Assembly (NCBI RefSeq): GCF_012223425.1
Contig: NZ_CP038798.1
Span: 124,001-188,000 of the forward strand
DNA length: 64,000 nucleotides
Direction: 5' to 3'
Origin: Mycolicibacterium frederiksbergense
GTDB taxonomy: Bacteria > Actinomycetota > Actinomycetes > Mycobacteriales > Mycobacteriaceae
The translations under genes were made by a program, and so were the position numbers. Each line of letters begins with the position of its first letter. Within the stretch, counting starts at the first letter, position 1. The notes beneath the pieces are model-generated. The model was not told the DNA's origin. It ran no database searches and was given only the letters and a program-made list of their open reading frames with translations. Of the stretch, positions 1 through 64,000 are shown in pieces.

Positions 1-879
1 GTCGCGGCCGGAAACACCTACGAGCGTCCCGGATCAGACTGCCGCAGCCGCGATCTGAGCCAGCCGCTCTGGGCGCAGACCGCCACCAACACCACCGGCA
101 TGCTCACCCCGCCGATCGCCCTCACCGGGCAGACGATCGCCGCGCACCGCCACAACGGCGACGGCAAGCACCTCACCCTGCCGATGGACACGGTGACCAG
201 CACCCACGAAAAGGCCGTCCTGCTCGCCGTGGCCAACTACCAGGGCAGCCCCCGCAGCGGCGCCGAGCCGCTTCCCACCCAGGTCGGATCAGAGACCATG
301 GGCATCGTCTCCAGCGGAGTGATCCCCTTCCGGCGCAACACCGTACCCACGTCCCACGCCGAGGCCATGCCCACCGTGACCGCCGAACAGATCCCCGGCG
401 TGCTCACCGCCGCCGGAATGATCAAGAACAACGGTGCCATCGACGAGGCCAAGTACCGCAGCTACCCGGTCGACAAGCCGCTGGGAACCGTCGTCGGATC
501 AGCCGTGACCCAAGGAGTCCTCTTCTCGGGTTGGTACAAGCAAAACGGCAGCACCGGAACCGAAACCGCCCCACACCCCCTGAGTGAGCCGCTGGGCACC
601 CTCACCGCCAAGGACACCACCGCGGTGCTGTCCGCCCACTGGCGCGCTGCGCTGGCCGACCTGTCCCTGGACGACTGCTACTTCCGCATGATGAAACCGG
701 CCGAGATCGGCCGGGGGTGCGGGTTTGACGTCGACTTCGCCGGTCACAACGGGACATTCATCGTCTGGGGCAGCGCACGCAACCAGGTCGACGGATACGG
801 CAACGCCGTCTCGCCCGCCGTCGGCGAATGGATCGGACTCCGACTGCGCGCCGCCCTGCACCGCGACCTCGCGGCCTGA
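1..879 (+). CDS. DNA (cytosine-5) methyltransferase, C-terminal part (5' end outside window)
   Basis: The reading frame is open from base 1, so the start lies upstream of the window; 292 residues are visible. The C-terminus carries GYGNAVSPAVGEWIGLRLR, which matches motif X (GNAVxP) of C5-cytosine methyltransferases, a part of the SAM-binding fold. The upstream visible part is rich in repeats of the type 'Pxx..PLGTVxxS', as seen in the variable target-recognition region of phage and plasmid cytosine methyltransferases of actinobacteria. The catalytic PC motif and the SAM motif must lie outside the window. No cognate restriction gene is seen next to it, so an orphan modification (anti-restriction) role is more likely than a restriction system, but the upstream side cannot be seen. 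Confidence 0.8.
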   Translation, partial: VAAGNTYERPGSDCRSRDLSQPLWAQTATNTTGMLTPPIALTGQTIAAHRHNGDGKHLTLPMDTVTSTHEKAVLLAVANYQGSPRSGAEPLPTQVGSETMGIVSSGVIPFRRNTVPTSHAEAMPTVTAEQIPGVLTAAGMIKNNGAIDEAKYRSYPVDKPLGTVVGSAVTQGVLFSGWYKQNGSTGTETAPHPLSEPLGTLTAKDTTAVLSAHWRAALADLSLDDCYFRMMKPAEIGRGCGFDVDFAGHNGTFIVWGSARNQVDGYGNAVSPAVGEWIGLRLRAALHRDLAA

Positions 880-955
880 CCCGCCCGGCGGGTGGGCTGG
901 CCACACCAGCCCACCCGCCCCCACCCCCGCCAAACCTCACGCAAGGAACCCCGAC

Positions 956-1693
956 ATGACTCACACCCGGCCCACCCCCGCCGGTAGCGCGTTCGCTCCC
1001 CTGCACGTCACCCGCAGCGCGACGACATTCCAGACCTGGTGGTCGGCCGTGACCGTGGGCACCGACGCCACCGACATCGCCGACGGCATCCTCGCGTTGC
1101 GCACTCCGCACACCAGCGACGTCGAATCCAGCCTGCACTGGCTCATGCTCGCCGTCTTCCAAGGCCCGGTTCCCGTCACCTGGCTTGAGGTCGACGGGCT
1201 ACACCCCACCGCCCAGGTGTCCCACGTCGTCCTGGACGCCGACGTGGCCCACGACAGCGACGGGGACGTCGTCGGTGTCGACGTCGTGCTGTCCCTGCAC
1301 GTGAGCGCAGCAGACGGCTCAGTCGTTGCGACCACACCGTCGGCCTACGTCCAGTCGCCGGCCACGGTGTTCGCGACCACCAGCACCCAGCCTGCCGATG
1401 CCCTCGCCGAGATCATCGACACCGCCCTGGACCTCGTCAACGACACCATCACCGCCGCAGACCACTTCGCCGCACTCGCACGCGCACCACGTACGGAACC
1501 CACCCACGCTGCTGCGCTCGAGGAGCCTGACGAGCCTGAGGAGCCCGAGATCGAGCACTGCCGCGACTGCGGGCGCGTCACTCGAATTGACGACGACCCC
1601 GTCGACACCGACGCCGCCGACGGATGGAACGGCTACTGCGGCGGCTGCGCAGACCGCCGCGAAGACCAGGACCGCGACGACACCGACGCTTGA
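956..1693 (+). CDS. Hypothetical acidic protein with C-terminal zinc-ribbon-like Cys pairs
   Basis: A 245-residue protein. The ATG at 956 is preceded by AAGGA (943-947), which decides this start over the longer in-frame option that would overlap the methyltransferase. The family is not recognised. The N-terminal 190 residues look like a compact alpha/beta domain. A Glu/Asp/Pro linker follows, and then CRDCGR and CGGC about 30 residues apart, a spacing compatible with a small zinc ribbon. It is 76 bp downstream of the methyltransferase and may be co-transcribed with it. No function is assigned. Confidence 0.7.
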   Translation: MTHTRPTPAGSAFAPLHVTRSATTFQTWWSAVTVGTDATDIADGILALRTPHTSDVESSLHWLMLAVFQGPVPVTWLEVDGLHPTAQVSHVVLDADVAHDSDGDVVGVDVVLSLHVSAADGSVVATTPSAYVQSPATVFATTSTQPADALAEIIDTALDLVNDTITAADHFAALARAPRTEPTHAAALEEPDEPEEPEIEHCRDCGRVTRIDDDPVDTDAADGWNGYCGGCADRREDQDRDDTDA

Positions 1694-2282
1694 GGCCCCG
1701 CACGCCGAGTGTCGGCCGAACTATCAGATTTGCGGTGAAGGGTCGGAGACGTTCCAGGAATGCAGGCTTATCGGGAGCGCAATTGCCTTTGGGCGAGTTA
1801 GCGAAGGCGTCAGAGAAAATCCATTTGGTGTTGTCTGGTTTCATTTTAACGGGTACGCGAGGCGGGCACGACTAACGTGAATTATCGAATCGAAATAATC
1901 ACTCGTCTGCCGCACGCTTCCCGGCTCCGCGCACCCGTGCCGTGCGCTGTCGAGGTCCCCGTTCCCATCCTGGCGCCGGCCTCCTGCGAAGCATCCCGCC
2001 GGTCGGAGATCTGAACGCCACGCTATGCCCTGCGACTAGGAGAATAGTCCGTCTTGCAGTCTGGACCGCGGCCTCCGGGAATGTTCGATCGTGGGCTGCA
2101 AGTGTCATCCCGCAGCGCCGATCGGAAGCCGTCACCGCACGTCGCCCTCACCATTTTAAAAGACGGCATGGAAGACGGAAATGCACTCCACGGGCATTCG
2201 TCTAAACGCCGACTCGATCGGCTGCTAAATGACAAAAAAACACGCGGGTCGAGTGTCTAAAATAACCATAAGAATAGACGTA
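1694..2282. other. Non-coding spacer, no convincing gene
   Basis: About 590 bases without a supported gene. Short open frames exist on both strands but lack ribosome-binding sites and have unnatural compositions. GACTA/TAGTC arms at 2034-2038 and 2045-2049 make a small inverted repeat. Base composition falls from GC-rich to clearly AT-rich after about 2220, which marks the promoter region of the redoxin gene. Runs such as gaattatcgaatcgaaata around 1880 are also AT-rich and could be remnants of inserted DNA. Confidence 0.5.
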
Positions 2283-2339
2283 GAATTGCCCCCAATTGCC
2301 GCGTCATGCATTACAATTGAAGTAGACAAACACCAATTG
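2283..2339 (+). promoter_or_regulatory. Three phased CAATTG palindromes upstream of nrdH
   Basis: CAATTG occurs at 2293-2298, 2314-2319 and 2334-2339, spaced 21 and 20 bases centre to centre, that is two helical turns. A partial copy (gAATTGcc) precedes them at 2283-2290. The stretch is AT-rich in a GC-rich replicon and ends 22 bases before the nrdH start. The phasing fits a protein-binding operator or activator array. It does not resemble the NrdR box I would expect upstream of a ribonucleotide-reductase gene. Confidence 0.45.
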
Positions 2340-2361
2340 CTACAGCCATTCGGAGGCGATT

Positions 2362-2601
2362 ATGAGCACCAATGTCACCGTGTACACCAAGCCCGCCTGC
2401 GTTCAGTGCAACGCGACCTACAAGGCGCTCGACAAGCAAGGCATCGCCTACAACGTCGTGGATATCACCGCCACCCCCGAAGCCCGTGACTACGTGATGG
2501 CCCTCGGCTACCTCCAGGCTCCCGTCGTGGTGGCCGGCGACGATCACTGGGCAGGATTCCGGCCCGACCGGATCAAGACCCTCGCGAATCAAGCGGCCTG
2601 A
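2362..2601 (+). CDS. nrdH: NrdH-redoxin (glutaredoxin-like protein)
   Basis: A 79-residue thioredoxin-fold protein with the redox motif CVQC at residues 12-15, after the typical start VTVYTKPACVQC. The C-terminal half has the conserved cis-Pro region (QAPVVV) and the WAGFRPDRI segment characteristic of NrdH (SGFRP in chromosomal homologues). In the family, NrdH donates electrons to class Ib ribonucleotide reductase NrdEF and is reduced by thioredoxin reductase. GGAGG at 2351-2355 sets the ATG. No nrdI, nrdE or nrdF is near, so the plasmid copy must act with host enzymes, perhaps to raise dNTP supply during transfer or replication (inference). It heads a run of small genes. Confidence 0.93.
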   Translation: MSTNVTVYTKPACVQCNATYKALDKQGIAYNVVDITATPEARDYVMALGYLQAPVVVAGDDHWAGFRPDRIKTLANQAA

Positions 2602-2615
2602 AAGGACGTCCAGAA

Positions 2616-2867
2616 ATGAGCTACAGCGCAGTCATCACCGACCCACGCGAAGCGGACGCGATGCCGATGTGGGAGTCATTCGGGCACACGGACGTCGCTG
2701 ACGCCCTTCAAGCCGCACACACGCACATCCACGCCACGCAACCCGGTGACCGGACTGTCGACGAAGGACGGGGCGTCTACGCAGTCTGGAGCGGCCCTGT
2801 GCCCTCGACGCGAGTCGCCACCCTCGTCATCACGCCAACTGACGATCACCACCAGGTGTCGTCATGA
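2616..2867 (+). CDS. Small hypothetical protein
   Basis: An 83-residue protein with a ribosome-binding site (AAAGGACG) 14 bases after nrdH. The family is not recognised. It has an alpha/beta look (VADALQAAHTHIHA helix, then a strand GVYAVWSG and a strand VATLVIT), without signal peptide or membrane segment. Its stop overlaps the next start in ATGA (2864-2867), so translation of the two is probably coupled. Confidence 0.65.
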   Translation: MSYSAVITDPREADAMPMWESFGHTDVADALQAAHTHIHATQPGDRTVDEGRGVYAVWSGPVPSTRVATLVITPTDDHHQVSS

Positions 2868-3238
2868 GATCACGGCTGTTCGGGCAGACCCGCCAACTGC
2901 CCGACCTCGCCCCATCGCAAAGCGACGCACACCCCAACACCATGGCGAGCGCCGTGGCGTCGCGGGAGCTTGACGGTGAGTGGGACTACCCGCGCAGCGC
3001 CCTCCAGCCCGGCGACTGCACGCCCGGGAAGCTCTACCGCGTGAAGTTCGTAGACGACGACTGGGATTTCACGATCCCAGGCGACTCGCCGGATCAGCCG
3101 GTGCCCGAACACCAAGCCCGACGTGAGTCAACGCCGTTCGGAAGCGAGTGGTTCGTGGTCGGGGTCAACCGGTGGACGTATCGCGACGACGACCTTGTGA
3201 TCCTCGGCGACGACGACACCCCAGCGGCACGTCCATGA
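2864..3238 (+). CDS. Small hypothetical protein
   Basis: A 124-residue soluble protein starting within the ATGA overlap with the preceding gene and ending in ATGA overlap with the next. The middle (YRVKFVDDDWDFTIPGD) and the end (WFVVGVNRWTYRDDDLVIL) look like beta strands of a small barrel or sandwich. No recognised family, signal or membrane segment. Its only contextual clue is membership of the tightly coupled small-gene operon behind nrdH. Confidence 0.65.
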   Translation: MRSRLFGQTRQLPDLAPSQSDAHPNTMASAVASRELDGEWDYPRSALQPGDCTPGKLYRVKFVDDDWDFTIPGDSPDQPVPEHQARRESTPFGSEWFVVGVNRWTYRDDDLVILGDDDTPAARP

Positions 3239-3447
3239 CGTCTACCGCCACCATCGAGCACCCAGCGACCGCCACCACGACCGACACCGGCCGGGTCTGC
3301 GAAGCTGAACGCGATCGACTCGACGCCGGTGCGTCCGTGTGTTTGGAAGTGCGACCCGGGACCCTGGGTTTCCAACTCTGCTGGCGCGAGGACCGCCACC
3401 ACGGCGCCCACAAATCTCAGGACGGCCACACCTGGAGCGACCAGTGA
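3235..3447 (+). CDS. Very small hypothetical protein
   Basis: A 70-residue protein whose ATG at 3235 sits in the ATGA overlap with the preceding stop; a longer in-frame extension was not chosen because it would lie inside that gene. It holds CEAERDRLD..CLEV..LCWRE with three Cys residues, and a His-rich end. The sequence resembles small phage- or plasmid-encoded proteins but no family is recognised. Its stop overlaps the next gene through GTGA. Confidence 0.55.
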   Translation: MTSTATIEHPATATTTDTGRVCEAERDRLDAGASVCLEVRPGTLGFQLCWREDRHHGAHKSQDGHTWSDQ

Positions 3448-3872
3448 CCGCCTCCGCCCGTCCCCACACCGTCGATCTCGAGCCGTTCCGCGTCGACCCC
3501 GACGCGTTCGACGACTGGCTCGACCTCAGAGCCGACACGATCGACAGTGAGCTCCCCACACCCACAACGCTTCCTGGCCCGGCCGCTGCGCTCAGCTCGC
3601 TCGTCGAGGAAGCGATCTTCCTCGGTCCGATCACCGGCGACGATCGCGTCGAGCTCGACATCATCGCCGCCGACGACCCCCCAGCGCCCGGCTATGTACT
3701 CATCGTGCGCCCGCGCGGCGAACCGACATCGCCAGGCCTGACCAACGGTTGGACAGATCTGACCTATCCCACGCCCAGCGACGATCCGCGCGCCGTCGCC
3801 TGGAGGTACCTGACGACAATCTGCGAGCAGGCCAACACGCTACTCACCGACACCGGAAAGGTTCTCCGATGA
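3444..3872 (+). CDS. Small hypothetical acidic protein
   Basis: A 142-residue protein starting at the GTG inside GTGA (3444-3447). That start is chosen because every junction in this operon is a 4-bp overlap. The protein is strongly acidic in the first half (DPDAFDDWLDLRADTID), then has a predicted strand (GYVLIVRP) and a C-terminal helix ending in TNTLL-like sequence. No recognised family. It ends in ATGA overlap with the next gene. Confidence 0.6.
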   Translation: MTASARPHTVDLEPFRVDPDAFDDWLDLRADTIDSELPTPTTLPGPAAALSSLVEEAIFLGPITGDDRVELDIIAADDPPAPGYVLIVRPRGEPTSPGLTNGWTDLTYPTPSDDPRAVAWRYLTTICEQANTLLTDTGKVLR

Positions 3873-4228
3873 ACTTCAACCGCCCGTACACCTTCGAGCT
3901 GGCCCGCCAATTCCTCATTGCCCAACATGAGGACCCCGCCGCCCAACACCTCGATGTCGTCGTCCTCACCGAAGAGGACCATGCCGCCATCGCCGGGCAC
4001 TACGCCAACGCCGAACGCAACGGAGTCGACCGCGCCACCTTGGACCGGGCAGCCCACACCCTGCTGCGCCTGGCGCCCGCCGACGTCGACGAGTGGATCA
4101 GGCAGGAATACATCGTCGACGGCTGGCTGCACGGCTACCTCGCCCTGACCGCCGATCCCGCCGACCCCAGCCTGACCACCTGGCAGCTCGGCCAACTCGC
4201 CTACGCGCACTATCTCAACGCCTCGTAA
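3869..4228 (+). CDS. Small hypothetical helical protein
   Basis: A 119-residue, mostly helical acidic protein, last gene of the nrdH cluster, starting in an ATGA overlap at 3869. Its segments YANAERNGVDRATLDRAAHTL and ADVDEWIRQEYIVDGWLHGYLAL suggest amphipathic helices. No family recognised. It converges on the minus-strand gene ending at 4287; the 58-bp spacer between them shows no obvious terminator. Confidence 0.6.
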   Translation: MNFNRPYTFELARQFLIAQHEDPAAQHLDVVVLTEEDHAAIAGHYANAERNGVDRATLDRAAHTLLRLAPADVDEWIRQEYIVDGWLHGYLALTADPADPSLTTWQLGQLAYAHYLNAS

Positions 4229-4286
4229 CCCGACCCGTCTCTGCGACAAACACTCTCGTCTCGATCAGCCAGGTCATCGGGGACTG

Positions 4287-4541
4287 TCATGGCTGCTGTT
4301 CGTCGTAGAGGGCAAGTTGATCGACCCGGATGTAGGCAATGGTGTGCGGATCGCCGACGGGATGTACACGCACGGTCAGGTTGGGGCTCACTGTGTCGCG
4401 GACGGAGATGACGTCGGTGATCCCGGAGGGAAGTTGGTCTTGAGAATCGCCGGCGTCGTCGGTGGGCTCATCGGTGAGTAGGCGGAGCATGCGGCCCTTC
4501 AATCCGGTCATCTCAACTTCCAGCGGATGCCAGCTGTCCAT
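4287..4541 (-). CDS. Small hypothetical protein downstream of the HNH-like gene
   Basis: An 84-residue acidic protein. The start at 4541 is chosen for the AGGAG about 7 bases upstream on the minus strand; longer in-frame starts would run far into the HNH-like gene. The visible sequence begins MDSWHPLEVEMTGLKGRMLRL and ends in a beta-rich part (LTVRVHPVGDPHTIAYIRVD). No family recognised. It lies 70 bp downstream of the HNH-like gene and is probably co-transcribed with it. Confidence 0.6.
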   Translation of the reverse strand: MDSWHPLEVEMTGLKGRMLRLLTDEPTDDAGDSQDQLPSGITDVISVRDTVSPNLTVRVHPVGDPHTIAYIRVDQLALYDEQQP

Positions 4542-4611
4542 CACGAACTCCTGATCTCCCCGCGCAGCAGCTGTTCTCAACTGACTGCTGTCCACCGTGT
4601 GAGGCTCATGG

Positions 4612-5184
4612 TCACCACAACGTCGGCTGCACCGACCCCAGCAATGCAGCGGCGACCAGGTCCGCATCCCAGCCATTGACAACCGCGGCGCGAATCGCGC
4701 GTGAGCGTTCCGCCCGTGCCGCCGCGCCCGCACCGCGTGCCAGGATGGCTCGCCGGCCACCGCCGCGCCGCATCAGCGCCATCCGCCTCATGTTGTCGCG
4801 CAGATCCCCGCCCACCAGATGCGTCCCGAGGCCCCGTACGACCTCCTCTGCTGTCGTTACGCGAACGCAAATGGGATCGTCGCATGAGTGGAGTGAATAC
4901 ACGTCTGGTTCGAGCACAGACCCTTTGAGCGACAACGCAAGCGCGTAGCGCGACGTCCGCACCACACGGCGCACACCGTCGCGGGTAACACGAAAGACGC
5001 CGTATCCGTCGTCGCTGAGACCACCGGACCACACGAAGCAGTCGCTGTCGAGCGGGCCCATCACCACACGCTGTTGGAACCGCAGAATCTCGGCGGCATG
5101 CTCGACCGGATCCACTCGAAGCGGTAGCGGTCGCGAACCCCCGTGGGTGCGCCCGCTACCGGTGATCCTACTGACGCCCAACAT
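4612..5184 (-). CDS. HNH-endonuclease-like protein
   Basis: A 190-residue protein. Residues about 50-135 follow the pattern of phage/plasmid HNH proteins: DCFVWSGGLSDDGYGVFRV, then a helix with ALALS, then LHSCDDPICVR, HLVGGDLRDNMRRM and an RRGGGR tail. In the usual family the central part reads V-x-HxCDNPxCVNPxHL-x-GTxxDN, so the metal-binding Cys and the DN box are kept. The first position of the His pair and the exact spacing of the last His are altered. It may therefore be an active nicking or double-strand endonuclease or a degenerate relative. It lies between the HTH gene near the oriT candidate and a small unknown gene on the same strand. Confidence 0.6.
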   Translation of the reverse strand: MLGVSRITGSGRTHGGSRPLPLRVDPVEHAAEILRFQQRVVMGPLDSDCFVWSGGLSDDGYGVFRVTRDGVRRVVRTSRYALALSLKGSVLEPDVYSLHSCDDPICVRVTTAEEVVRGLGTHLVGGDLRDNMRRMALMRRGGGRRAILARGAGAAARAERSRAIRAAVVNGWDADLVAAALLGSVQPTLW

Positions 5185-5199
5185 AATCCGCTGCGCGCT

Positions 5200-5658
5200 C
5201 TAGTGGGCGCCCATCGCAGCATCCTGCGGTGCGTTGTCAGCACCCTCGGGTACCGCGCGGTTGGGCAACGGCACCACCTCGGCATCTGGCCCGTCCGCAC
5301 CCGAGGCCTCGTCGGTCTGATCATCGGAGGCGAACTTCATCAGTTCGCGCAACCTGCTGACGCTCAGGCCGGTGCTGCTGCTGATGCTCGCCATCGTCTC
5401 ACCGCGCAAACGCATTGCGTGCAAAGCCTTCCCGGCGGCACTGCGGTGCCCGAGCCGCTTGCGCTCAGCCTCTTCCTTCAACTTTTCCACGCGCCCCGCC
5501 AGCCAGGCGTCGACCTCGTCGACCTGCGCCATCCGCACCGTAAATTCGGTCAGATCAGTGAGATTCGCGCGCTCACGCTTCTCGCGTGCAACCGCCGCGT
5601 CCTGCTGCGCCTCCAACAGACGCTTACGGGCCAACTTGCGACTCGTCGTCTTCTCCAT
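5200..5658 (-). CDS. Coiled-coil/HTH protein divergent from the relaxase, candidate relaxosome accessory factor
   Basis: A 152-residue protein from the ATG at 5658 (a TTG nine bases upstream is a weaker option). The N-terminal 80 residues are highly charged and helical (KLARKRLLEAQQDAAVAREK, RVEKLKEEAERKR), fitting a coiled coil. Residues about 85-105 read ETMASISSSTGLSVSRLREL, a helix-turn-helix of the resolvase/homeodomain-like type. The C-terminus is acidic and disordered. It is transcribed away from the relaxase across a 380-bp spacer. That position and fold suggest a DNA-binding relaxosome partner or autoregulator. This is inference from context; the family is not identified. Confidence 0.6.
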   Translation of the reverse strand: MEKTTSRKLARKRLLEAQQDAAVAREKRERANLTDLTEFTVRMAQVDEVDAWLAGRVEKLKEEAERKRLGHRSAAGKALHAMRLRGETMASISSSTGLSVSRLRELMKFASDDQTDEASGADGPDAEVVPLPNRAVPEGADNAPQDAAMGAH

Positions 5659-5667
5659 GGTGCCCAA

Positions 5668-6036
5668 TCGTAGGGGCGACAGGGGACACTTCCGCCGGAT
5701 CTCGCAACCACCACCGACCGACTACGAATTCAACAGTCGGCCGGCCGCGATCCTCTCTCCGATTTCAGTGCTCATCCCTTCACGTCAACCGTTTGCTGTT
5801 GACCACTTTTCTCACATCTCCCCCTGCCCCCTCGTCCTCACCATCTGCTTCCAGCTTTCCTCACCCATCCCGCCTCACATGCCCTCTACCTGCACCCTCT
5901 GTTTTCAGCCCCTCGCCGCACCACACACCTCTTGCACTAAGGTCACGAAACGGTAACGGCCCGTTCGGCGGTAGCCGGATACGAGATTCCCCAGAAGTGT
6001 CGAGAGGCCCCCTTACCGTTTGATTGTGATGCGGTC
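5668..6036 (+). other. oriT: Candidate origin of transfer (oriT) and divergent promoter region
   Basis: A 370-bp gene-free spacer directly upstream of the relaxase start. From 5761 to 5940 the plus strand is about three quarters pyrimidine, a strong strand asymmetry. ACCGTTTG occurs at 5788-5795 and 6015-6022, and AAACGGTAA at 5948-5956 forms a perfect 9-bp inverted repeat with TTACCGTTT at 6013-6021. GTCAAC (5784-5789) and GTTGAC (5798-5803) form a short hairpin, and AACGG-C-CCGTT lies at 5955-5965. Relaxase genes commonly sit next to their oriT, and inverted repeats flank nic sites. No nic site can be named from sequence alone. The spacer must also hold the promoters of both flanking genes. 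Confidence 0.55.
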
Positions 6037-9000
6037 ATGATGGGCATTCACAAGCTCACAGCGGGTGACGGGTACCTCTACCTGATCCGCCAAACCGCCG
6101 CGCACGACGCCGAACAACGGGGCCGCTCCTCGTTGGGCGACTACTACTCGGAAAAGGGTGAGTCCCCGGGCCGATGGATGGGCCGAGGGCTGCCCGGTTT
6201 GTCCGACCCGCCGTCGCGCACCTGGGTCACCGACGTCGAAGAAGCCATGTGGCGCATCGACTCTGGTTCGGCGGTCATCGAGGACCAGATGAAGGCCATC
6301 TACGGCCTGGGCTTGCACCCCAACGCCGGCAAGATCGCGGAGCATCTGATCGCGAATATGGGCACCCCCAAGGCGGCGGCCAAAGAGGCTGTGAGCCTTG
6401 GCCGTCCGTTCGTCATCAACGACGCTTCCACTGAACTACAACGCCGTCTCGCGGTGGCCTACCGGGACCACAACCTCAGTGAGAGCCTGTCGTGGAACGC
6501 CCCGATCGACGACACGCTGCGCGCCAAGATGCGCACGACCATCGCCCGCGAACTGTTCGCCGAGACCTATGACCGTCCGCCGCTGGATGACCGGGAACTG
6601 ACCGGTTTCATCGCCACCCAGACCCGCGACCAGACCACCTCCACCGCCGGATACGACTTCACGTTCAGCCCCGTCAAGAGCTTCTCGGTGCTGTGGGCAC
6701 TGGCCCCCAAAGACTTGGCGAAAACCCTGGAAGACATCCACGATCAGGCCGTCGCCGACACGCTGGACTACATCGAAAACAACATGGCGTTCACCCGCAT
6801 GGGCGCCCAAGGAGTGGCCCAACTCGACGTAGACGGAGTCATCGCGGCGGGCTTCACTCACCGCGACAGCCGCGCCGGGGACCCCGATCTTCACACCCAC
6901 CTCGCGGTGAGCAACAAGGTGCGCGCCCGCGGGCACGACGGCATTTACCGCTGGCTTGCTCTCGACGGCCGGCCACTGTTCAAGGGCACCGTCGCGGCCT
7001 CGGAGTTCTACAACTCCCGCATCGAAGCGCTGTCCGTCGAACGCGCCGGGCTGCACTTCGCCGAGACACCGCCCGCCGAACGGGGCAAGCGTCCGGTCCG
7101 CGAGATCGTCGGAGTGCCCACCGAATTGAACGAGGGTTTCTCCTCGCGGCGGGTGATGATCAAGGCGCGCTACACCGAGTTGGCCAAGTCATTTCAAGCC
7201 GACCACGGCCGCGAACCGACGACCGTTGAAGCCATCGCCTTGCATCAGCGCGCCACCCTGGACACCCGAACCGCCAAGCACGAACCGCGCTCCTTGGCCG
7301 AGCAACGCCAGCAGTGGCGCACCCAAGCCGTCGAGATCTTGGGCAGCCCCCAAGCCCTGTCGCACATGCTCGTCGATGTTCGCGCACCACGGCGGCGCGA
7401 CGTCGCCGACATCACCGACGAATGGATCGCCGAACAGGCGGCGACGGTCGTGGAGACCGTCTCCGAGGCCCGGTCGAGCTGGCAGCGCAACCACGTCTAC
7501 GCCGAAGCCCTGCGCGCGGTGCGGGCGGCGGGCTGGGCCACCGAGCACGACGTCGTCGAGGCGATTACCGCCGCCGCACTCGGTGACCCGAACAGCGTCG
7601 GGCACGCGCGGGTCACCGACACCGACCTCGCCGAACCGGCCGCGCTGCGCCGCCGTGACGGCGCCAGTGTCTACAGCACCCACGGTACCCAATTGTTCAC
7701 CAGCCAGGCCATCCTCTCGGCGGAGAAGCGGGTGTTGCACGCGGCCGGGCAGACCGACGGCCGCCGCCTGGACGGCGACCTGGTCGAGATGGCGCTGCTG
7801 GCCGAAAAGGCCGAACGCGGACGGACGTTGAACACCGGTCAAGAGACCCTGGTCCGCGAAATTGCGACCTCCGGGGCACGGTTCCAGCTTGCGTTGGCGC
7901 CCGCCGGAACGGGCAAGACCACCGCCATGTCCGTGCTGGCGCGGGCGTGGGAGGAGTCCGGGGGCAGCGTGCTGGGCCTGTCCCCCAGCGCCAACGCCGC
8001 CCAGGTGCTTCGCGACGACATCAAGGCCACCACCGACACCATCGACAAGTTCATTTGGCTGCGCCGCAACCCCGACGCCACCGACGATCCGGCCCGCACG
8101 TGGTTCGACAAGATCGACGAAAACACCCTCATCATCATCGACGAAGTAGGCAAAGCAGGCACCCTGCAGATCGACGAGGCGATCACCATCGCCTTGGCGC
8201 GCGGTGCCCGTATTGCGGGAATCGGCGACGACCAACAGCTGGCGTCCATCTCTGCCGGCGGCATCTTGCGCGACATCGAAAGAACCTACGGCGCCCTGAA
8301 TTTGACCGAGGTCGTGCGGTTCAAGTCCCGCGCCGAAGCCCAAGCCGGGTTGGCGCTGCGGGAGGGCGATCCGTCCGGGCTGGCGTTCTACGCCGACGCC
8401 GGGCGCATCCATGTCGGATCCGGGGACACCATCATCGACGCGGCCTACAGCCGGTGGGCGGCCGACACCGCGGCGGGCCACGACTCGGCGATGCTGGCGC
8501 CGACCAACGAGATCGTCGCGCAGCTCAACGAACGCGCCCGCGCGGATCGTCTCGACGCCCTGGCCGCCGACCCCAACCACACCTCCACCGCGGCGGCGAT
8601 GCGCGAAACCACCCTGGCCGACGGGCTGCGCGCATCAGCCGGTGACATCGTCGCCACCCGCCGCAACAAACGCGCTCTGCGGCTGGCCGGGGGCCGCGAC
8701 TTCGTCCGCAACGGCCAACGCTGGCGCGTCGACACCGTCAGAAACGACGGCTCGCTGGCAGTCTCGCGCACCGACACCGGACAGAAAGCCACCCTGCCCG
8801 CGTGGTACGTCAACGCCTACACCGCCTTGGGCTACGCCTCCACCATCGACGCCTCCCAGGGCATGACCATCGGATCGCGCACCAGCACCGGAACGTGCCA
8901 CGTCATCGGCTCGGAAAGCCTCACCCGCCAACAGCTCTACGTCGCGATGACCCGCGCCACCGACGAAAGCCACGTCTACCTCGAAACCGCCGAAACCGAC

Positions 9001-11997
9001 GCCCACAACGTCCTCACCCCCAGAGCCACCCACCCCAACACCGCCATCGACGTCCTCGAACGCGTCCTGGCCCATGACGGCGCTCAAGTGTCGGCCACCA
9101 CCGAAGCCGATACCGCCGTCGACCCGTTCACCCGCCTGGGCATGGCCGCGCGCATGTACACCCATTCGGTGGGGGCGCTGGCAGAAAACGCCCTCGGCCC
9201 CGACCGCATGGCCGCCATCGACGCCACCGCGGACCAGACCTACACCGGACTTACCCGCATGCCCGCCTGGCCCGTGCTGCGGATGCACCTGGCCACCATC
9301 GCCGTGTCCGGGGACAACCCCATCACCTGCCTACGCGACGCCGTCGCCCAACGCGAGCTCACCACCGCCGCGGATCCGGCCGCCGTCCTGGACTGGCGGC
9401 TGGACAGCACCAGTGCGCATTCCGCCCGGACCGGACCGCTGCGCTGGCTGCCCGACCTGCCGACCGGACTTCTCGACGACGACACCGACCACGCGGCCTA
9501 CCTGCACGCCCGCCACGACCTGGTCACCTCCCTCGCCGGCGCGATCCGCGAGACCGCAATCCACTGGGACGCCAGCACCGCCCCGCCGTGGGCGCGCCCA
9601 CTGCTGGACGCCAGCCCGCAGCTGCGCGCCGAAATCGCGGTGTTCCGCGCCGCACACGACGTGTCGCCGGCCGACACCCGCCTCACCGGCCCGGACCAGT
9701 ACGCGGTCCGCGATCGCAGCATCCAGAAGATGTTGGAAGACACCGCCGCCCAGGCAATCGGTGTCACCACGCCAAACACCGCCCGCTTCGACGGCCTCGT
9801 CGACGCGGTCGACCCCCGGGTCCGCCGCGACCCCTACTGGCCCCAGCTGGCCGCCCATCTGGCCCACGTTGCCCGTACCGACGTCAACCTGCCGCAGTTG
9901 CTTGGTGACGTCGCCGCCGAGGGGCCACTGCCCGATCTGATGCCCGGCGCCGCGTTGTGGTGGCGCCTGGCCGGGCGTCTGCAACCCGCCGTCCTGGAAG
10001 CAACCAACCAACATCTGCGACCGGGATGGCTGTCCGATCTGACCGCCGAGTTCGGCAGTGCCGTCGCCGAAACGATTGCCGCAGATCCCGCGTTCGCTCG
10101 TCTGGTCGCCGCGATCGACAACGCCGACCCCACCCGCTGGCAGCCCCGCGAGCTGCTCCAGGTCGCCCACGAACATCTGCGCGACGTCGACCCCGACGAG
10201 GACCACGGCGTCGCGATCCGACCCGACGAATACGCCCGCCTGCTCACCTATTCGGTGGATCTGTTCACCGGCGATCACCCGTACGACCACGACGACATCC
10301 CCATCCCGGACGAGGCGCCGCTCACCGCCGAAGAGCACGAACAACTGCTTCTGCACTACCCCGACCCCGAGCACTTCACCGGCGAGGACCAGGACCATCT
10401 GCATGTCGTCGGCCTGTCCGACGACGCCCTGTTGGCCAAACTGGGGCTGGGATACGGCGGCAACCTCATCGAGCCGACGGAGCTCTACGACGAGCTCCCG
10501 CCGGACCCCTACGACCTCTCCCTCGACACCGACGACCGGTTGGCGTTCGAGGATCTCCTGATCGAGCGTCCCCTTCCGCGACCCGTCGCCGACGTGGTGG
10601 CCGACGTCGTCGCGTTGCGCGGCCAGTATCACGCCGCCGCCGAAGCGGTCCGCCGCCAGCGTGCCCTGGTGATGGCCGATCAGGGGCCGGCCGTGCGCGC
10701 CGCCGATGCCGAACTGCTGGCGCTGCGCGCCCGCGCCGAACAGGACCGCCCCCACCTGCTGGCCGTCCAGAACGTCATGGCGCGGTGGGCCGAAGCCGAG
10801 GAACACTACGACGCCCTCACCGCATACGTGCAACACGAGCGCGATCGGCTCACCGAACTTCACAACGACCCCAGCGCAGACGAACTCGACGTCAGCAGCG
10901 CCCGCGCTGCACTCAAGCTCGCCCTGATGGCACTACCGGACACCACCCCAGCCGCCCAGTTCCACGCCGAACTCACCGACGCCCTGACCCGCCGGGCGGA
11001 AGCCGCGGGCGGCACCGACCGCATCGTCACCGCCGACGACGTCGACGCCGCCCGCGGTCGAGCACAAGACGAGGACATCGCCGCGCTCAACGCCGCCCGC
11101 GCCGACCGGGACCGCCTCGCCGCGGCGCTCGAGCGCGCCGAAACCGCCACCGCCATCGCGTTCGCCGAAGCCGAGACCCGCAGCGCGGAGCACATTCGCG
11201 AGAACATCGCGGCGCTGCGCACCGAAATCGACATGCTCAGTGCCGCCGGTGACTACAAGATCGAGCGCGGATTCACTGTTCCGTCCGAACTGGCCACCAC
11301 CCTGTCTGAGCAGACCATCCGCGGCTTGAATGCCATGGCGCGCAGCGGATTCACCGTCACCGCCGTGCACGCCGGTGACGCCGACGCGGCGCTCGACGCC
11401 CTGCGCGTGCTGCACGAAGCGGCCCTGGCCAGTGAACGCCGGATCTTGTGGTGCAGCACCGATGCCGACCGCGCAGCCCGCATCGCCGGACCCGACTCGG
11501 CCGACACCGCCCACACCGTCACCGACCTGCATCGATTGATCGCGACCCAGCAAGAGGAGCTGGACGGACAGACCACCATCGTCGTCGACCGCGCGAGTCA
11601 CGCTGCTCCGGAGGTCCTGGCCGACCTGGCTGAACACGCCGCCGACACCGGCGCCCGCCTGCTTCTCGTTGACGGCGATGACCGCGGGTGGCCGCCGGCA
11701 CCGTCTGCACCCCTGCTGGGACTGCTCCACCAGGATCTGCCGTGGTCGGTGACCTTGACCGTCGACATGGCGACCCCGGCACGACGGGCGGCCCAGCCCG
11801 ACCGCGACGCGATCCTCGATCAGGCCGACCGCTGCGACCCGACACTGCTCGACACCGAGGTCACCGACGCCCTCCAGCGGCGCCGGCAGTTGCGTCAACA
11901 GCACACCAGCGGCCACCGGGTACACAGCCAGCTGTGGGACCGCATCGACGCATCTGAACACGACAGCGACCGAGCCAATGAGAGCCGCGAACTCTAG
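6037..11997 (+). CDS. MOBF conjugative relaxase-helicase (TrwC/TraI-like), giant form
   Basis: A 1986-residue cytoplasmic protein that would nick oriT, stay covalently bound to the 5' end and unwind the plasmid. The start is typical of TrwC relaxases (IHKLTAGDGYLYL, residues 4-16; candidate catalytic Tyr13/Tyr15). DYYSEKGESPGRWMG follows at 35-49, and the metal-binding His triad lies in THRDSRAGDPDLHTHL near residues 272-288. An SF1 helicase follows: Walker A APAGTGKTTAM near 622, Walker B IIIDEVGKAG near 700, GDDQQLASISAGG near 730, and a motif V/VI region with DASQGMT and QLYVAMTRA near 945-975. The last 1000 residues are acidic and partly coiled-coil (about 1515-1730), ending in a second, degenerate RecD-like region. 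MOBF relaxases are often 900-1800 residues, so this is long. The ATG has no clear Shine-Dalgarno sequence. Confidence 0.95.
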   Translation: MMGIHKLTAGDGYLYLIRQTAAHDAEQRGRSSLGDYYSEKGESPGRWMGRGLPGLSDPPSRTWVTDVEEAMWRIDSGSAVIEDQMKAIYGLGLHPNAGKIAEHLIANMGTPKAAAKEAVSLGRPFVINDASTELQRRLAVAYRDHNLSESLSWNAPIDDTLRAKMRTTIARELFAETYDRPPLDDRELTGFIATQTRDQTTSTAGYDFTFSPVKSFSVLWALAPKDLAKTLEDIHDQAVADTLDYIENNMAFTRMGAQGVAQLDVDGVIAAGFTHRDSRAGDPDLHTHLAVSNKVRARGHDGIYRWLALDGRPLFKGTVAASEFYNSRIEALSVERAGLHFAETPPAERGKRPVREIVGVPTELNEGFSSRRVMIKARYTELAKSFQADHGREPTTVEAIALHQRATLDTRTAKHEPRSLAEQRQQWRTQAVEILGSPQALSHMLVDVRAPRRRDVADITDEWIAEQAATVVETVSEARSSWQRNHVYAEALRAVRAAGWATEHDVVEAITAAALGDPNSVGHARVTDTDLAEPAALRRRDGASVYSTHGTQLFTSQAILSAEKRVLHAAGQTDGRRLDGDLVEMALLAEKAERGRTLNTGQETLVREIATSGARFQLALAPAGTGKTTAMSVLARAWEESGGSVLGLSPSANAAQVLRDDIKATTDTIDKFIWLRRNPDATDDPARTWFDKIDENTLIIIDEVGKAGTLQIDEAITIALARGARIAGIGDDQQLASISAGGILRDIERTYGALNLTEVVRFKSRAEAQAGLALREGDPSGLAFYADAGRIHVGSGDTIIDAAYSRWAADTAAGHDSAMLAPTNEIVAQLNERARADRLDALAADPNHTSTAAAMRETTLADGLRASAGDIVATRRNKRALRLAGGRDFVRNGQRWRVDTVRNDGSLAVSRTDTGQKATLPAWYVNAYTALGYASTIDASQGMTIGSRTSTGTCHVIGSESLTRQQLYVAMTRATDESHVYLETAETDAHNVLTPRATHPNTAIDVLERVLAHDGAQVSATTEADTAVDPFTRLGMAARMYTHSVGALAENALGPDRMAAIDATADQTYTGLTRMPAWPVLRMHLATIAVSGDNPITCLRDAVAQRELTTAADPAAVLDWRLDSTSAHSARTGPLRWLPDLPTGLLDDDTDHAAYLHARHDLVTSLAGAIRETAIHWDASTAPPWARPLLDASPQLRAEIAVFRAAHDVSPADTRLTGPDQYAVRDRSIQKMLEDTAAQAIGVTTPNTARFDGLVDAVDPRVRRDPYWPQLAAHLAHVARTDVNLPQLLGDVAAEGPLPDLMPGAALWWRLAGRLQPAVLEATNQHLRPGWLSDLTAEFGSAVAETIAADPAFARLVAAIDNADPTRWQPRELLQVAHEHLRDVDPDEDHGVAIRPDEYARLLTYSVDLFTGDHPYDHDDIPIPDEAPLTAEEHEQLLLHYPDPEHFTGEDQDHLHVVGLSDDALLAKLGLGYGGNLIEPTELYDELPPDPYDLSLDTDDRLAFEDLLIERPLPRPVADVVADVVALRGQYHAAAEAVRRQRALVMADQGPAVRAADAELLALRARAEQDRPHLLAVQNVMARWAEAEEHYDALTAYVQHERDRLTELHNDPSADELDVSSARAALKLALMALPDTTPAAQFHAELTDALTRRAEAAGGTDRIVTADDVDAARGRAQDEDIAALNAARADRDRLAAALERAETATAIAFAEAETRSAEHIRENIAALRTEIDMLSAAGDYKIERGFTVPSELATTLSEQTIRGLNAMARSGFTVTAVHAGDADAALDALRVLHEAALASERRILWCSTDADRAARIAGPDSADTAHTVTDLHRLIATQQEELDGQTTIVVDRASHAAPEVLADLAEHAADTGARLLLVDGDDRGWPPAPSAPLLGLLHQDLPWSVTLTVDMATPARRAAQPDRDAILDQADRCDPTLLDTEVTDALQRRRQLRQQHTSGHRVHSQLWDRIDASEHDSDRANESREL

Positions 11998-12179
11998 ATC
12001 GCTCAGCCGCGACGATGGGGGTTGCGGCGATGGCGCGGACGCGTCGTCGCTGTGCAGAATTTCCGCAGGGACGAATCGGTCGCCCGCCAACCTCTCGAGA
12101 AATCGGGCAACCCCACCTCGGCGATGCGAGCGGTCAGCTGTGTCGAGGTCGGCTCAACGTCGAGTATGACGTTCTGCTG
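11998..12179. other. Convergent spacer between relaxase and TPR gene
   Basis: A 182-bp spacer between two convergent genes. I see no supported gene. No classical stem plus T-run is obvious, so transcription may end by another mechanism. Confidence 0.4.
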
Positions 12180-13229
12180 TCACCGCGGATCGGGAGGCCG
12201 TCGTTCCCGGGTGACGGTGGCCACCACCAGGACGACGGGCACGGCAAGGATCAACAGCAACGCCAGGATCGTCGGAAGCAGCATGGCCCCAAGTAGTGCG
12301 GTTTGAGCGCCCACGACCACGCCGACATAGAGCATCAGGGAACGAAGGGCGAGCAACTTCCGTTGCCGCATAATGGTTTTGCGGGTCTGGCGTGGCAGTC
12401 GGTGATGCCTCAGCCGCGTGTGGGTGAGCAGCAGGTGAGCCGCTCCCAGCCCCGCCACCGTTCGCGCGAAGGTCGTGGAGTGGCCGTCGGTGTGCTGCAC
12501 CCGCGCGGCGACCACGGCGATGGCGACGACCAGGACCACCCAGCTCGACTTGCGCAGGACGCTGGTCAGGACGACACCGACGTTGTAGCGGACCAACTCG
12601 GCTTCCTCGGGTTCCAGCCGTCCCACGTCGAGGAAGCCGTAAATGGCCCGCCAGTTCTGGCGCCGTACCGCGAAGACGGTAGCCAGACCGTGCAGGGCTC
12701 CGGCGTGATCGGGCTGCACCCGCAGCGCGTCCCGATACCCGGCCACCGCCTGGTCGCTCTCGATGTCGAAGTTGGCGAGCAGCACGCCGGCGCGCAGCAC
12801 CATCGTGTCCACGTCGTGCGGATCGAGCCGCAGCGCCTCCTCCACGGCCGTCAGCGCCTCGTCGAGGCGGCCTGCGGCGCGCAGAAGTTCGGCATGCCAG
12901 TGGTGCGCCGACGAGCTGTGCGGGCGCAGGGTGACCGCCTCCCGCGTCACCTCCAGCCCCTCGCCGATACGGTGTTGACCGTGCAGGGCTCGGGCGTAGG
13001 TGAGCATCGCACCCTCGTCCTGCGGCGCGATCGACAGCGCAGCACGCGCGGTCTGCTCGGCGGCGGCGAACTTGCCTTGGTTGACCTCGCTTAGGCCGAG
13101 GGCGGCGAGGAGGCGCGGGTGATGCGGGTCGGTAGACAGGGCGGACCTGAGCACCTCCTCGGCGCGCTGGTACCTGTTGGCCTCCATGTACGCCCAGGCC
13201 AGCGGCACCGCGGCATCGGCTTCGGTCAT
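12180..13229 (-). CDS. TPR-repeat membrane protein
   Basis: A 349-residue protein. Residues about 8-200 form five or six tetratricopeptide repeats (for example ANRYQRAEEVLRSALSTDP, GRLDEALTAVEEALRLDP), a protein-protein interaction scaffold. The C-terminal 120 residues contain three or four hydrophobic segments (WVVLVVAIAVVAARV, LMLYVGVVVGAQTALLGAML, ILALLLILAVPVVLVVATV), so it is anchored with the TPR part probably cytoplasmic. It overlaps the upstream small membrane protein gene by ATGA. A role in assembling the transfer machinery is a guess from context; the family has no specific function that I can name. Confidence 0.8.
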   Translation of the reverse strand: MTEADAAVPLAWAYMEANRYQRAEEVLRSALSTDPHHPRLLAALGLSEVNQGKFAAAEQTARAALSIAPQDEGAMLTYARALHGQHRIGEGLEVTREAVTLRPHSSSAHHWHAELLRAAGRLDEALTAVEEALRLDPHDVDTMVLRAGVLLANFDIESDQAVAGYRDALRVQPDHAGALHGLATVFAVRRQNWRAIYGFLDVGRLEPEEAELVRYNVGVVLTSVLRKSSWVVLVVAIAVVAARVQHTDGHSTTFARTVAGLGAAHLLLTHTRLRHHRLPRQTRKTIMRQRKLLALRSLMLYVGVVVGAQTALLGAMLLPTILALLLILAVPVVLVVATVTRERRPPDPR

Positions 13230-13627
13230 CGCGGGGTGGTCGCCTGCGGCGCATCCTCGCTGCGGTCGCGTTCCTTGCTTTCCTGCTCGTCACGGAGGCG
13301 GGCGGCCGCGGACATGGTGAACAGCCGCCCACCGACCTTGAGGTAACCAGTGCGCACGAATGCGTCACCGACGCTCGCCAACGCGACCAGTGCCACCGCC
13401 CATACGCTGAGCTCCCACCCCCGCGGGAACATCGCCACACCGCACAGGGCCGCGACGCCGCCATAGCCCGTCCAGTAGAACCGCCGCTGGATCCGCAGCG
13501 TGCGGAAGCAGAGGGCGCCCACGAGGCAGCCGAACCACCACAGGCCGGCTGCGACGAGGAGCGCCGTCGACCATGTAGGCATAGGCGGCAATGTGTTCGA
13601 GGCCTCGCTGGCCGCCAGGACGTCCAT
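13226..13627 (-). CDS. Small membrane protein coupled to the TPR protein
   Basis: A 133-residue protein starting at the ATG at 13627, with GGAG close upstream. It has hydrophobic segments near residues 18-40 (TALLVAAGLWWFGCLVGAL), 52-66 (YGGVAALCGVAMF) and 72-88 (LSVWAVALVALASVGDA), and a charged C-terminus (RLRDEQESKERDRSED). No family recognised. Its stop overlaps the TPR gene start in ATGA, so the two products are probably made in step and may interact in the membrane. Confidence 0.7.
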   Translation of the reverse strand: MDVLAASEASNTLPPMPTWSTALLVAAGLWWFGCLVGALCFRTLRIQRRFYWTGYGGVAALCGVAMFPRGWELSVWAVALVALASVGDAFVRTGYLKVGGRLFTMSAAARLRDEQESKERDRSEDAPQATTPR

Positions 13628-13839
13628 CACCGCTCCATTGTCCCAGCGCTGGTTGGCGGTGGGATGCACCAAAAAGCTGACACTGCAACACATGCCCCAA
13701 GGCTGGGCGTCACGGGATCCCCGGTGGCCGCGTGGGCGAGGCGGCCGAATTGGTGCGCTGGCAGGGTCGGGATCGGCTTTACGGTGGTGAGAGAGGTCAG
13801 AGCACACCGGTGCCTTGACGCGAGACAGGAGACACACCC

Positions 13840-14175
13840 ATGGGTGCATTCGGCGGAAAGACCATTCGAGCATTGGCCGTCACTCTCGGTGCCGGAGCGC
13901 TGCTGTCGACGGCGGTGGGCACCGCCTCGGCGTGGCCGATCCCGATCACCGGTCAACAGCAGAGTTTCATCAATCAAGCGCGTGGCGCCGGGTTCCCTGG
14001 CGACGACGATCAGGTCTTGACCGCCGGACTTCAGGCGTGCCGCCTGCTGTACACGGGGCAGGGCACCCAGGGCGCGGCCGGATCGCTGGCCGGCCAGTAC
14101 GGGACGTCGCCGGAGCAGGCCGCGTCATTGGTCAACGCCGCGCACGGGATCATGTGCACCCAAGCACCCGGCTGA
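13840..14175 (+). CDS. Secreted DUF732 family protein
   Basis: A 111-residue protein with AGGAG upstream of the ATG. Residues 1-32 form a Sec signal peptide (RALAVTLGAGALLSTAVGTASA, likely cleaved before WPIP). The mature part matches DUF732: FINQARGAGF..DDDQVLTAGLQACRLLYTGQG..A..LAGQYGTSPEQAASLVNAAHGIMC. Two Cys residues are set for one disulfide. DUF732 proteins are small exported mycobacterial proteins of unknown role, often multicopy. It is transcribed alone, divergent from the small membrane protein gene across 212 bp, which must hold promoters for both. Confidence 0.88.
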   Translation: MGAFGGKTIRALAVTLGAGALLSTAVGTASAWPIPITGQQQSFINQARGAGFPGDDDQVLTAGLQACRLLYTGQGTQGAAGSLAGQYGTSPEQAASLVNAAHGIMCTQAPG

Positions 14176-14310
14176 TTGCAGCTCAGCGGCATGTCGCGCG
14201 CTGTGCCTCCCATGACAGCCGAACGACTACCGCGCGGGCCCATGGTGATCTCCGGCGCACCGCGCAACCTGGTTGACGCCCTTCGTCTTTCAGATCGCGG
14301 TCGCTCGCGC

Positions 14311-15261
14311 TTACTGGGGCTCAGTCCCGCCAAGGTCCAGGGCAACCCGACCGGCGTGGTGCAACCGCTCGCCGAGTGCACCGTCCGATTCGGCTGGTGA
14401 TCTCTGATCCCACGCCACGAACGCTTTGGCCAACGCGTACACGACATCTGGGGGAATCACGTCGCCGCGTCCGCGCTCCATGTCGTAGATCCAGTTCAGC
14501 GTCGAGCCCACGCTGCGAGCCAGACGTGCCAACGCGGTGGCGGTGGCGTCGGGCTGTAGTGGCCGCGCCTCCCAGCTCGCCATGGAGTCGGCCAAGTCCC
14601 GGCGCAGACCGGAGGGGATGACCCCGCGGACCTCGGCGGTGAGCCACACGCTGGGTGGATGTTCGTGCACCGGGAGCCACAGCAGCGGTTGTCGATCGGC
14701 GAGCGCTTCGTCGAAGCCCGGTTCACCGGGGTAGCGGCCTTCGGCGTCCGGCCACACCACTTGCAGGAAGTCCACTTGATTTCCGGCGTTGAACTCCAGC
14801 GAGATTCCGAATTGTGACCCCAGCCAGCTGGGGTGCACTTGGGCCAGCATCAGCCAGTAGCCACCCACGGCCACACCGGGCATGTTCAGCACCCCGGAGA
14901 ACCGGTCGTCGTGTTCGGCCTGCCGCCCCAGCGCCACCGTGCGGTCGGCGACGGTGTTGAGGGTGTGGGTCATGACTTCGTGGCCACCGATGCCGTAGAT
15001 CGCCAGCTCGGGTTGCCGGTAGGAGTGCCACATTCCGGAGGTGAAACCGTAGGGCGGCGCCAGCCCGTCGGGTTGGGAGGCGCCCACGGTGGTGCACTGG
15101 TGGCCGTACCGCTCGACGGTGGCGACGGTCCGACGCTTCCGCGGCTCGACGGTGTCGGTTGCCCCGCCGGCGCAGATCAGACAGCGGCACCCGCCGCGGT
15201 CATGCGGTGTCGTGGTTTCGGAACGTTCGTCGCCCACCGGTCTACCCCGCCATCGGTGCAC
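14311..15261 (-). CDS. DUF4262 family protein
   Basis: A 316-residue soluble protein. The N-terminus has CRCLICAGG, and the DUF4262 core runs from about residue 48 (VERYGHQCTTVGA..PPYGFTSGMWHSYRQPELAIYGIGGHEVMTHTLN) to 175 (VDFLQVVWPDAEGRYPGEPGFDEAL..QPLLW). DUF4262 is widespread in actinobacteria and has no established activity. The C-terminal 110 residues are separate and helical (LARLARSVGSTLNWIYDMER), reminiscent of a DNA-binding or dimerisation region. A GTG start is used; a second GTG at 15237 is possible. It converges with the DUF732 gene. Confidence 0.82.
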   Translation of the reverse strand: MHRWRGRPVGDERSETTTPHDRGGCRCLICAGGATDTVEPRKRRTVATVERYGHQCTTVGASQPDGLAPPYGFTSGMWHSYRQPELAIYGIGGHEVMTHTLNTVADRTVALGRQAEHDDRFSGVLNMPGVAVGGYWLMLAQVHPSWLGSQFGISLEFNAGNQVDFLQVVWPDAEGRYPGEPGFDEALADRQPLLWLPVHEHPPSVWLTAEVRGVIPSGLRRDLADSMASWEARPLQPDATATALARLARSVGSTLNWIYDMERGRGDVIPPDVVYALAKAFVAWDQRSPAESDGALGERLHHAGRVALDLGGTEPQ

Positions 15262-15470
15262 TAGCTCTGCCGCAACGGTCTTGGCGCCATCGGCCCGACG
15301 TTACCGTCACCCCGCGGCGATCTGACCGGGTGGAGGAGCCGGGCAATTGACGCGACCGACGGTGCTGCTGAAGGTTTCTCACACTCCGTGGCGGTACGGC
15401 GGGAGCATCTAGCTACTCCCGCCGGGACGTCGGTGCTACCCAGCCCGGGGGTGGTGTCACACAGAACTGC
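15262..15470. other. Non-coding spacer upstream of the DUF4262 gene
   Basis: About 210 bases between the DUF4262 start and the end of the possible leaderless gene. No gene with a ribosome-binding site or natural composition is visible on either strand. It must hold the DUF4262 promoter, which I cannot place with confidence. Confidence 0.4.
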
Positions 15471-15764
15471 TCAGGTGAAAGCCAGAGCTGCATCACCAAT
15501 TCCGACTGGCTGTTTGCACTCGCCACGGGTACGTCGACCAAGGCCAGCCAGCCGCCATCGAAATCGACGCAGCCACGCCACCTGCCTACCAGGCATCCAC
15601 GGTTCTAACCTCGCGGCCGAACCGCGGACCCACATGGGGACACCGGTCATCGGCCGCCCAAGGTCCGGGAACACCTTCTCGATGTGAACCCAAACCGGCC
15701 TGTCGACGCGGCGCAAGGTGGGGTACTGCTCACCGTCCGACCACCGCACAAAAGGATCGCACAT
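15471..15764 (-). CDS. Small basic hypothetical protein, possibly leaderless
   Basis: A 97-residue protein reading MCDPFVRWSDGEQYPTLRRV and then WVHIEKVFPDLGRPMTGVPMWV. The first two thirds have a natural protein look, while the end is Arg-rich. There is no Shine-Dalgarno sequence, but a TATAGT hexamer on the minus strand ends 8 bases before the ATG, which would place the transcription start at or next to the start codon. Leaderless mRNAs are common in mycobacteria. No family recognised. It could also be a chance frame, but composition and promoter placement favour a gene. Confidence 0.45.
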   Translation of the reverse strand: MCDPFVRWSDGEQYPTLRRVDRPVWVHIEKVFPDLGRPMTGVPMWVRGSAARLEPWMPGRQVAWLRRFRWRLAGLGRRTRGECKQPVGIGDAALAFT

Positions 15765-15772
15765 GTGTTCGA

Positions 15773-15778
15773 ACTATA
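15773..15778 (-). promoter_or_regulatory. Candidate -10 box (TATAGT) for a leaderless transcript
   Basis: Minus-strand TATAGT matches the TANNNT consensus of mycobacterial SigA -10 elements. Eight bases separate it from the ATG at 15764, so the mRNA would begin at or very near the start codon. Confidence 0.4.
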
Positions 15779-15876
15779 GCCGCTCAACCGGGTGGTGACT
15801 ATGACGAGTGGTGGCCGCCCGTCGGTCTCCGTGGTGGCCGTCGCCGAAGGATCAGCTCGTGGCCCGAGTGCGTCGC

Positions 15877-15882
15877 GCTAGA
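15877..15882. repeat. Left target-site duplication GCTAGA
   Basis: This is the 6-bp direct repeat flanking the left end of the IS481-family element; the identical copy is at 16976-16981. Confidence 0.9.
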
Positions 15883-16975
15883 TGTATTGACCACGGACGT
15901 TGGTAACGGCGTGGTGAGGTGACAAGACGAAGACCTCCGAGTGAAGTGCGAACTGTCTAGGAAACGCACCAACTCACTGCGGAGGTCTTCGTGGTTCACC
16001 GTAATGCCCCTTTGTCTGAAACCGGTCGTCTGCGGCTGGCTCGTTGCATCGTCGATGACGGTTGGTCGCTGCGCCGCGCGGCCGAACGCTTCCAGGTGTC
16101 GGTCCCTACTGCGGTCCGCTGGCGAGATCGCTACCTCGAGCTGGGCCAGGCCGGGATGGCCGACCGCAGCTCACGGCCGCATCAGAGCCCGAACCGCACC
16201 CCGACACGGACCGAGCGGCGCATCATCGGCGTGCGCGTCACCCGCCGGTGGGGGCCGGCCCGGATCGCCTACCTGCTGGGATTGAACGTCTCCACGGTGC
16301 ACAACGTGCTGCGCCGCTACGGCATCGCCAGGCTGCGCTGGCTCGACCGGGCCACCGGCCGCGTCGTGCGCCGGATGGAATCAGCGGCATGCGGCGATCT
16401 GGTGCACGTCGATGTCAAGAAGCTGGGCAGGATCCCCGCCGGCGGCGGCTGGCGCATGCTCGGACGCACGAAGGGTCGGCGCAATTCTCAGGCGGACAAG
16501 ACTGGGACGACCAACAAGTACCGTCAGCCATTGCGGGGCTATCACTTCCTGCATACAGCCCTCGACGCGCACTCGCGGTTGGTCTACTCCGAGATGCTGG
16601 CCGACGAACGCAAGGACACCGCCGCAGAGTTCTGGAAACGGGCCAACACCTGGTTCCTCAAACAAGGTATCACCGTGCGAAAAGTGTTGACCGACAACGG
16701 ATCATGCTATCGGTCACACACCTTCCGTGAGGCGCTCGGCGACGGCATCGAGCATCGCCGCACCAGGCCGTATCGGCCGCAGACCAATGGCAAGGTCGAG
16801 CGTTTTCACCGGACCCTCGCCGATGAGTGGGCCTACGCCCGGCTCTACGCCAGCGACGAACAACGCTGCCAGGAGTACCCCCGCTGGCTGCACACCTACA
16901 ATCACCACCGCGGTCACACAGCACTCGGCGGTCAACCACCAGCCAGCCGTGTAACTAACCTCTCAGGTCAATACA
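15883..16975 (+). mobile_element. Complete IS481-family insertion sequence with 6-bp target duplication
   Basis: The element is 1093 bp. Its ends are inverted repeats beginning TGTATTGACC on both sides (15883-15892, and the complement at 16966-16975). The first 10 bases are identical and about 19 of the first 25 match. GCTAGA at 15877-15882 is repeated at 16976-16981, a perfect 6-bp target duplication, so the insertion is intact and probably recent. It encodes one DDE transposase. The target lies at the TAG stop codon of the PE/PPE-like gene, which is left unbroken. Confidence 0.93.
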
Positions 16976-16980
16976 GCTAG
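15991..16980 (+). CDS. IS481-family DDE transposase
   Basis: A 329-residue transposase. Residues 15-60 are an HTH domain (LRLARCIVDDGWSLRRAAER..SVPTAVRWRDRY). A leucine/arginine-rich second HTH follows (RWGPARIAYLLGLNVSTVHNVLRRYG). The catalytic rve core has D in DLVHVDVKKLGR (near residue 138), D in VLTDNGSCYRS (near 233) and E in NGKVERFHRTL (near 271), the DDE triad of the IS481 group. The frame runs out of the element: the last sense codon AGC and the TAG stop are completed by the duplicated target, so this copy's C-terminus depends on its insertion site. It is probably functional. Confidence 0.95.
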   Translation: MVHRNAPLSETGRLRLARCIVDDGWSLRRAAERFQVSVPTAVRWRDRYLELGQAGMADRSSRPHQSPNRTPTRTERRIIGVRVTRRWGPARIAYLLGLNVSTVHNVLRRYGIARLRWLDRATGRVVRRMESAACGDLVHVDVKKLGRIPAGGGWRMLGRTKGRRNSQADKTGTTNKYRQPLRGYHFLHTALDAHSRLVYSEMLADERKDTAAEFWKRANTWFLKQGITVRKVLTDNGSCYRSHTFREALGDGIEHRRTRPYRPQTNGKVERFHRTLADEWAYARLYASDEQRCQEYPRWLHTYNHHRGHTALGGQPPASRVTNLSGQYS

Positions 16981-16981
16981 A
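16976..16981. repeat. Right target-site duplication GCTAGA, carrying two stop codons
   Basis: This is the right copy of the target duplication. Its central CTAG palindrome supplies TAG on the plus strand (16978-16980) as the transposase stop and TAG on the minus strand (16979-16977) as the stop of the PE/PPE-like gene. Confidence 0.9.
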
Positions 16982-18497
16982 TCGGCGCTCGTCCCCCGCC
17001 GCCGCCGCCCATCGCACCGCCGGGCGTGATCACCGGAGGTGACCAGTTGCCGTGATAATCCTGGCTCCACCCCGGGGGCGCGATCTGTTCGGCCTCTGTC
17101 ACGGGGTCGTCATCCCACCCGTCGCCCAGACTCGTGGCGAAACCCGTCGACTGAGTGAAGCCGGCGGGTACGGTCTGCCCGTAATTGGGCGGGGTGGGGT
17201 CACGGGGATCCGGAATCAGATCCTCGCGAGGCATCCAAATGCCCGATCCCGGTAGATATTCCTCGGAGCCGTATGGTCCCAGCGCGCCGGGGGCTTTGAT
17301 CTGGGCGTCGGAAAGCGTGGTGTCGGGCACCCACGCGCCGCTGCCCGGGACGAGCTCGACGTAGCGATGTTCGCCGCCGCTACGGTCGTAGAACGGTGCA
17401 GGCCCCAGGTCGCCCGGATTCAGGATTTTCAGACCAGGCAGTTCATCGGGCCGCACGAAGTTCCCTGAGCGCGGCCCGATTTCGACCCAACCGGGACCGT
17501 CGGGCGGTTGCGCCGGTCCCAGTCCACCTGGGCCGCGAACGATCGGGTAGTGCCGCTTGTCGCCTGGCTTCCACCCCGCACTTTGAACCTCACCGTCGCC
17601 GTCTCCACCCCCGGCGATCGGTGGTGCGGTCTTGATCGTGTCCCCCATCGCTGAGAGCGTGCTGCTGCTGACCGAGCAGTGATAGTCCGCGGCGGCGGCG
17701 GTGGCCTCGGCCTGTTTGCGTGCCAAGTTCTCCGTCTTCTGCTGTACCTCAACGGCATTGACTCCGCCAGAGGCTTGGAAGCGCCGCATTGCCTGTGCGA
17801 GATCTTGGCGGGCCTGGGTGAATTCCTGCGGACTTGGCGTGCTCTGCTTTGCGGTCTCGAAGTTCTGCGCCACCGAGCGCGCATGGTTCGCCAGCGTGTC
17901 CGCCTGCTCGCTCATGTGAGACAACCACTCGCCGTGTCGGCGAGTGTTCGCGCCGGCCCGCTGCTTGCTGTCCTCCCAATTGGCGTCGATCTCGTCACCG
18001 GCCTGGGTGGTGGATGCTGCCGTTTGACGCAGAAGGGCCGCCGACCGCTCCCATTGCTCGGCGAAGGAGTGCAAGCTCGACGATCCAGGACCGCCGTAGA
18101 GGGCGTGCGAATGCGCCTCGCCCGGCAGCGGAGCCAATGCCGCCGGAACCGTCGGGATGGACGGGACGCTCGGTGCCGGAATGCTCGGAAGCGGCGCGGG
18201 CGCGGAGACTGAGCTCGGACCCGTGCTGCTACTGATCCCTGCGGCGTTGGCCTCATCCTGGCCGCTGAGAGTGGCCGCGGTGCCCGAGAGGGCAAGGGCG
18301 CCGACTTCACGTACCGCCGAACCGTGCGTCAACAGTGCCGCCAGGGCGGCGGACGCACCGTTGAGCTGGGAGACCGCCGAGACAGAGGTCATGTCGACCC
18401 CCGGCGGTTCAGCGACTGCGGGGGCGTGAGGCTGTGCATCGCCGGACAGTCGTCCGGCCGCTGTGATCAGCGCGGCGGCATCGAAAGTGATGGCCAT
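16977..18497 (-). CDS. PE-like/PPE-like fusion protein, putative ESX substrate (EspA-type)
   Basis: A 506-residue protein. Residues 1-90 resemble a PE domain (MAITFDAAALITAAGRL.. VSAVSQLNGASAALAALLTHGSAV, ending TLSGQDEAN). After a Pro-rich linker (about 90-125), residues 135-270 form a helical hairpin region like PPE/EspA (FAEQWERSAALLRQTAA..DEIDANWEDSKQRAG..HGEWLSHMSEQADTLANHA). The C-terminal 200 residues are Gly/Pro-rich with repeated 'PGSGxWVP/MP' units, plausibly surface-exposed. Known ESX substrates of this type leave the cell via EccC recognition; the export-signal position has Leu instead of Tyr (LSGQD). The gene lies alone, 18 kb from the nearest ESX component in the window. The IS element abuts its stop codon without changing the protein. 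Confidence 0.7.
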   Translation of the reverse strand: MAITFDAAALITAAGRLSGDAQPHAPAVAEPPGVDMTSVSAVSQLNGASAALAALLTHGSAVREVGALALSGTAATLSGQDEANAAGISSSTGPSSVSAPAPLPSIPAPSVPSIPTVPAALAPLPGEAHSHALYGGPGSSSLHSFAEQWERSAALLRQTAASTTQAGDEIDANWEDSKQRAGANTRRHGEWLSHMSEQADTLANHARSVAQNFETAKQSTPSPQEFTQARQDLAQAMRRFQASGGVNAVEVQQKTENLARKQAEATAAAADYHCSVSSSTLSAMGDTIKTAPPIAGGGDGDGEVQSAGWKPGDKRHYPIVRGPGGLGPAQPPDGPGWVEIGPRSGNFVRPDELPGLKILNPGDLGPAPFYDRSGGEHRYVELVPGSGAWVPDTTLSDAQIKAPGALGPYGSEEYLPGSGIWMPREDLIPDPRDPTPPNYGQTVPAGFTQSTGFATSLGDGWDDDPVTEAEQIAPPGWSQDYHGNWSPPVITPGGAMGGGGGGRAPI

Positions 18498-18613
18498 CGG
18501 TTACCGCTCCAAACTGGCTCGTCATTGTGGGGCGAGCCCACCAGTGGACCCGCCCTTTGATATCTGATGATAAACGCCGCGTGGGTGGTGTCGGCGCACC
18601 AAAATTGTTAGCT

Positions 18614-18629
18614 GTGGGCTGTCGCCCAC
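18614..18629 (-). terminator. Hairpin terminator downstream of the DUF2637-like gene
   Basis: On the minus strand GTGGGC-GACA-GCCCAC forms a perfect 6-bp stem. It begins 11 bases after the TAG stop at 18640 and is followed by AGCTAACAATTTT. It would end the minus-strand conjugation operon before the PE/PPE-like gene. Confidence 0.6.
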
Positions 18630-18639
18630 GCGCTGTTCT

Positions 18640-19539
18640 CTAGGAGACTTTGGCCAACGGTTCATCTCGCAGAACTTGTGCGCTCGCGTCGATGATCTTG
18701 CCGACCGTGTGGTGGCGTAGAGCCAGACGGCGACCGATATCCCGATTCGGCAGGTTGTGCTCGTAGCTCATCCGCAGAACCTCTGAGACCTGTGCGGGCT
18801 CAATGTCTTTGACGGTGATGATGCCCAGCACTTTGTCCGCGAGGTCTGTGTAGGGCAACGCCGCGGACCCGGTGTCGGTGCGGTCGTGGCCCGCTGCGAC
18901 GGTCGGGGTGGGGGCCTCGTCGCGAGTAGGCAGGTCCGGTCCGGTGGTCGCCGTGTGCGACGACGCGGGCACGGACACCTCCTGCGGGTGCACCGCGTGC
19001 TGAGGTGTGACGATGACGCGTTGATCAGCAATCCTCCGGGGGCGGCTCCTGCCCAGGAGGATCGTGAGGCCGTGGATGCTGAGTACGGCCGCGATCGGGG
19101 CGACAGCCCCGACGACGGCGCGCAGTGTCCAGTGCAGTTCTTGGTCAGGCGGTAGGACCGCATGTAGGTCGTTTCCGCCGATGCTGACCAGTAGCCCGCC
19201 GATGAGAACGGCCCAGAAGAACCGTCGTGCGCTGGGATCGGACCTGCAGACCACGGCGCCGAGGGTCGCCAGGATGATGGCTCCGTCCACCGAGCACGGC
19301 CACAGCCAGGCGTTCTCGGGCGGGACGTGGGACCGTACCGCGATGTCGGCCAACGTCGTAAAGCTCAAGCGGATACTGGCCGCGCCGATCGACACGGCGA
19401 GTACCACGGCGGCCGCCCGAATGGCTAGCTCCTCCCACGGGTGCCGCTGGATGGTCTCTTCCATCGCGATCTTGTCCTCTCGCAGAATCGTGGGTGGTGG
19501 CGTCGGTGGGGCTGGCGCTGCCGTGGGTCGGCTTAGCAC
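18640..19539 (-). CDS. DUF2637-like membrane protein with C-terminal HTH
   Basis: A 299-residue protein. The N-terminal half has four hydrophobic segments (LAIRAAAVVLAVSIGAASI, AWLWPCSVDGAIILATLGAVV, FFWAVLIGGLLVSIGGN, LRAVVGAVAPIAAVLSIHGLTIL). The W-P-x-x-x-DG signature fits DUF2637 proteins found on actinobacterial conjugative elements. The C-terminal 90 residues contain an HTH-like part (LRMSYEHNLPNRDIGRRLALRHHTVGKIIDAS). Membrane anchoring plus a DNA-binding tail would suit tethering of plasmid DNA (inference). The GTG at 19539 overlaps the upstream gene by 7 bp; an ATG at 19464 with GAGAGG upstream is an alternative start. It is the last gene before a terminator. Confidence 0.75.
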   Translation of the reverse strand: MLSRPTAAPAPPTPPPTILREDKIAMEETIQRHPWEELAIRAAAVVLAVSIGAASIRLSFTTLADIAVRSHVPPENAWLWPCSVDGAIILATLGAVVCRSDPSARRFFWAVLIGGLLVSIGGNDLHAVLPPDQELHWTLRAVVGAVAPIAAVLSIHGLTILLGRSRPRRIADQRVIVTPQHAVHPQEVSVPASSHTATTGPDLPTRDEAPTPTVAAGHDRTDTGSAALPYTDLADKVLGIITVKDIEPAQVSEVLRMSYEHNLPNRDIGRRLALRHHTVGKIIDASAQVLRDEPLAKVS

Positions 19540-19982
19540 GCCACCCTTTCTGTGGTGCTGGCGTCGGGTTCCTCATCGGGACGCTCATCGGCGTGGTCGT
19601 CGTCGTCGAGGATGACCGCATCGACGGCTGAGGCGGTCAGACCGGGCGGTTCGACAAGCGTCCAGCACACCCGTTTGCGGCCGTCTCGGATTGTCCTGCG
19701 GAGGAGGCCGTGGCCTTCCAGGCTGCGTAGGTGCCGGTAGACACCGGTGTAGCCGTGGGTCGTGCGGCGGTACGCGACGAGGTGCCAGTCAACGTGGCAT
19801 TCAACGATCCTGATTCCCGGACCGAGCCGCTTGAGGTGACACAGCTGCGCGCAAGGAACGTGGCTTCGTTCAACCTTCCAGGGCATCCGTTGTGCCAGTT
19901 CGGCTGTGGACAACGGGATGGAACTGCGACGAAGTTCTTCCAGCAGGGTTTCGCGCAGCGAGATGGTGTCGGCTGTGGTCAC
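19533..19982 (-). CDS. Winged-helix DNA-binding protein
   Basis: A 149-residue protein with a GTG start in a GTGA overlap with the upstream stop. Residues 8-45 (LRETLLEELRRSSIPLSTAELAQRMPWKV) and 80-112 (GVYRHLRSLEGHGLLRRTIRDGRKRVCWTL) resemble a winged-helix regulator with two HTH-like parts. The C-terminus is very acidic (ILDDDDHADERPDEEPD). It is probably a transcription regulator of the operon or a relaxosome helper; no specific family can be named. Confidence 0.65.
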   Translation of the reverse strand: MTTADTISLRETLLEELRRSSIPLSTAELAQRMPWKVERSHVPCAQLCHLKRLGPGIRIVECHVDWHLVAYRRTTHGYTGVYRHLRSLEGHGLLRRTIRDGRKRVCWTLVEPPGLTASAVDAVILDDDDHADERPDEEPDASTTERVAC

Positions 19983-20785
19983 CGCCGCCGCCCTCTCCGC
20001 GCCATCACCGTCACCCCGCCGGGCTCAGCTGACCGCGGGTCGCGGCCGGGGCGACGCCGGCGCTCATAGAGCGCCGACCGGAGGGGGATCAATTGCGCCA
20101 ATCCCTCGGCGACACGTCCCTGCCGTCCCCCAATCTTGCGGAGGAAAGACCCTGTGCCCGGAACATCGTCGGGCACCAGTGCCGCCAGCGCGACGGTCAG
20201 CGCTTGCAGTTCATAGCGCGGCATCTCCTGAAATCGGCGCCAGACGGCCACCGGGGACGACTCTCCGTGCACGTCCTCAACCACCGCCATCGCGTGGGCG
20301 AACACTTTCTCGCACTGTGCGATTCGGTAGTCCCTGCTGGAGAACGACACCGGAAGCGCGGCGACGTTGAGCAGATACCGAATCTCGGCGGCAGGAGCCG
20401 AGTCGATCTCATCGAGCAGCAGGGCCGCCCGGATGACTGCCCGGTCGGTCCAGCGGTCCTGTGCGCTATTGGACCGCGCAGCGGTCCAACCGTCCCGGGC
20501 GAATTCGTCGGGGAACGCGCGCAGCAGCCGGTTCACGGTACTGGCGCCGACGTCGAAGAAGGCGGCGACGTCGGCGATCGACGGCGCTCCGGCCAGGAAC
20601 GACACCTGCCCTTCGCGAAGCTCGTCGAGGACGTCAACCCGGGCCACCAGCTTGTCTCGCCGTTCACTCTCGCGCTTCTGAGCTTTCTGCTCCGCCTTGG
20701 CCCGCAGCACTTGCGCTTCGCGCTCTTGTGCTTCGCGGTCGGCGTTGTCGCGGTCGTAGAGGTCGTGATCGAGCAGGGCAGTCAT
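19979..20785 (-). CDS. Coiled-coil/HTH hypothetical protein
   Basis: A 268-residue cytoplasmic protein with GGAGGG upstream. Residues 10-48 form a charged coiled coil (DRDNADREAQEREAQVLRAK..KAQKRESERRDKL). Residues 65-95 (LAGAPSIADVAAFFDVGASTVNRLLRAF) look like a homeodomain-type HTH. The rest is helical and ends in an Arg-rich tail (RRRRPGRDPRS). No named family. Its place at the head of a chain of overlapping genes with the winged-helix and DUF2637-like genes suggests plasmid gene control or DNA handling. Confidence 0.65.
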   Translation of the reverse strand: MTALLDHDLYDRDNADREAQEREAQVLRAKAEQKAQKRESERRDKLVARVDVLDELREGQVSFLAGAPSIADVAAFFDVGASTVNRLLRAFPDEFARDGWTAARSNSAQDRWTDRAVIRAALLLDEIDSAPAAEIRYLLNVAALPVSFSSRDYRIAQCEKVFAHAMAVVEDVHGESSPVAVWRRFQEMPRYELQALTVALAALVPDDVPGTGSFLRKIGGRQGRVAEGLAQLIPLRSALYERRRRPGRDPRSAEPGGVTVMARRGRRR

Positions 20786-20787
20786 CG

Positions 20788-21585
20788 CTAGTGCCCTCCT
20801 TTCTTGGTGGTGGGGGTGAGCAGGCTTCGTCGGACCAGAACTGACCAGGACGTGGGTCGCAAGCCGATGAAGCCGCGGCCCCAGGTGGGGTTGGCGAGTC
20901 TCTGCGGATGAGTGAAAACCCAGTGGTAGACGGGGATTTCAGCGCGGACCTTGGGTTGGCCCCACGGTCGGCAGCATCCGCGTGAACGGTGCACGTCGGT
21001 CAGGACCGCCGCGCCCAGCCACCCTTGCTGGCGGGTGTGCCACCGTGCGTCCATGCCGGCGCGGCTGGCTGCGGCGACCCCGGCGTCGTCGATGCGGGTG
21101 CCGCCGTAGATCAGCACTGGTCCGCGGTAGTCGGTGGACCACGTTCGGTTCTCGATCGTCTTGCCGCTCAGTGTTTCTGGAACCAGCAGCAGTGAGGCCC
21201 ACGGCCGTCGCAGGGTGAGGCCCATTGCGCGTCCGGTCGCCGCGTACAGCGAATCTGGCGGGTTGGCCAGGTCCAGCAGAACGTCGCGATGACACCCGAC
21301 ATCACCCAGCGCGCAGGTGCAGGACAGGTCCTGCCCACGTAGGGCGGCGACGGCGGCGAGTTGGTCAGGTTGGCCAGCGAGGGTGGCCGCATAGCGCACC
21401 GTCAACCCGAGGCGCTGATCGTCGCTCATCGCCGGGTCCTCATGCGGGTTGGCGAACATCGTTCCGGCCGCGACCGACACCGTCCCGCGCGGCGCGGGCA
21501 TGCCCGCGCGATGCACGCGCGGTTGCGGATCGCCCGCGGCGGGTGTCCAGAGTTCGGTGTGCTGGTCAGAGACGGCCAGTGTCAT
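20788..21585 (-). CDS. DUF4326-ASCH fusion protein
   Basis: A 265-residue protein with AGGAGG upstream. Residues 40-115 resemble DUF4326, with the Cys cluster LSCTCALGDVGCHRDVLLDLAN. From about residue 120 there is an ASCH domain: GLTLRRPWASLLLV..GKTIENRTWSTDYRGPVLIYGGTRI, later VYHWVFTHPQRL and GFIGLRP. ASCH domains are PUA-like beta-barrels that bind RNA or modified nucleosides; some hydrolyse N4-acylcytidine. DUF4326 is common in phages with unknown role. The fusion suggests nucleic-acid modification sensing or processing on incoming DNA (inference). It lies inside the conjugation operon, 48 bp after the VirB6-like gene. Confidence 0.75.
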   Translation of the reverse strand: MTLAVSDQHTELWTPAAGDPQPRVHRAGMPAPRGTVSVAAGTMFANPHEDPAMSDDQRLGLTVRYAATLAGQPDQLAAVAALRGQDLSCTCALGDVGCHRDVLLDLANPPDSLYAATGRAMGLTLRRPWASLLLVPETLSGKTIENRTWSTDYRGPVLIYGGTRIDDAGVAAASRAGMDARWHTRQQGWLGAAVLTDVHRSRGCCRPWGQPKVRAEIPVYHWVFTHPQRLANPTWGRGFIGLRPTSWSVLVRRSLLTPTTKKGGH

Positions 21586-21633
21586 GGTGGGAGTCCTCCT
21601 CGTAATGGGACAAGACGGGCGTGGTGTGCGTTG

Positions 21634-23640
21634 CTACGGGTTGGGCGTGGAGCGCCCAGGCGGTGGTGGTCGGTGACCGCCGTCTGGATCCGTCCTCGAG
21701 GTTCGCGTCGTCGGTGCGTTGTCGTGCCCACTGCGGTCGCGGTACGGGTACGCGCTGGCGGTGTCGTCCCGCGGTGGGGGCGCCCCACCCTGTGATCGGC
21801 CGGGGGCGTTCTGACCACCCGTGTCGTGGTGGTGGCTGCGGGAACCGCCGTTGTGGTGGGCCAGTGATGCGGCGGCCGCCACGGGGATCGCGACCTCGGG
21901 GGCCACGACCTCGGCAGCGCCGCGCCCGGCGGCCCGTCCCGCGGCGGTACGCCCGGCTGCCTCACCTCCGCTGGATGCGCCCGTGGTGGACCGACCAGCT
22001 GGGCCGAGGCCGCCGCCGCCGCTTCCCGGACCGCCCCCGGGGCGCGACGTGGTTGGGGCGGTGCCGAAGCGCGAGTCCGGACCGTGGCGTCCGGGCCCGG
22101 TGGTCGGCGGATGTGCTTTGCGGCCTGGAGGCTGCGCGCCGGGGCCGCCGTGCTCCCCTTGCCCCTGTCCCGATGCGGACTGCTTGCGGTCCTTGAGCCG
22201 CCCGCGCCAGGTGTTGACGACCCGTCCGCTGTACTCGACCTCGTTGACGGTTCGGGCGGTTCCGGTGACGGCGCGGTATCCGCCACGGGCCGCCCGAACG
22301 GGGCCGGGGATGCCGTGGTCGCCGAATGCCCGCAGCAATGCGAAGCGGAAGGCCAGCGAGCCCACGACCGCCAGGAGCACCATCACCAGCACCTTGGCCA
22401 GCGGCGAGGTCATTCCGATGGTGCCGGGCAGCGTTCCGCGGGTGACGCTGGCCATGACCAGCACCAGGATGCCCAGCCCGGCGGTAGCGGCCATCATCTC
22501 AAAGCCGTGCAAGAGCATCCGCCCGGCGGCTTTCTTCGCGAATTGTCTCGGCGGACCGGGGAATGCGGCGATGGCCACGGCCGGGACGACGATGAACAGA
22601 TTCCAGAAGGCCTTGAAACCAACCCGGAACGCTTCGATCCCCATGTAGTCCAGCGCCCAAAGAATGACTAGCACAAGGCAATTGATGACGAAGAAAAGCC
22701 CGGCGGTGGTGGCGTCGAGGTGCAGGGCATGGGCGTAGGCGCTCGGTGCGCACGCCTTCACGGCTTGAGCGGCGCCGATGCCGCGGAGGAGGGCGTCGTT
22801 GTAGGTGCCCGCGCACCCGGGGATGTCGTCGATGAGTTGGCCGAAATTGACCAGTTGCACCATGTCGCGGACCAGCACGTCGACCATCCAGGAGGTCAGG
22901 GTGTCCAGTTGGTTGCTGGTGCCCCCGGCGGCGACAGGCCCGTTGTGGACGACGCCTTGGGCCAGGGAGAAGCCCAGTGACCGACCGATGCCGAGCAGGC
23001 CGTTGTCGCTGATCAGTTCGCCGGCGGGGTCTTGGAGCAGCAGCCAGAACAGCAGCATGGCGACGAACGCGCCCAAGATGATGCCGATTCCCGTGCTGAA
23101 ACCGGTGGTGAGGCAGAGGATCCCACCGGCCACGATGGAGATCAGAAGGCCACCCTCGAAGAGGTGCATTCGCTCGACCATCGCCTTCAAGGTGTCGACG
23201 ATCGGTGCGGCGATCGCACCGAGCCAGGCCAGCCACAGCACCCCGAGTGCGAACTTGATCAGCCAGATGCCGACCGAGCACACGCAGATCAGAAACGCTG
23301 TCTCCCAGGCGAGCAACATGTTGAGCTGGGCGTAGGTCAGCGACGTGTTCAGCGAGGACATGATGGCTGGCGCCCAAGTGGTCGGGTCGACGCCGAACTC
23401 CGGCCCGTTGACGCCGATCATCTCCATCAGCGGTGGAACCGACACGAAGTGCTGGCCGATGGGAACGCCGTAGCTGTCGTGCAGGCCGGTGAACGACCAG
23501 GCGGCGCCCAGGGTGTCGGCGGTGGCCGTAGGGGCGGTCGCCACCGCCAGAAGGGAACCGCCCCAGATGGCTTGCACCATGAACCAGACGCGGCGGACCC
23601 GGGGCCGTGTGTAGAGCCAGGCGGCCAACAGTTCACTCAT
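21634..23640 (-). CDS. VirB6/TrbL-like polytopic membrane protein of the conjugation channel
   Basis: A 668-residue protein. The ATG at 23640 is preferred because it overlaps the VirB4 stop (ATGA) and has GGAG 8 bases upstream. A signal-like N-terminus (VWFMVQAIWGGSLLAVATAPTATA) is followed by seven or eight further transmembrane segments up to about residue 470 (for example FLICVCSVGIWLIKFALGVLWLAWLGAI, IGIILGAFVAMLLFWLLL, FFVINCLVLVILWAL, VLVMVLLAVVGSLAF). The last 190 residues are a long Gly/Pro/Ser-rich hydrophilic tail. Length, topology and neighbours (VirB4, TcpC) fit the VirB6-type inner-membrane platform of actinobacterial T4SS. The tail is unusual for VirB6 and resembles a flexible interaction region. 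Confidence 0.78.
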   Translation of the reverse strand: MSELLAAWLYTRPRVRRVWFMVQAIWGGSLLAVATAPTATADTLGAAWSFTGLHDSYGVPIGQHFVSVPPLMEMIGVNGPEFGVDPTTWAPAIMSSLNTSLTYAQLNMLLAWETAFLICVCSVGIWLIKFALGVLWLAWLGAIAAPIVDTLKAMVERMHLFEGGLLISIVAGGILCLTTGFSTGIGIILGAFVAMLLFWLLLQDPAGELISDNGLLGIGRSLGFSLAQGVVHNGPVAAGGTSNQLDTLTSWMVDVLVRDMVQLVNFGQLIDDIPGCAGTYNDALLRGIGAAQAVKACAPSAYAHALHLDATTAGLFFVINCLVLVILWALDYMGIEAFRVGFKAFWNLFIVVPAVAIAAFPGPPRQFAKKAAGRMLLHGFEMMAATAGLGILVLVMASVTRGTLPGTIGMTSPLAKVLVMVLLAVVGSLAFRFALLRAFGDHGIPGPVRAARGGYRAVTGTARTVNEVEYSGRVVNTWRGRLKDRKQSASGQGQGEHGGPGAQPPGRKAHPPTTGPGRHGPDSRFGTAPTTSRPGGGPGSGGGGLGPAGRSTTGASSGGEAAGRTAAGRAAGRGAAEVVAPEVAIPVAAAASLAHHNGGSRSHHHDTGGQNAPGRSQGGAPPPRDDTASAYPYRDRSGHDNAPTTRTSRTDPDGGHRPPPPGRSTPNP

Positions 23641-26453
23641 GCTGCCCACTCCTGCCCCTGGACTTCCATGTCGCGGGTGTCGAAGGCCGCCATCAGGTTT
23701 GGCTGAACCGGTGGCAGCATGTCCACCAGCCCGACCCGTCCGAGATCATCGAAGAGATAGGCCAGCCCGCGACCGGGCTGCACTTGCGTGTGCAGCACTT
23801 GGGGGTATTCGTCGGGGTCGATGCCCAGCCGCTTGAACGTCGACTTCGCGTAGTCGAGGTCGGTCGGCTTGAACGGCGTGACCACCCGCATCGGCAGGTT
23901 CTGGATGCCGATTCCGTCGAAATGTTCGAGGTACTGGGAGATTCCGAGCAGGCCGTAGCGTTCCTTGCGGCCCTGATTGCCCATCCGCTCGGCGTCCTTG
24001 CGGCCGACCGGAGACGCGAAGTACTCGCGGGCTTCCTCGGTCACCAGGAACCCGAACGCGCCCGGTCGACGAGATGGCCCGGTGTAGGACAGCCGCGTCA
24101 AGGAGGCGATCATGCCGTAGATCGCCAAGCCTGCACGTGCGCGCGGCGACTGGCGCTTGTAGAGGTGGACCTCGTCGGTCTCGGAGGTCGTCGGCAACTC
24201 CTGACCGGCCATCTGCCAGATCACCGCGTCCTTCTCCGCGATCGGCGGCACCGGCAGCGATTCGTCGAACATCGCACGCAGGTAATCCTTTTCGGAGAAA
24301 TAGATCAGACTGTCGGCCAGCTCCTCGTACTCGGCATAGGCCAACCGGTCCAGGCTCTTGAAGTATCGGACCAACCCACCGAGGGACTCAGCCACCCGGT
24401 CATCCGGGCGAAGGAGCCGCCCTAGTTGACGAGCAGGCGCCGACACGGCGTCCATGCCCATCATCGGCAACAGGTGATCGAGGGTGTGCTCGACAGCGTG
24501 TTCGCGGGGGAAGATCCGCAGGCCGTCCAGCGACCAGCAGCTGGTGTAGGGGTTGATGGTCATGACGCGGTCGCCGTGGTGCGCCAGCGCCGGAATCCAC
24601 TCCCCCAGCGTGCCGGGGTCGATGATGGACACTTGATGGCCACGCTTGATCAGCCCGTCGGTGACGCGCTTGCAGGACAGCGACTTTCCGCCGCCAGGTG
24701 GGCCGATCCACAACATGCCTGGGGCGCCGCGGCGTTCCTTGAAGCCTTCGAAGTCCAGCAGGACCGGGCGTGGCCGTTTGGTGGCCAGGTTGTCCGCGAA
24801 CAGGATGCCGTTGTCGTGGCCGAGCGGGGAGCCGACCAGCGGTGCGTACCGGGCCCACTGCTCAGTGGTGGTCGGCTGCTTGAACTGGCTCCGTGGAGCG
24901 TTGCCTTCACTTCCTGGCTGTCCGAGTTGCCATAGTGAGGCCTGCGCGCCGTGACGCGCGGACAACACGGTGCCCAGTTCCTCGGCGAAGTGAGTCTTGA
25001 GCTGCTGTACGGCGTCGCTGAGGTCGGCGGCAGTGGCGGCGCCGACGGCCAGCACGGTCGTCGCATGCACGCCGCGCTCGAGTTGGCTGGAGTTGAGTTC
25101 GTTCTCGTACTCCTCGCCGGCGGCGTAACGCCGCGCCAGGTCCATGTCGCGCGTGCCCGACATCTGGAAGGACTGGTCATCGAGGTTGCGCTGTGCGCGG
25201 TCCACGGTGCTCAGTTCCTGCTCGCGGGTGGTGATGCTGACGTGCTGGTACCAGTCGACGTCGGCGCTGATGTCGACGTCGTAGGCCGCTTGCAGGATCT
25301 CCGCACCCGGGAAGCGCAGGCCGCCGCGGGGCAGCTCGGCGACGGCGAGCATGCTCTGGTGGCTCTCTCCGGATGGTCCGCGCAGCACCAGCAGCGGGGC
25401 GAAGGACGGGAACACCCGCCGCCACCAGGAGCGGTGCTGCTTGCGCCGTTGTTGGTCGCCTTCGTCGAATTCGACCGGCGTCATCCACTCAAAGTCTTTG
25501 CTGGACAGGCGGCGTGGCCCGCCAGGATCGTGCGGAAACGGCCGGTTGAGTGCGCCCAGCGTCCAGCGTCGTTCGTAGAGCCACATGATCTGCTGCGGGG
25601 TGGCCGGGCGCGGGGCGAAGCCCGCCGGGATCTTCTGCTGAATTTGCGCGACGACATCGCGCAACGCTTCGAGGCTGTCCGGGGCATCTTCGTCACGTCC
25701 GATGACCGTGCTGGCGAGTTTGGCCACGGACCCGGCCGCCGATCGGCCCGCCATCCCGGCGTCTACGGGAACCCGTACACCGAACACTTGCTCATAGAAG
25801 GGGGTTTCGGCGAGGAAGCCCTCCCACTCGCGCACCTCGCGGATCCACCGCGGCTGATTTTCGCGGCCGGCGAGCATGCGCTGCTGCAACCGCCTCGGGT
25901 CGATTCGCGGTGACATTCCCCAGAACGTGATCCCCGACGGCAGCTGGCGGACCAACGGCCGGTGGTCGGCGGCAATGGCGCGCCGCGCGGCGAATCGCTG
26001 CATGCCGCTGGGCTGCTCAGCAAGGATGAAGTCGGCGTAGACGCCGCCCTTGGTGAACACCAGGTTGTCGATGACGGCTTTGGGGGGTGACTTCCAGGGG
26101 TCGCGCTTGCCCGACACCGCGGCGCGGGACTGGGTGCCGATGAAGCAGTTCAACGCCCACAACATGCGGTACCGGGGTGAGGGACGCGAGATGGGGATCT
26201 GGCGGGCCGCGTAGGTCGCGAAGGCGGTGAACATCAACCCGAAGACGCAGATCCAGCGGGCGTAGCCGTCGTCGAACCAGATGTACATTCCGCCGCCGGT
26301 GAGGGTCAGGCCAACGAGGAATGCGGCACCGTCCCATGGGCCCCACGGTCCGAGCCACAGCCTGGTGTGTTCGTCCAGGTACCCCAACCGTTTCGGGAAG
26401 TTCAGCACGTCGGCGAACGACTTCGCCGTCTGGTGCTCCCGGTCTTCTGCCAT
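23637..26453 (-). CDS. virB4: VirB4-family ATPase of the conjugation system, with VirB3/PrgI-like N-terminus
   Basis: A 938-residue protein. Residues about 10-100 have two membrane segments (WDGAAFLVGLTLTGGGMYIWF, WICVFGLMFTAFATYAA) preceded by a soluble strip, like VirB3/PrgI fused to VirB4. The ATPase has Walker A GPPGGGKSLSCKR near residue 584 and a Walker B position near 800 that reads FGFLVTEEAREYF, that is TEEA rather than the usual DEA. A motif with GLLGISQYLEHF follows, matching the Q-containing sensor motif of VirB4/TraC. The protein would energise DNA and pilus-subunit handling at the inner membrane. It overlaps the VirB6-like gene and follows the small VirB2-like gene by 45 bp. Confidence 0.9.
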   Translation of the reverse strand: MAEDREHQTAKSFADVLNFPKRLGYLDEHTRLWLGPWGPWDGAAFLVGLTLTGGGMYIWFDDGYARWICVFGLMFTAFATYAARQIPISRPSPRYRMLWALNCFIGTQSRAAVSGKRDPWKSPPKAVIDNLVFTKGGVYADFILAEQPSGMQRFAARRAIAADHRPLVRQLPSGITFWGMSPRIDPRRLQQRMLAGRENQPRWIREVREWEGFLAETPFYEQVFGVRVPVDAGMAGRSAAGSVAKLASTVIGRDEDAPDSLEALRDVVAQIQQKIPAGFAPRPATPQQIMWLYERRWTLGALNRPFPHDPGGPRRLSSKDFEWMTPVEFDEGDQQRRKQHRSWWRRVFPSFAPLLVLRGPSGESHQSMLAVAELPRGGLRFPGAEILQAAYDVDISADVDWYQHVSITTREQELSTVDRAQRNLDDQSFQMSGTRDMDLARRYAAGEEYENELNSSQLERGVHATTVLAVGAATAADLSDAVQQLKTHFAEELGTVLSARHGAQASLWQLGQPGSEGNAPRSQFKQPTTTEQWARYAPLVGSPLGHDNGILFADNLATKRPRPVLLDFEGFKERRGAPGMLWIGPPGGGKSLSCKRVTDGLIKRGHQVSIIDPGTLGEWIPALAHHGDRVMTINPYTSCWSLDGLRIFPREHAVEHTLDHLLPMMGMDAVSAPARQLGRLLRPDDRVAESLGGLVRYFKSLDRLAYAEYEELADSLIYFSEKDYLRAMFDESLPVPPIAEKDAVIWQMAGQELPTTSETDEVHLYKRQSPRARAGLAIYGMIASLTRLSYTGPSRRPGAFGFLVTEEAREYFASPVGRKDAERMGNQGRKERYGLLGISQYLEHFDGIGIQNLPMRVVTPFKPTDLDYAKSTFKRLGIDPDEYPQVLHTQVQPGRGLAYLFDDLGRVGLVDMLPPVQPNLMAAFDTRDMEVQGQEWAA

Positions 26454-26498
26454 CTTCGTGTGCCCTTCTACAGGTGTGCGGAGGTGCGGCTGGAGGGT

Positions 26499-26774
26499 CT
26501 ACTGGCCGTATTCGCCGTTGAGAACGCCGTTGCCATGCCGGTTGACGGTCTCCTGGAACGACACGGCCAGCCCGACCCCTCCCAATGCGAGGGCAGCCAG
26601 CGCGATGCCGCCGATCATCTTCCCGGCCGCGGCGCCAAACCCCTTGTGAATGCTGACGATTGCACCAACGATGCCGGCAATGATCAGGCAGATGGCCAGT
26701 GGAAACCGCATGTCGTTCCACATGCTCGGGATTGCGGTGAGGAGGTCGCCAGCGGCGAGTGTGGTGGTGATCAT
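26499..26774 (-). CDS. Small two-span membrane protein (VirB2/pilin-like candidate)
   Basis: A 91-residue protein starting at MITTTLAAGDLL; the ATG at 26774 follows a purine-rich GAGAGAAAGAAG stretch. It has two hydrophobic helices (FPLAICLIIAGIVGAIVSIHKGF, and GKMIGGIALAALALGGVGLAVSF) joined by a short basic loop, the size and topology of processed VirB2-like subunits. The C-terminus is short and polar. Its position between TcpC and VirB4 matches the usual site of such a subunit in actinobacterial conjugation operons. Assignment as pilin-like is inference. Confidence 0.7.
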   Translation of the reverse strand: MITTTLAAGDLLTAIPSMWNDMRFPLAICLIIAGIVGAIVSIHKGFGAAAGKMIGGIALAALALGGVGLAVSFQETVNRHGNGVLNGEYGQ

Positions 26775-26814
26775 GGTGGTGAGCTTCTTTCTCTCAGAGG
26801 GGTTGGTGCACGGG

Positions 26815-27780
26815 TCAATTCGCCGGTGGTGCACTCATCGGTGCCACCGGAGTGATGTTGTCCTCACTGGAGAGCACGGGGGCGCGGTCGATCCCGGCCA
26901 CCGACCAGTGCCCGCCCACGCCTCGCAACGTCAACGGATATGTCATGGCGACGTTGGCGTACTGCGAGGTCAGTGCGGTCACTTGGGCCAGCACCCGGAC
27001 GGTTTGACCGTCGGCCGGTTGGGCGGGCACCGGACCGGTAGCGGCCACTGAGGTGACCAGCGGCAACGGGTTACCCTTGTCGTCCTTGCGCGCCAGGTAG
27101 GGTGCGCCGATGCCGGCCAGCAGAGAATCGGTGGTCACGTACCGGGCGACGTCCCCGGTGCCGGTGAGATACGCGGTGATGAACCCGGACACCACCTCAT
27201 AGGCGCTGTCCGTCCTGCCCAGCGTGCTCGGATAGGCCACCCGAAGATCAGCACCCGGCCCGGGTCCGCTGACCTGAAACGGCAAGCCGGTCGCCCGCGG
27301 CCCAAAGCGCGACCACAGCACCGGCACCCGGTACAGATAACGGGTGGGCGAGGCTGATTCATAGGGCCGCTCGTTGACCCCCACCACGACCGAAAAGACC
27401 TCGGCCTCACTGTCTTTACCGGCAGTTCCCTCATAGGTCACGGCCACCACCGAGGGTGACCCCAGGACGACGGCCGGAGTGGTGGGCAGGTTCAAGTCAG
27501 GGGTGTTCAGCGAGACGAACTGATTCAGTGAGCCCGCGGTGGCCGCGGTGGAGGTGAGCCAGGTCGTCACGTAATCCTCGGCAAATGAGGACACCACCGC
27601 GGACTTGTTGACCACCGACCGGGCTGGGGTGACGACGTCGGTGGGCTCGCCAAGCACGAAGTCCCACACGGTATGTAGACCACTGAGGGCAGCCAGCACG
27701 ATCAGCGCGATGGTCCCGTAGCGCCGCACAGCCGAAGTCGTCGTCGATGCGCGACCGGTCCATGTTCGATTCAGTTTCAT
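26815..27780 (-). CDS. tcpC: TcpC/VirB8-like conjugal transfer protein
   Basis: A 321-residue bitopic protein. One transmembrane helix (YGTIALIVLAALSGLHTVWDFVLG, about residues 21-44) is followed by a large extracytoplasmic region with two NTF2-like halves: residues 60-180 (FAEDYVTTWLTS..SLNQFVSL) and 190-305 (VVSGFITAYLTGTGDVARYVTTDSLL). This is the layout of TcpC, the VirB8-like core protein of Gram-positive conjugation systems, which forms a periplasmic scaffold and contacts other channel parts. The ATG overlaps the previous stop (ATGA). Confidence 0.88.
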   Translation of the reverse strand: MKLNRTWTGRASTTTSAVRRYGTIALIVLAALSGLHTVWDFVLGEPTDVVTPARSVVNKSAVVSSFAEDYVTTWLTSTAATAGSLNQFVSLNTPDLNLPTTPAVVLGSPSVVAVTYEGTAGKDSEAEVFSVVVGVNERPYESASPTRYLYRVPVLWSRFGPRATGLPFQVSGPGPGADLRVAYPSTLGRTDSAYEVVSGFITAYLTGTGDVARYVTTDSLLAGIGAPYLARKDDKGNPLPLVTSVAATGPVPAQPADGQTVRVLAQVTALTSQYANVAMTYPLTLRGVGGHWSVAGIDRAPVLSSEDNITPVAPMSAPPAN

Positions 27781-28478
27781 CGCTGGACCGCCACGTCCGT
27801 GCCGAGGATGGCCTCACGCATCACCAGTGCGACACTGTCGCGTTGGCGGTGCTCCATGTTCATGGTGTGGAAGAACGACGAGTTCACCGTGGGTGCCGTC
27901 GTCGAGGCGACGGCGTGTGCGGCCTCCCGCCAGGCGTCGTCGGAGTCGGCCGACGCCAGGCCGGTGACGATGTGCTCCAGCCATTCCCGAGAGGTCCCGT
28001 TCTCGGGCTGCGACGCGGCGTACGCCAGTGCGGCCAACGGCAGTACCGCACAGGACCGCCACATCAGCGACGGGCCATCGCTCGACCCCGCGGCGCTGCG
28101 AAGGCCGACGTAGTCGCCGCGTCCTGGTGGCCGCGCGCTGAGACCCAAGGCGTCCTCGGCGAAGTGGAATGCCTGCGCCATCGAGTCCACCGGGACGGTC
28201 ACCGGCGTACTCGATCCGCGGCGCCGCAGCAGCAGCGCCCGCACATCCCAGATGAGCACACCAAATATCAGGCCCAGCATCAGATTCCACGGCCAGCTGA
28301 ACCACGTGGCCGCGCTGGTGAACATGACCTGTGGACTTGCGGTGAGGAGAAGGCACATCGCCGCAGCGGGGGTGATGACGTGCAGGAGTTGGCTGACCTG
28401 ACGTCGCCGAACATCGGCGTCCAACCGACTGCCAAAATCGTTGAGGTATCCGTACGACATGTCGCTCATGGGTCTCAC
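27777..28478 (-). CDS. Membrane protein of the conjugation operon
   Basis: A 233-residue protein with GTG start in a GTGA overlap with the upstream stop. Two hydrophobic segments near residues 33-50 (ITPAAAMCLLLTA) and 62-80 (WPWNLMLGLIFGVLIWDVRALLL) are followed by a soluble C-terminal part with many Ala-rich helices and a conserved-looking FFHTMNMEHRQRDSVALVMREAI end. The end resembles a stretch of the coupling protein in this window (MEPRQRDSVAITMRKAI), hinting at a common interaction motif. No named family. Confidence 0.7.
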   Translation of the reverse strand: MRPMSDMSYGYLNDFGSRLDADVRRRQVSQLLHVITPAAAMCLLLTASPQVMFTSAATWFSWPWNLMLGLIFGVLIWDVRALLLRRRGSSTPVTVPVDSMAQAFHFAEDALGLSARPPGRGDYVGLRSAAGSSDGPSLMWRSCAVLPLAALAYAASQPENGTSREWLEHIVTGLASADSDDAWREAAHAVASTTAPTVNSSFFHTMNMEHRQRDSVALVMREAILGTDVAVQR

Positions 28479-29476
28479 ACCGCCTCGTGTCCGATGATTT
28501 TCAATGCGCTGATGGCGAAGGTTGCGTCGACCGGGTCGGAACCATCGCCGCCGCTGGCGCCGGGCACCGGATCCAGCAGGACCGGCGGCGGTGCGGCGAC
28601 GGTGGGAGCCGAGTCGCCGAACACACTGGTCAACCCGCCACCACCGGCCGGTGTCGGCGGTGTCGCGACGGGATCAGCCGGGGGGCGTGAGGTGTAGCGG
28701 ATCAGCATCTGAATGCGTGAGGCGAGAACGCGTTTGATCGGTTGCACCGCTTCGCCGTGGACGTTCTGGGTGTTCTGCATCAACGGTGGGATGCTCGGAT
28801 CGTCAGGAAAGGTCCACTGCACGATGGTCACCACCCGGTGTTGCGACCACTGGGACACCCCACTGGCGTCTTGCCCCACCCATCCGGGCGTCAACGAGAA
28901 GGCCGTCAGGACGTAGGTCCGCCCCAGGTCGATGGTGATGACCTGGCCGTCACCGCCACCGCGCACGCACACGAACGCGTTGTGGGGATCCATCCCCGAC
29001 ATCGTCTGCGCCGGCGTCGACCCTTCGGCACAGCTGTTCTGCGCATCCGCGGTGTAAGGCAACGGACGGTCAACACCCGGACCGGCTGCCGGTGCAGGCG
29101 ACGACGGTGCCGTCGCGACCGCTACCGCCTGCGGCTCGCTCAACGACCCGCCAGGGCTCGTAGGGGCAGGCGCGTCATCGGAGTAGAACGCCACGGCACA
29201 GACCAGCGCGGCGACTACTGCCGCGGCCACCACGCCGCCGAACCCCCACAGCAGCTTGTGGTCGAACCGGGCAGGAGTCTCGTCGACCTCAGCCTCGTCG
29301 ACCTCGGGATCGAGATTCATCGGGCCGGTTGCGGGCTCACCGTCGTCGGCCAGCAGCGCGGCGACGTCGACCTCGCCGATTTCGTCTGGCTCGACCTCGG
29401 TGCCGTATGCCTCGCCGCCGGACTGGTGCAGGTTGCGGACCCACTCCTCATCGGAAACCACGCCATCGGCATTCAT
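28475..29476 (-). CDS. Single-span membrane protein with extracytoplasmic domain, conjugation operon
   Basis: A 333-residue protein starting at the ATG at 29476 (ATGA overlap with the upstream gene). The first 95 residues are acidic and cytoplasmic, followed by one membrane helix (LLWGFGGVVAAAVVAALVCAVAFY). A Pro-rich linker leads to an extracytoplasmic beta-rich domain with two Cys residues (QNSCAEGSTPAQ, AFVCVRGG) that could form a disulfide; the domain looks like a discoidin/galactose-binding fold (ITIDLGRTYVLTAFSLTPG.., VTIVQWTF). This recalls envelope-spanning channel parts. No specific family is certain. Confidence 0.72.
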   Translation of the reverse strand: MNADGVVSDEEWVRNLHQSGGEAYGTEVEPDEIGEVDVAALLADDGEPATGPMNLDPEVDEAEVDETPARFDHKLLWGFGGVVAAAVVAALVCAVAFYSDDAPAPTSPGGSLSEPQAVAVATAPSSPAPAAGPGVDRPLPYTADAQNSCAEGSTPAQTMSGMDPHNAFVCVRGGGDGQVITIDLGRTYVLTAFSLTPGWVGQDASGVSQWSQHRVVTIVQWTFPDDPSIPPLMQNTQNVHGEAVQPIKRVLASRIQMLIRYTSRPPADPVATPPTPAGGGGLTSVFGDSAPTVAAPPPVLLDPVPGASGGDGSDPVDATFAISALKIIGHEAV

Positions 29477-29817
29477 CGCAGTACCCCGTGCGAGGTCACC
29501 CGCGACGCGATTCCACTTGGGCGGCGGCGCTGCACCGGCGCGGTTCCGGGCACAACCGCGGGATGGGTCTGAACGGCGGGGGACGGACCAACCCACACGC
29601 CCGGCCAGCACCCCGCCGAGGACGCCACCTGGTGAACACCCATCGCCGAAGCGCGGGTGTTCGCGTCCTGCTTGTTTCCCGCCTGCGCCGGTGCGCCGAA
29701 AGGCGGCCTCGCGATCGGCGCCGGACGGCCGCCGCAGCAACCGGCAACCAGGCACAGTATCGACACAAAGAGCGCGGTGAGCAGCAGCGATATGCCGCCC
29801 AATGCGAGCTGAGCCAT
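29473..29817 (-). CDS. Small membrane or lipobox protein, first gene of the conjugation operon
   Basis: A 114-residue protein with GGGGAGAGG upstream of the ATG at 29817. The N-terminus is one hydrophobic helix ending in LVAGCCGG, which fits a lipobox (VAGC), although a positively charged n-region is missing. The rest is Pro/Ala-rich and disordered. No family recognised. It opens the minus-strand operon that runs to 18640 and shares a 116-bp divergent spacer with the gene starting at 29934. Confidence 0.6.
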   Translation of the reverse strand: MAQLALGGISLLLTALFVSILCLVAGCCGGRPAPIARPPFGAPAQAGNKQDANTRASAMGVHQVASSAGCWPGVWVGPSPAVQTHPAVVPGTAPVQRRRPSGIASRVTSHGVLR

Positions 29818-29879
29818 GGTGTGGGCCTCTCCCCTCAACTGACTGGCGACGTTTTGTGCACCAGCGGCCACGTTCGGCC

Positions 29880-29885
29880 TATGAT
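29880..29885 (+). promoter_or_regulatory. Candidate -10 box (TATGAT) for the gene at 29934
   Basis: TATGAT matches TANNNT, and a start about 7 bases later would give a leader near 42 bases. AGGTGA lies just before the ATG. The same spacer must also serve the divergent conjugation operon. Confidence 0.35.
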
Positions 29886-29933
29886 TGCCGAGTCTGTCAG
29901 ATAAAAGCACAATCAACAACAGGTGAACACACA

Positions 29934-30740
29934 ATGGGCCACGTAATGCCTGATCGGTACGACGACCTTCGTCGCGAATGGATCTCCGAGCACGCCGGCA
30001 TCTGGAACGTTCAGAAGCGCCGCGCCGAGCTGCTCAACCGACAGATCCGCAAGCGCATCCGCACGGCAGCGGGCGCGCGACCAAGCCCCTACGACGACAA
30101 CGTGATGCACCCGCACTGGGCCCGTCGCGGGTCGACGGTGGAGATCATCATCGAGCGCATCGTCATCGGACTGTGCGCCGTGCTCGCCCCCCTCGGCTGG
30201 CTCGCCGGCCGGGTGCTCTACGAGTACGCCGTGCGGTTCATTCCTGAGCGCCTGCGGGCGTACCCGGTTCCGGCATTGCTGTTCAGCGCGTTCGGAATTG
30301 GAACCCTCACCGCATTGCTCTACAGCCCTGACGGCTCACTCGCGGGAACGGTGATCGCGCCCTACGTGCTGGCCCAGATCCCGGCAACATTCGCGGCCGC
30401 CGGCATCTACGGAATCCTCAACGGCTGGTTGGCCGTTGACGGTTCGGCTAGCTGGTGGCCATTGACCCCACCCCCACTACCGGTGGACCTCACCCTGCCT
30501 CTAGGCCCCGACGACCTCACCGCACCGTCGGTATTCGAGACGTTCGAACCCTCAGAAGTGGTCGACATGACCCCGACGAGCCAGATTTCGCAGTCCCAAC
30601 AGGCCCTGCACCTCGTGCGCATCGGTGTGGCGCTCTGTCTGATAGGTACTGCCTGGATGACCGGTGCTGTGGCAGTGGGCATTCGCGACGCGGTCCTCGA
30701 CGTCGTCACCGCTCCTGTGCCGACGACCTACTACCCCTGA
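29934..30740 (+). CDS. Polytopic membrane protein, divergent from conjugation operon
   Basis: A 268-residue protein starting at 29934 behind AGGTGA (an ATG at 29946 is an alternative). A basic cytoplasmic N-terminus (VQKRRAELLNRQIRKRIRT) precedes about four membrane segments (IVIGLCAVLAPLGWLAGRVL, VPALLFSAFGIGTLTALLY, VIAPYVLAQIPATFAAAGIYGIL, LVRIGVALCLIGTAWMTGAVAVG). The loop between the third and fourth carries a Pro-rich stretch. No family recognised. Its position suggests an accessory part of the transfer channel. Confidence 0.72.
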   Translation: MGHVMPDRYDDLRREWISEHAGIWNVQKRRAELLNRQIRKRIRTAAGARPSPYDDNVMHPHWARRGSTVEIIIERIVIGLCAVLAPLGWLAGRVLYEYAVRFIPERLRAYPVPALLFSAFGIGTLTALLYSPDGSLAGTVIAPYVLAQIPATFAAAGIYGILNGWLAVDGSASWWPLTPPPLPVDLTLPLGPDDLTAPSVFETFEPSEVVDMTPTSQISQSQQALHLVRIGVALCLIGTAWMTGAVAVGIRDAVLDVVTAPVPTTYYP

Positions 30741-30780
30741 AACACAACAGGTTTCATGGGGCACAATGACCTAGTCGTCG

Positions 30781-31524
30781 TCAGGACCAGTCGGAGATAC
30801 CGTTGACGAGCCAGCTGTCGACTCGTGGCCAGAAGTCGGGTAGTCGATCCATGGAACCCTCGTACCAGTCCCAGCCAGCCGTGCTGTCCGGATCGTCGGT
30901 GAGGTTGGCGCATACGCGACTGGAGGCAGCGTCGTTGAACATCAGCACGACGCGGCTGAGATCCGGGTAGTCGACGTCGGAGTCGAACTGAGGGTCGCGA
31001 CCGTCGATGGTCATCGGCCATCGTGGATCGTCATAGGTGCTGACCAACTCCATGTCGGCGAACGCCATCATCCCACCGTTCAACCATGAGTCGGTCTCGT
31101 CGTGTAGCTGCGTGTGGAAGGCGCGGAGCGCGGTGGGTAGCCGCGTGATGTATTCGACAGATGCTGGTTCGGGTTGTGGTGCTGTGCATGTCAGATATGA
31201 GTAGGGCTTGCCACCAAAGGTGCCCGAGAGGGCGTAGACCAGAACAAGTTCGTCGCCGCGACGCCCGAGGTACAACGCAAATGTTGCCTCGCGGAGCCGC
31301 TGCGTGGTCAGTGGCAAACGCCCTGGGGCAACGCGTTCCCACTGGTCGACCATGTGTCGAACGGCTTGTGCCGCGGGCAGTGTCAATGCCGTCAGCCAGA
31401 CATGCGGGACTCTGGCGGTTTCCTCTGGCGTCAGAGCATCCGGTGACGTGAACTCGACTGGGCGGTGCCACGTGCTGCGCAGAGATTCGACGAGCTCGGC
31501 GGGAGGAGGGACCTGTTCCATCAC
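30781..31524 (-). CDS. SUKH/SMI1-KNR4-like protein (possible immunity protein)
   Basis: A 247-residue soluble protein. The central part (YITRLPTALRAFHTQLHDETDSWLNGGMM, FADMELVSTYDD) and the end (DWYEGSMDRLPDFWPRVDSWL) recall SUKH-superfamily proteins, many of which neutralise polymorphic toxins. The similarity is only a pattern impression and should be treated as tentative. No toxin gene is next to it. It lies directly downstream of the DUF1173 gene (27-bp gap) in a minus-strand run with the coupling protein. Confidence 0.5.
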   Translation of the reverse strand: MMEQVPPPAELVESLRSTWHRPVEFTSPDALTPEETARVPHVWLTALTLPAAQAVRHMVDQWERVAPGRLPLTTQRLREATFALYLGRRGDELVLVYALSGTFGGKPYSYLTCTAPQPEPASVEYITRLPTALRAFHTQLHDETDSWLNGGMMAFADMELVSTYDDPRWPMTIDGRDPQFDSDVDYPDLSRVVLMFNDAASSRVCANLTDDPDSTAGWDWYEGSMDRLPDFWPRVDSWLVNGISDWS

Positions 31525-31551
31525 AACATTGTCCGCCAGGGCCCCGGCACG

Positions 31552-32739
31552 TCAGAACGACGGCGAGGGCAAGTCCGGCATGTCCTCGTCGGTACGCCAG
31601 TTCCACACCGGCAGACCGGCTATCGAGATATCGCCATCGGCTTCGCCAGTAGGGCGGTCGATGAAGGCAGCGATCGCAGGAGTGGTGTCCGTAAAGATGA
31701 GAGATGCCAACGCCGTGTTACTACCGTTGTACGACAGCACTTTCCGAAACGGGCGTTCCTCGGCGATGACGGTGTCCAGCAGGGCGCGGTCGGCGTCGCC
31801 GGTGAACGGTAGCCAGTTACGATCGGTTGTCATCAGGGAAATCTGCTCGACGTTGGCATATCCAGCCCTGGACACCGAGAAGGTTGAGATTGCCACCAGA
31901 CGCACGTCCCCAGCTTCGGCCATCTGCCAGAGCTCAAGTTCGATCGCGAACCGCTTGGCGAGCTTGCGGTAGAGGTCCTCGTCGAGGAACCAGGGGTGCC
32001 CCGGCTGGTGGCGCACTTGCAACTTGAAACCATGGCTGGCTGGTTCGATCGCCTTGATCTCCCCTACCCCAATCAACAGCTTGGTGGCCTTGCCTGGCTC
32101 ACGTCGCGCCGCGGACCAGGCCTTGATCCGCCGCTGCTCGATCTCGGCCTTGTGGTCAGCTGAGAAGGGTTCGGGGACATAGAAACACGGGGCCAGTGGG
32201 TTCTTGCGGACGAGTTTGCCGTCCACCGCTGCCCGCAGGCGGCGGTGCACGACTGCCCAGGATCGGTGTCCGGCGAACCCCGGATGCCAGCTGGTCAGTT
32301 CCGCCTCGTCCCATAGGTAGTGCAGCACCGCTCGCAGCGACAGCTTGTTGCCGTCCGATTGAACCGTGTCCGACGGAGATCCTGAGGGTTCGGGAGCGGC
32401 CCTGTTGCCGGCCTTCGACAGCGAGAAGCCCAGGCGTAGGGCCGTTGTTCCGTCAGCAGGGTTGTCGACGATGGACTGTTCGGCCACGGCGCCGTAGCCG
32501 GAGAGTTCGCCCGGAGGCAGCCAGGATCGACACCGATGGTCGTGGTCGGCGGCGGTCCCGGGCATCCGTTTGACGATGAGATCGGCTCCAGCGGAGGCGA
32601 TGTACATCTCCACCCCCGGCGACTGGCAGAGGCACAGCGGGCGCACTCGCGCAGCCTTGGCCCGGCCGAGTACTTCTTGGGCGGCCGGTTCGTGTACGTC
32701 GTCCACGATGTCGCCAGCGACTTCAAACGGTGTCGTCAT
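31552..32739 (-). CDS. DUF1173 family protein
   Basis: A 395-residue soluble protein. The N-terminus carries the DUF1173 hallmark: VRPLCLCQSPGVEMYIA, then LIVKRMPGTAADHDHRCRSWLPPGELSGYG, with Cys and His residues that could bind metal. The middle contains a winged-helix-like region (LRAVLHYLWDEAELTSWHPGF..RSWAVVHRRLRAAV). The C-terminal half is alpha/beta. DUF1173 proteins are typical cargo of large conjugative plasmids and are usually near tra genes, with unknown function. It lies 16 bp downstream of the coupling protein gene. Confidence 0.87.
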   Translation of the reverse strand: MTTPFEVAGDIVDDVHEPAAQEVLGRAKAARVRPLCLCQSPGVEMYIASAGADLIVKRMPGTAADHDHRCRSWLPPGELSGYGAVAEQSIVDNPADGTTALRLGFSLSKAGNRAAPEPSGSPSDTVQSDGNKLSLRAVLHYLWDEAELTSWHPGFAGHRSWAVVHRRLRAAVDGKLVRKNPLAPCFYVPEPFSADHKAEIEQRRIKAWSAARREPGKATKLLIGVGEIKAIEPASHGFKLQVRHQPGHPWFLDEDLYRKLAKRFAIELELWQMAEAGDVRLVAISTFSVSRAGYANVEQISLMTTDRNWLPFTGDADRALLDTVIAEERPFRKVLSYNGSNTALASLIFTDTTPAIAAFIDRPTGEADGDISIAGLPVWNWRTDEDMPDLPSPSF

Positions 32740-32755
32740 AGTCCCTCGCTTATGG

Positions 32756-34192
32756 TCAAGTGCCGAGCAGGCGCCGGCGCCAGCTGGTGCGTGTCGAATC
32801 TGGCAGGGTTGGTGGGCTTGCCTGGGTCAGCTGCGGGTAGCCGGCGCGGGCCACCATTGCCCGGCTGGCCTGGTCGTAGTAGGCCTTGAAGCGTGTCCAG
32901 TCCGGGATCTCGACGCAGTGCCCGAGTCCTCCGCGAAGGAGAAGGCGTGCATGTTCACGGTCAGGCGGCAGCAGCTCCTGCCATCGCAGGACGGGTCCGA
33001 AATCGGAGCTGAGCGACTTGTGTCCGTCGGCCTGCCCATAGCTTTCGGTGCGCCGGAACGTCAGGCCTGACCAGTCCTCGGCTGGCGCGAGCAACGACTC
33101 TTCGTGCGCGCCGTACATGATGATGTTCGCCGGGAAGATCGCACGAAGCTCTTGAGCGTAGGTCTGCCCGTAGACGGTGTCGTTCTGCTCTGAGGCTTGG
33201 ACGACGGCGAGCAGGTTGATTCCCAGACCGCGGCCCTCCCCGACGATGCGGCGAAGGCCGGGAAGGGGTGCGGTGTTGGGCAATTCGTCGATCGCCAGGA
33301 GCAGGCGATGCATCTGTTCGCACCGCGACGTCTTCGCACGCCAGCGCCGAATCAGTGAGTCGATCAAGGTCACCGCAGCCCCGGCCACCGTGCCGTCAGC
33401 CGGTGCGAGCACAAACAGAGTGGCGCTGGGATCATCGAGGAACGACGCGTCGAACACCCTGATGACATCGGCCCCGCCCGCCATCATCAACGAGGTCCGC
33501 AACCACGGGGTGATCGCCTTGCGCATCGTGATGGCCACCGAGTCGCGCTGCCGCGGTTCCATTCCCAAAATTCTGGTCATGCCGATCGCCAACACCTCAT
33601 AGGCGCTGCACAAGGCGGCTGCCTGGACCCAACTTGGTTGGCGCGCTGCCTCTTCGGTCACTTCGAGATTGTCGACTGCTTTGAGTACCCACTCCATCCC
33701 CATCCCGTTGCCACGGGGGGACGCCGCATACAGGAACGCCGCCAGTGGACCGGCGGCTTGGGACTCCCACACCCCACCGTCAGACACTTGATCGGCGCCA
33801 GAGCCCATCCCGACGGTGGCCATCTGCATGATGGTCTCGGCTACGGTCAAGGCCTCGTACGGGGTCTCGATGGTGGTGGTGGGGTCGTACGCCATCGGCT
33901 CGACACCGAGCGGGTAGACCGGATCGGCGATCGGTCGAAAGTCGATCAGCGCCATGGGGCCGAAACGGCGTTCCATGGTCAGCTGCATGACGTCGTCCTT
34001 GGACGACACCTGCACGACCGGACCGCCCCACAACGCACTCGCCGGAGCCAACAACCGGCGTGACTTACCGGATTCTGTGGGTGCGGTGATCAGACAATGC
34101 GGCGCGGTGCGCGGAACGAACAGCCGCTCACGGCCTTTCACCACACGACGCATGAAACCGCAGTACGGCGTCTCTGGCGGTACGAAGCTCAT
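32756..34192 (-). CDS. VirD4/TraG-like coupling protein (T4CP)
   Basis: A 478-residue P-loop ATPase. Walker A is APTESGKS at residues 37-44, preceded by the family-typical HCLITA. Walker B is LLLAIDELPN near residue 295-302, followed by GLRRIVGEGRGLGINLLAVVQASEQ, the Q-motif of VirD4/TraG proteins. The product would recognise the relaxosome and pump DNA into the channel. It lacks an N-terminal membrane anchor: only 36 residues precede Walker A. It is therefore shorter than typical VirD4 (about 550-650) and may be tethered by a partner. GGAAGGA sets the ATG at 34192. Confidence 0.9.
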   Translation of the reverse strand: MSFVPPETPYCGFMRRVVKGRERLFVPRTAPHCLITAPTESGKSRRLLAPASALWGGPVVQVSSKDDVMQLTMERRFGPMALIDFRPIADPVYPLGVEPMAYDPTTTIETPYEALTVAETIMQMATVGMGSGADQVSDGGVWESQAAGPLAAFLYAASPRGNGMGMEWVLKAVDNLEVTEEAARQPSWVQAAALCSAYEVLAIGMTRILGMEPRQRDSVAITMRKAITPWLRTSLMMAGGADVIRVFDASFLDDPSATLFVLAPADGTVAGAAVTLIDSLIRRWRAKTSRCEQMHRLLLAIDELPNTAPLPGLRRIVGEGRGLGINLLAVVQASEQNDTVYGQTYAQELRAIFPANIIMYGAHEESLLAPAEDWSGLTFRRTESYGQADGHKSLSSDFGPVLRWQELLPPDREHARLLLRGGLGHCVEIPDWTRFKAYYDQASRAMVARAGYPQLTQASPPTLPDSTRTSWRRRLLGT

Positions 34193-34280
34193 GGCTGGTC
34201 CTTCCATGTGTGCCGATGGCTCGGCGTGCAGGACACCTCGCGCGCTCGAGGAATCGGCAGCCGCTGTCGACGCGAGGTAC

Positions 34281-35099
34281 TCACCGCAGATCCCCGAACA
34301 TCGCCCACACCGTGGAAGGACCAGCAGCGTCGAGGCGTTCGTGCACGAGCATGGGGTGCCAGCACGCCCGGCACGTGCCGATCGACCAGTCGCCGTCGGA
34401 AAGGTGCGCGGCGACCATGTGCCGCGCACCCGGGCGGGCAGTACAGCCCGAAGGGTCGAGAAGCCTGACGGCTTCGGTGACGGTGGCTGGACCGGCCACC
34501 CACCCGGCAGCGACCCGCATCGCTGTGAGGGCCGCAGGAGCGTCGTCGCTGGCCAGCCATCGCCGCATCGCGAAGGGTTCGAAGACCGCAGGCCGCCGGA
34601 ACATTCGGAACCGCGGCAGCTCGTCCACGGCGCCGACCACCTCGAGTTCGCCGCCAGATGTGGACACTGCGTCCAGCACCGCGTCGAGCAGGTTTCCCCA
34701 GTGCGGGAGGATTGGCCCGTCGGGTCTGGGATTCGGTCCGCTCGGTCGTGGCGGCAACCCGGTCCAGGGGTCAGAGGTGAGCAGCGTGTGAAACAGGGCG
34801 CCGCCCTCGTCTGCGACCACGTGGAACCCGTCGTCGACGAGGCGTGACCGAATGTGCGGCTCGATGATGAACGCCGCCAACGCTGACGGTGCGTCACGCC
34901 AGTCCCGGTCGTCGGTGTCGACCGGGTGCCAGCCCCACACACGGCCGCGGGCGTCGACCAGCGCCCACCCACTGGCGTCGCGGCGCGTGCGCCCGCTCGC
35001 ACCGACGCCGGTCAGCGTGAGAAGTTCCTCGCCCGACAGCGGCACGGTGAAGCGGAAGACGGCTCGGTCTAAGTCGATTGGGGCGGTGAGCGCGGTCAT
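34281..35099 (-). CDS. Hypothetical protein upstream of the coupling protein
   Basis: A 272-residue soluble protein of mixed alpha/beta type (VFRFTVPLSGEELLTLTGVGAS..GWALVDARGRVWGWHPVDT). The C-terminal part has CTARPGARHMVAAHLSDGDWSIGTCRACWHPML with a C..C..C arrangement that could be a metal site. No family recognised. It precedes the coupling protein by 88 bp on the same strand and may supply the missing platform for the anchorless coupling protein, but nothing in the sequence proves this. Confidence 0.68.
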   Translation of the reverse strand: MTALTAPIDLDRAVFRFTVPLSGEELLTLTGVGASGRTRRDASGWALVDARGRVWGWHPVDTDDRDWRDAPSALAAFIIEPHIRSRLVDDGFHVVADEGGALFHTLLTSDPWTGLPPRPSGPNPRPDGPILPHWGNLLDAVLDAVSTSGGELEVVGAVDELPRFRMFRRPAVFEPFAMRRWLASDDAPAALTAMRVAAGWVAGPATVTEAVRLLDPSGCTARPGARHMVAAHLSDGDWSIGTCRACWHPMLVHERLDAAGPSTVWAMFGDLR

Positions 35100-35144
35100 T
35101 GGATGTCCTTTGAACTCTGACGACCGCAGGGCGGTCGCAAATGG

Positions 35145-35624
35145 TTAGTCAGGCTCACCGCAGCCACCTGCGGTGAAGTCTCTCCACGGGATGAAGCGCC
35201 AACGTCCGTCTGGTCGCGGGCAGAAGAACCCCCAACCCTGTTGGTGCGCACCGGTGATGACGACACTCAGACAGGGCCGTTCGCGGCCCGCGTCGTCCCG
35301 CAGCAGTTCCACACGGTGACGGTGATAGGCCGACCGGTAGGCCAGGCTGCCCGGACCGCGCCACTGTGCGCCGCGCTCGGTGACGTCGAAGTAAGCACCC
35401 GACAGGACGAGGCTAAGAAATCGCCACGGATGATTGTGAAGCGCCGGTGGGTCATCTGAGCCGATGAAGCGATGCAAATAGACGTTCACCCAACGGTTTT
35501 GGGGAACCAGAAACCAGCGATGCAGGTAGTCGCCGCGTTCGCAGCGGATCACTTGATGCGGACGTCTGCTGCGCAGTGTCTGTAGCCATGAGCCCCGCTC
35601 GGGGGTGCTTATTTCTGCGCTCAC
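35145..35624 (-). CDS. Cupin-like protein
   Basis: A 159-residue protein with a cupin look: YLHRWFLVPQNRWVNVYLHRF then ALHNHPWRFLSLVLSGAYFD (HxH with a downstream Gly), GSLAYRSAYHRHRVEL and CLSVVITG..GWGFFCP. Such single-domain cupins occur in phages and plasmids, and the His residues would hold a metal. Substrate and reaction are unknown. It lies 45 bp upstream of the preceding minus-strand gene and is divergent from the gene at 35934. Confidence 0.72.
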   Translation of the reverse strand: MSAEISTPERGSWLQTLRSRRPHQVIRCERGDYLHRWFLVPQNRWVNVYLHRFIGSDDPPALHNHPWRFLSLVLSGAYFDVTERGAQWRGPGSLAYRSAYHRHRVELLRDDAGRERPCLSVVITGAHQQGWGFFCPRPDGRWRFIPWRDFTAGGCGEPD

Positions 35625-35857
35625 GGCGACACCGTCCCGCCTGGTGCGCCGACACCGCGAAGCCGAACCTGTTCACGTCCTTGTCTCGCCGGGAAGGTCG
35701 GCGCGATGCCCTCCACTGCGTCGCGGGCAGCGGTGTGGGCACGCACGACCCGGCGCGGAGACCCTGTCGGGCAAGGCGGCAACCACTGGACGGCCGCGCC
35801 GAGACGGACGCTGCCCATGCCCCGATCGCCAGTGGTACGCGTTTGTCCCATGTCCAC
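35621..35857 (-). CDS. Doubtful small ORF overlapping the cupin-like gene start
   Basis: A 78-codon frame starting at GTG and ending in an ATGA overlap with the cupin-like gene, the same junction type as many real genes here. It has no Shine-Dalgarno sequence, and the sequence is Arg/Pro/Gly-rich like a chance GC-rich frame. It is listed because otherwise 35625-35933 is an unusually long gene-free stretch. If it is not a gene, the stretch is simply the divergent promoter region. Confidence 0.25.
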   Translation of the reverse strand: MDMGQTRTTGDRGMGSVRLGAAVQWLPPCPTGSPRRVVRAHTAARDAVEGIAPTFPARQGREQVRLRGVGAPGGTVSP

Positions 35858-35886
35858 AGCTTTGCAGACAAAGGCAGGTGCAGCAA

Positions 35887-35900
35887 GACGTAAACGTGTT
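35887..35900 (+). promoter_or_regulatory. ACGTAAACGT-type element upstream of the gene at 35934
   Basis: GACGTAAACGTGTT lies 33 bases before the ATG. The core ACGTAAACGT recurs at 48899-48908 upstream of the PE gene. The near-palindromic core fits an operator. AGGAGG follows at 35923-35928. Confidence 0.35.
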
Positions 35901-35933
35901 AGTGTGCACGTATTGAGTTATTAGGAGGCTGAC

Positions 35934-36311
35934 ATGAGTACCGACCCCACAGCCCGTGACGCTCTCGACGAAGCCCGCCGCGAGATAATCGCCGCCCGCG
36001 AAGCCGCTGAGCACGGTGACGAACACCGTCGTACTCAGTACGCGCGCTCGGCGATCGACAGCGCCGCGACCACTCTGCTCGACCCATCGGCCAGCAAGCC
36101 TGAAGTGGTCGCCGCGCGCTTCTTTCTTCAAGAGGGACTTGCCCTGGACGGGCGCGCCAACAGCTGTGGCGCAGACAGCATCCACACCGACGAGGAAGTC
36201 AGCGCACTCTCCGAAGACCAGCAGACCTGGCTGCGCAACTACCTCCACACCCAACGTGACCGGCAACCTGTCCAAGCTGGCCAGGACGCCGGCATCGGCA
36301 TCAGTCGCTGA
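35934..36311 (+). CDS. Small hypothetical helical protein
   Basis: A 125-residue cytoplasmic protein with a perfect AGGAGG 6 bases before the ATG, so probably well expressed. It is largely helical (ALDEARREIIAAREAAEHGD, SKPEVVAARFFLQEGLAL) and resembles a TPR-like or four-helix protein. No family recognised. It stands alone between a divergent promoter region and a strong terminator. Confidence 0.7.
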   Translation: MSTDPTARDALDEARREIIAAREAAEHGDEHRRTQYARSAIDSAATTLLDPSASKPEVVAARFFLQEGLALDGRANSCGADSIHTDEEVSALSEDQQTWLRNYLHTQRDRQPVQAGQDAGIGISR

Positions 36312-36343
36312 CTCGCGGATTACCGCGCCGGCCGTCAAACGGA

Positions 36344-36367
36344 AAGCCCCCTTCTCCGAGGGGGCTT
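36344..36367. terminator. Bidirectional intrinsic terminator
   Basis: AAGCCCCC and GGGGGCTT form a perfect 8-bp stem with an 8-base loop, flanked by GGAAA on one side and CCTTGTT on the other. It separates two convergent genes ending at 36311 (+) and 36376 (-) and could serve both. Confidence 0.85.
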
Positions 36368-36375
36368 CCTTGTTG

Positions 36376-36933
36376 TCAGCGGGCGGTTCCCTTGGCCCGC
36401 GGTGTGGCGTAGCCGCCCGCATCCAGGAGCGGGGCGCCGCCCTCGTCGAGGAACGCTGACGTGAGGTCAGACACGCTCCACCGGAGGAACTGCGACAGCG
36501 GCACCAGTGCGGCGACGCTGAGGATCGCATCAGGAGCCGCGGCGACCGGACCGGCGTCCACACGGCTCAACGTGCGGTATCCGCCCGACATCTCCCCGAG
36601 GCTGTAGCCGGGGGCCAGCCATCGGCGCGACGTCGGCAGCTCCAAGAACGGCAATCCCCCGTCGTCACGTATCTCATCGGCCATCACGGCGAGCAGATGG
36701 CGTTCCAGAACTGCCACGTCGGCGACGAACAGGAGCGGGCGCTCACCGCCGGTCTCCGGGTCGGACTCGGTCAATTCGAGGCGGTCGGCGCCGCGCCTGC
36801 GGATGAAGTATCTGCTCTGATGGGCGGCCGCGGACCGCAGCATCATCTCGCCGCTGTCGGAGGTGATCAGGCTGTAGTTGGCGGCCTGAGCCCAACGTTG
36901 GCAGGCCTCGCTCAGTGGGGGTGGTGCCGGCAC
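36376..36933 (-). CDS. Imm61-family immunity protein
   Basis: A 185-residue protein from a GTG at 36933; the true start is uncertain because the frame stays open further upstream without a clear ribosome-binding site. The sequence follows the Imm61 pattern of mycobacteria: CQRWAQAANYSLITSDSGE, YFIRRRGADRLELTESDPETG, LFVADVAVLERHLLAVMADEIR, LPFLELPTSRRWLAPGYSLGEMSGGYRTL and LVPLSQFLRWSVSDLTSAFLDEGGAPLL. Imm61 proteins are predicted antitoxins of exported polymorphic toxins, including those with ESX-linked PE/PPE-type delivery. No toxin is recognised in the window. It is the last gene of the ESX transcription unit. Confidence 0.75.
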   Translation of the reverse strand: MPAPPPLSEACQRWAQAANYSLITSDSGEMMLRSAAAHQSRYFIRRRGADRLELTESDPETGGERPLLFVADVAVLERHLLAVMADEIRDDGGLPFLELPTSRRWLAPGYSLGEMSGGYRTLSRVDAGPVAAAPDAILSVAALVPLSQFLRWSVSDLTSAFLDEGGAPLLDAGGYATPRAKGTAR

Positions 36934-37006
36934 ACCTGCATTGTGGGCCAGCAGCGTCGGTACGGTTACGCCAAAGCGCTGGTGCGGGAATGTCGGGGTG
37001 TTGCGG

Positions 37007-37246
37007 TCATGTCGCGGCCTCGGCAGCGAGGCGGGAGCGCCTGCCCATCTCGGCGTCGACCACGGCCGCCCGGCTCGGCGAGGTGTCGCGGAGCATTTTC
37101 GCCCGCAGTTCGTCGAGCCCTCTCGGCGCCCAATCCTCGCGCCAATCATCAGGTCCGTAGTCCACGAGCAGGATGGTGCCGTCGTCGTTGGTCACGACCT
37201 GCCCCGGCTCCCGCTCTGGCTGCGGCTTCGCTGGTGCATGTTCCAT
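37007..37246 (-). CDS. Small hypothetical protein between EccA and Imm61
   Basis: A 79-residue protein. Its ATG shares one base with the EccA stop (TGATG), so translation is probably coupled. The sequence (TILLVDYGPDDWREDWAPRGLDELRAKML) has a natural composition and is mostly helical toward the end. No family recognised. The tight coupling makes a role with EccA, or with the downstream immunity protein, plausible. Confidence 0.65.
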   Translation of the reverse strand: MEHAPAKPQPEREPGQVVTNDDGTILLVDYGPDDWREDWAPRGLDELRAKMLRDTSPSRAAVVDAEMGRRSRLAAEAAT

Positions 37247-39045
37247 CAGCGGGTCACGCTGGTGCGGAAAGCCGGTGGCGTCGCCTGCTCGAGCCCGTTG
37301 TACAGGTCTTCTCGGGTGATCAGGAGGAGGTCGTCTTCGGAGATGGAGTCTCCCAGGGTGGTGTCGCTGAGGTCCAGGTCGTCGAGTCCCAAGCTGTCCA
37401 AGACGCGGACGTCGCGCACGATTTGAGCCTTCTCCAGGATGTTGCGCACGAATCGGCCATTGTTGAGCTCGTCGATGGCCCGAACGGTGTCCCCGTCCGC
37501 GTTGACCTTGGTCTGGTTGTAGAACCGTGTGAAGGGTTGCAGCAGAACCGATTCCATAGCGCCCGGCTCTACGATGCTGCTGTCGCGGGCCAAGATTGCG
37601 TGTGCGATGGCGATGAGTTTGTCTGGCGGGTAGGAGCTGAACTGGATGGTGGTGGCGAAGCGACCTTGCAGGCCCGCGTTGGAGTCGATCACCTTCTGAC
37701 ATCCTCGCGGATAGCCCGCGGCGATGAACACGGCCTTGTCCCTGTTGTTCTCCATCCACGGGACGATGGCGGCGACAATGGCCTGGCCGATCGGGTCGCC
37801 GCCGGCATACCCTCCGTGCAAGAGTTCACCGAACTCGTCGAAGAAGACGGTCTTTCCGATGGCTCCGGCGAGGAATTCGCGCGTCTGGGTTTCTACGGAG
37901 CCCACGAACTGCCCGGCCAGCGCTTCCTTGCTGGTTTCGAGCACGTCGCGGTCGGGCAGGATCCCCAACCCGCAGAACGTCCTCGCGATGACGCGGGCGA
38001 CCTCGGTCTTTCCAACTCCAGGAGGGCCCATCATCAGCAGATGGTTGGTGACCGCCGAGCTGGCGTGGCCCTTGCGTTCCCGCAGGATTCGGGCCACCGT
38101 GGTGGCCTTGAGTGAGCGCACCTGCTGCTTGACCTCGTCAAGGCCGATCATCGCTTTGAGGGTGGCCTCGGCCTCGGCGAGATCCTGGCGGGCGTCGGAG
38201 GCATGCTGATCGCCTTGACGTTGTTCCGGGGTGCGCCCAGTCGTCGGGTCCCACGGGTCGACGCGCGTGTCGATGGTGGCGTTGTCGACGACCTTGATTC
38301 CGAACGTGGGATCCGATATCGCCTTTCGCGCCAGCTCGAAATCGGGCCAGCGCATGGCGACGTCGCCAAGAATCTGCCGCGCGGTGTCTTCGTCACCCTG
38401 TGCTCGGGCAATCAGCGCTCGCTGAAAGGTGGCGTCACGGGTGATCAGGTCGGGGCCATAGGTGTTGTCGCAGGCGACGTCCACCGCTGCCGCAGCCCGG
38501 TCCCACATCCCCAGGTGCGCAGCAGCCTTGGCTTCCAGCAGTGCACCTGCCCGGCTCAAGAGTGCATCGGCGAACCACCCGTCTCGTCCCGCGACACTGG
38601 CCAGCACATCGGGCCACCGTTCGGTCATCTGCATCAGCACACCGCGCGTGTACTGGACCTTGCCATCGGTGCCCAGCCCGGCCAGCCGCGTGTTGGCCTC
38701 GGCGAACTTGTTGTCGGCCAGCAGAATTCCGACGTAGGCCAATTGGGCGGTGATGGCGTCCTCGATCCGCCAGCGCAGATACTCCACCTCGAAGGTGACG
38801 TCCAAATCGGCCACGCGCACGTCAGCTCCAGAGGTGCGCAAGTCCATGCCAAGCCGCTCGCGCGCGTCGGCGAGTCGGGCGACCGTGGCCGCCGCGCGGT
38901 CACCCGCAGCCATGCGACCGAGCCACGCGTCGGCCATGCCAGGATCGTCGTCGGTGGCCAGCTTCAAGACCTCCAGAGCGCGCTTCGGGTTGGTTCGCAG
39001 GGTCTTCATGCCCGCTCGCAGGGCGTCTGTGCTGCGCTGACTCAT
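37246..39045 (-). CDS. eccA: EccA, AAA+ ATPase of the type VII secretion system
   Basis: A 599-residue cytoplasmic protein with AGGAG 8 bases before the ATG. The first 280 residues form the TPR-like N-terminal domain of EccA (RALEVLKLATDDDPGMADAWLGR is the usual start). The C-terminal CbxX/CfqX AAA+ domain has GLDEVKQQV, Walker A MMGPPGVGKT near residue 338-346, Walker B TVFFDEFGEL, and sensor/arginine-finger parts (AAGYPRG, GLQGRF). EccA is thought to help disassemble substrate-EspG chaperone complexes before export. It ends the core ESX gene series and overlaps eccE by 4 bp. Confidence 0.96.
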   Translation of the reverse strand: MSQRSTDALRAGMKTLRTNPKRALEVLKLATDDDPGMADAWLGRMAAGDRAAATVARLADARERLGMDLRTSGADVRVADLDVTFEVEYLRWRIEDAITAQLAYVGILLADNKFAEANTRLAGLGTDGKVQYTRGVLMQMTERWPDVLASVAGRDGWFADALLSRAGALLEAKAAAHLGMWDRAAAAVDVACDNTYGPDLITRDATFQRALIARAQGDEDTARQILGDVAMRWPDFELARKAISDPTFGIKVVDNATIDTRVDPWDPTTGRTPEQRQGDQHASDARQDLAEAEATLKAMIGLDEVKQQVRSLKATTVARILRERKGHASSAVTNHLLMMGPPGVGKTEVARVIARTFCGLGILPDRDVLETSKEALAGQFVGSVETQTREFLAGAIGKTVFFDEFGELLHGGYAGGDPIGQAIVAAIVPWMENNRDKAVFIAAGYPRGCQKVIDSNAGLQGRFATTIQFSSYPPDKLIAIAHAILARDSSIVEPGAMESVLLQPFTRFYNQTKVNADGDTVRAIDELNNGRFVRNILEKAQIVRDVRVLDSLGLDDLDLSDTTLGDSISEDDLLLITREDLYNGLEQATPPAFRTSVTR

Positions 39046-40739
39046 CGTCGTGTGCTCCTGGACGGTTGGAGGAGGTGGGACAGAGTGTGAGCTTCGTTGC
39101 GTGGTCGGATGATTCCCAGCGTCATGGGCCTCGGCCGTGCGGGGGTCTCCACGGCGATGTGATTGGGGCCGACTTGTCGAATGCGGATGTCGGCGTCCTC
39201 GGGTAGCGCTTCGTCGGGCAGCATCACAGAGACCAACGCATGACCGCGCTCTCCGCTCTCGCGTAAGACCTGCTGGGGTTGAGGACCGTCGGCCACGATC
39301 AGCGTGGCCGCCATGGAGCGTTCCTGATTGCGGGCCATGCTGATGCGAATGTTGTCGCAGATCGGCTGCCACGGGGCGGGGCGTCCGGTGTGGATCTCGG
39401 CGGTCGCCCCGGCGGAGGTAGCGCGTAGCACCAAGGCTTCCACGACGTCGAGATCCGCGGCGATGGCCACGCGTACGAATTTAAGTGGGTCGGTCCAGTT
39501 CAGCAGCAGCGGAACGCCGGACAGTTCGGCCATGCCGTGCAGGAAGCCGGTGGGCCCGACCTGGACGGGAAGCGGTGCACTCTTGAGTGGACGCATCGAC
39601 AGCGGCACGGTCACCGAGCGATCACCCAACGGCAGGGTGGCCGCCAGGGCGTCGAACGCCTGGCCGGGCACGGTTTGCAGCGTCGACAACGGTGGATGAG
39701 TCAGATGCGTCGGCGTGTGTACGCGCACCAGCGCCCCGATCATCAGTTCCCCAGTCTCGGAGTGTCGTGTCATACGCACCAGCACAACGGCTTTCGTGGC
39801 GCGGATGGTCCATACGTCGTTGAGCATCCGAGTGCTCAAGTCGGCTCCAGACATCCGGTAGGGAGTCACGTAGTCGTCGCCGATGCGTAGATCGTTCCAT
39901 CGTTCTTGGTAGTCGGCCAGGTCGTGACCGGCCGCCAGGCTGGTCATGGCCTGGCGGATCTGCTCGGTGCTGCAGGTGACCGCGCGGCATCCGGCGCGGA
40001 CCGCGGCTTGGCGGATTCGTTCGGTGGCCGCTGCGATGGCTTCGCCGACGCTGTGGCGGTAGAGCATGGCGTCCAGGCATGCGGTCGGCCGCAGTCGCAG
40101 CACCAGCCAGGTGAAACGCTCACCGACTGCTGCCCGGTCGGCGACGGTTTCCTCGTAGCGGCCGGTGAACTGGCCGTCCTGGGCGGTACGTGTGCCACTG
40201 CTGATGGTGTCGATGGAGTGCAGTTCCAGGCCGCCGAACTGCTCGAGCAGCGCCCCGCACACACTGAGCGGCACGGTGTCGATCGACTCCGCTCCGTCGG
40301 AGACCAGCACCGTGGGTGCGTACTGCCGTCCGTGCAGCGCGATCATGGTGATCGCGTACTCGCCGTCCCACATCAGACCCCCGGGGCCCACTCCGGGTAA
40401 TTCGGCCTCGAACGGGGTGGGAACACCGGCCCGCGCGCGCCGGGTCTTGTCGCTGCGGCGAGCTCGTCGCACCCGCCATGCGCGGGTGAGCCACGTCCAG
40501 CCGGTCGCGCCGCGATACATCAGGCCTACGACGAGGAACACCAGGGCTGCGATCGGGATCAGCGCCCACCAGGGCAACCGCGAGACGAACGGCGCCACGA
40601 CCAGCGCCGCGGTGACTTCGGCGATGACTGCCCGGCGTAGCGGCAGCCGGAATTGCCAGCGTGGCAATCGCTCCCCCGGCGTGCCCTGCGGCGCGGTCTC
40701 CGCGTGGGCCGTCGGGTTGGTCAACTCAATCAGTGTCAT
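39042..40739 (-). CDS. eccE: EccE, type VII secretion membrane component
   Basis: A 565-residue protein. Two membrane helices near the N-terminus (AVIAEVTAALVVAPFV, WALIPIAALVFLVVGLMY) are followed by a large soluble part, the EccE layout. Recognisable parts are GVGPGGLMWDGEYAITMIALHG and VVLVRMTRH..GALVRVHTPT. EccE is the outer subunit of the ESX inner-membrane complex with EccB, EccC and EccD. ATGA overlaps link it to both mycP upstream and eccA downstream. Confidence 0.93.
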   Translation of the reverse strand: MTLIELTNPTAHAETAPQGTPGERLPRWQFRLPLRRAVIAEVTAALVVAPFVSRLPWWALIPIAALVFLVVGLMYRGATGWTWLTRAWRVRRARRSDKTRRARAGVPTPFEAELPGVGPGGLMWDGEYAITMIALHGRQYAPTVLVSDGAESIDTVPLSVCGALLEQFGGLELHSIDTISSGTRTAQDGQFTGRYEETVADRAAVGERFTWLVLRLRPTACLDAMLYRHSVGEAIAAATERIRQAAVRAGCRAVTCSTEQIRQAMTSLAAGHDLADYQERWNDLRIGDDYVTPYRMSGADLSTRMLNDVWTIRATKAVVLVRMTRHSETGELMIGALVRVHTPTHLTHPPLSTLQTVPGQAFDALAATLPLGDRSVTVPLSMRPLKSAPLPVQVGPTGFLHGMAELSGVPLLLNWTDPLKFVRVAIAADLDVVEALVLRATSAGATAEIHTGRPAPWQPICDNIRISMARNQERSMAATLIVADGPQPQQVLRESGERGHALVSVMLPDEALPEDADIRIRQVGPNHIAVETPARPRPMTLGIIRPRNEAHTLSHLLQPSRSTRR

Positions 40740-42178
40740 GCCTGCCGCCGTTTCCGAGTGACTGTGGCAATGAAGAACAGCGTGACGAGTACCCCGACTG
40801 CCGTGCCGGCGCCAACAAGGGCGACGATCATCGGCCGATGGTCGGGTGGCGGTGGCGGTGGCGGTGGGTGCAGGGGCCGGGTGAGATGTTCGACCGGTTG
40901 AGCCGGACCCAGTGGCACGTCATAGTTGAGCGCGGCCACCGGGTCGATGGCCCCGTACCCCATGCGGTTGTCCACCACCGCGCCCCCGGCGACGTCCTGC
41001 GGGGAGGCCGCCGGTGAGTGGGCGGTTGCCTCGATGCGGCGGATCACCTGCGCAGCAGTCAGGTTGGGGTACTTCGAGCGGATCAGCGCGGCGAGACCGC
41101 TGACGTACGGCGCGGCGAACGAGGTGCCGTTGATGGGCCGCAGCACTCCGGCGCGTGCATCGAAGGTCGCGTTCATCACCCCGCCTTTGTCGTCAAGACC
41201 CTCGATGAACACCCCGGGGGCGGCGGCCCCGATCCAGGGCCCGGACAGACTGATCTCGCGGTTGTTGGTGTCTACGGCGGGCTGGCCGCTGCCGTCGGTT
41301 GCGCTCACCGAGAGCACGTAGTCGGAGAACCACGCCGGGGTGGATATGGTCACCACGCCGTTCCAGTTCCGGGGGTCTTTGGCGCTGGTGGCGTCGATGT
41401 CGGGATTCTGCGCGCACCCGGCACCGCCCAGGTTGCCACCGGCGGCGACGACGACCATGTCCTTGTCCACCGCGGCGTAGCGAATGGCCGCCCCCAGGGT
41501 GGTCTGGTCAACGGGTTTGAGGACCGGGATGCAGCTGACGATGGAGATGTTCATTACTTTGGCGCCCGTATTGGCGGCCAGGACAACGGCTTTGGCCAGC
41601 GAGGAGACCGTTCCGGCACGCCGGTCGGCTTCGACGTCGGCCGAGGACGGGTTCACCGGCACCCATGCTTCTGAGGACTGGCGGATGGAAATGATGTCGG
41701 CGTCGGGGACCACGCCCACCAGACCGTCGGTTTGGCTCGGTTGTGCGCCAAGGATGCTGGCGACCACAGTGCCGTGAGCATCGCAGTCCTGCAACCCATT
41801 TGCCGCTTCGTCCACGTAATCGCCGCCTCCATGGACGTGAGGTAGCCGCGGTGAGACGTTGACCCCGGTGTCGACCATCGCGATCGTCTGACCGGCCCCC
41901 CGCCCTGCGGATTGCCATAGGGCGGGAATGTCCATGAACGCTTGTGACGCGGTGGGCGCCCCCAGATCGGTGTCGGGCATCAGGCCCGAGGGAGTGCACA
42001 CATGTTCTTGACGCAGCGGCAATTCCGGTCCCAACGGCAGCGGGTCGGGGACCGCACCCGGATCGATTACCGGGGGTGGGATGGCCCCGGCAACACCCGA
42101 GCTGACCGGGATGATCATCACCAACGAGCTGATCGCGGCAGCGCACAACGCTCTCCGGCTCCACGACGGCCCGGTCAT
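40736..42178 (-). CDS. mycP: Mycosin MycP, subtilisin-like protease of the ESX system
   Basis: A 480-residue protein from the ATG in the ATGA overlap with eccD. It has a signal peptide (RRALCAAAISSLVMIIPVSSGVAGA), the catalytic Asp in IAMVDTGV near residue 102, His in DAHGTVVASIL near 134, oxyanion Asn in AAGGNLGG, and Ser in NGTSFAAPYVSGL near 352. A Pro-rich stretch precedes a C-terminal membrane helix (MIVALVGAGTAVGVLVTLFFIA). Mycosins stabilise the membrane complex and can trim substrates. All catalytic residues are intact. Confidence 0.96.
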   Translation of the reverse strand: MTGPSWSRRALCAAAISSLVMIIPVSSGVAGAIPPPVIDPGAVPDPLPLGPELPLRQEHVCTPSGLMPDTDLGAPTASQAFMDIPALWQSAGRGAGQTIAMVDTGVNVSPRLPHVHGGGDYVDEAANGLQDCDAHGTVVASILGAQPSQTDGLVGVVPDADIISIRQSSEAWVPVNPSSADVEADRRAGTVSSLAKAVVLAANTGAKVMNISIVSCIPVLKPVDQTTLGAAIRYAAVDKDMVVVAAGGNLGGAGCAQNPDIDATSAKDPRNWNGVVTISTPAWFSDYVLSVSATDGSGQPAVDTNNREISLSGPWIGAAAPGVFIEGLDDKGGVMNATFDARAGVLRPINGTSFAAPYVSGLAALIRSKYPNLTAAQVIRRIEATAHSPAASPQDVAGGAVVDNRMGYGAIDPVAALNYDVPLGPAQPVEHLTRPLHPPPPPPPPDHRPMIVALVGAGTAVGVLVTLFFIATVTRKRRQA

Positions 42179-43689
42179 GACAGCGCCGTCCGGGCCAAGA
42201 AGTACAGGTTGAGTAGCCATACGGTGACCGGAAACACCAGGAACAACAAGAGGTACTCGAACCATTCCAGCAACTTGCGGAACGGTGCGGAAAACGGCCG
42301 CTGCGGCACGATGGCCGCGATTGCCAGCGCCGACAGTCCCACGGCGATGATGATCCCGCCGATGATCAGGCTGACCGTCGGATTGTCGCTCGACAGAGCA
42401 TATTTGAGGCCGAGGGCGGCCGTCATAGCCAGTGCGGTGCCCACGACGGTGACCGCCGCAGCGCGGTCGTCCAGGGCGCGCCCGCCCAGGACGAGGATCG
42501 TGGCGATGCCGAGCACGAACACTGTGCCCAAGATCCAGCGCCCTTGCCCGGGGATGACTACTCCCGCGGCGCCGAGGACGAAGAAGGGCGCCACCGCCGC
42601 GACGATGGACTGGAGATAGCCGTTGGCCGCCTCAGAAGCTCGATACAGATCCTTCGTGCTGGGGGTGCCTTCGGTTTCGGCGGCCACCAACGCTTCGGTC
42701 GCGATGCCCTCGGCGTCGTCGAAGACCAACTTGCCGGTCACCGTCGGAAAGTTCGGCATCGGAACCCGGGCGAGCAGACCCGACAGCGACTCGACCTTCT
42801 TGAGCAGAATCAAGGCCACGACCAAGGCGCCAACCCACAGGTAGTGCATCTCGATACCGATCGCGTGCAGGACGCCCAGCAGCGCCGCACCCAGGCACAC
42901 CAACGTCAGCCAGGCCAGCACCGCAGCCGGTGCCGGGGACAGTGCCCACAAGGCGATCGCAGCCACCATGGTCAGCGTCGCCGCGAGGACGACGTGCCAC
43001 GCCCCCGCCGGTCCGGGCACGGCGGTGTAGCCCGCCACTGCGATCGCGGTCAACGCTCCCGCCCACAGGCCGTAGGCCATGACTGCCACATGCTGGCGCC
43101 ACCACGCCGCGGCGCCACCGAACAGCAGCACCACCGCCAGCCCCGCGGCTGCCGCCGGGGGGACCAGCGGCCAATAGGCACCGGCACGCTGTTCGAGGAT
43201 CCACACCCAGAACAACAGCCCGGACACGATTACTGCCGCGGTCGCGGCAGTCACCGAGGCCACGGTCAGTGCCGTGCGGGCGGTGACCGATTTGAAGCGT
43301 TGAGCGTTGAAGTGGGCAATGGCCGAGGAGGCGTTCTCGATCACTTCGGTGAAGGACACCTCGGCGTCGTCGACCTCCAAGATCAACAGGCTGCCGTCGG
43401 TGATGCCTTGTTCGCGCAACGATTGACCGCGAGTCAAGACAGCGCCACCGACCCGCTTGAGCGACACCGTGCCGGGGGTGATCAGGTCGTTTTCGTCCGG
43501 GCTGCGGACCTCGTCGCCGGCACTCGCCACCTGGGCCAGCACCTCGTTGACCACCGTGGCCACCGCTTCGGTGGCTGGCAGGACCAGATCGGTCTGCCGA
43601 TCTCCGAACAGCACCGCCACACGGACCTGCTCCCGTAGCCGCACCTGCGCGGCCGGCCGAATGCCGGTGCGCTCCGATACCGCGCTCAC
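42175..43689 (-). CDS. eccD: EccD, type VII secretion integral membrane channel component
   Basis: A 504-residue protein from the GTG in the GTGA overlap with espI; an ATG at 43704 would lengthen the overlap. The N-terminal 100 residues are the ubiquitin-like EccD domain (VRVAVLFGDRQTDLVLPATEAVATVVNEV, SLREQGITDGSLLIL). About eleven membrane helices follow, from LTVASVTAATAAVIVSGLLFW to LLLFLVFPVTVWLLNLYFLA. EccD dimers line the ESX inner-membrane pore. The gene is tightly coupled to espI and mycP. Confidence 0.95.
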   Translation of the reverse strand: MSAVSERTGIRPAAQVRLREQVRVAVLFGDRQTDLVLPATEAVATVVNEVLAQVASAGDEVRSPDENDLITPGTVSLKRVGGAVLTRGQSLREQGITDGSLLILEVDDAEVSFTEVIENASSAIAHFNAQRFKSVTARTALTVASVTAATAAVIVSGLLFWVWILEQRAGAYWPLVPPAAAAGLAVVLLFGGAAAWWRQHVAVMAYGLWAGALTAIAVAGYTAVPGPAGAWHVVLAATLTMVAAIALWALSPAPAAVLAWLTLVCLGAALLGVLHAIGIEMHYLWVGALVVALILLKKVESLSGLLARVPMPNFPTVTGKLVFDDAEGIATEALVAAETEGTPSTKDLYRASEAANGYLQSIVAAVAPFFVLGAAGVVIPGQGRWILGTVFVLGIATILVLGGRALDDRAAAVTVVGTALAMTAALGLKYALSSDNPTVSLIIGGIIIAVGLSALAIAAIVPQRPFSAPFRKLLEWFEYLLLFLVFPVTVWLLNLYFLARTALS

Positions 43690-45387
43690 TGCCGCGTACC
43701 CCATTGGCCGTTGTTGGGCTCACCCCACGAACCGGGGTAGCCGCCGCCTTGTGTGGGCGGGCGCGGTGGCTGTCCCGCCGGCGGCCCGATGACACGTTGC
43801 TGGCGTGCGGCGGGATCGCGGTCGGTGGCGCGGGCAAATCCGTCGGCCAACGACGCGGCGGCTTCGATGTAATGCAACGCGGTTTCGGGCTGCAACCGGT
43901 CAAACTCGATGGGGACCGCATCACTGAGATGCGGATCGAAGTCGATCGTGTGTACCGACCGCACCGTGCGCTCGAAGTCGGCGTGCAGTTGCTTGACTTG
44001 CGCGCTGGCGTTGACCTTGTTGATGTTGCTGACGATCACGACCGCCTCGCGCACCAGATGCGGATAGCCGCTCTCCAACAGCCAGTTCAAGGTGTCGGCC
44101 GCGCCCTGGGCTCCGTCGAGGCGCGTTGTGGACGGCACGACGATCGAGTCGACCCGGACGTGCTCGAGCAGCGCATGGGTGAGGTCGTCGTCAAGCTGGT
44201 TGCCGCAGTCGACGATGGCGATGGGGTACTGGACCTGCAATTTGGACCACGCCGTGATCAGATCGGCTCCGGTCATCGGTTTGCGGCCCTTGTCGCTGCC
44301 CAGTACTTCCAGACCCGAATGATTGTCCTTGCCGAGATATTCGCGAAAATCGCTGTAATCACGCAAGTTTTGGTCGCTGTTGAGTCCGCGCCACGACATG
44401 GTGGACGGCTCGTCGATACGGCGTGCCAAGTTGCCGTTGGCCGGGTTGGCGTCGATCGCCACGATCTTCTCGTCGCGGTACTTCGCCAGCGCCGCGCCCA
44501 GTAGCACCGTGGTGCTGGTCTTGTTGACCCCGCCCTTGGACTGCATCACGGCGATGACGTACTTGCCCCGCAAGTTGACCTTGAGCCGACGGCGCAGATC
44601 GTTCCAATGCGCTTCCTTCTTCGACAAGCCGACGTTGATCCGGGTGACCGCGTATAGGCCGTGCCGCCAACCGGTTTCGGGCACCGGCTTGTACGGTCCG
44701 GCGATCTGGCCCTCGTGAATCTGGGCGCGCATCGCACCGACCGAGGCGAACGGGTCGTTCTCCACGCGCGCACCGTGGCGAGCCTCGTCGGCAGCTGACG
44801 GACCGTAGCCGGGCGGAGCTGCGGGTGGGGTCCGGGCTGGCGCAGCATCCCGGCCTGGGGCCGCCAAACGGCCCTTCTTGGCGCGGTGGCCCGCCGTAAG
44901 ACGGCGGCGGGGGCGGGGGCGGCGGATTGTTGAACGTTCGGGGTGGCGGCGCGGTGTGGCGTCCACCCTCGGGGTCCTGAGCGCCCCCCTGCCGTGGCCG
45001 GGGAGCGGCGGCGCCGTAGTAGCTCGTCGTGGCCTCCGACGCCTGCCCCCCAGACGGTTGCTCGGCGTTGCGCGACGACGGTGGCTCGACGTTGCGCAAG
45101 GCCTCCATGTCGCGGCGCATCTGCTCACGACTGACGACCTGTGTGTGTCCTTCGGCGTCAAGGGGCACAACGGGTTCCGCTGAAGACTGAGCTGGTACGT
45201 AGGACTGTGGTTCGGGTGATCGTGGGGCCACGGGGGCACCCTCGCGCGGCCCGTCGGGCGGGTCGAACGGCGATACGGCCACAGTTGGATCCTCGGCACC
45301 GTCGCTGCGCGGTGGCGGTGGAGGCGGGGTCGATCCGTCGCCGACGTACTGGTCGTAGAAGTCGTTCTCTTTGTTGCTCTCGCTCAT
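43686..45387 (-). pseudogene. espI: EspI-like ParA/MinD-type ATPase, interrupted by an apparent frameshift
   Basis: Two frames together make one EspI-like protein. The N-terminal part starts at 45387 (GGGAG upstream), reads MSESNKENDFYDQYVGDG, and is acidic and Pro-rich (FNNPPPPPPPPSYGG, near 44910). The C-terminal part, in another frame, contains GWRHGLYAVTRINVGLSKKE, the deviant Walker A SKGGVNKTSTT near 44530, IVAIDANPANGNLARR and VDCGNQLDD, as in EspI and other MinD-like ATPases. The switch must lie between about 44820 and 44880 and corresponds to one extra base or two missing bases. EspI is a regulatory, often dispensable ESX ATPase, so loss is tolerable. A sequencing error in this GC-rich stretch is equally possible, in which case the gene is intact. 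Confidence 0.8.
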
Positions 45388-45500
45388 CTGTTCTCCCAAA
45401 CATCGTGTCGAGGCTGAGCCCGACTCCCCCAACAATCCCTACACTGAAAATAACACAACTGCGGCAATCGACGCAGTACGTGAACACATGAATTGTGTTT

Positions 45501-46439
45501 TTATTTGGATCGGGAGTGTCCCTCCCAGGTGGTGCCCACGGTGGCCACCAAAGCCCGCAAGGCGTTCCCGCCCGCGTCCGGAGTGCCCGGGACGATCTGG
45601 GTCCACCACGTACGGTCCTCACCGAGGATCGGGCCGGTGACGATGCGACCCTCAGCGGTGTCGGTGACCGCCGCCGACGCCATCGCGACGTGCTCTCCGC
45701 GGGAATCATGGATGGTCAACGCAAAGCTGACCTCCATCAGCGGCTGATCGGCCGCCAAGGTCAGAATGCGACGTTGGTCAGTGTTGAGGTTGAGTGCGGC
45801 CAGCGCAGCAGCCGGGGTGTGGTCGCCGACGACGATCTTGGCGAAGCTGTCGACCAGGTCGGCGGTGCGCACCGTCACCGGCGGCAGCGACGCCGGCTCG
45901 ACCGGGCCTCGCCCCCGGTCGCAGAGCACCATGATCCGTTCGAACAGCGCGCGAAGAGACGGCACGGTAGCCACCTCCTCGATGGTGACGTCTTCGGCCA
46001 CCTCGGGACCGCTGCGCGAAATGGCAGCGTGGGACTTGCCGCGGCGGGCGATCACCATCCGCATGAACTCCACACCGGGGCGCTTCACGTCCACGGTGAG
46101 CGCAATATCGGGGGAAGAGAGAGTTTCAAGCCAGCGCGCCACCGTCGGGTGCACAGTGTCCTCGTCGAGGATGGCGCCCGCTTCACGCAGAACCTCAATT
46201 CCAGGATGGCCGGTGGGTCGGCCGCTGGCGGACACGTAAGGCCGCAGCAGCATCGCCGGGGGCAACAACTCGATGCCGCACAGCGCTTGCAGCAGCCAGG
46301 CGCCCTCGCGCGTGGTGTCGATCGCGGTGATGGCCCGAGGCCCGGGAACGGGCGGCGGGGGGCGCTTGATGAACGACGGTGGTCGGGTCACGGGTGGGCC
46401 AGCCTCTGCTCGGGTATTAGACAGTCTCTTTTTCGCCAC
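45501..46439 (-). CDS. espG: EspG, ESX-specific chaperone for PE/PPE proteins
   Basis: A 312-residue protein with a basic, Pro-rich N-terminus (FIKRPPPPVPGPR). The EspG fold is visible in AWLLQALCGIELLPPAMLLRPY, TLSSPDIALTVDVKRPG, FMRMVIARRGKSHAAISR and, near the end, GRIVTGPILGEDRTWWTQIVPG. EspG binds the PPE tip of PE-PPE pairs and keeps them soluble until export. The system-specific gene lies directly after the PE, PPE and Esx genes it would serve. A GTG start is used without a clear Shine-Dalgarno sequence. A 113-bp spacer separates it from espI. Confidence 0.9.
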   Translation of the reverse strand: MAKKRLSNTRAEAGPPVTRPPSFIKRPPPPVPGPRAITAIDTTREGAWLLQALCGIELLPPAMLLRPYVSASGRPTGHPGIEVLREAGAILDEDTVHPTVARWLETLSSPDIALTVDVKRPGVEFMRMVIARRGKSHAAISRSGPEVAEDVTIEEVATVPSLRALFERIMVLCDRGRGPVEPASLPPVTVRTADLVDSFAKIVVGDHTPAAALAALNLNTDQRRILTLAADQPLMEVSFALTIHDSRGEHVAMASAAVTDTAEGRIVTGPILGEDRTWWTQIVPGTPDAGGNALRALVATVGTTWEGHSRSK

Positions 46440-46528
46440 AGCGGCCCGGCGTCAGGCTGGTCCACGCCGTTGTCGGCGCGTCCAGCCCTTCGCCGGGCCG
46501 CAGAGTTAGCTCGGTTCAGCAGCGCAGC

Positions 46529-46819
46529 TCAGTACTGCGCTGCCGACTTACCGTCAGCGTCGGTCATGCCGTCATTGGCCTGCATCAGCACCATGCCGGC
46601 CTTCTCGATGGTCTGCTTGCTCTGGTCGTACTTCTGGTTGAGCGAGGTGATGACCTCCTGGAACGCGTCCGAGCCCCTACCGCCGAAGTTGTCGGCGTTG
46701 GCGTTCACCGTCTGCAGGGAATGCTGGTGGTTGGATTCGGTCTGACTTGCGGCTTGGCCGATCTGCTGAGCCGCATCCGCGATCGCAGCGGTGTTGTAGT
46801 GAATGACTCCGTCTGACAT
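46529..46819 (-). CDS. EsxA-like WXG100-family protein (Trp replaced by Phe)
   Basis: A 96-residue protein with AAAGGACC before the ATG. Size and helix-turn-helix hairpin fit the WXG100 family (HYNTAAIADAAQQIGQAASQ, then NFGGRGSDAFQEVITSLNQKYDQ, then TIEKAGMVLMQANDG). The turn reads FGG instead of WxG, so the signature Trp is absent. It forms an adjacent pair with the second Esx gene, as for EsxA/EsxB heterodimers. Secretion by the ESX machine encoded around it is expected. Confidence 0.88.
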   Translation of the reverse strand: MSDGVIHYNTAAIADAAQQIGQAASQTESNHQHSLQTVNANADNFGGRGSDAFQEVITSLNQKYDQSKQTIEKAGMVLMQANDGMTDADGKSAAQY

Positions 46820-46867
46820 GAGGGTCCTTTCGGTGACCTGAGGATTGTGGGGTGGAAGTGCGAGCGC

Positions 46868-47179
46868 TTAAACGATCAGGTTGCCGACACCGCTGATCAT
46901 CGCGCTGCCATGCTCGTCGGCGCTGGACAGGATCTGGGCGTTGTTGCCCATCTTGTGCGAGTGGTCGGCGAAGGCGGTAGCGAACTGCTGACCCTGGTGT
47001 TGTAGCTGCTCGCCGACGTTCTGCATCGCCGTGCCTGCTCCACCTCGCAGCGCCGGGGCGAGCCCCTCCAACGTGCTGCCGAGCGACTTCATGATGGCGG
47101 CCTGCTGATCGGAGATCTCCTGCAGGCTGCCGGCGTCGCGGCCGATGGCCTCAATGTCGCCATGGATGGGTCCAGTCAT
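46868..47179 (-). CDS. EsxB-like WXG100-family protein lacking Trp and Tyr signature residues
   Basis: A 103-residue protein from the ATG at 47179 with AAGGAC upstream. It aligns with EsxB around LRGGAGTAMQNV (WRGAAGTAAQ in M. tuberculosis EsxB), so the WXG Trp is Leu. Its C-terminal ILSSADEHG lines up with the EsxB export signal QYSRADEEQ, giving Leu in place of Tyr in YxxxD/E. Despite both changes, gene pair, size and predicted hairpin agree with EsxB. It is the probable partner of the 96-residue Esx protein downstream (48-bp gap). Confidence 0.85.
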   Translation of the reverse strand: MTGPIHGDIEAIGRDAGSLQEISDQQAAIMKSLGSTLEGLAPALRGGAGTAMQNVGEQLQHQGQQFATAFADHSHKMGNNAQILSSADEHGSAMISGVGNLIV

Positions 47180-47264
47180 GGAATGTCCTTTCAAATAAGG
47201 GATTTGGTGAAACTGTTATGAGCCCAGGTGTGCGGATGTTCCGCATTGGGTGTGGACGTCGGTG

Positions 47265-48482
47265 TCACGTTGTTCGCTCGCCGACCCCCTCCCCCGGTCG
47301 GAAGACCGCCCCCCCGCCCCCGGTGATCACCGGAACCGCCGCGGGTGCCCGGTAGAGGGCCGCCAGCGAAGTCAGCGGTGTGTTCTTGCGCTTGGCTTCC
47401 TCTTTGTTCTGGTCCCCAGCGGCGGCGTGCCCCATCGGACCCATCATGGCTCCGCTGCTGCCCATCCCGGCGCCGCTGACTTGAGCGCCGGAAGCCAAGC
47501 GTGCTTCGTTGACGCGCGACAACGCGGACTCGGGCGTGGAGGACGCCGCGTTGATTGCCGGCGAGGAGCCAAAGCTGGCCGGTCCACGCAGAGCGCCGAT
47601 GCCGCCGCCGAGCCCGCCGCCGCCACCACCGGCGCCTCCTCCACCGACGAGGTTGGCCGCCACCGGCCCGCCAGCCGCGGGGGTGGCCGTGAGCCAGTCC
47701 GCGGTGGTGGCCGACGCCAGCGCATCGGCGGGATTGCCGCCCATGCCCCCTTGCAGAAGCGACATCAACGGCTGCATGGCCTGCTGAGGGAACTGGGACA
47801 AGCTACTGAGCGGTCCTCCCTGCCCCAGCTGGCCGGCCATGCCGCCGATCTGCCCCAGCGGACCCATGAACGCGTTCATCGCCCCTTCGCCGCCGCCACC
47901 AAGCAGGTCTGATGCCTTCTCTTGCGGTGCAGGCATCGACGGTGTGGCGCCGCCGGTGGCGGTAGCCGGGGGTGGAGGCGGCAACGGGGGCAGGGCCTGG
48001 ATCGGCATGGACGCCGCGGCGTACTCGTACTTGTTCGACGCCGCAGTCACCCACATCCGGCCGTAATTCGCCCGATTGACACCGATCGCGGGGGTGAGCA
48101 TGCCCAGGAAGTTGTTCGCTTGGAGCGTGCCGTGCTCCACCTGGTTCTCCCCGATTTCCCCCGGCGTAGGGGTGGCAGCCTTGAGGGTCTCGAACGCCAG
48201 GGCCACCTCGTGGATGACGGCTGCTTGGGCTTCGATCTGACCTGCCGCAGCGGCCTGCCAGAGCATCAACGGCACCTTCGACAGCACCGCGAGCTGACCG
48301 GTCGGGTCAGGCCACGACATGGCCAGGGCCGAGTTGATCGCTTCCTGACCTCCCAGGTTGGCGATCAGCCCCGCAGCCACGGCGACCAGATTCTCCGCGG
48401 CAGCCACGAAGCTGGACGAGCCAGGTCCGAACCAAAAGCCCGCACTGTTGAGCTCTGGTGGCTCCGCACCCCATTCAGGCAT
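47265..48482 (-). CDS. PPE family protein
   Basis: A 405-residue protein. Residues 1-165 are a PPE domain: WGAEPPELNSAGFWFGPGSSSF, SWPDPTGQL at the WxG-like position, QAAVIHEVALAFETLKAATPTPGEIGENQ, and NNFLGMLTPAIGVNRANYGRMW. The rest is Pro- then Gly/Met-rich and ends with RAPAAVPVITGGGGAVF. PPE proteins pair with a PE partner and are handed to EccC by EspG; the PE gene is immediately upstream (38-bp gap) and espG follows the esx pair. Confidence 0.93.
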   Translation of the reverse strand: MPEWGAEPPELNSAGFWFGPGSSSFVAAAENLVAVAAGLIANLGGQEAINSALAMSWPDPTGQLAVLSKVPLMLWQAAAAGQIEAQAAVIHEVALAFETLKAATPTPGEIGENQVEHGTLQANNFLGMLTPAIGVNRANYGRMWVTAASNKYEYAAASMPIQALPPLPPPPPATATGGATPSMPAPQEKASDLLGGGGEGAMNAFMGPLGQIGGMAGQLGQGGPLSSLSQFPQQAMQPLMSLLQGGMGGNPADALASATTADWLTATPAAGGPVAANLVGGGGAGGGGGGLGGGIGALRGPASFGSSPAINAASSTPESALSRVNEARLASGAQVSGAGMGSSGAMMGPMGHAAAGDQNKEEAKRKNTPLTSLAALYRAPAAVPVITGGGGAVFRPGEGVGERTT

Positions 48483-48520
48483 CGTGTGGCCTTAATTCCC
48501 CGTGATCAATCAGCGGTCGG

Positions 48521-48829
48521 TTAGAGGATTCCGCCGATGGCGGTGTAGTTCATCGCATCGGCGAGGTCTGTGATGACCGCTGAAGCGCCCATCGCGACGC
48601 CGTGCTCGGCATGGAACGCGGCACCGGCTTGGATGACCGCTGAGGCCTCCGTCGCCAGCGTCATGATCTTCGCGGCGTTGGCCGCGCTGATCTCCTCCAG
48701 GCCCGGGGGGACCACGGCCGCCGAGGCGGCGGCCTGGCCACCGTGCGCTGCGGCTTCACCGGCCAGGCCCGCGGCCGCGCCCGACGACCCAGTGACCGCT
48801 GCGGGCTCGATCATGATGAAAGGGTCCAT
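48521..48829 (-). CDS. PE family protein
   Basis: A 102-residue protein consisting of a PE domain only (MDPFIMIEPAAVTGSSGAAAG, VPPGLEEISAANAAKIMTLATEAS, AFHAEHGVAMGASAV). The canonical export motif after the second helix (AYASAEAAN type) reads ITDLADAMN here, with Thr in place of Tyr. AGGAG lies 7 bases before the ATG. It is the first gene of the PE-PPE-esx-espG unit and follows a promoter-like element at 48868-48888. Confidence 0.9.
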   Translation of the reverse strand: MDPFIMIEPAAVTGSSGAAAGLAGEAAAHGGQAAASAAVVPPGLEEISAANAAKIMTLATEASAVIQAGAAFHAEHGVAMGASAVITDLADAMNYTAIGGIL

Positions 48830-48867
48830 AGGAAACTCCTCACTTTCAGGTGGGACTGCTTTGCCGA

Positions 48868-48888
48868 CAGTCTATACACGACGAAGCA
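48868..48888 (-). promoter_or_regulatory. Promoter-like element upstream of the PE gene, shared with 58973-58993
   Basis: On the minus strand it begins TGCTT and ends GTGTATAGACTG. TAGACT matches the TANNNT -10 consensus, about 40 bases before the ATG at 48829. A 21-base stretch of equal length and largely the same sequence precedes the gene at 58933 at the same distance. Confidence 0.5.
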
Positions 48889-48896
48889 GATAACGG

Positions 48897-48910
48897 AACA
48901 CGTAAACGTC
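48897..48910 (-). promoter_or_regulatory. ACGTAAACGT-type element upstream of the PE promoter
   Basis: Minus strand GACGTTTACGTGTT, 12 of 14 bases identical to the element at 35887-35900, in the same orientation relative to the downstream gene. It lies just upstream of the -10 region and could be an activator or repressor site. Confidence 0.35.
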
Positions 48911-49019
48911 TGCTTGTTCACGAATCATGCAGTTTTCAACAGCAGTAGGCGGACACCGCCGTTTGCTACCTCCACGATACGGCCGTATTGACGTAGCCGA
49001 CGACACCAATTTCCGGGCA

Positions 49020-51974
49020 TCAGTCCACCGCCGGCGGGAGGGCAACCTGAATGAGCTGACCTCCTGCTTTGCGGAGATACAGTTCACCGCGGCCCGGGAT
49101 GCGCGCCGCCGGGCGGACCTGGTCGATGATGACTTCCTTCCTGTCACCGTCGAGCACCAACACCGACGTACCGCCGCGCTGCATCGCCTGGATGAGCTTG
49201 TTCGATCCGCCGCGGGCGTACCAGCCTTCGCTGGTCACCGACGCGATCACGTGCACGTCGAGGTTGCGTGCCGCCTCCACCGCCGGCATCAGCGGCTGCA
49301 GCACCGTGGTGGTGGGCCCATTGGGACTCAACGCCGTCAAGTCGTCGACCAGGATGAACCACTTGGGGCGCACAGGCTTCCAGTTCCTGAGCTGGCGAGG
49401 ATCCAGACCTTCCGGAGGGCGACGTTGCTCTAGCAACTGCGCGATCTGGGTCGCCGCAGTTCCGATCTTGGTGTGATCGGTCTCCCACACCGTGCGGTAC
49501 TCGTCGGCCAGGGCGTCACCGATCGAGAAGTCGGGGTCGAACATCATCACCTGGGCCTGATCCGGGGTGTAGGTCTCCATGATGGCCGCGCACACCGTCC
49601 GTAGGAACACGCTGCGCCCGGCCTTGGTGGTACCGGTGCAGAACGCGTGCGGGTAGAGCTCCAAATCCAGCCAGGCCGTGGACATGTCGCGCTCACCGAT
49701 ACCGATCCGCAGCGCATGCCGCGGCGCGGTGGCAGGCAGCGGCGCGAGGTCGGTGAAGGCCACCTCGGCGGGCAGCTGCTGCAGCTGTGGCGCAGGACCG
49801 AATCCCCGTTGAGCCCACTTCTGGGCGATCAGTGACGCCGTCGCCTCAGTGGCAGCCACCTCACCGCCGACGTGCGCGACCTTAGACACATAGGGCACCG
49901 CGACGAGCATGTGCTTACCCGGCTTGACCACCCCACGCCCCTTCTGGTCGTCGGGAACGGTCTTAGCCACCGCGCGGTCCATCAGCGAATCGTTGTTGTT
50001 GGCCAGGCGCAGCTCGACTTTGGAACCCAACTTCGATTCGGCCTTCATGCCCATCCAGCTGTCGTTGCTAATAAGGACGTGCACGCCGAAGTTCAGGGCT
50101 CCGTCGGCCAGCGCGTTGATCCGGTCGTGGATGGCAAGCAGTTCGGTTTTGATCGCCGTGATGTTGTCGACGACGAGGAACACGTCGCCGTGGCCGTCCT
50201 CGGGCACCGGTCGCCGAGTGGGGCCGAACTTGTTGTCGCGGAAGCGCGACAGATCCATCCCCGATTGCTGACCGTCAGCCGGGTCAACCCACCGCGTCCA
50301 GTCGCGCTTGCGGTTGCGCAGGATCCGCTCGACCTCGGAGACCACCCGCTGAATCTTCTCCTCGTCACCGGTGCCCGCGATGCCGCACACGTGCGGCAGC
50401 CCGGCCACGCTTTGCAGCTTGAGGCCGCCAAAGTCGATGCCGTAGAACTGGACCCGCTGAGGCGAGTTGGCGGCTGCCAGAGACATGATCACCGTGCGCA
50501 GCGCGGTCGACTTACCGGCCTGCGGGGCTCCCGCCACGCCGCCGTTGGTGTCGATGAGCGAGAGCGCCACGACGTCTTGGGAATGCTCGAACGGATCGTC
50601 TTCACGGCCGTACGGGGCGACCAAGCCAGAGTCCTCGGTGAACTCGTCCCACGGACGATTCCAGTATTCGCCCAAGATGACGTCGAGTGTCAGCGCGGTG
50701 GTGTCGTCGAGCGCGGGCCGCCACATGCGGTGACCGCGCGGCACGGTTCTGGCCGCCTCAGTCATTCGCTCGACCATCAGTTCAGCCACGGCGGGTGCGT
50801 CGGGTTCGGGTGTGGTGTCGAGCGCGAGCACCGCTTCCTCGTGCTCCAGGTCGCTTTCGTTGACCACGGTGTCGGGCAGGGGCGCCAGCACGCTACTGAA
50901 TTTGGTGACCGGCAGGTAATGCCCTTCGGTGCGATCGCGTTCTGTGGCATTCATTTTCGGGGCGATGAACTGCCCACTGGCATAGAAGCTGCGATAGCGC
51001 GTGTGATCACCATCGACGACGAGGAACGCCGAGCCTTGCGGGGCGTTCTTCAATTCTTCCCATGCTCGAGTAGAGCCGATCGCCGCGCGGGATTCGCCGG
51101 CATCCTTGACCTTGAGGCCGATGGCAAACGTTTGCTGGGCGATCATGCCGGCCATCTTGCCCACCTCCATGCGCTGGCTGGCGTTGAGGATGTGAATCCA
51201 CAGTGACCGGCCCAAGCGGGCGACCTCGTCCATCACCTTGGCCATCTCTGGCACCAACTCGAGCATTTGGGAGAATTCGTCGAGAACCAGCAGCAGGGCG
51301 GGAATCGGTTCCAGATCGGTGCGCCCCGAGGTCCTGGCTTTCTCATAGGACCGGACATTGGCGAACCCCGTGCGCCTGAGCAGCTCCTGGCGACGCTGCA
51401 ACTCACCGCGGAGCACCAGCTTGAAGCGGTCAAGCTTGTGCTGAGATTTCGACAGGTTCGAGATGATCCCGTCGCAGTGCGGCAAGAACTCCAGAGGCCC
51501 GAAGGCTGACTCGCCCTTGAAGTCTCCCAACAGGATACGAAGCTGCTCAGGAGAATGTGTCGCGCACAGAGCAAGCACGGTGGAGATCAGGTGCTCCGAC
51601 TTGCCCGAACCGGTCTGCCCCACCATCGACCCGTGCGGCCCAACTCCGTCCTCGGCGCCCTCCTTCATGTCCAGATACACCAGACGGCCATCGACGGCCT
51701 TGCCGATCGGCGCACGTAGCCGATTGGCCGGAGAGAGACTGTTCCAGTTCAGCGTCGGATTCCAGGTCCGCAGATCGTAGATCCCCAGCGCGTCGGTGAA
51801 GTCCTGCCCGGCGCGGGCCTCCTCAGCGTTCTTGGCCAGTAGCGATTCGGCCTCGTCGGTGGGGGTGAACCCCGCCAGCGCCCGCGCCAGCGCTTCGGCC
51901 TCGTAGATCGGCATGATGTCGGGTTGGGCGGCGAACCGCAGACCCGTGGGCATCGACCGGGTGACTACAACCAT
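49020..51974 (-). CDS. eccCb: EccCb, FtsK/SpoIIIE-type ATPase with three ATPase domains
   Basis: A 984-residue protein with three FtsK-like domains: Walker A GQTGSGKS near residue 118-125 with LLLVLDEFSQML, GAPQAGKS near 482-489 with DVFLVVDNITAIK, and GTTKAGRS near 781-788 with WFILVDDLTAL. The third Walker A has Arg instead of the catalytic Lys. EccC is the motor of ESX secretion, and its last domain binds the substrate signal. In the ESX-1 split form EccCb holds only two domains; here all three are in EccCb. The ATG shares one base with the EccCa stop (TGATG). Confidence 0.95.
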   Translation of the reverse strand: MVVVTRSMPTGLRFAAQPDIMPIYEAEALARALAGFTPTDEAESLLAKNAEEARAGQDFTDALGIYDLRTWNPTLNWNSLSPANRLRAPIGKAVDGRLVYLDMKEGAEDGVGPHGSMVGQTGSGKSEHLISTVLALCATHSPEQLRILLGDFKGESAFGPLEFLPHCDGIISNLSKSQHKLDRFKLVLRGELQRRQELLRRTGFANVRSYEKARTSGRTDLEPIPALLLVLDEFSQMLELVPEMAKVMDEVARLGRSLWIHILNASQRMEVGKMAGMIAQQTFAIGLKVKDAGESRAAIGSTRAWEELKNAPQGSAFLVVDGDHTRYRSFYASGQFIAPKMNATERDRTEGHYLPVTKFSSVLAPLPDTVVNESDLEHEEAVLALDTTPEPDAPAVAELMVERMTEAARTVPRGHRMWRPALDDTTALTLDVILGEYWNRPWDEFTEDSGLVAPYGREDDPFEHSQDVVALSLIDTNGGVAGAPQAGKSTALRTVIMSLAAANSPQRVQFYGIDFGGLKLQSVAGLPHVCGIAGTGDEEKIQRVVSEVERILRNRKRDWTRWVDPADGQQSGMDLSRFRDNKFGPTRRPVPEDGHGDVFLVVDNITAIKTELLAIHDRINALADGALNFGVHVLISNDSWMGMKAESKLGSKVELRLANNNDSLMDRAVAKTVPDDQKGRGVVKPGKHMLVAVPYVSKVAHVGGEVAATEATASLIAQKWAQRGFGPAPQLQQLPAEVAFTDLAPLPATAPRHALRIGIGERDMSTAWLDLELYPHAFCTGTTKAGRSVFLRTVCAAIMETYTPDQAQVMMFDPDFSIGDALADEYRTVWETDHTKIGTAATQIAQLLEQRRPPEGLDPRQLRNWKPVRPKWFILVDDLTALSPNGPTTTVLQPLMPAVEAARNLDVHVIASVTSEGWYARGGSNKLIQAMQRGGTSVLVLDGDRKEVIIDQVRPAARIPGRGELYLRKAGGQLIQVALPPAVD

Positions 51975-53140
51975 CAGTGAACCTCCTGACCAGCGGCCTT
52001 GAGTAGATTGATCGTGCCGTTCTCGTCGGCGGCCACGAAGAACGCCGTGGTGCCGTTGGCCAGCACGCTTTGTTCGTTGCCGGTGGCTTCCAAGACCGAA
52101 ACCCCCAGTCGCCCTTGTACACCGAGGATCGGTGAGCAGTCCGCCTCGGGCAGGTCGACGACAACGACCAGGTAGCTGTCCGGCGTCGCAACGCCGTCCT
52201 GCCGAGGCTGGAACGGACCCCGTTGGGACAGCGATTCACCGAAGCGCTCCATGAAGGACGGCACGTCGGGGAACATGAGCCGCACCGGGCCACAGGCGTC
52301 GACGAACTCGCCATCGCCGGTATGCGGCAGCCACTTCGCCCACTCCCACGACTCTTCGTCGTCGGAAATGATGGCGAGCTTGACGTCGTCAGGGCCATGG
52401 AACACGCACAGTTGACAAATCATCGAGCGCAACAAACCTTGGACGGTGGACCGCATCTGCGGCTCGGCGAAGTATGCCCACCCCATCTGATCGAACAGGT
52501 GCAGCGGGCGGGGCACATCGTGCACCACGTTTTGGGCGACGAGCAGATCCCGCACGGCGACCGTGGTCACAGTCTCCCGAAACTCCGGGGGCGGAACCTT
52601 TGTCGGCGGTACCAGTTTCGTCTTGAGTCGGGTCACCCCCAACCCGAGACGGACATGACCAAAATTGCGCTCATTGGGGGTGCGCTCCCACATGCGTCCG
52701 GTGCCGATCAGCGTCGCCAAGGAACCATTGGTGGGGTCTGGATGGTGGTAGCAAATCTCGGTCGCCTGCGCGCGGCCGGCGGCGTGAATCTTGAGCCGCT
52801 GCTCGTCGAGGGTCCTCAAATTGTCGGCGCGGTCCTGATTGATGGCGGCGCCATGGTCCTTCTTTCCGCTGCCACCCATTCGGCCCCGGACAATTCCCAT
52901 CAGCGAGATCAGCATCACCGGCAACAGGAAGAACGAGCCAGTCGAAAGTTGGCGGGCGCCAGAGAGATACAGCATCACCATCAGGCCCACCGCCGCTCCG
53001 ACGAAGATCAGAATCCACACCCACATCGGCGGCTTGGTCGGCGTCGGACGGCTGATCTCGCACGGATCGGGCAGTTCGATCGCGTCTTCTTGGACAGAGG
53101 GTTTGCCAACTTGTTGGCGGATGAACCCGATGCGGCTCAC
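51974..53140 (-). CDS. eccCa: EccCa, membrane-anchored N-terminal half of EccC
   Basis: A 388-residue protein from the GTG in the GTGA overlap with eccB. Two membrane helices (MWVWILIFVGAAVGLMVMLYL, FFLLPVMLISLMGIVRG) are followed by the stalk and DUF domain of EccC (IHAAGRAQATEICYHHPDP, LGLGVTRLKTKLVPP, DVKLAIISDDEESWEWAKWLPHTGD). It has no Walker A. The protein stops just before the point where unsplit EccC proteins run on into the first ATPase domain (EAEALAR), which is supplied by EccCb. The two chains must assemble non-covalently in the ESX membrane complex. Confidence 0.94.
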   Translation of the reverse strand: MSRIGFIRQQVGKPSVQEDAIELPDPCEISRPTPTKPPMWVWILIFVGAAVGLMVMLYLSGARQLSTGSFFLLPVMLISLMGIVRGRMGGSGKKDHGAAINQDRADNLRTLDEQRLKIHAAGRAQATEICYHHPDPTNGSLATLIGTGRMWERTPNERNFGHVRLGLGVTRLKTKLVPPTKVPPPEFRETVTTVAVRDLLVAQNVVHDVPRPLHLFDQMGWAYFAEPQMRSTVQGLLRSMICQLCVFHGPDDVKLAIISDDEESWEWAKWLPHTGDGEFVDACGPVRLMFPDVPSFMERFGESLSQRGPFQPRQDGVATPDSYLVVVVDLPEADCSPILGVQGRLGVSVLEATGNEQSVLANGTTAFFVAADENGTINLLKAAGQEVH

Positions 53141-54651
53141 TGGCCCGGTCCTTTCGTGGGTGCCTGCAACGCGGCGGCATTGGGATCGGGCGCAAAGCTG
53201 CTGCCGTGCTGGGCCATGGCCGCGTCCTTGGTCAGCGCGGGTCCCGCCGGAAGCCACTTGATCACCGCCCACGGCGCCGGGGTGGGTGAGGCGGCCTTGA
53301 GTCCCAGCGACTCCCGGCTCTGATCGTTTCCGCCACCGGTCGGTACGCCAAAGCGCGCGCCGTCGTTCCCGATGAACCACAGGCTTTCCCCGCGCACCGA
53401 ATCCGGCTGGACGCCGGTCACCTGAACGAAGTTGGCGGACTCCGGGTCGACGTAGACCCCATCGGCCGTGTTGTCCCCGGAACTGACGAAGGGCACCACG
53501 CGGTTCTCATCACCCACCGGGATCGGCAAGCGCCGTCCCGAGATCGTGCTCACCTGGGCCTGCGGCTCACCGTTGGTCTTGCGCCACATCACGCACGTCA
53601 CCGGCTCAGCAGCCTTGTCCAGCAACTGCACCAGACCCGTCGGATAGACCGAGGTGTCGAAACCCACCGCTTGGGGCATCCCCGTCAAGGCCGTCGACTT
53701 GGCCTGCATGACCTGTGCCCCTGGCACCACCGCGGCGTTGATGATCATGGTGGCCACCGTCTTCGGGACGCGCTGCACCCCAGCAGGTAGCGCGACGAAG
53801 AACTGCGGATCGCCGGTCACGTCAGACACGCGCATCACGCTGCCCGACACCAGCGGCAGGTCAGCGGTGCTGTAGCTGACCGGTCCACCGGGAGTGGGAA
53901 TCGCCGGTACCCGCACCGGCGCCGTGGGTGTCAACGCCTCGTACAGTGCCCGTGACATCGCCGCCGGATGCAGGTCACCGACGGGCAACCCCAGTGCCAG
54001 GGTCACCGGCTTGTCTGCAAGGTCGATCTCCGAGCGGTGCCCGTCAGTGACCAGGAAGGTTGCGCCGCCGTAGGTCATCAGCGCCACCTGCGGGGAATCA
54101 ATCGTGTGTGCCCAGTCGCCGAGATCGGCCAAACCGTCGATCACGGTCACCTTCGGCACCACCTGAGATCCCTGCGAACCCAGACGATCGCACAGCGCCC
54201 ACCCGGTGTCCCCGGGCGTGCGCACCGTCAGATCATTTGGTGCGCCTTGAATGCCGAGCGTCGGGCCCACCGGCGCCTTGAGAATTTCGCTCATGGGTAC
54301 CAGCGTCGGATCGGCCGCCTGACCGGTGATCAGCCGGGCCGAGGCCTTGTTCAGCACCGGGTGCATCACACCGCCGACTTGGACGTAAAAGCCGCCGCCG
54401 CCGCGTGCTTCGACGAACTCGGACTTTCCGATCTGTCCGATCGGCTTGATGAAGGCCACGATGGCGCAGATCCCCACGATGGCTACCGCGGCCACGAGCC
54501 CCACCATCAGAGCCGCCGCCGAGTTCTTCGACGGATCGTGCACCAGCCGCACGTTGCGTCGACCGATCCCTACCGAAATACGATGCCGCAGAAAACGCCA
54601 CGCTGAAACCTGCTCCAGCGATGCGTAATTCAAACCGCCACGTCGTGCCAT
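53137..54651 (-). CDS. eccB: EccB, type VII secretion membrane component
   Basis: A 504-residue bitopic protein with GGAGGGG upstream. The start is typical (SLEQVSAWRFLRHRISVGIGRR), then one membrane helix (AALMVGLVAAVAIVGICAIVAFIKP) and a long periplasmic domain with repeats and the conserved Cys pair (WALCDRLG, VTCVMW). EccB stabilises the ESX complex on the periplasmic side. It begins the core ecc series; two putative hydrolase genes lie just upstream. Confidence 0.96.
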   Translation of the reverse strand: MARRGGLNYASLEQVSAWRFLRHRISVGIGRRNVRLVHDPSKNSAAALMVGLVAAVAIVGICAIVAFIKPIGQIGKSEFVEARGGGGFYVQVGGVMHPVLNKASARLITGQAADPTLVPMSEILKAPVGPTLGIQGAPNDLTVRTPGDTGWALCDRLGSQGSQVVPKVTVIDGLADLGDWAHTIDSPQVALMTYGGATFLVTDGHRSEIDLADKPVTLALGLPVGDLHPAAMSRALYEALTPTAPVRVPAIPTPGGPVSYSTADLPLVSGSVMRVSDVTGDPQFFVALPAGVQRVPKTVATMIINAAVVPGAQVMQAKSTALTGMPQAVGFDTSVYPTGLVQLLDKAAEPVTCVMWRKTNGEPQAQVSTISGRRLPIPVGDENRVVPFVSSGDNTADGVYVDPESANFVQVTGVQPDSVRGESLWFIGNDGARFGVPTGGGNDQSRESLGLKAASPTPAPWAVIKWLPAGPALTKDAAMAQHGSSFAPDPNAAALQAPTKGPGQ

Positions 54652-54676
54652 CTCCCGAACCCCTCCGAACTATTGT

Positions 54677-55744
54677 CTATGCCGCGCGTCTGATCTCGAA
54701 CCCACCAGAGGGCCACTTGCCGATCCGCACGTTCTGTCCCCGGCTCGGGGCTTCAATCGTTTGGTGATCGTTCATCACCAGCTGCACGTGCTGCCACTCG
54801 CCGTCGCGCCTGTTGCACAACAAGATGTCACCAGGCCTGGCATCTTCTGGGCGCACGCGCACGCCCCAATCGGTCATGTCGTAGGTGGTACGCGGAATCT
54901 TGATCCCCGCCTGCGAATAGGCGTATTGCACCAGGCCGGAACAATCCAATCCCTTGCCCGGCGTGGTACCACCCCAGGCGTACGGGACCCCCAGCTGCGA
55001 CAACGCTGACTTCACGATCCGATCACCCTGCGGCCCGCCAGTACCAGCAATATCCGACCCGGCGGCACTGCCCGCGTGCGCTCCGATGCCCTGCTGGGCT
55101 TGGCCTGCTCCACCGCCGCCACCGCCGAGAAGGTTGCTCAGCATCCCCAGGGGAGCCATCGGCATTGCGCCCATGGGCATTCCGCCGCCCATGCCGCCGC
55201 CGCCCATCGGCATCTGCGGCATCTGCGGCATCATCGGCATCATCGTTGCGGCCCCGCCTGGCGGTCGACCAATGCTCTGGTAGCCCGCCGCGGTGGTGTC
55301 GGCGGCCGCGGCGTGCGTCGAGGCGTCGTTGCCGCCCTGATCGAGGGTGGACTTGGTGTCTTCGAGGTGACGTTTGATCGCCAAGACCAGGGCCTGCTGA
55401 CCAGCTGGGGTGTTGACTGCCAACCCTTTTGACTGCACGTCGGCCACCGCGGCGGCGATCACGGCATCCATGCGCCCGCGCGACGCGCCCGCTGAGGCCA
55501 CCGCCGCTTCGAGGTCGCCCTTGCCTGCTGCGTCGTGTTCGGCCAGGGCCTCAAGATGATTGACGACCACGCCGGACTCGTCGGCGAATCCGTCGGCGGC
55601 CCTACCGGAGCCGTCACCGGTACGGTCCGGGACGGTGGGAAGTTCCGGAGGTGGCGCCAACGCCAGCCCGCCACCCGTGCCGAAGCTCTCCCGAGCCATG
55701 CCCATCGCCGCACCCGCAGCCCGCACAAACCCCTCAACACTCAT
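54677..55744 (-). CDS. DUF4226-type protein with C-terminal NlpC/P60 peptidase, putative exported hydrolase
   Basis: A 355-residue protein with GGAGGGG before the ATG at 55744. Residues 1-194 are identical to those of the next gene upstream: a helical hairpin (VNHLEALAEHDAAGKGDLEAAV..NTPAGQQALVLAIKRHLEDTKSTLDQ) and a Met/Gly/Pro linker. The C-terminus is an NlpC/P60 domain with catalytic Cys in LDCSGLVQYAYSQAG and His in GEWQHVQLVMND, preceded by LGVPYAWGG. NlpC/P60 enzymes cut D-gamma-glutamyl-diaminopimelate bonds in peptidoglycan. No Sec signal is present, so export through the ESX system via the N-terminal domain is inferred. It ends 25 bp before eccB. Confidence 0.88.
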   Translation of the reverse strand: MSVEGFVRAAGAAMGMARESFGTGGGLALAPPPELPTVPDRTGDGSGRAADGFADESGVVVNHLEALAEHDAAGKGDLEAAVASAGASRGRMDAVIAAAVADVQSKGLAVNTPAGQQALVLAIKRHLEDTKSTLDQGGNDASTHAAAADTTAAGYQSIGRPPGGAATMMPMMPQMPQMPMGGGGMGGGMPMGAMPMAPLGMLSNLLGGGGGGAGQAQQGIGAHAGSAAGSDIAGTGGPQGDRIVKSALSQLGVPYAWGGTTPGKGLDCSGLVQYAYSQAGIKIPRTTYDMTDWGVRVRPEDARPGDILLCNRRDGEWQHVQLVMNDHQTIEAPSRGQNVRIGKWPSGGFEIRRAA

Positions 55745-55751
55745 CGAAGCC
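55162..55751. repeat. 590-bp perfect direct repeat, copy 1
   Basis: By eye this stretch is identical to 56354-56943 (offset 1192 bp). It covers the first 194 codons of the NlpC/P60 gene plus 7 upstream bases. Complete identity, including synonymous sites, implies recent duplication or ongoing gene conversion. Confidence 0.93.
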
Positions 55752-55775
55752 CCCTCCACGGCGTTGTGACCGGCA

Positions 55776-56936
55776 TCAGTAACCACCCGGGGCGTGGCGC
55801 GGATTGAATTGCCCCACCACCGACAAGTTCGATCCGTCGCGCGCCACGTGGTAGCGGCGCATCAGATAGTTCATCGCGGCAGTGATGTTGGCGACCGGGT
55901 CGTAGATATTGCGCGACGTACCGGGCTGGTGGTTGGACGCGAACGTCGCCGGAATCGTCTGCAACCCACCCCGTGACGCCCCGGCCGGAGCACCGTCGGC
56001 CATCCGAGCTCCATGGGCGTTGGAGTCGCTGAGGTTCACCGCATCCGGGTGAAACCCGGACTCGCGCGCCAACCCCGTCATCAACCCACGCGTCCAGTTG
56101 GCGCGTGCGGTGGGGTCAGTGACACCCATCGTGTCGAGGGCCTTGCCAAGGTACTGGCGGTAAGCCTCCGGGCCGCCGGGGAAGCCCTGCTTGGCCAGAT
56201 TGACCTGCCCAACGGGGATCGCAGCGGCATCCGTGCGGTTCTCCACACCCGCCCCCGCGCTGGCACCAACTCCGCTTTCGGAGCCCACGACGGACCCGGT
56301 GCTAGGTGAGACCTGTTGGCCGAGAAGGTTCGTCAGTCCACCCAGCGGGCCGAGCATTGCGCCCATGGGCATTCCGCCGCCCATGCCGCCGCCGCCCATC
56401 GGCATCTGCGGCATCTGCGGCATCATCGGCATCATCGTTGCGGCCCCGCCTGGCGGTCGACCAATGCTCTGGTAGCCCGCCGCGGTGGTGTCGGCGGCCG
56501 CGGCGTGCGTCGAGGCGTCGTTGCCGCCCTGATCGAGGGTGGACTTGGTGTCTTCGAGGTGACGTTTGATCGCCAAGACCAGGGCCTGCTGACCAGCTGG
56601 GGTGTTGACTGCCAACCCTTTTGACTGCACGTCGGCCACCGCGGCGGCGATCACGGCATCCATGCGCCCGCGCGACGCGCCCGCTGAGGCCACCGCCGCT
56701 TCGAGGTCGCCCTTGCCTGCTGCGTCGTGTTCGGCCAGGGCCTCAAGATGATTGACGACCACGCCGGACTCGTCGGCGAATCCGTCGGCGGCCCTACCGG
56801 AGCCGTCACCGGTACGGTCCGGGACGGTGGGAAGTTCCGGAGGTGGCGCCAACGCCAGCCCGCCACCCGTGCCGAAGCTCTCCCGAGCCATGCCCATCGC
56901 CGCACCCGCAGCCCGCACAAACCCCTCAACACTCAT
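55776..56936 (-). CDS. DUF4226-type protein with C-terminal lytic transglycosylase (SLT) domain
   Basis: A 386-residue protein whose residues 1-194 are identical to the NlpC/P60 protein. After a short Ser/Gly linker the C-terminal 150 residues look like a soluble lytic transglycosylase: WTRGLMTGLARESGFHPDAVNLSD (ES motif with the catalytic Glu), GGLQTIPATFA, ANITAAMNYLMRRY. Such enzymes cleave the MurNAc-GlcNAc bond. Together with the neighbour it offers glycan and peptide cutting under one targeting domain. The ATG at 56936 has only a weak GGTGG before it, because the upstream sequence diverges from copy 1 at this point. Confidence 0.86.
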   Translation of the reverse strand: MSVEGFVRAAGAAMGMARESFGTGGGLALAPPPELPTVPDRTGDGSGRAADGFADESGVVVNHLEALAEHDAAGKGDLEAAVASAGASRGRMDAVIAAAVADVQSKGLAVNTPAGQQALVLAIKRHLEDTKSTLDQGGNDASTHAAAADTTAAGYQSIGRPPGGAATMMPMMPQMPQMPMGGGGMGGGMPMGAMLGPLGGLTNLLGQQVSPSTGSVVGSESGVGASAGAGVENRTDAAAIPVGQVNLAKQGFPGGPEAYRQYLGKALDTMGVTDPTARANWTRGLMTGLARESGFHPDAVNLSDSNAHGARMADGAPAGASRGGLQTIPATFASNHQPGTSRNIYDPVANITAAMNYLMRRYHVARDGSNLSVVGQFNPRHAPGGY

Positions 56937-56943
56937 CGAAGCC
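56354..56943. repeat. 590-bp perfect direct repeat, copy 2
   Basis: Identical to 55162-55751. It covers the first 194 codons of the transglycosylase gene plus 7 upstream bases. The break points fall in the linker codons and at GAAGCC before the start codon. Confidence 0.93.
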
Positions 56944-57057
56944 ACCCACGAGCGCGAAAGACGTTGGTCGACAACCTGATCCGACGGCACGCGTCATCAC
57001 GCCAGGTCATCTCACACCTGCCCTCCACGGATCTCACCCACGCTCTCTACGCAGCAC

Positions 57058-57324
57058 CTACGACGACGACGGAGCAGGCGGCGTGACCGGCGGGACCGGC
57101 GCGGCCGGAGGGACCGGCGCGGCCACCGGGGCAGGCTCAGCCGCCTTGGCGGCCTGCGCACTGGGATCCATCCATCCCAGGAAGTCCGGGCTCGACCCCA
57201 CGCTCGACAACGGCTGAACCTGTCCGGACACCAACACCTTGCCGCTGCCCAGAGCCATCACCAGGTGGTCCTGCCACACACCTACGTCGCCGGCCTGCAA
57301 CTTGGTGGGGGGAATCGGATTCAT
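57058..57324 (-). CDS. Small ESX-associated protein, partner of the DUF4226 protein
   Basis: An 88-residue protein starting in an ATGA overlap with the preceding gene. The core TKLQAGDVGVWQDHLVMALGSGKVLVSGQVQPLSS..FLGWMDP matches a small beta-rich module often found at the C-terminus of ESX-associated DUF4226 proteins. A Pro/Ala-rich tail follows. The tight coupling suggests it is a detached C-terminal module of the DUF4226 protein encoded just upstream. The 114-bp spacer after it shows no clear terminator. Confidence 0.72.
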   Translation of the reverse strand: MNPIPPTKLQAGDVGVWQDHLVMALGSGKVLVSGQVQPLSSVGSSPDFLGWMDPSAQAAKAAEPAPVAAPVPPAAPVPPVTPPAPSSS

Positions 57325-58625
57325 GACCGGCGTTCCTGGAGGGGTACGTTCACCCCCGCCTGGTGCCACGCATCGGCCACCGTTGCCCCGCCGACTGCGG
57401 CCTTGACGGCGGTGGCACCCTGCACGGTGCGCGCTTCGACTGAGGCGCCGTCAGGCAGCGCGACATGCGTGCTCGCGGGCGGCTGGGCCGCCGCCGGATC
57501 GGTGGGGGTGTGATTGCCCGCCGCGTCGCCCGCCGCGGTGGTAGCAGGGGTGTCCGCCGAGGCAGGAGTGGTTTGCGCACCCTCGGAGCCGGAGCCGGGC
57601 TTGTCCGTCTCCCCGCCCGAGGTGGTCTCATCATGGAACTTCGGCTCATTCGACTCGGACTTCGACTCGTCACCGGAGTCTTGATCGTCGCGGAATCCGG
57701 CGTCACGCCCGCCGCCTTGGCCGCCAGCCAGGCCGCTCAACGCGCTCAGCGGATCACCACCGCCCAGGCCGGGCATTCCGCCACCGCCGAGGGACGGCAT
57801 CGGCGGCATGCCCATGCCGGCGGGCATCATGCCCGCCCCCGGCATCATGCCCTGACCGAACGGAGACGTCCCCGCCGCTGGTGGGGCCGCAGCAGGCGCG
57901 GCGGCGGGGGCGGTGCCCTGGTCGGCCGCGCTGGTGCCGCCGCCTCCCCCACCGGACTCACCACCACCACCGCTGCCCTCACCGCCGTTGCCGGCAGGCT
58001 GCGTCGAGCCCTCACCGCCCCCGCCGACACTGCCGTACTTTTCGGTCAACTCCCGCGTATGGCGAGCCTTGGCATCGGCGTCAGCAATCTGCTGATCGAG
58101 CACCTTCTTGGCCGCGCTGAGCTTTTCCTTCAAGAAATCCCGCAGCTCCTGCTGACCAGCAGGAGTGTCCAGACGCGGCCCGAGCTCGGTGATCTTGGCG
58201 TCGACGTCCTTGCCGATATTGTCCAGCTGCTGCTGACCCGCTGTTCCCGCCGCATGAATCGCATCGATCGTCGCCGCCGCGCTCTGGTCCAATTCATGCA
58301 GCTGCGCGATCACATCGGCCACCGTGCCGGCATCGGCATCCCCCTTGTCCGCGGCTTCGCCCGACCCGGGCACCTGACCCGGAGGCGGCGGTGGCAGCGG
58401 CTTCGGTGCAGGAGGCGGCGGCGGCGGTCCACCAGGGGCAGGCACCGCGGGCGGCGCTGGTGGGGGCGCCTGGGGTGCATCCCCATGCCCGAACGCGTTG
58501 CCGCCAATGACGCCGCCGATCACCGGAGCCAGCGGCCCCAAGAAGGGCGTCAGCGGGGCGGCAATCGCACCGCCCAGCACTGAGCCGATAGCGGTGCCGA
58601 TCGGGTCCCAGTCGTCAGTAGACAT
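57321..58625 (-). CDS. DUF4226-type Gly/Pro-rich ESX-associated protein
   Basis: A 434-residue protein. The N-terminus is hydrophobic and Gly-rich (GTAIGSVLGGAIAAPLTPFLGPLAPVIGGVIGG), then a Pro run, then a helical hairpin (residues about 100-205: DVIAQLHELDQSAAATIDAI..DTPAGQQELRDFLKEKLSAAKKVLDQQ) homologous to the shared domain of the two hydrolases (TPAGQQALVLAIKRHLED). A long Gly/Ser/acidic region follows, and the end reads HVALPDGASVEARTVQGATAVKAAV..DAWHQAGV. It lacks an enzyme domain, so it may be the scaffold or export partner of the hydrolases. Confidence 0.82.
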   Translation of the reverse strand: MSTDDWDPIGTAIGSVLGGAIAAPLTPFLGPLAPVIGGVIGGNAFGHGDAPQAPPPAPPAVPAPGGPPPPPPAPKPLPPPPPGQVPGSGEAADKGDADAGTVADVIAQLHELDQSAAATIDAIHAAGTAGQQQLDNIGKDVDAKITELGPRLDTPAGQQELRDFLKEKLSAAKKVLDQQIADADAKARHTRELTEKYGSVGGGGEGSTQPAGNGGEGSGGGGESGGGGGGTSAADQGTAPAAAPAAAPPAAGTSPFGQGMMPGAGMMPAGMGMPPMPSLGGGGMPGLGGGDPLSALSGLAGGQGGGRDAGFRDDQDSGDESKSESNEPKFHDETTSGGETDKPGSGSEGAQTTPASADTPATTAAGDAAGNHTPTDPAAAQPPASTHVALPDGASVEARTVQGATAVKAAVGGATVADAWHQAGVNVPLQERRS

Positions 58626-58642
58626 TGCGGTGACGTCCCTTC

Positions 58643-58933
58643 TTAGAAATTCAGCTTGAGTTCGGCGGCGGCCACGTCCTTGGGGTCCGGATAGTGGCCG
58701 TCAATGTTGGGCTGGTTCGACAAGTAGCGGTCATGGGCTACATCGGCGACCGCGACCACCCGGTCACCCAAGGTGTAGGCATCCCAGCGCCGGACCACAT
58801 CAGAGAGCAAACGAACTCCCACGACGCACCCGTTGTCGCCCACCTCCACAGCCAAGCTGCGCTTGGCGGACACCGCCGAGGCGACCACGCGAACATCCGG
58901 GACTGCCGCTTCGTCCTCAGCAAGGTCTTCCAC
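58643..58933 (-). CDS. EspD/YbaB-like small cytoplasmic protein
   Basis: A 96-residue protein starting at GTG 58933, chosen for AAAGGGG 6 bases upstream. The sequence SAKRSLAVEVGDNGCVVGVRLLSDVVRRWDAYTLGDRVVAVADVAHDRY matches the pattern of small ESX-associated proteins such as EspD (DUF2694) or YbaB-fold EspL: a strand, a glycine turn, a strand and a long helix. Such proteins stabilise or regulate Esp substrates inside the cell. It follows the shared promoter-like element by 40 bases and would head the transcript containing the DUF4226 genes and eccB. Confidence 0.65.
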   Translation of the reverse strand: MEDLAEDEAAVPDVRVVASAVSAKRSLAVEVGDNGCVVGVRLLSDVVRRWDAYTLGDRVVAVADVAHDRYLSNQPNIDGHYPDPKDVAAAELKLNF

Positions 58934-58972
58934 CGCTGCCCCTTTCGAGCGCTCAAACGAACCAATATCACG

Positions 58973-58993
58973 CAGTCTACACACACATAAGCA
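58973..58993 (-). promoter_or_regulatory. Promoter-like element upstream of the EspD/YbaB-like gene, shared with 48868-48888
   Basis: On the minus strand it begins TGCTT and ends GTGTGTAGACTG; TAGACT fits a -10 box and lies about 41 bases before the GTG start, nearly the same distance as in the PE promoter copy. TTCACG 16 bases upstream of TAGACT could be the -35 box. Confidence 0.5.
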
Positions 58994-59064
58994 ATCGTGA
59001 ACAGTGATGATGCAATGCGTGTTGATGGCGCGCCCACACCGCACGGCGAAGGCGACAGAACAGC

Positions 59065-61629
59065 TCAAGCAGGCATGGCGCTAACCTGTTGCTCAATAGC
59101 GCTGACCATCGAGGTCACCACGGCCCCAAAGCCCGCCTGAACACCGCAATAGGCGATGTCGGCCAACGACGGCGGGCTTGCCTTCCACGCGCGGACCATC
59201 TCGACAACCCGGCCCGCGCAGTAGTAGTGCCGGTACCAAAGCGTCAGCGCCTCAGTCAGTTCCGAACCATCGTGATCGATCGGAGCGTGCGAGTCCGGCG
59301 AGACCAGGGCGCCATCGTCGCGTCGGTCGGCCAACTCGTCATAGAGCTTCCACGACACGGCGTCTGCGCTCCCGCGCTGCACCGACTGCAGAATGTTGAT
59401 CTCGTCGTCGGTCACCAGCTTGTGGCCGGTCGCATCCGGCTGCGCCGCCGCTTGGACAACGGCCGCAGTCAGCTGTGCCGCCGCGTACAAAGACACGTCT
59501 CGGCCCCGGCAGATTGCCGAAACGCGGTGCGCCAGAACCGGATCGAGAACGGTCAACCGATGCTGATGGGCGCCGTCCAGCGTCGGTGCAACGCTCGCCA
59601 TGCCAAGAGCCTGCCGATGCTGCACACCCAGGAAGTCCGACACCCCGGCTGGCTCCTGCGGCCACAACTCTGTGGTGACCATGGCCGAAAGCGATGCTCC
59701 TGCAACCCTTCTGCTGAATTGCTCGAAGTGGTCAGCCAGAATCTTCGACGGCTTCTGGCAGCCCATCCACCGCTGGGCCATCCCGAACGGCAAGGCTGGA
59801 TCCGCCACTGCCAAACGCGCAGTCGCAGGCAGGAAGACAGTTGAAGGCACATACGCACCACCGCCGAGGCTGCTGGCAATCACCACTTGCGAACCCATCG
59901 AAGTCTTGACCACTCCGACAGCCCACGCGATCGGCGCCGGCCAATCCTCACATCCACGAACCAACCCACCCAGCACCCGCTGAGCCAACAGCAGGTCAGG
60001 GTTCACTTCACTGGTCATCGCGGCGATTCCTGGCGCCGACACCGTCGAACCGGCCCCTCCAGCCACCATGGGAGCTGGCGCGCCTGCCCCAGTCCCTGCA
60101 CTCGAGGACTGCGTAGACGACGTCGCAGGAGCGGTCCCGGCGCCGCCACCGGGAGAGCCGCCCGCGCCTGCCCCCGGTGCACTGTAGGGAGCCATCGGTG
60201 CAGCGCCGCCCATCGCTCCGGGAGGCATCATCGACGTGCCGCCTCCCGGCGGGGTGCTCGCTCCACCAGCTGACGAGCCGCCAGGGGAACCCCCGACACC
60301 CGCATCGCCCCCTGGCGCCGACAACGGCGCCCCGGCCGGGCCACTCCCAAATGCCGGAGCGGCACCGGCGACCTGATGAGGGGCCAGTCCCTGCTGCGAC
60401 ACTGACTGCTGAGACAGCGGAGAACCCATCCCCGACCCACCAGTAGCACTCATGCCCGACGCCAGGCCTGACTGGAAACTCGATCCCGGATTCGTCATCG
60501 GAGAGGCCGCGGACGATGAAGACGGCGCCGATGGCATCGAGGACGCAGGAGAAGTCGGCATCGACGACGACCCCGACCCCATGCTCGACGACGACGCCGA
60601 CCCCATGCTCGACGACGGCTTCAAAGCCGAACCCAGGCCCGACATCCCCGAACCGCCACCACCGCCACCGCTACCGCCACCACTCTGGCCACCACCAGCG
60701 GCACCGCCCATCGCCTGAGGCAACTGGCTGAGCATCGAGGGTGTGCCCTGGCCCACCGGCGTTTGCGCCCCATCGGCTTGCGGTGCAGCTGGCTGTTTGA
60801 TGTCGCCCTGCGCTGCATCAGGCGTTGCGCTGGGAGGTTTGGTCGGGTCCGAAGTGGCGGGCTTGGTGCCAGTTTGCGACCCATCGGGAGCGGCGCTGCC
60901 GTCCTTTTCACCGTCCTTGTGGTCTCCGGCACCGGGGTCTTTGCCGTCTTTCCCCGATTCCGTCTGCTGCCCGTCCTTACCCGCTGGAGTCTTTGGGAGA
61001 TCGAGCGGGATGTCGAAGCTCGCGGCTTGAATGGAACCTGTTGCTTTGGCGATGGCTTCCGAGGTGGATGTTTCAGCTAGTCCGTTGTAGCGCGTCCACA
61101 CGTCCGCTGCGGCAAGAGGATCGCGGTTTCGGATGGCGGTGTTGAATTCTTCCTCACCGGCTTCTGCGAGGTTGTCGATGCGCCCTTGCAACCCCTTGAT
61201 ATGGCCTAGTGCTTGTGCGGCTGCGGTGGCTGCCGCACTGTGCTTGTCCTGGTGATCACTCCATGTCTTGACGGTGGAGTCGTGCGCTGCCAACAGAGCG
61301 TCGCCGGCCTCGCCGGTCAGTGCTCCGGCGAATCGCGGGCGGTAGTGATCGTAAGAAGTGTCGACGGCGTCGCCGAGGGTTTGGGCGAAGTCTTGGTGAA
61401 ACTGATGGATGTCCTCGAACGACGTGCGTAGCGTTTCCGCTGGTCGCCAGGCCTGCTTCAGAGCTTGACCGAACTCTCCGCTCCCGAGCTCAGAGCCTGC
61501 CTGTTTAGCGACTGACGCGGCTTTCGTCGCAGCGCTGACGCCGCTGGTATAGAGCTGGCGTCCGATATGCGTGCCTGCTGCCGCTGCCGCCGCCGCTCCT
61601 TCGCTAGCGCCCCCGGCCCCTGAATCCAC
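59065..61629 (-). CDS. EspK-like ESX-associated protein with long low-complexity middle
   Basis: An 854-residue protein from a GTG with GGGAG upstream. The N-terminal 190 residues are helical and PPE/EspK-like (FEDIHQFHQDFAQTLGDAVD, LTGEAGDALLAAHDSTVKTWSDHQDKHSAAATAAAQAL). Residues about 205-555 are Pro/Gly/Ser/Met-rich and disordered. The C-terminal 300 residues form a folded part (NPDLLLAQRVLGGLVRGCEDWPAPIAWAVGVV, YVPSTVFLPATARLAVADP, ITDDEINILQSVQRGSADAVSWKLYDEL) like the paired DUF5632/DUF5631 domains of EspK. EspK-type proteins assist or accompany PPE-like Esp substrates. It is four bases after the upstream gene. Confidence 0.8.
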   Translation of the reverse strand: MDSGAGGASEGAAAAAAAGTHIGRQLYTSGVSAATKAASVAKQAGSELGSGEFGQALKQAWRPAETLRTSFEDIHQFHQDFAQTLGDAVDTSYDHYRPRFAGALTGEAGDALLAAHDSTVKTWSDHQDKHSAAATAAAQALGHIKGLQGRIDNLAEAGEEEFNTAIRNRDPLAAADVWTRYNGLAETSTSEAIAKATGSIQAASFDIPLDLPKTPAGKDGQQTESGKDGKDPGAGDHKDGEKDGSAAPDGSQTGTKPATSDPTKPPSATPDAAQGDIKQPAAPQADGAQTPVGQGTPSMLSQLPQAMGGAAGGGQSGGGSGGGGGGSGMSGLGSALKPSSSMGSASSSSMGSGSSSMPTSPASSMPSAPSSSSAASPMTNPGSSFQSGLASGMSATGGSGMGSPLSQQSVSQQGLAPHQVAGAAPAFGSGPAGAPLSAPGGDAGVGGSPGGSSAGGASTPPGGGTSMMPPGAMGGAAPMAPYSAPGAGAGGSPGGGAGTAPATSSTQSSSAGTGAGAPAPMVAGGAGSTVSAPGIAAMTSEVNPDLLLAQRVLGGLVRGCEDWPAPIAWAVGVVKTSMGSQVVIASSLGGGAYVPSTVFLPATARLAVADPALPFGMAQRWMGCQKPSKILADHFEQFSRRVAGASLSAMVTTELWPQEPAGVSDFLGVQHRQALGMASVAPTLDGAHQHRLTVLDPVLAHRVSAICRGRDVSLYAAAQLTAAVVQAAAQPDATGHKLVTDDEINILQSVQRGSADAVSWKLYDELADRRDDGALVSPDSHAPIDHDGSELTEALTLWYRHYYCAGRVVEMVRAWKASPPSLADIAYCGVQAGFGAVVTSMVSAIEQQVSAMPA
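60575..60622. repeat. 24-bp tandem repeat, two units, in the EspK-like gene
   Basis: Two near-identical 24-bp units, each starting GACCCCATGCTCGACGACG, encode Ser/Met repeats (SSSMGS) of the low-complexity region. They are likely prone to length change by slippage. Confidence 0.7.
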
Positions 61630-61632
61630 CAG

Positions 61633-62226
61633 TCAGCTCCCGTACGCCCTGCACAGATCCCAAACCTTTTGATCCGCATCGTTGGCTGCGGCTGCAGTCC
61701 AGCTGGTTGGAGGCTGGATTGCTCCTCGAGTCGCCTCGCCACTTGCGGATGCGGCGTGCTCACGCAGCAGGTTCAGGCTTTGGGTCACGGCGTCACGAAT
61801 GGAGCCGTCGGCACTGGGGTTATCGCGAATTGCGTCCGCAATAAAGTTCGCCGTTGGGATTACGTCAAAGCCGGTGTTTTGTGGTGACGGCATGGCTCGG
61901 TATCCGGCGGCGAAGCGGGTGCAGAGGTCGATCGTGGCTGCGCTCACCTGCGCGGTCGTGGGTGCCGGCGGTGTGGCAGCAGGTGGTGGCGAGGCCGTGG
62001 TGGTGCCTGCCATGTGGTTGCCGATGAGGCCGCCGACTACACCGGCGGTGAGCGCGACAGCGACGGCACCGCCGATGATTGCCGCGATCAGGCCACCCTT
62101 GCGCTTCCGTGGAGCTGGCGCGGGGTAGAACGGCGGCATCTGCGGGTTAGGCGGTGCGGGGGGCATGGCGCCAGGGCCGACCGGGTAGGCAGCTGCGGGA
62201 GGCGGGTAGGTGAATTGGTCGGTCAT
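61633..62226 (-). CDS. Pro-rich single-span membrane protein of the ESX locus
   Basis: A 197-residue protein. The first 45 residues are Pro-rich (PPFYPAPAPRKRKGG) and cytoplasmic; one membrane helix follows (LIAAIIGGAVAVALTAGVVGGLIG). The outer part has two Cys residues (IDLCTRFAAGY, VWDLCRAYG) suited to one disulfide and helices like small mycobacterial exported proteins. The family is common in mycobacterial ESX-type regions; its job is unknown. Confidence 0.75.
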   Translation of the reverse strand: MTDQFTYPPPAAAYPVGPGAMPPAPPNPQMPPFYPAPAPRKRKGGLIAAIIGGAVAVALTAGVVGGLIGNHMAGTTTASPPPAATPPAPTTAQVSAATIDLCTRFAAGYRAMPSPQNTGFDVIPTANFIADAIRDNPSADGSIRDAVTQSLNLLREHAASASGEATRGAIQPPTSWTAAAANDADQKVWDLCRAYGS

Positions 62227-62230
62227 GGTG

Positions 62231-62518
62231 TTAGACCTCGATTCCCGCGATGTGCGTGGCGTTGGTTTCGTCGCTGCTGGTCATGATTGCCGAGGTCCCG
62301 CCGTTGGCAGTGGCCACTCCGCTGACGTCAGTGGCTCTTTTGGCGGTCATTGCTTCATGGGCTGCAGGCCAGTCGGTGACTGCTGCACTCAGCGCCACCG
62401 ACATCGGATCAGCACCGGCTGCACAGATGGGGTGCACGGCGGGCTGTGTGGGGGCAGCAGAAAACCACCCGCCCGTGGTCGACGCCAGGTCGGGGACGTC
62501 ATTATGGATCGCAGCCAT
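62231..62518 (-). CDS. EspC-like small ESX substrate
   Basis: A 95-residue protein of the size and order of EspC (ESX-1 secreted, PE/WXG100-like fold): short N-terminus, helix (PMSVALSAAVTDWPAAHEAM), turn and helix (ATDVSGVATANGGTSAIM). The end IMTSSDET lines up with the EspC export signal IYSEADEA, with Met replacing Tyr. The Gly-Trp pair near residue 17-18 is not at the usual WxG place. It lies five bases before the Pro-rich membrane protein gene and 78 bp after the EspL-like gene. Confidence 0.65.
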   Translation of the reverse strand: MAAIHNDVPDLASTTGGWFSAAPTQPAVHPICAAGADPMSVALSAAVTDWPAAHEAMTAKRATDVSGVATANGGTSAIMTSSDETNATHIAGIEV

Positions 62519-62596
62519 CTAGCTTCGCCCCTTTCGTTGCTCTAGAAAAATGGTAACTGCCAGCGCCGACGCTCCGAGCGCCAATTTTCAGGTCGG

Positions 62597-62962
62597 TTAG
62601 CCCACGCCGCGCAGCGCCGCGGCGAACTCTGTGGCTACCGGATGCTTGGCGAACTCCTCGGGGATGTGGGCGAATTCCTCGCGGAATTCGGCGGCCATCG
62701 CCTGAATTGCTGCGTAGGTGCGTTCGGCATTCTTGGCGATGGCGTCGTTCATCGCGTCTTCGAGCTCACCGACGGTGAGTTCTTCTTGCAGGCCCGTGCG
62801 GATGTCGCAGCCGATGAGTCGGCCTCTGCCGTCGTGGGTCAAGACGATGTCATCGTCGGGGTCACCGGTCGCAGTGAACGCCGCCACCTTGTCTTCCCAG
62901 CGGTAGACAGCATCCAGCAACTTGTCGATCATCTCTGAGGACTTCTCAGCTCGCGTGGCCAT
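62597..62962 (-). CDS. EspL/YbaB-like protein
   Basis: A 121-residue cytoplasmic protein with GGGAGAG before the ATG at 62962. The order is helix (SSEMIDKLLDAVYRWEDKVAAF), strands (DIVLTHDGRGRLIGCDIRTG) and long helix (LTVGELEDAMNDAIAKNAERTYAAIQAM), the YbaB/EbfC fold. ESX loci commonly carry such a gene (EspL), which stabilises the Esp substrates; the EspC-like gene follows it directly. A short helical C-terminal extension (EEFAHIPEEFAKHPVATEF) is additional. Confidence 0.78.
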   Translation of the reverse strand: MATRAEKSSEMIDKLLDAVYRWEDKVAAFTATGDPDDDIVLTHDGRGRLIGCDIRTGLQEELTVGELEDAMNDAIAKNAERTYAAIQAMAAEFREEFAHIPEEFAKHPVATEFAAALRGVG

Positions 62963-63023
62963 CGTCTTCTCTCCCTTAACTGCGATATGCGTTGCGGTGC
63001 AACGCTTCCCCTTGATTGTCGGC

Positions 63024-64000
63024 TCAGTTCTTCTTGTCTGGGTCGCGCCGTCGTCGCGTCTCGCGGCGCATCTCGCCGAAGACCGGTTCGGCGTTGGGCG
63101 TAGGTCGCTCGACAATGCGGCGCCGCTCCTCAGGTTTGCGGCCTTCGTCGTTCTTGCCGCCCATGCCGCCCATCATGGGCGGCATCATGCCCATTCCGCC
63201 GACGCCGGTCGGCGCGGCGCCGGTAGATGTTCCGGTCGCGGGGGAACCAACGGACAGGCCGGAGCCGACGGGCGGCCCGACGGCCGGGCTGGAGCTCGAC
63301 ATCGGTGCGCCTCCTCCCCCGCCGTCGCCGCCACCGCCCGCGGGGGTGGTGCCGCCGCTGCCGAAGTCGTCGCCCAAGTCATCCGACGGTGAGCCCGAGC
63401 CGCCGCCGCTGTCGGGCATTTCGGGGTTGCCTAGCTGCGGCATCCCGCCGCCCATGCCGGGCAACGAGGACAAGCTGGACAGTGCGGAGAGCGGGGACGC
63501 GCCACCGAGGCCATGGGTGACTTGACCGACCGCCCCGGTGCCAGCTCCCATGATCATCCCGGCCACGTTGGCGAGCATGCTCGCCGAGTTCGGATCGGCA
63601 GGGGGCAGCGGTCCTGCCGGGGTGGGGTTGGTCGGAGCCGTGGCGCCACCAATGGGGGGATGTTCTGCCGAGGTGGGATCGTCGGCTGCGTTGTCGCTGT
63701 TGCCCCGGTGCCCGCGCCCCTCGGCGGGGCCCTCGTCCTCGCCACCTGCTCCGGGGGCCGGGTGCGGGTTCAGCGTTTTGGCTTCCACGGTGGGCGGTGC
63801 GTGCACGATCGGCGGGGCGGGCTGCGGCGGTTTAGCTGCCCCACCGATGGTCGGCGGCGCGGCGGTGGAGAAATCCTGGAAGGCGCTCATTACGGCAGCG
63901 CGCTTGGTGGTCAAGTCGTTTCGCAGGGTCTCTACCTGGGCGGCGTTGGCCCCGCCGCTGGCCCTGTAATTGGCCAGCGCGACGTTGAGGCGCTGACGAG
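63024..64000 (-). CDS. Gly/Pro-rich ESX-associated protein, N-terminus outside window
   Basis: The frame is open at base 64000, so the start lies beyond the window; 325 codons are visible. The visible N-terminal part ends in a helix (RQRLNVALANYRASGGANAA, then VETLRNDLTTKRAAVMSAFQ), followed by Pro-rich and Gly/Ser/Met-rich low-complexity sequence (MMPPMMGGMGGKN) and a basic end (RRETRRRRDPDKKN). The architecture is like the DUF4226-type protein at 57321-58625, but the helical domain is too incomplete to assign. It is probably the first visible gene of the ESX operon. Confidence 0.7.
   Translation of the reverse strand, partial: RQRLNVALANYRASGGANAAQVETLRNDLTTKRAAVMSAFQDFSTAAPPTIGGAAKPPQPAPPIVHAPPTVEAKTLNPHPAPGAGGEDEGPAEGRGHRGNSDNAADDPTSAEHPPIGGATAPTNPTPAGPLPPADPNSASMLANVAGMIMGAGTGAVGQVTHGLGGASPLSALSSLSSLPGMGGGMPQLGNPEMPDSGGGSGSPSDDLGDDFGSGGTTPAGGGGDGGGGGAPMSSSSPAVGPPVGSGLSVGSPATGTSTGAAPTGVGGMGMMPPMMGGMGGKNDEGRKPEERRRIVERPTPNAEPVFGEMRRETRRRRDPDKKN

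What the first reader, a model, noticed from the sequence alone, without database searches (positions are those of the whole stretch)
46868..62518. Tyr of the YxxxD/E export signal is replaced in several ESX substrates
The general signal of mycobacterial type VII substrates is YxxxD/E after the second helix. Aligning by motif context, the Tyr position is Leu in the EsxB-like protein (ILSSADE, versus QYSRADE), Met in the EspC-like protein (IMTSSDE, versus IYSEADE) and Thr in the PE protein (ITDLAD, versus AYASAE). It is also Leu in the distant PE-like/PPE-like protein at 16977-18497 (TLSGQDEAN). The acidic residue is kept each time. Consistent loss of Tyr in four candidate substrates suggests a plasmid ESX with altered signal specificity, perhaps to avoid cross-talk with chromosomal ESX systems.
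Basis: partly seen in the sequence, partly recalled or inferred. Interest (0 to 1): 0.78.

Follow-up and report, generated by a model that had tools for sequence, protein, structure and literature searches.

The report
Plasmid export signals without the tyrosine
A likely plasmid of a mycobacterium carries a protein-export system whose likely exported proteins lack the tyrosine thought essential to the export signal but keep its acidic and mostly its oily residues, so its machine likely does not need that tyrosine.

Summary
In the window's EsxB-like, PE, EspC-like and PE-PPE-like proteins the Tyr place of YxxxD/E is Leu, Thr, Met and Leu; the acid is kept. It is a lineage trait: in 29 related loci Tyr is absent from 23/23 EsxB-like, 18/18 EspC-like, 18/18 first-gene and 19/19 EspB-like proteins and present in 2/26 PE; the acid is kept in all. 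The residue 11 after the Tyr place is hydrophobic in 83/83 aligned sequences. This is the WXG100 pattern HxxxD/ExxhxxxH (without its weak +7 residue) with Tyr swapped out.

The reading as altered specificity against cross-talk is not supported. Tyr went, most simply, stepwise: EsxB-like first (also in four other ESX systems, two on named plasmids), PE later, at least twice. Two loci pair a Tyr PE with a Tyr-less EsxB-like protein. Published swaps show YxxxD/E does not set system specificity (PMC5311947). Most likely this machine reads acid plus hydrophobic helix face and no longer requires Tyr. Export is untested.

The parts
46868..47179 (-). EsxB-like (CFP-10-side) WXG100 protein, 103 aa, Tyr-less signal
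   Evidence: ORF; WXG100 24 bits, E 4.7e-5, below the 27.3 cut-off; same place in five named plasmids; helical hairpin model, Foldseek best CFP10-ESAT6 3fav_C, E 0.054
46895..46930 (-). signal helix of the EsxB-like protein: L84 (Tyr place), D88, I95 (+11)
   Evidence: alignment A1: position 0 = L17 F1 I1 M1, D88 20/20, +11 I/L 20/20
48521..48829 (-). PE protein, 102 aa
   Evidence: PF00934 24.7 bits, over the 22 cut-off; AlphaFold2 pLDDT 89.4, helix 49-101
48536..48571 (-). signal helix of PE: T87 (Tyr place), D91, I98 (+11)
   Evidence: A2: position 0 = T13 V3 M2 Y2 L1, D91 21/21, +11 I/L/M/V 21/21; register to PE8/PE25
62231..62518 (-).
   Evidence: ORF; only a weak PE match, E 0.09; 18 hits in 29 loci
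62249..62284 (-). signal helix: M79 (Tyr place), D83, I90 (+11)
   Evidence: A3: position 0 = L8 M3 I2 F1 T1; D/E 15/15; I 15/15
16977..18497 (-). second PE-PPE (EspB-like) protein, 506 aa, away from the cluster
   Evidence: PPE E 4.8e-16, EspB_PPE E 7.9e-7, EspB_fam E 1.2e-6, far below its cut-off; matches the HMM of the cluster's EspB-like gene, E 3.7e-9
18234..18269 (-). signal helix: L77 (Tyr place), D81, I88 (+11)
   Evidence: A7: position 0 = L12 I2, D 14/14, I 14/14
46529..46819 (-). EsxA-like WXG100 partner, 96 aa; WXG is FXG; C-terminal MxxxD...QY
   Evidence: PF06013 38.9 bits; FXG in 23/23 rows
47265..48482 (-). PPE protein, likely partner of the PE
   Evidence: PF00823 E 6.6e-29
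49020..51974 (-). EccCb with all three ATPase domains (984 aa)
   Evidence: TIGR03925 E 1.3e-149 plus TIGR03924 positions 356-673
51974..53380 (-). EccCa ORF (start not fixed): N-terminal part of EccC, split before ATPase1
   Evidence: TIGR03924 positions 3-344 of 673
53137..54651 (-). EccB
   Evidence: PF05108 E 3.8e-123
45501..46439 (-). EspG chaperone
   Evidence: PF14011 E 8.3e-20

Best explanation
In this largely plasmid-borne ESX lineage the likely substrates carry the general type VII signal helix (hydrophobic residue, acid at +4, hydrophobic at +11) with a non-Tyr residue in the Tyr place, and the export machine likely recognises the acid and the hydrophobic helix face and no longer requires the aromatic Tyr. 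Shown: five substrate families lack Tyr across the lineage (two of 83 aligned sequences excepted) and keep the acid and the +11 residue; on the tree Tyr was lost, most simply, first from EsxB-like and Esp-type proteins and later, at least twice, from PE. Inferred: these proteins are exported by this system; the relaxed Tyr requirement lies in the machine and came first, after which PE Tyr drifted to Thr, Val, Met or Leu. Inferred: sorting to this system comes from its own EspG (acting on PPE) and from the EsxB-like tail with hydrophobics at +11/+14/+17, rather than from the Tyr place.
For: Tyr absent in 23/23 EsxB-like, 18/18 EspC-like, 18/18 first-gene, 19/19 EspB-like and 24/26 PE, acid kept in all (recount 107). 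In 83 aligned distinct sequences: acid 83/83, +11 hydrophobic 83/83, Tyr 2/83. 61 PE relatives: T30 Y17 M5 S3 L3 V1 G1, one gap; 46 EsxB-like relatives: L40 F3 I2 A1, no Tyr. EccCb tree: one clade of 29 rows (100/100) in two halves, each with basal Tyr-PE members; PE Tyr needs at least 3 changes over 32 rows, 2 within the clade alone, and the Tyr rows do not group (AU p 0.0004). Mixed loci L097 and L111 have a Tyr PE and an Ile or Leu EsxB-like protein. The pattern matches HxxxD/ExxhxxxH at 0, +4 and +11 (PMC3935865). M. abscessus EsxT, reported as an ESX-4 substrate, carries that motif (PMC9401124). The EsxB-like tail keeps +11 I/L, +14 I/V, +17 L/M/F in 20/20.
Against: No secretion was measured. 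Papers citing Daleke 2012 call YxxxD/E absolutely required or essential in mycobacteria (PMC6954902; PMC10117145). Thr in PE is not hydrophobic, so most PE do not fit the hydrophobic pattern, and Thr dominates in both halves of the clade, which plain drift does not explain. L096, a basal member, has Tyr in both PE and EsxB-like, so on the tree either EsxB-like Tyr was lost several times or L096 regained it. No change in EccCb was found that could account for a relaxed requirement. 3 of 46 EsxB-like relatives lack the acid in the aligned column (P0100, P0101, P0104; at least two of these look misaligned). One of 61 PE relatives has Ala there (P0060, also odd).
Confidence: 0.66

Rival explanations
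1. One reading: the plasmid ESX changed its signal specificity, so that chromosomal ESX machines ignore its substrates and vice versa.
For: Elsewhere in the same genome YxxxD/E is kept in all 6 PE-model matches (2 of them below the cut-off) and in 8 of 18 WXG100 matches outside this contig; the other 10 are EsxA-side, ESX-4, PPE or unclear proteins. PE of seven other ESX systems examined keep Tyr.
Against: YxxxD/E does not set system specificity (PMC5311947). Replacements are many, not one code. Two loci mix a Tyr PE with a Tyr-less EsxB-like protein. EsxB-like proteins of four other ESX systems also lack Tyr while their PE keep it, among them the system on contig C2 of this very genome.
Confidence: 0.12
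2. The Tyr-less proteins are no longer the signal carriers: another partner (a Tyr-bearing PE, or the EsxA-like protein with its C-terminal MxxxD...QY) supplies the signal.
For: M. marinum PE35 lacks YxxxD/E because PPE68 pairs with another PE (PMC9765416). The EsxA-like partner keeps an Asp and a C-terminal QY in all 23 rows shown.
Against: Acid and +11 residue stay invariant in the Tyr-less proteins. Neither of the 2 PE-model matches on the window's contig bears Tyr. Five families would have to have swapped carriers.
Confidence: 0.1
3. Neutral decay: the signals are dead or dying on a dispensable plasmid system.
For: The Tyr place is variable, above all in PE (T, V, M, L, S, G, Y).
Against: Acid 83/83 and +11 83/83 among proteins down to 19% (EspC-like), 30% (EsxB-like) and 32% (PE) identical to the window copy. 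Same gene order from eccB to the EspG gene in five named plasmids.
Confidence: 0.05
4. Misalignment: a nearby Tyr takes the role, as in the PE stretch DAMNY.
For: The window PE has Tyr at +8 from the Thr.
Against: Tyr stands there in only 7 of 21 PE sequences and in the window has no acid four residues on. Relatives with Tyr carry it in the Thr column, and the solved-structure profiles give the same register.
Confidence: 0.02

Closest known systems
Mycobacterial YxxxD/E general type VII signal (Daleke 2012: not read, recalled and via citing papers)
   Same: Place in the C-terminal part of the second helix, acid at +4, hydrophobic at +11, proteins of the EsxB, PE and EspB types
   Different: Tyr absent in the five substrate families of this lineage (2 of 83 aligned sequences keep it)
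HxxxD/ExxhxxxH pattern of WXG100 proteins (PMC3935865, passages), as in Bacillota EsxA and M. abscessus ESX-4 EsxT (PMC9401124, passages)
   Same: Hydrophobic at the Tyr place, acid at +4, hydrophobic at +11. Bacillota EsxA (3zbh) has Leu in the same column
   Different: Here it also covers PE, EspB-like and EspC-type substrates of a PE/PPE-bearing ESX; PE mostly uses Thr; the weak +7 residue is not kept
ESX-P systems of mycobacterial plasmids, P1-P5 (PMC4791881, passages)
   Same: Plasmid-borne, complete ESX with EspG, PE and PPE
   Different: EccC split before ATPase1, unlike ESX-1; assignment to P1-P5 not tested; that text has no hit for YxxxD or motif
M. marinum PE35 lacking YxxxD/E (PMC9765416, passages)
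   Same: A PE next to its ESX machine without the Tyr motif
   Different: There a partner swap explains it; here the acid and +11 are kept and all examined substrate families are affected

Membership tests
Mycobacterial ESX (type VIIa) system | EccC with three FtsK-type ATPase domains | tested here: met
   FtsK_SpoIIIE, 3 stretches; TIGR03924/TIGR03925
Mycobacterial ESX (type VIIa) system | Esx pair, PE, PPE, EspG and EccB in one cluster | tested here: met
   by Pfam in the window; EccD, EccE and MycP only as annotated in the syntenic plasmids
YxxxD/E signal bearer | Tyr at position 0 | tested here: not met
   L, T, M, L in the window proteins; 2 of 83 in the lineage alignments
YxxxD/E signal bearer | Asp or Glu at +4 | tested here: met
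   83 of 83
HxxxD/ExxhxxxH pattern | hydrophobic at 0 | tested here: inconclusive
   69 of 83 hydrophobic, Tyr included; the other 14 are Thr, 13 of them PE. Met for the four non-PE families (61 of 62), not met for most PE (8 of 21)
HxxxD/ExxhxxxH pattern | hydrophobic at +11 | tested here: met
   83 of 83
HxxxD/ExxhxxxH pattern | less conserved hydrophobic at +7 | tested here: not met
   +7 is Asn in 31 and Ala in 28 of 83; a large hydrophobic (Val) in 2
CFP-10/EsxB subfamily | WXG100 fold with Trp-x-Gly | tested here: inconclusive
   WXG100 model 24 bits, below the 27.3 cut-off; helical hairpin, best Foldseek CFP10-ESAT6 at E 0.054, none below 0.001; no Trp in the window protein
PE family | PF00934 over the cut-off | tested here: met
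   24.7 against 22 bits
EspC family (for 62231-62518) | PF10824 match | tested here: not met
   no match at E 1 or better; the first gene of the cluster matches PF10824 over the cut-off in L002 only, of three tested
Substrate of this ESX | export depends on this EccCb | not testable with these tools
   no secretion data

The most novel reading that the evidence does not exclude
A plasmid-borne ESX lineage has rewritten the general type VII export signal into a Tyr-free code (oily or Thr - x3 - acid - x6 - oily) in every substrate family, PE included, by stepwise and repeated loss. Its cargo would be invisible to Tyr-demanding chromosomal ESX machines in the same cell, while its own machine still accepts Tyr: one-way insulation of a mobile secretion system.
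Probability: 0.17. Interest if true: 0.75.

Novelty: new variant of a known kind. Interest (0 to 1): 0.5.

Why it matters
What reads YxxxD/E is open: the solved EccCb1-EsxB complex does not touch the motif's acid (PMC6954902). A natural PE/PPE-bearing ESX that likely works without Tyr separates the roles of Tyr, acid and tail, and the basal loci with Tyr give built-in comparisons. It also warns that searching for ESX substrates by YxxxD/E at the C-terminal site would miss nearly all substrates examined in this lineage.

Tried and rejected
EccCb receptor change tracking PE Tyr: 10 EccCb columns separate the four Tyr-PE rows from the rest. Replacing Tyr row L062 by its Tyr-less sister L068 gives 13, so the signature is basal divergence, not Tyr. 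Rejected.

W-Y covariation between Esx partners: EsxA-like WXG is FXG in 23/23 clade rows, basal L096 keeps both Trp and Tyr, and the own C2 system has Phe with Leu. But the Tsukamurella plasmid has Trp without Tyr, the own ESX-4 Trp without Tyr, and L081 Phe with Tyr. Dropped.

Comparators L069-L077 gave no PE or EsxB-like hit beside EccC except L072 (E 0.0001 and 0.004) and weak hits at E 0.1 or worse, so they inform the tree only; L071 was used through its contig neighbours. The M. arabiense region showed no annotated Esx or PE gene. The M. arenosum locus (L051/L092) gave no PE or EsxB-like hit; in M. szulgai (L047/L088) the PE lies about 9 kb from EccCb.

Foldseek gave no match with E below 0.001 for either model. 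The EsxB-like model is of middling confidence (pLDDT 77).

Papers: passages only of PMC3935865, PMC4791881, PMC5452490, PMC5311947, PMC9765416, PMC10117145, PMC9401124; PMC6954902 passages and section 7. Daleke 2012 is not held and was not read. The listings (capped lists, open-licence PMC only) showed no title or abstract on Tyr-less signals of plasmid ESX.
Full report
What is there. The window lies on a 268-kb contig (C3) of a four-contig genome; its relatives are mycobacterial plasmids, so C3 is likely a plasmid. It carries most of an ESX (type VII) cluster on the minus strand: EccB, a split EccC, PE, PPE, EsxB-like, EsxA-like and EspG, in the order seen on five named plasmids: M. intracellulare pFLAC0070_1, M. 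aubagnense, M. riyadhense, M. dioxanotrophicus and M. chelonae pMchErm55 (typed mobilizable in two, non-mobilizable in three). The four proteins of the finding exist at the stated places, and the Tyr place is Leu, Thr, Met and Leu with Asp four residues on.

Lineage. EccCb searched in 396 genomes of the window's genus gives 26 long loci in 25 genomes at 866 bits or more; the next match has 518 bits (a 331-aa fragment in G254 was not counted). I fetched 23 of the 26; the others are the window itself and two already held as named plasmids. A scan of GTDB genome contigs gave 25 loci, largely the same genomes, among them M. szulgai, M. gordonae, M. sphagni, M. nebraskense and Mycolicibacter acidiphilus.

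Counts. In 29 loci (window with its contig, 5 plasmids, 23 genome loci, several cut by contig ends) HMM hits were EsxB-like 23, PE 27 (one cut before the motif), EspC-like 18, first-gene target 18 (two in one locus), EspB-like 19 (one being window 16977-18497). Tyr at the site: 0/23, 2/26, 0/18, 0/18, 0/19; acid in all (recount of four families). In alignments of distinct sequences (20 of 20 EsxB-like, 21 of 22 PE with the cut one left out, 15 of 16 EspC-like, 14 of 17 EspB-like, 13 of 17 first-gene; the dropped rows were chosen by eye as near-duplicates or long variants, and all lack Tyr too) position 0 is hydrophobic in 69 of 83 including two Tyr, Thr in 14; the acid is 83/83; +11 is I, L, M, V or F in 83/83; +8 is Ala in 53 of the 62 non-PE sequences. 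Database relatives: 61 PE (T30 Y17 M5 S3 L3 V1 G1, one gap) and 46 EsxB-like (L40 F3 I2 A1; acid in 43 of 46) (for PE only the 7990 candidates sharing most words were scored).

Register. Tyr-bearing PE relatives carry Tyr in the Thr column. Profiles align Thr with the Tyr of PE8 (E 7e-7) and PE25, and Leu with the Tyr of EsxB (E 0.015, weak); Bacillota EsxA has Leu in that column. In the models the site lies in the long second helix (PE pLDDT 89; EsxB-like pLDDT 77).

History. The EccCb tree puts 29 rows in one clade (100/100) of two halves (97/93, 98/96). PE Tyr is kept in L062/L097 (basal in one half) and in L096, L059/L100 and L111 (basal in the other). Parsimony needs 3 changes over 32 rows, 2 over the 27 clade rows, and the Tyr rows do not form a group (AU p 0.0004; the group was named after seeing the tree and included L053, whose PE is cut). 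Given Tyr outside, PE lost it at least twice, most simply three times. EsxB-like Tyr is absent throughout except in L096, whose YNSQE sits one residue off the column and was found by reading. The Tyr-PE genome G032 has Tyr-less EspB-like and first-gene proteins on other contigs (4 of 4).

Outside the clade (small sample; motifs partly read by eye; [quoted passage not shown] PE keep Tyr in 7 of 7 systems: own ESX-1, own ESX-3, own C2 contig, G242:C14, G372, a Tsukamurella and a Nocardia plasmid. EsxB-like proteins keep it in 3 of these 7 (ESX-1, ESX-3, G372). At least one Esx protein of each of four Streptomyces plasmid systems keeps YxxxE. So Tyr-less EsxB-like proteins occur in other PE/PPE-bearing ESX systems, whereas among the loci examined here Tyr-less PE was seen only in this lineage (M. 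marinum PE35 is a published case outside it). Within the own genome, all 6 PE-model matches and 8 of 18 WXG100 matches outside C3 carry YxxxD/E; the 2 PE-model matches on C3 do not.

Mechanism. The acid and the +11 hydrophobic lie on one helix face, as proposed for all WXG100 proteins (PMC3935865, passages). In ESX-1 the ATPase3 pocket binds +11, +15 and +17 and does not touch the acid (PMC6954902, section 7; offsets counted by me). Here the EsxB-like tail has I/L at +11, I/V at +14 and L/M/F at +17 in 20/20, a different spacing. M. abscessus EsxT, reported as an ESX-4 substrate, carries HxxxD/ExxhxxxH (PMC9401124). The likeliest reading (inferred) is that this lineage's machine requires acid plus hydrophobic face and tail, not Tyr. 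Stepwise loss and mixed loci (L097, L111) speak against a coordinated new code. [quoted passage not shown] Why PE settled on Thr in both halves is unexplained.

Verdict. A new variant of a known signal; export untested.

Noticed in passing
window 54677-55786 and 55776-56990 (-): Two neighbouring genes (NlpC/P60 and SLT transglycosylase ends) share a 97.8% identical 631-bp first half, while the window's halves are only about 67-73% identical to those of the other plasmids where an alignment was found. In all six plasmids compared the within-plasmid copies are 92-100% identical: concerted evolution, likely gene conversion.
   Followed up: partly
window 49020-53380 (-): EccC is split between its N-terminal part and ATPase1 (not between ATPase1 and ATPase2 as in ESX-1); 25 of 26 clade loci have EccCb frames of at most 1104 aa (one of them cut by a contig end), G090 has one of 1735 aa.
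   Followed up: partly
window 46529-46819 (-): The Trp of WXG is Phe in the EsxA-like partner in 23 of 23 rows; basal L096 keeps Trp.
   Followed up: partly
L083 (own contig C2, 98131-111046): The same genome holds another ESX on contig C2 (341 kb), whose EccC is 82% identical to that of an M. avium plasmid, with a Tyr PE and a Tyr-less EsxB-like protein.
   Followed up: partly
window 16977-18497 and L113 (G213:C97:50290-50589): A second PE-PPE protein away from the cluster has a 507-aa counterpart on the ESX contig of G213, so it may be a regular cargo of these elements.
   Followed up: no
L088 (M. szulgai) and L092 (M. arenosum): In M. szulgai the PE lies about 9 kb downstream of EccCb; in M. 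arenosum no PE or EsxB-like gene was found within 10 kb.
   Followed up: no
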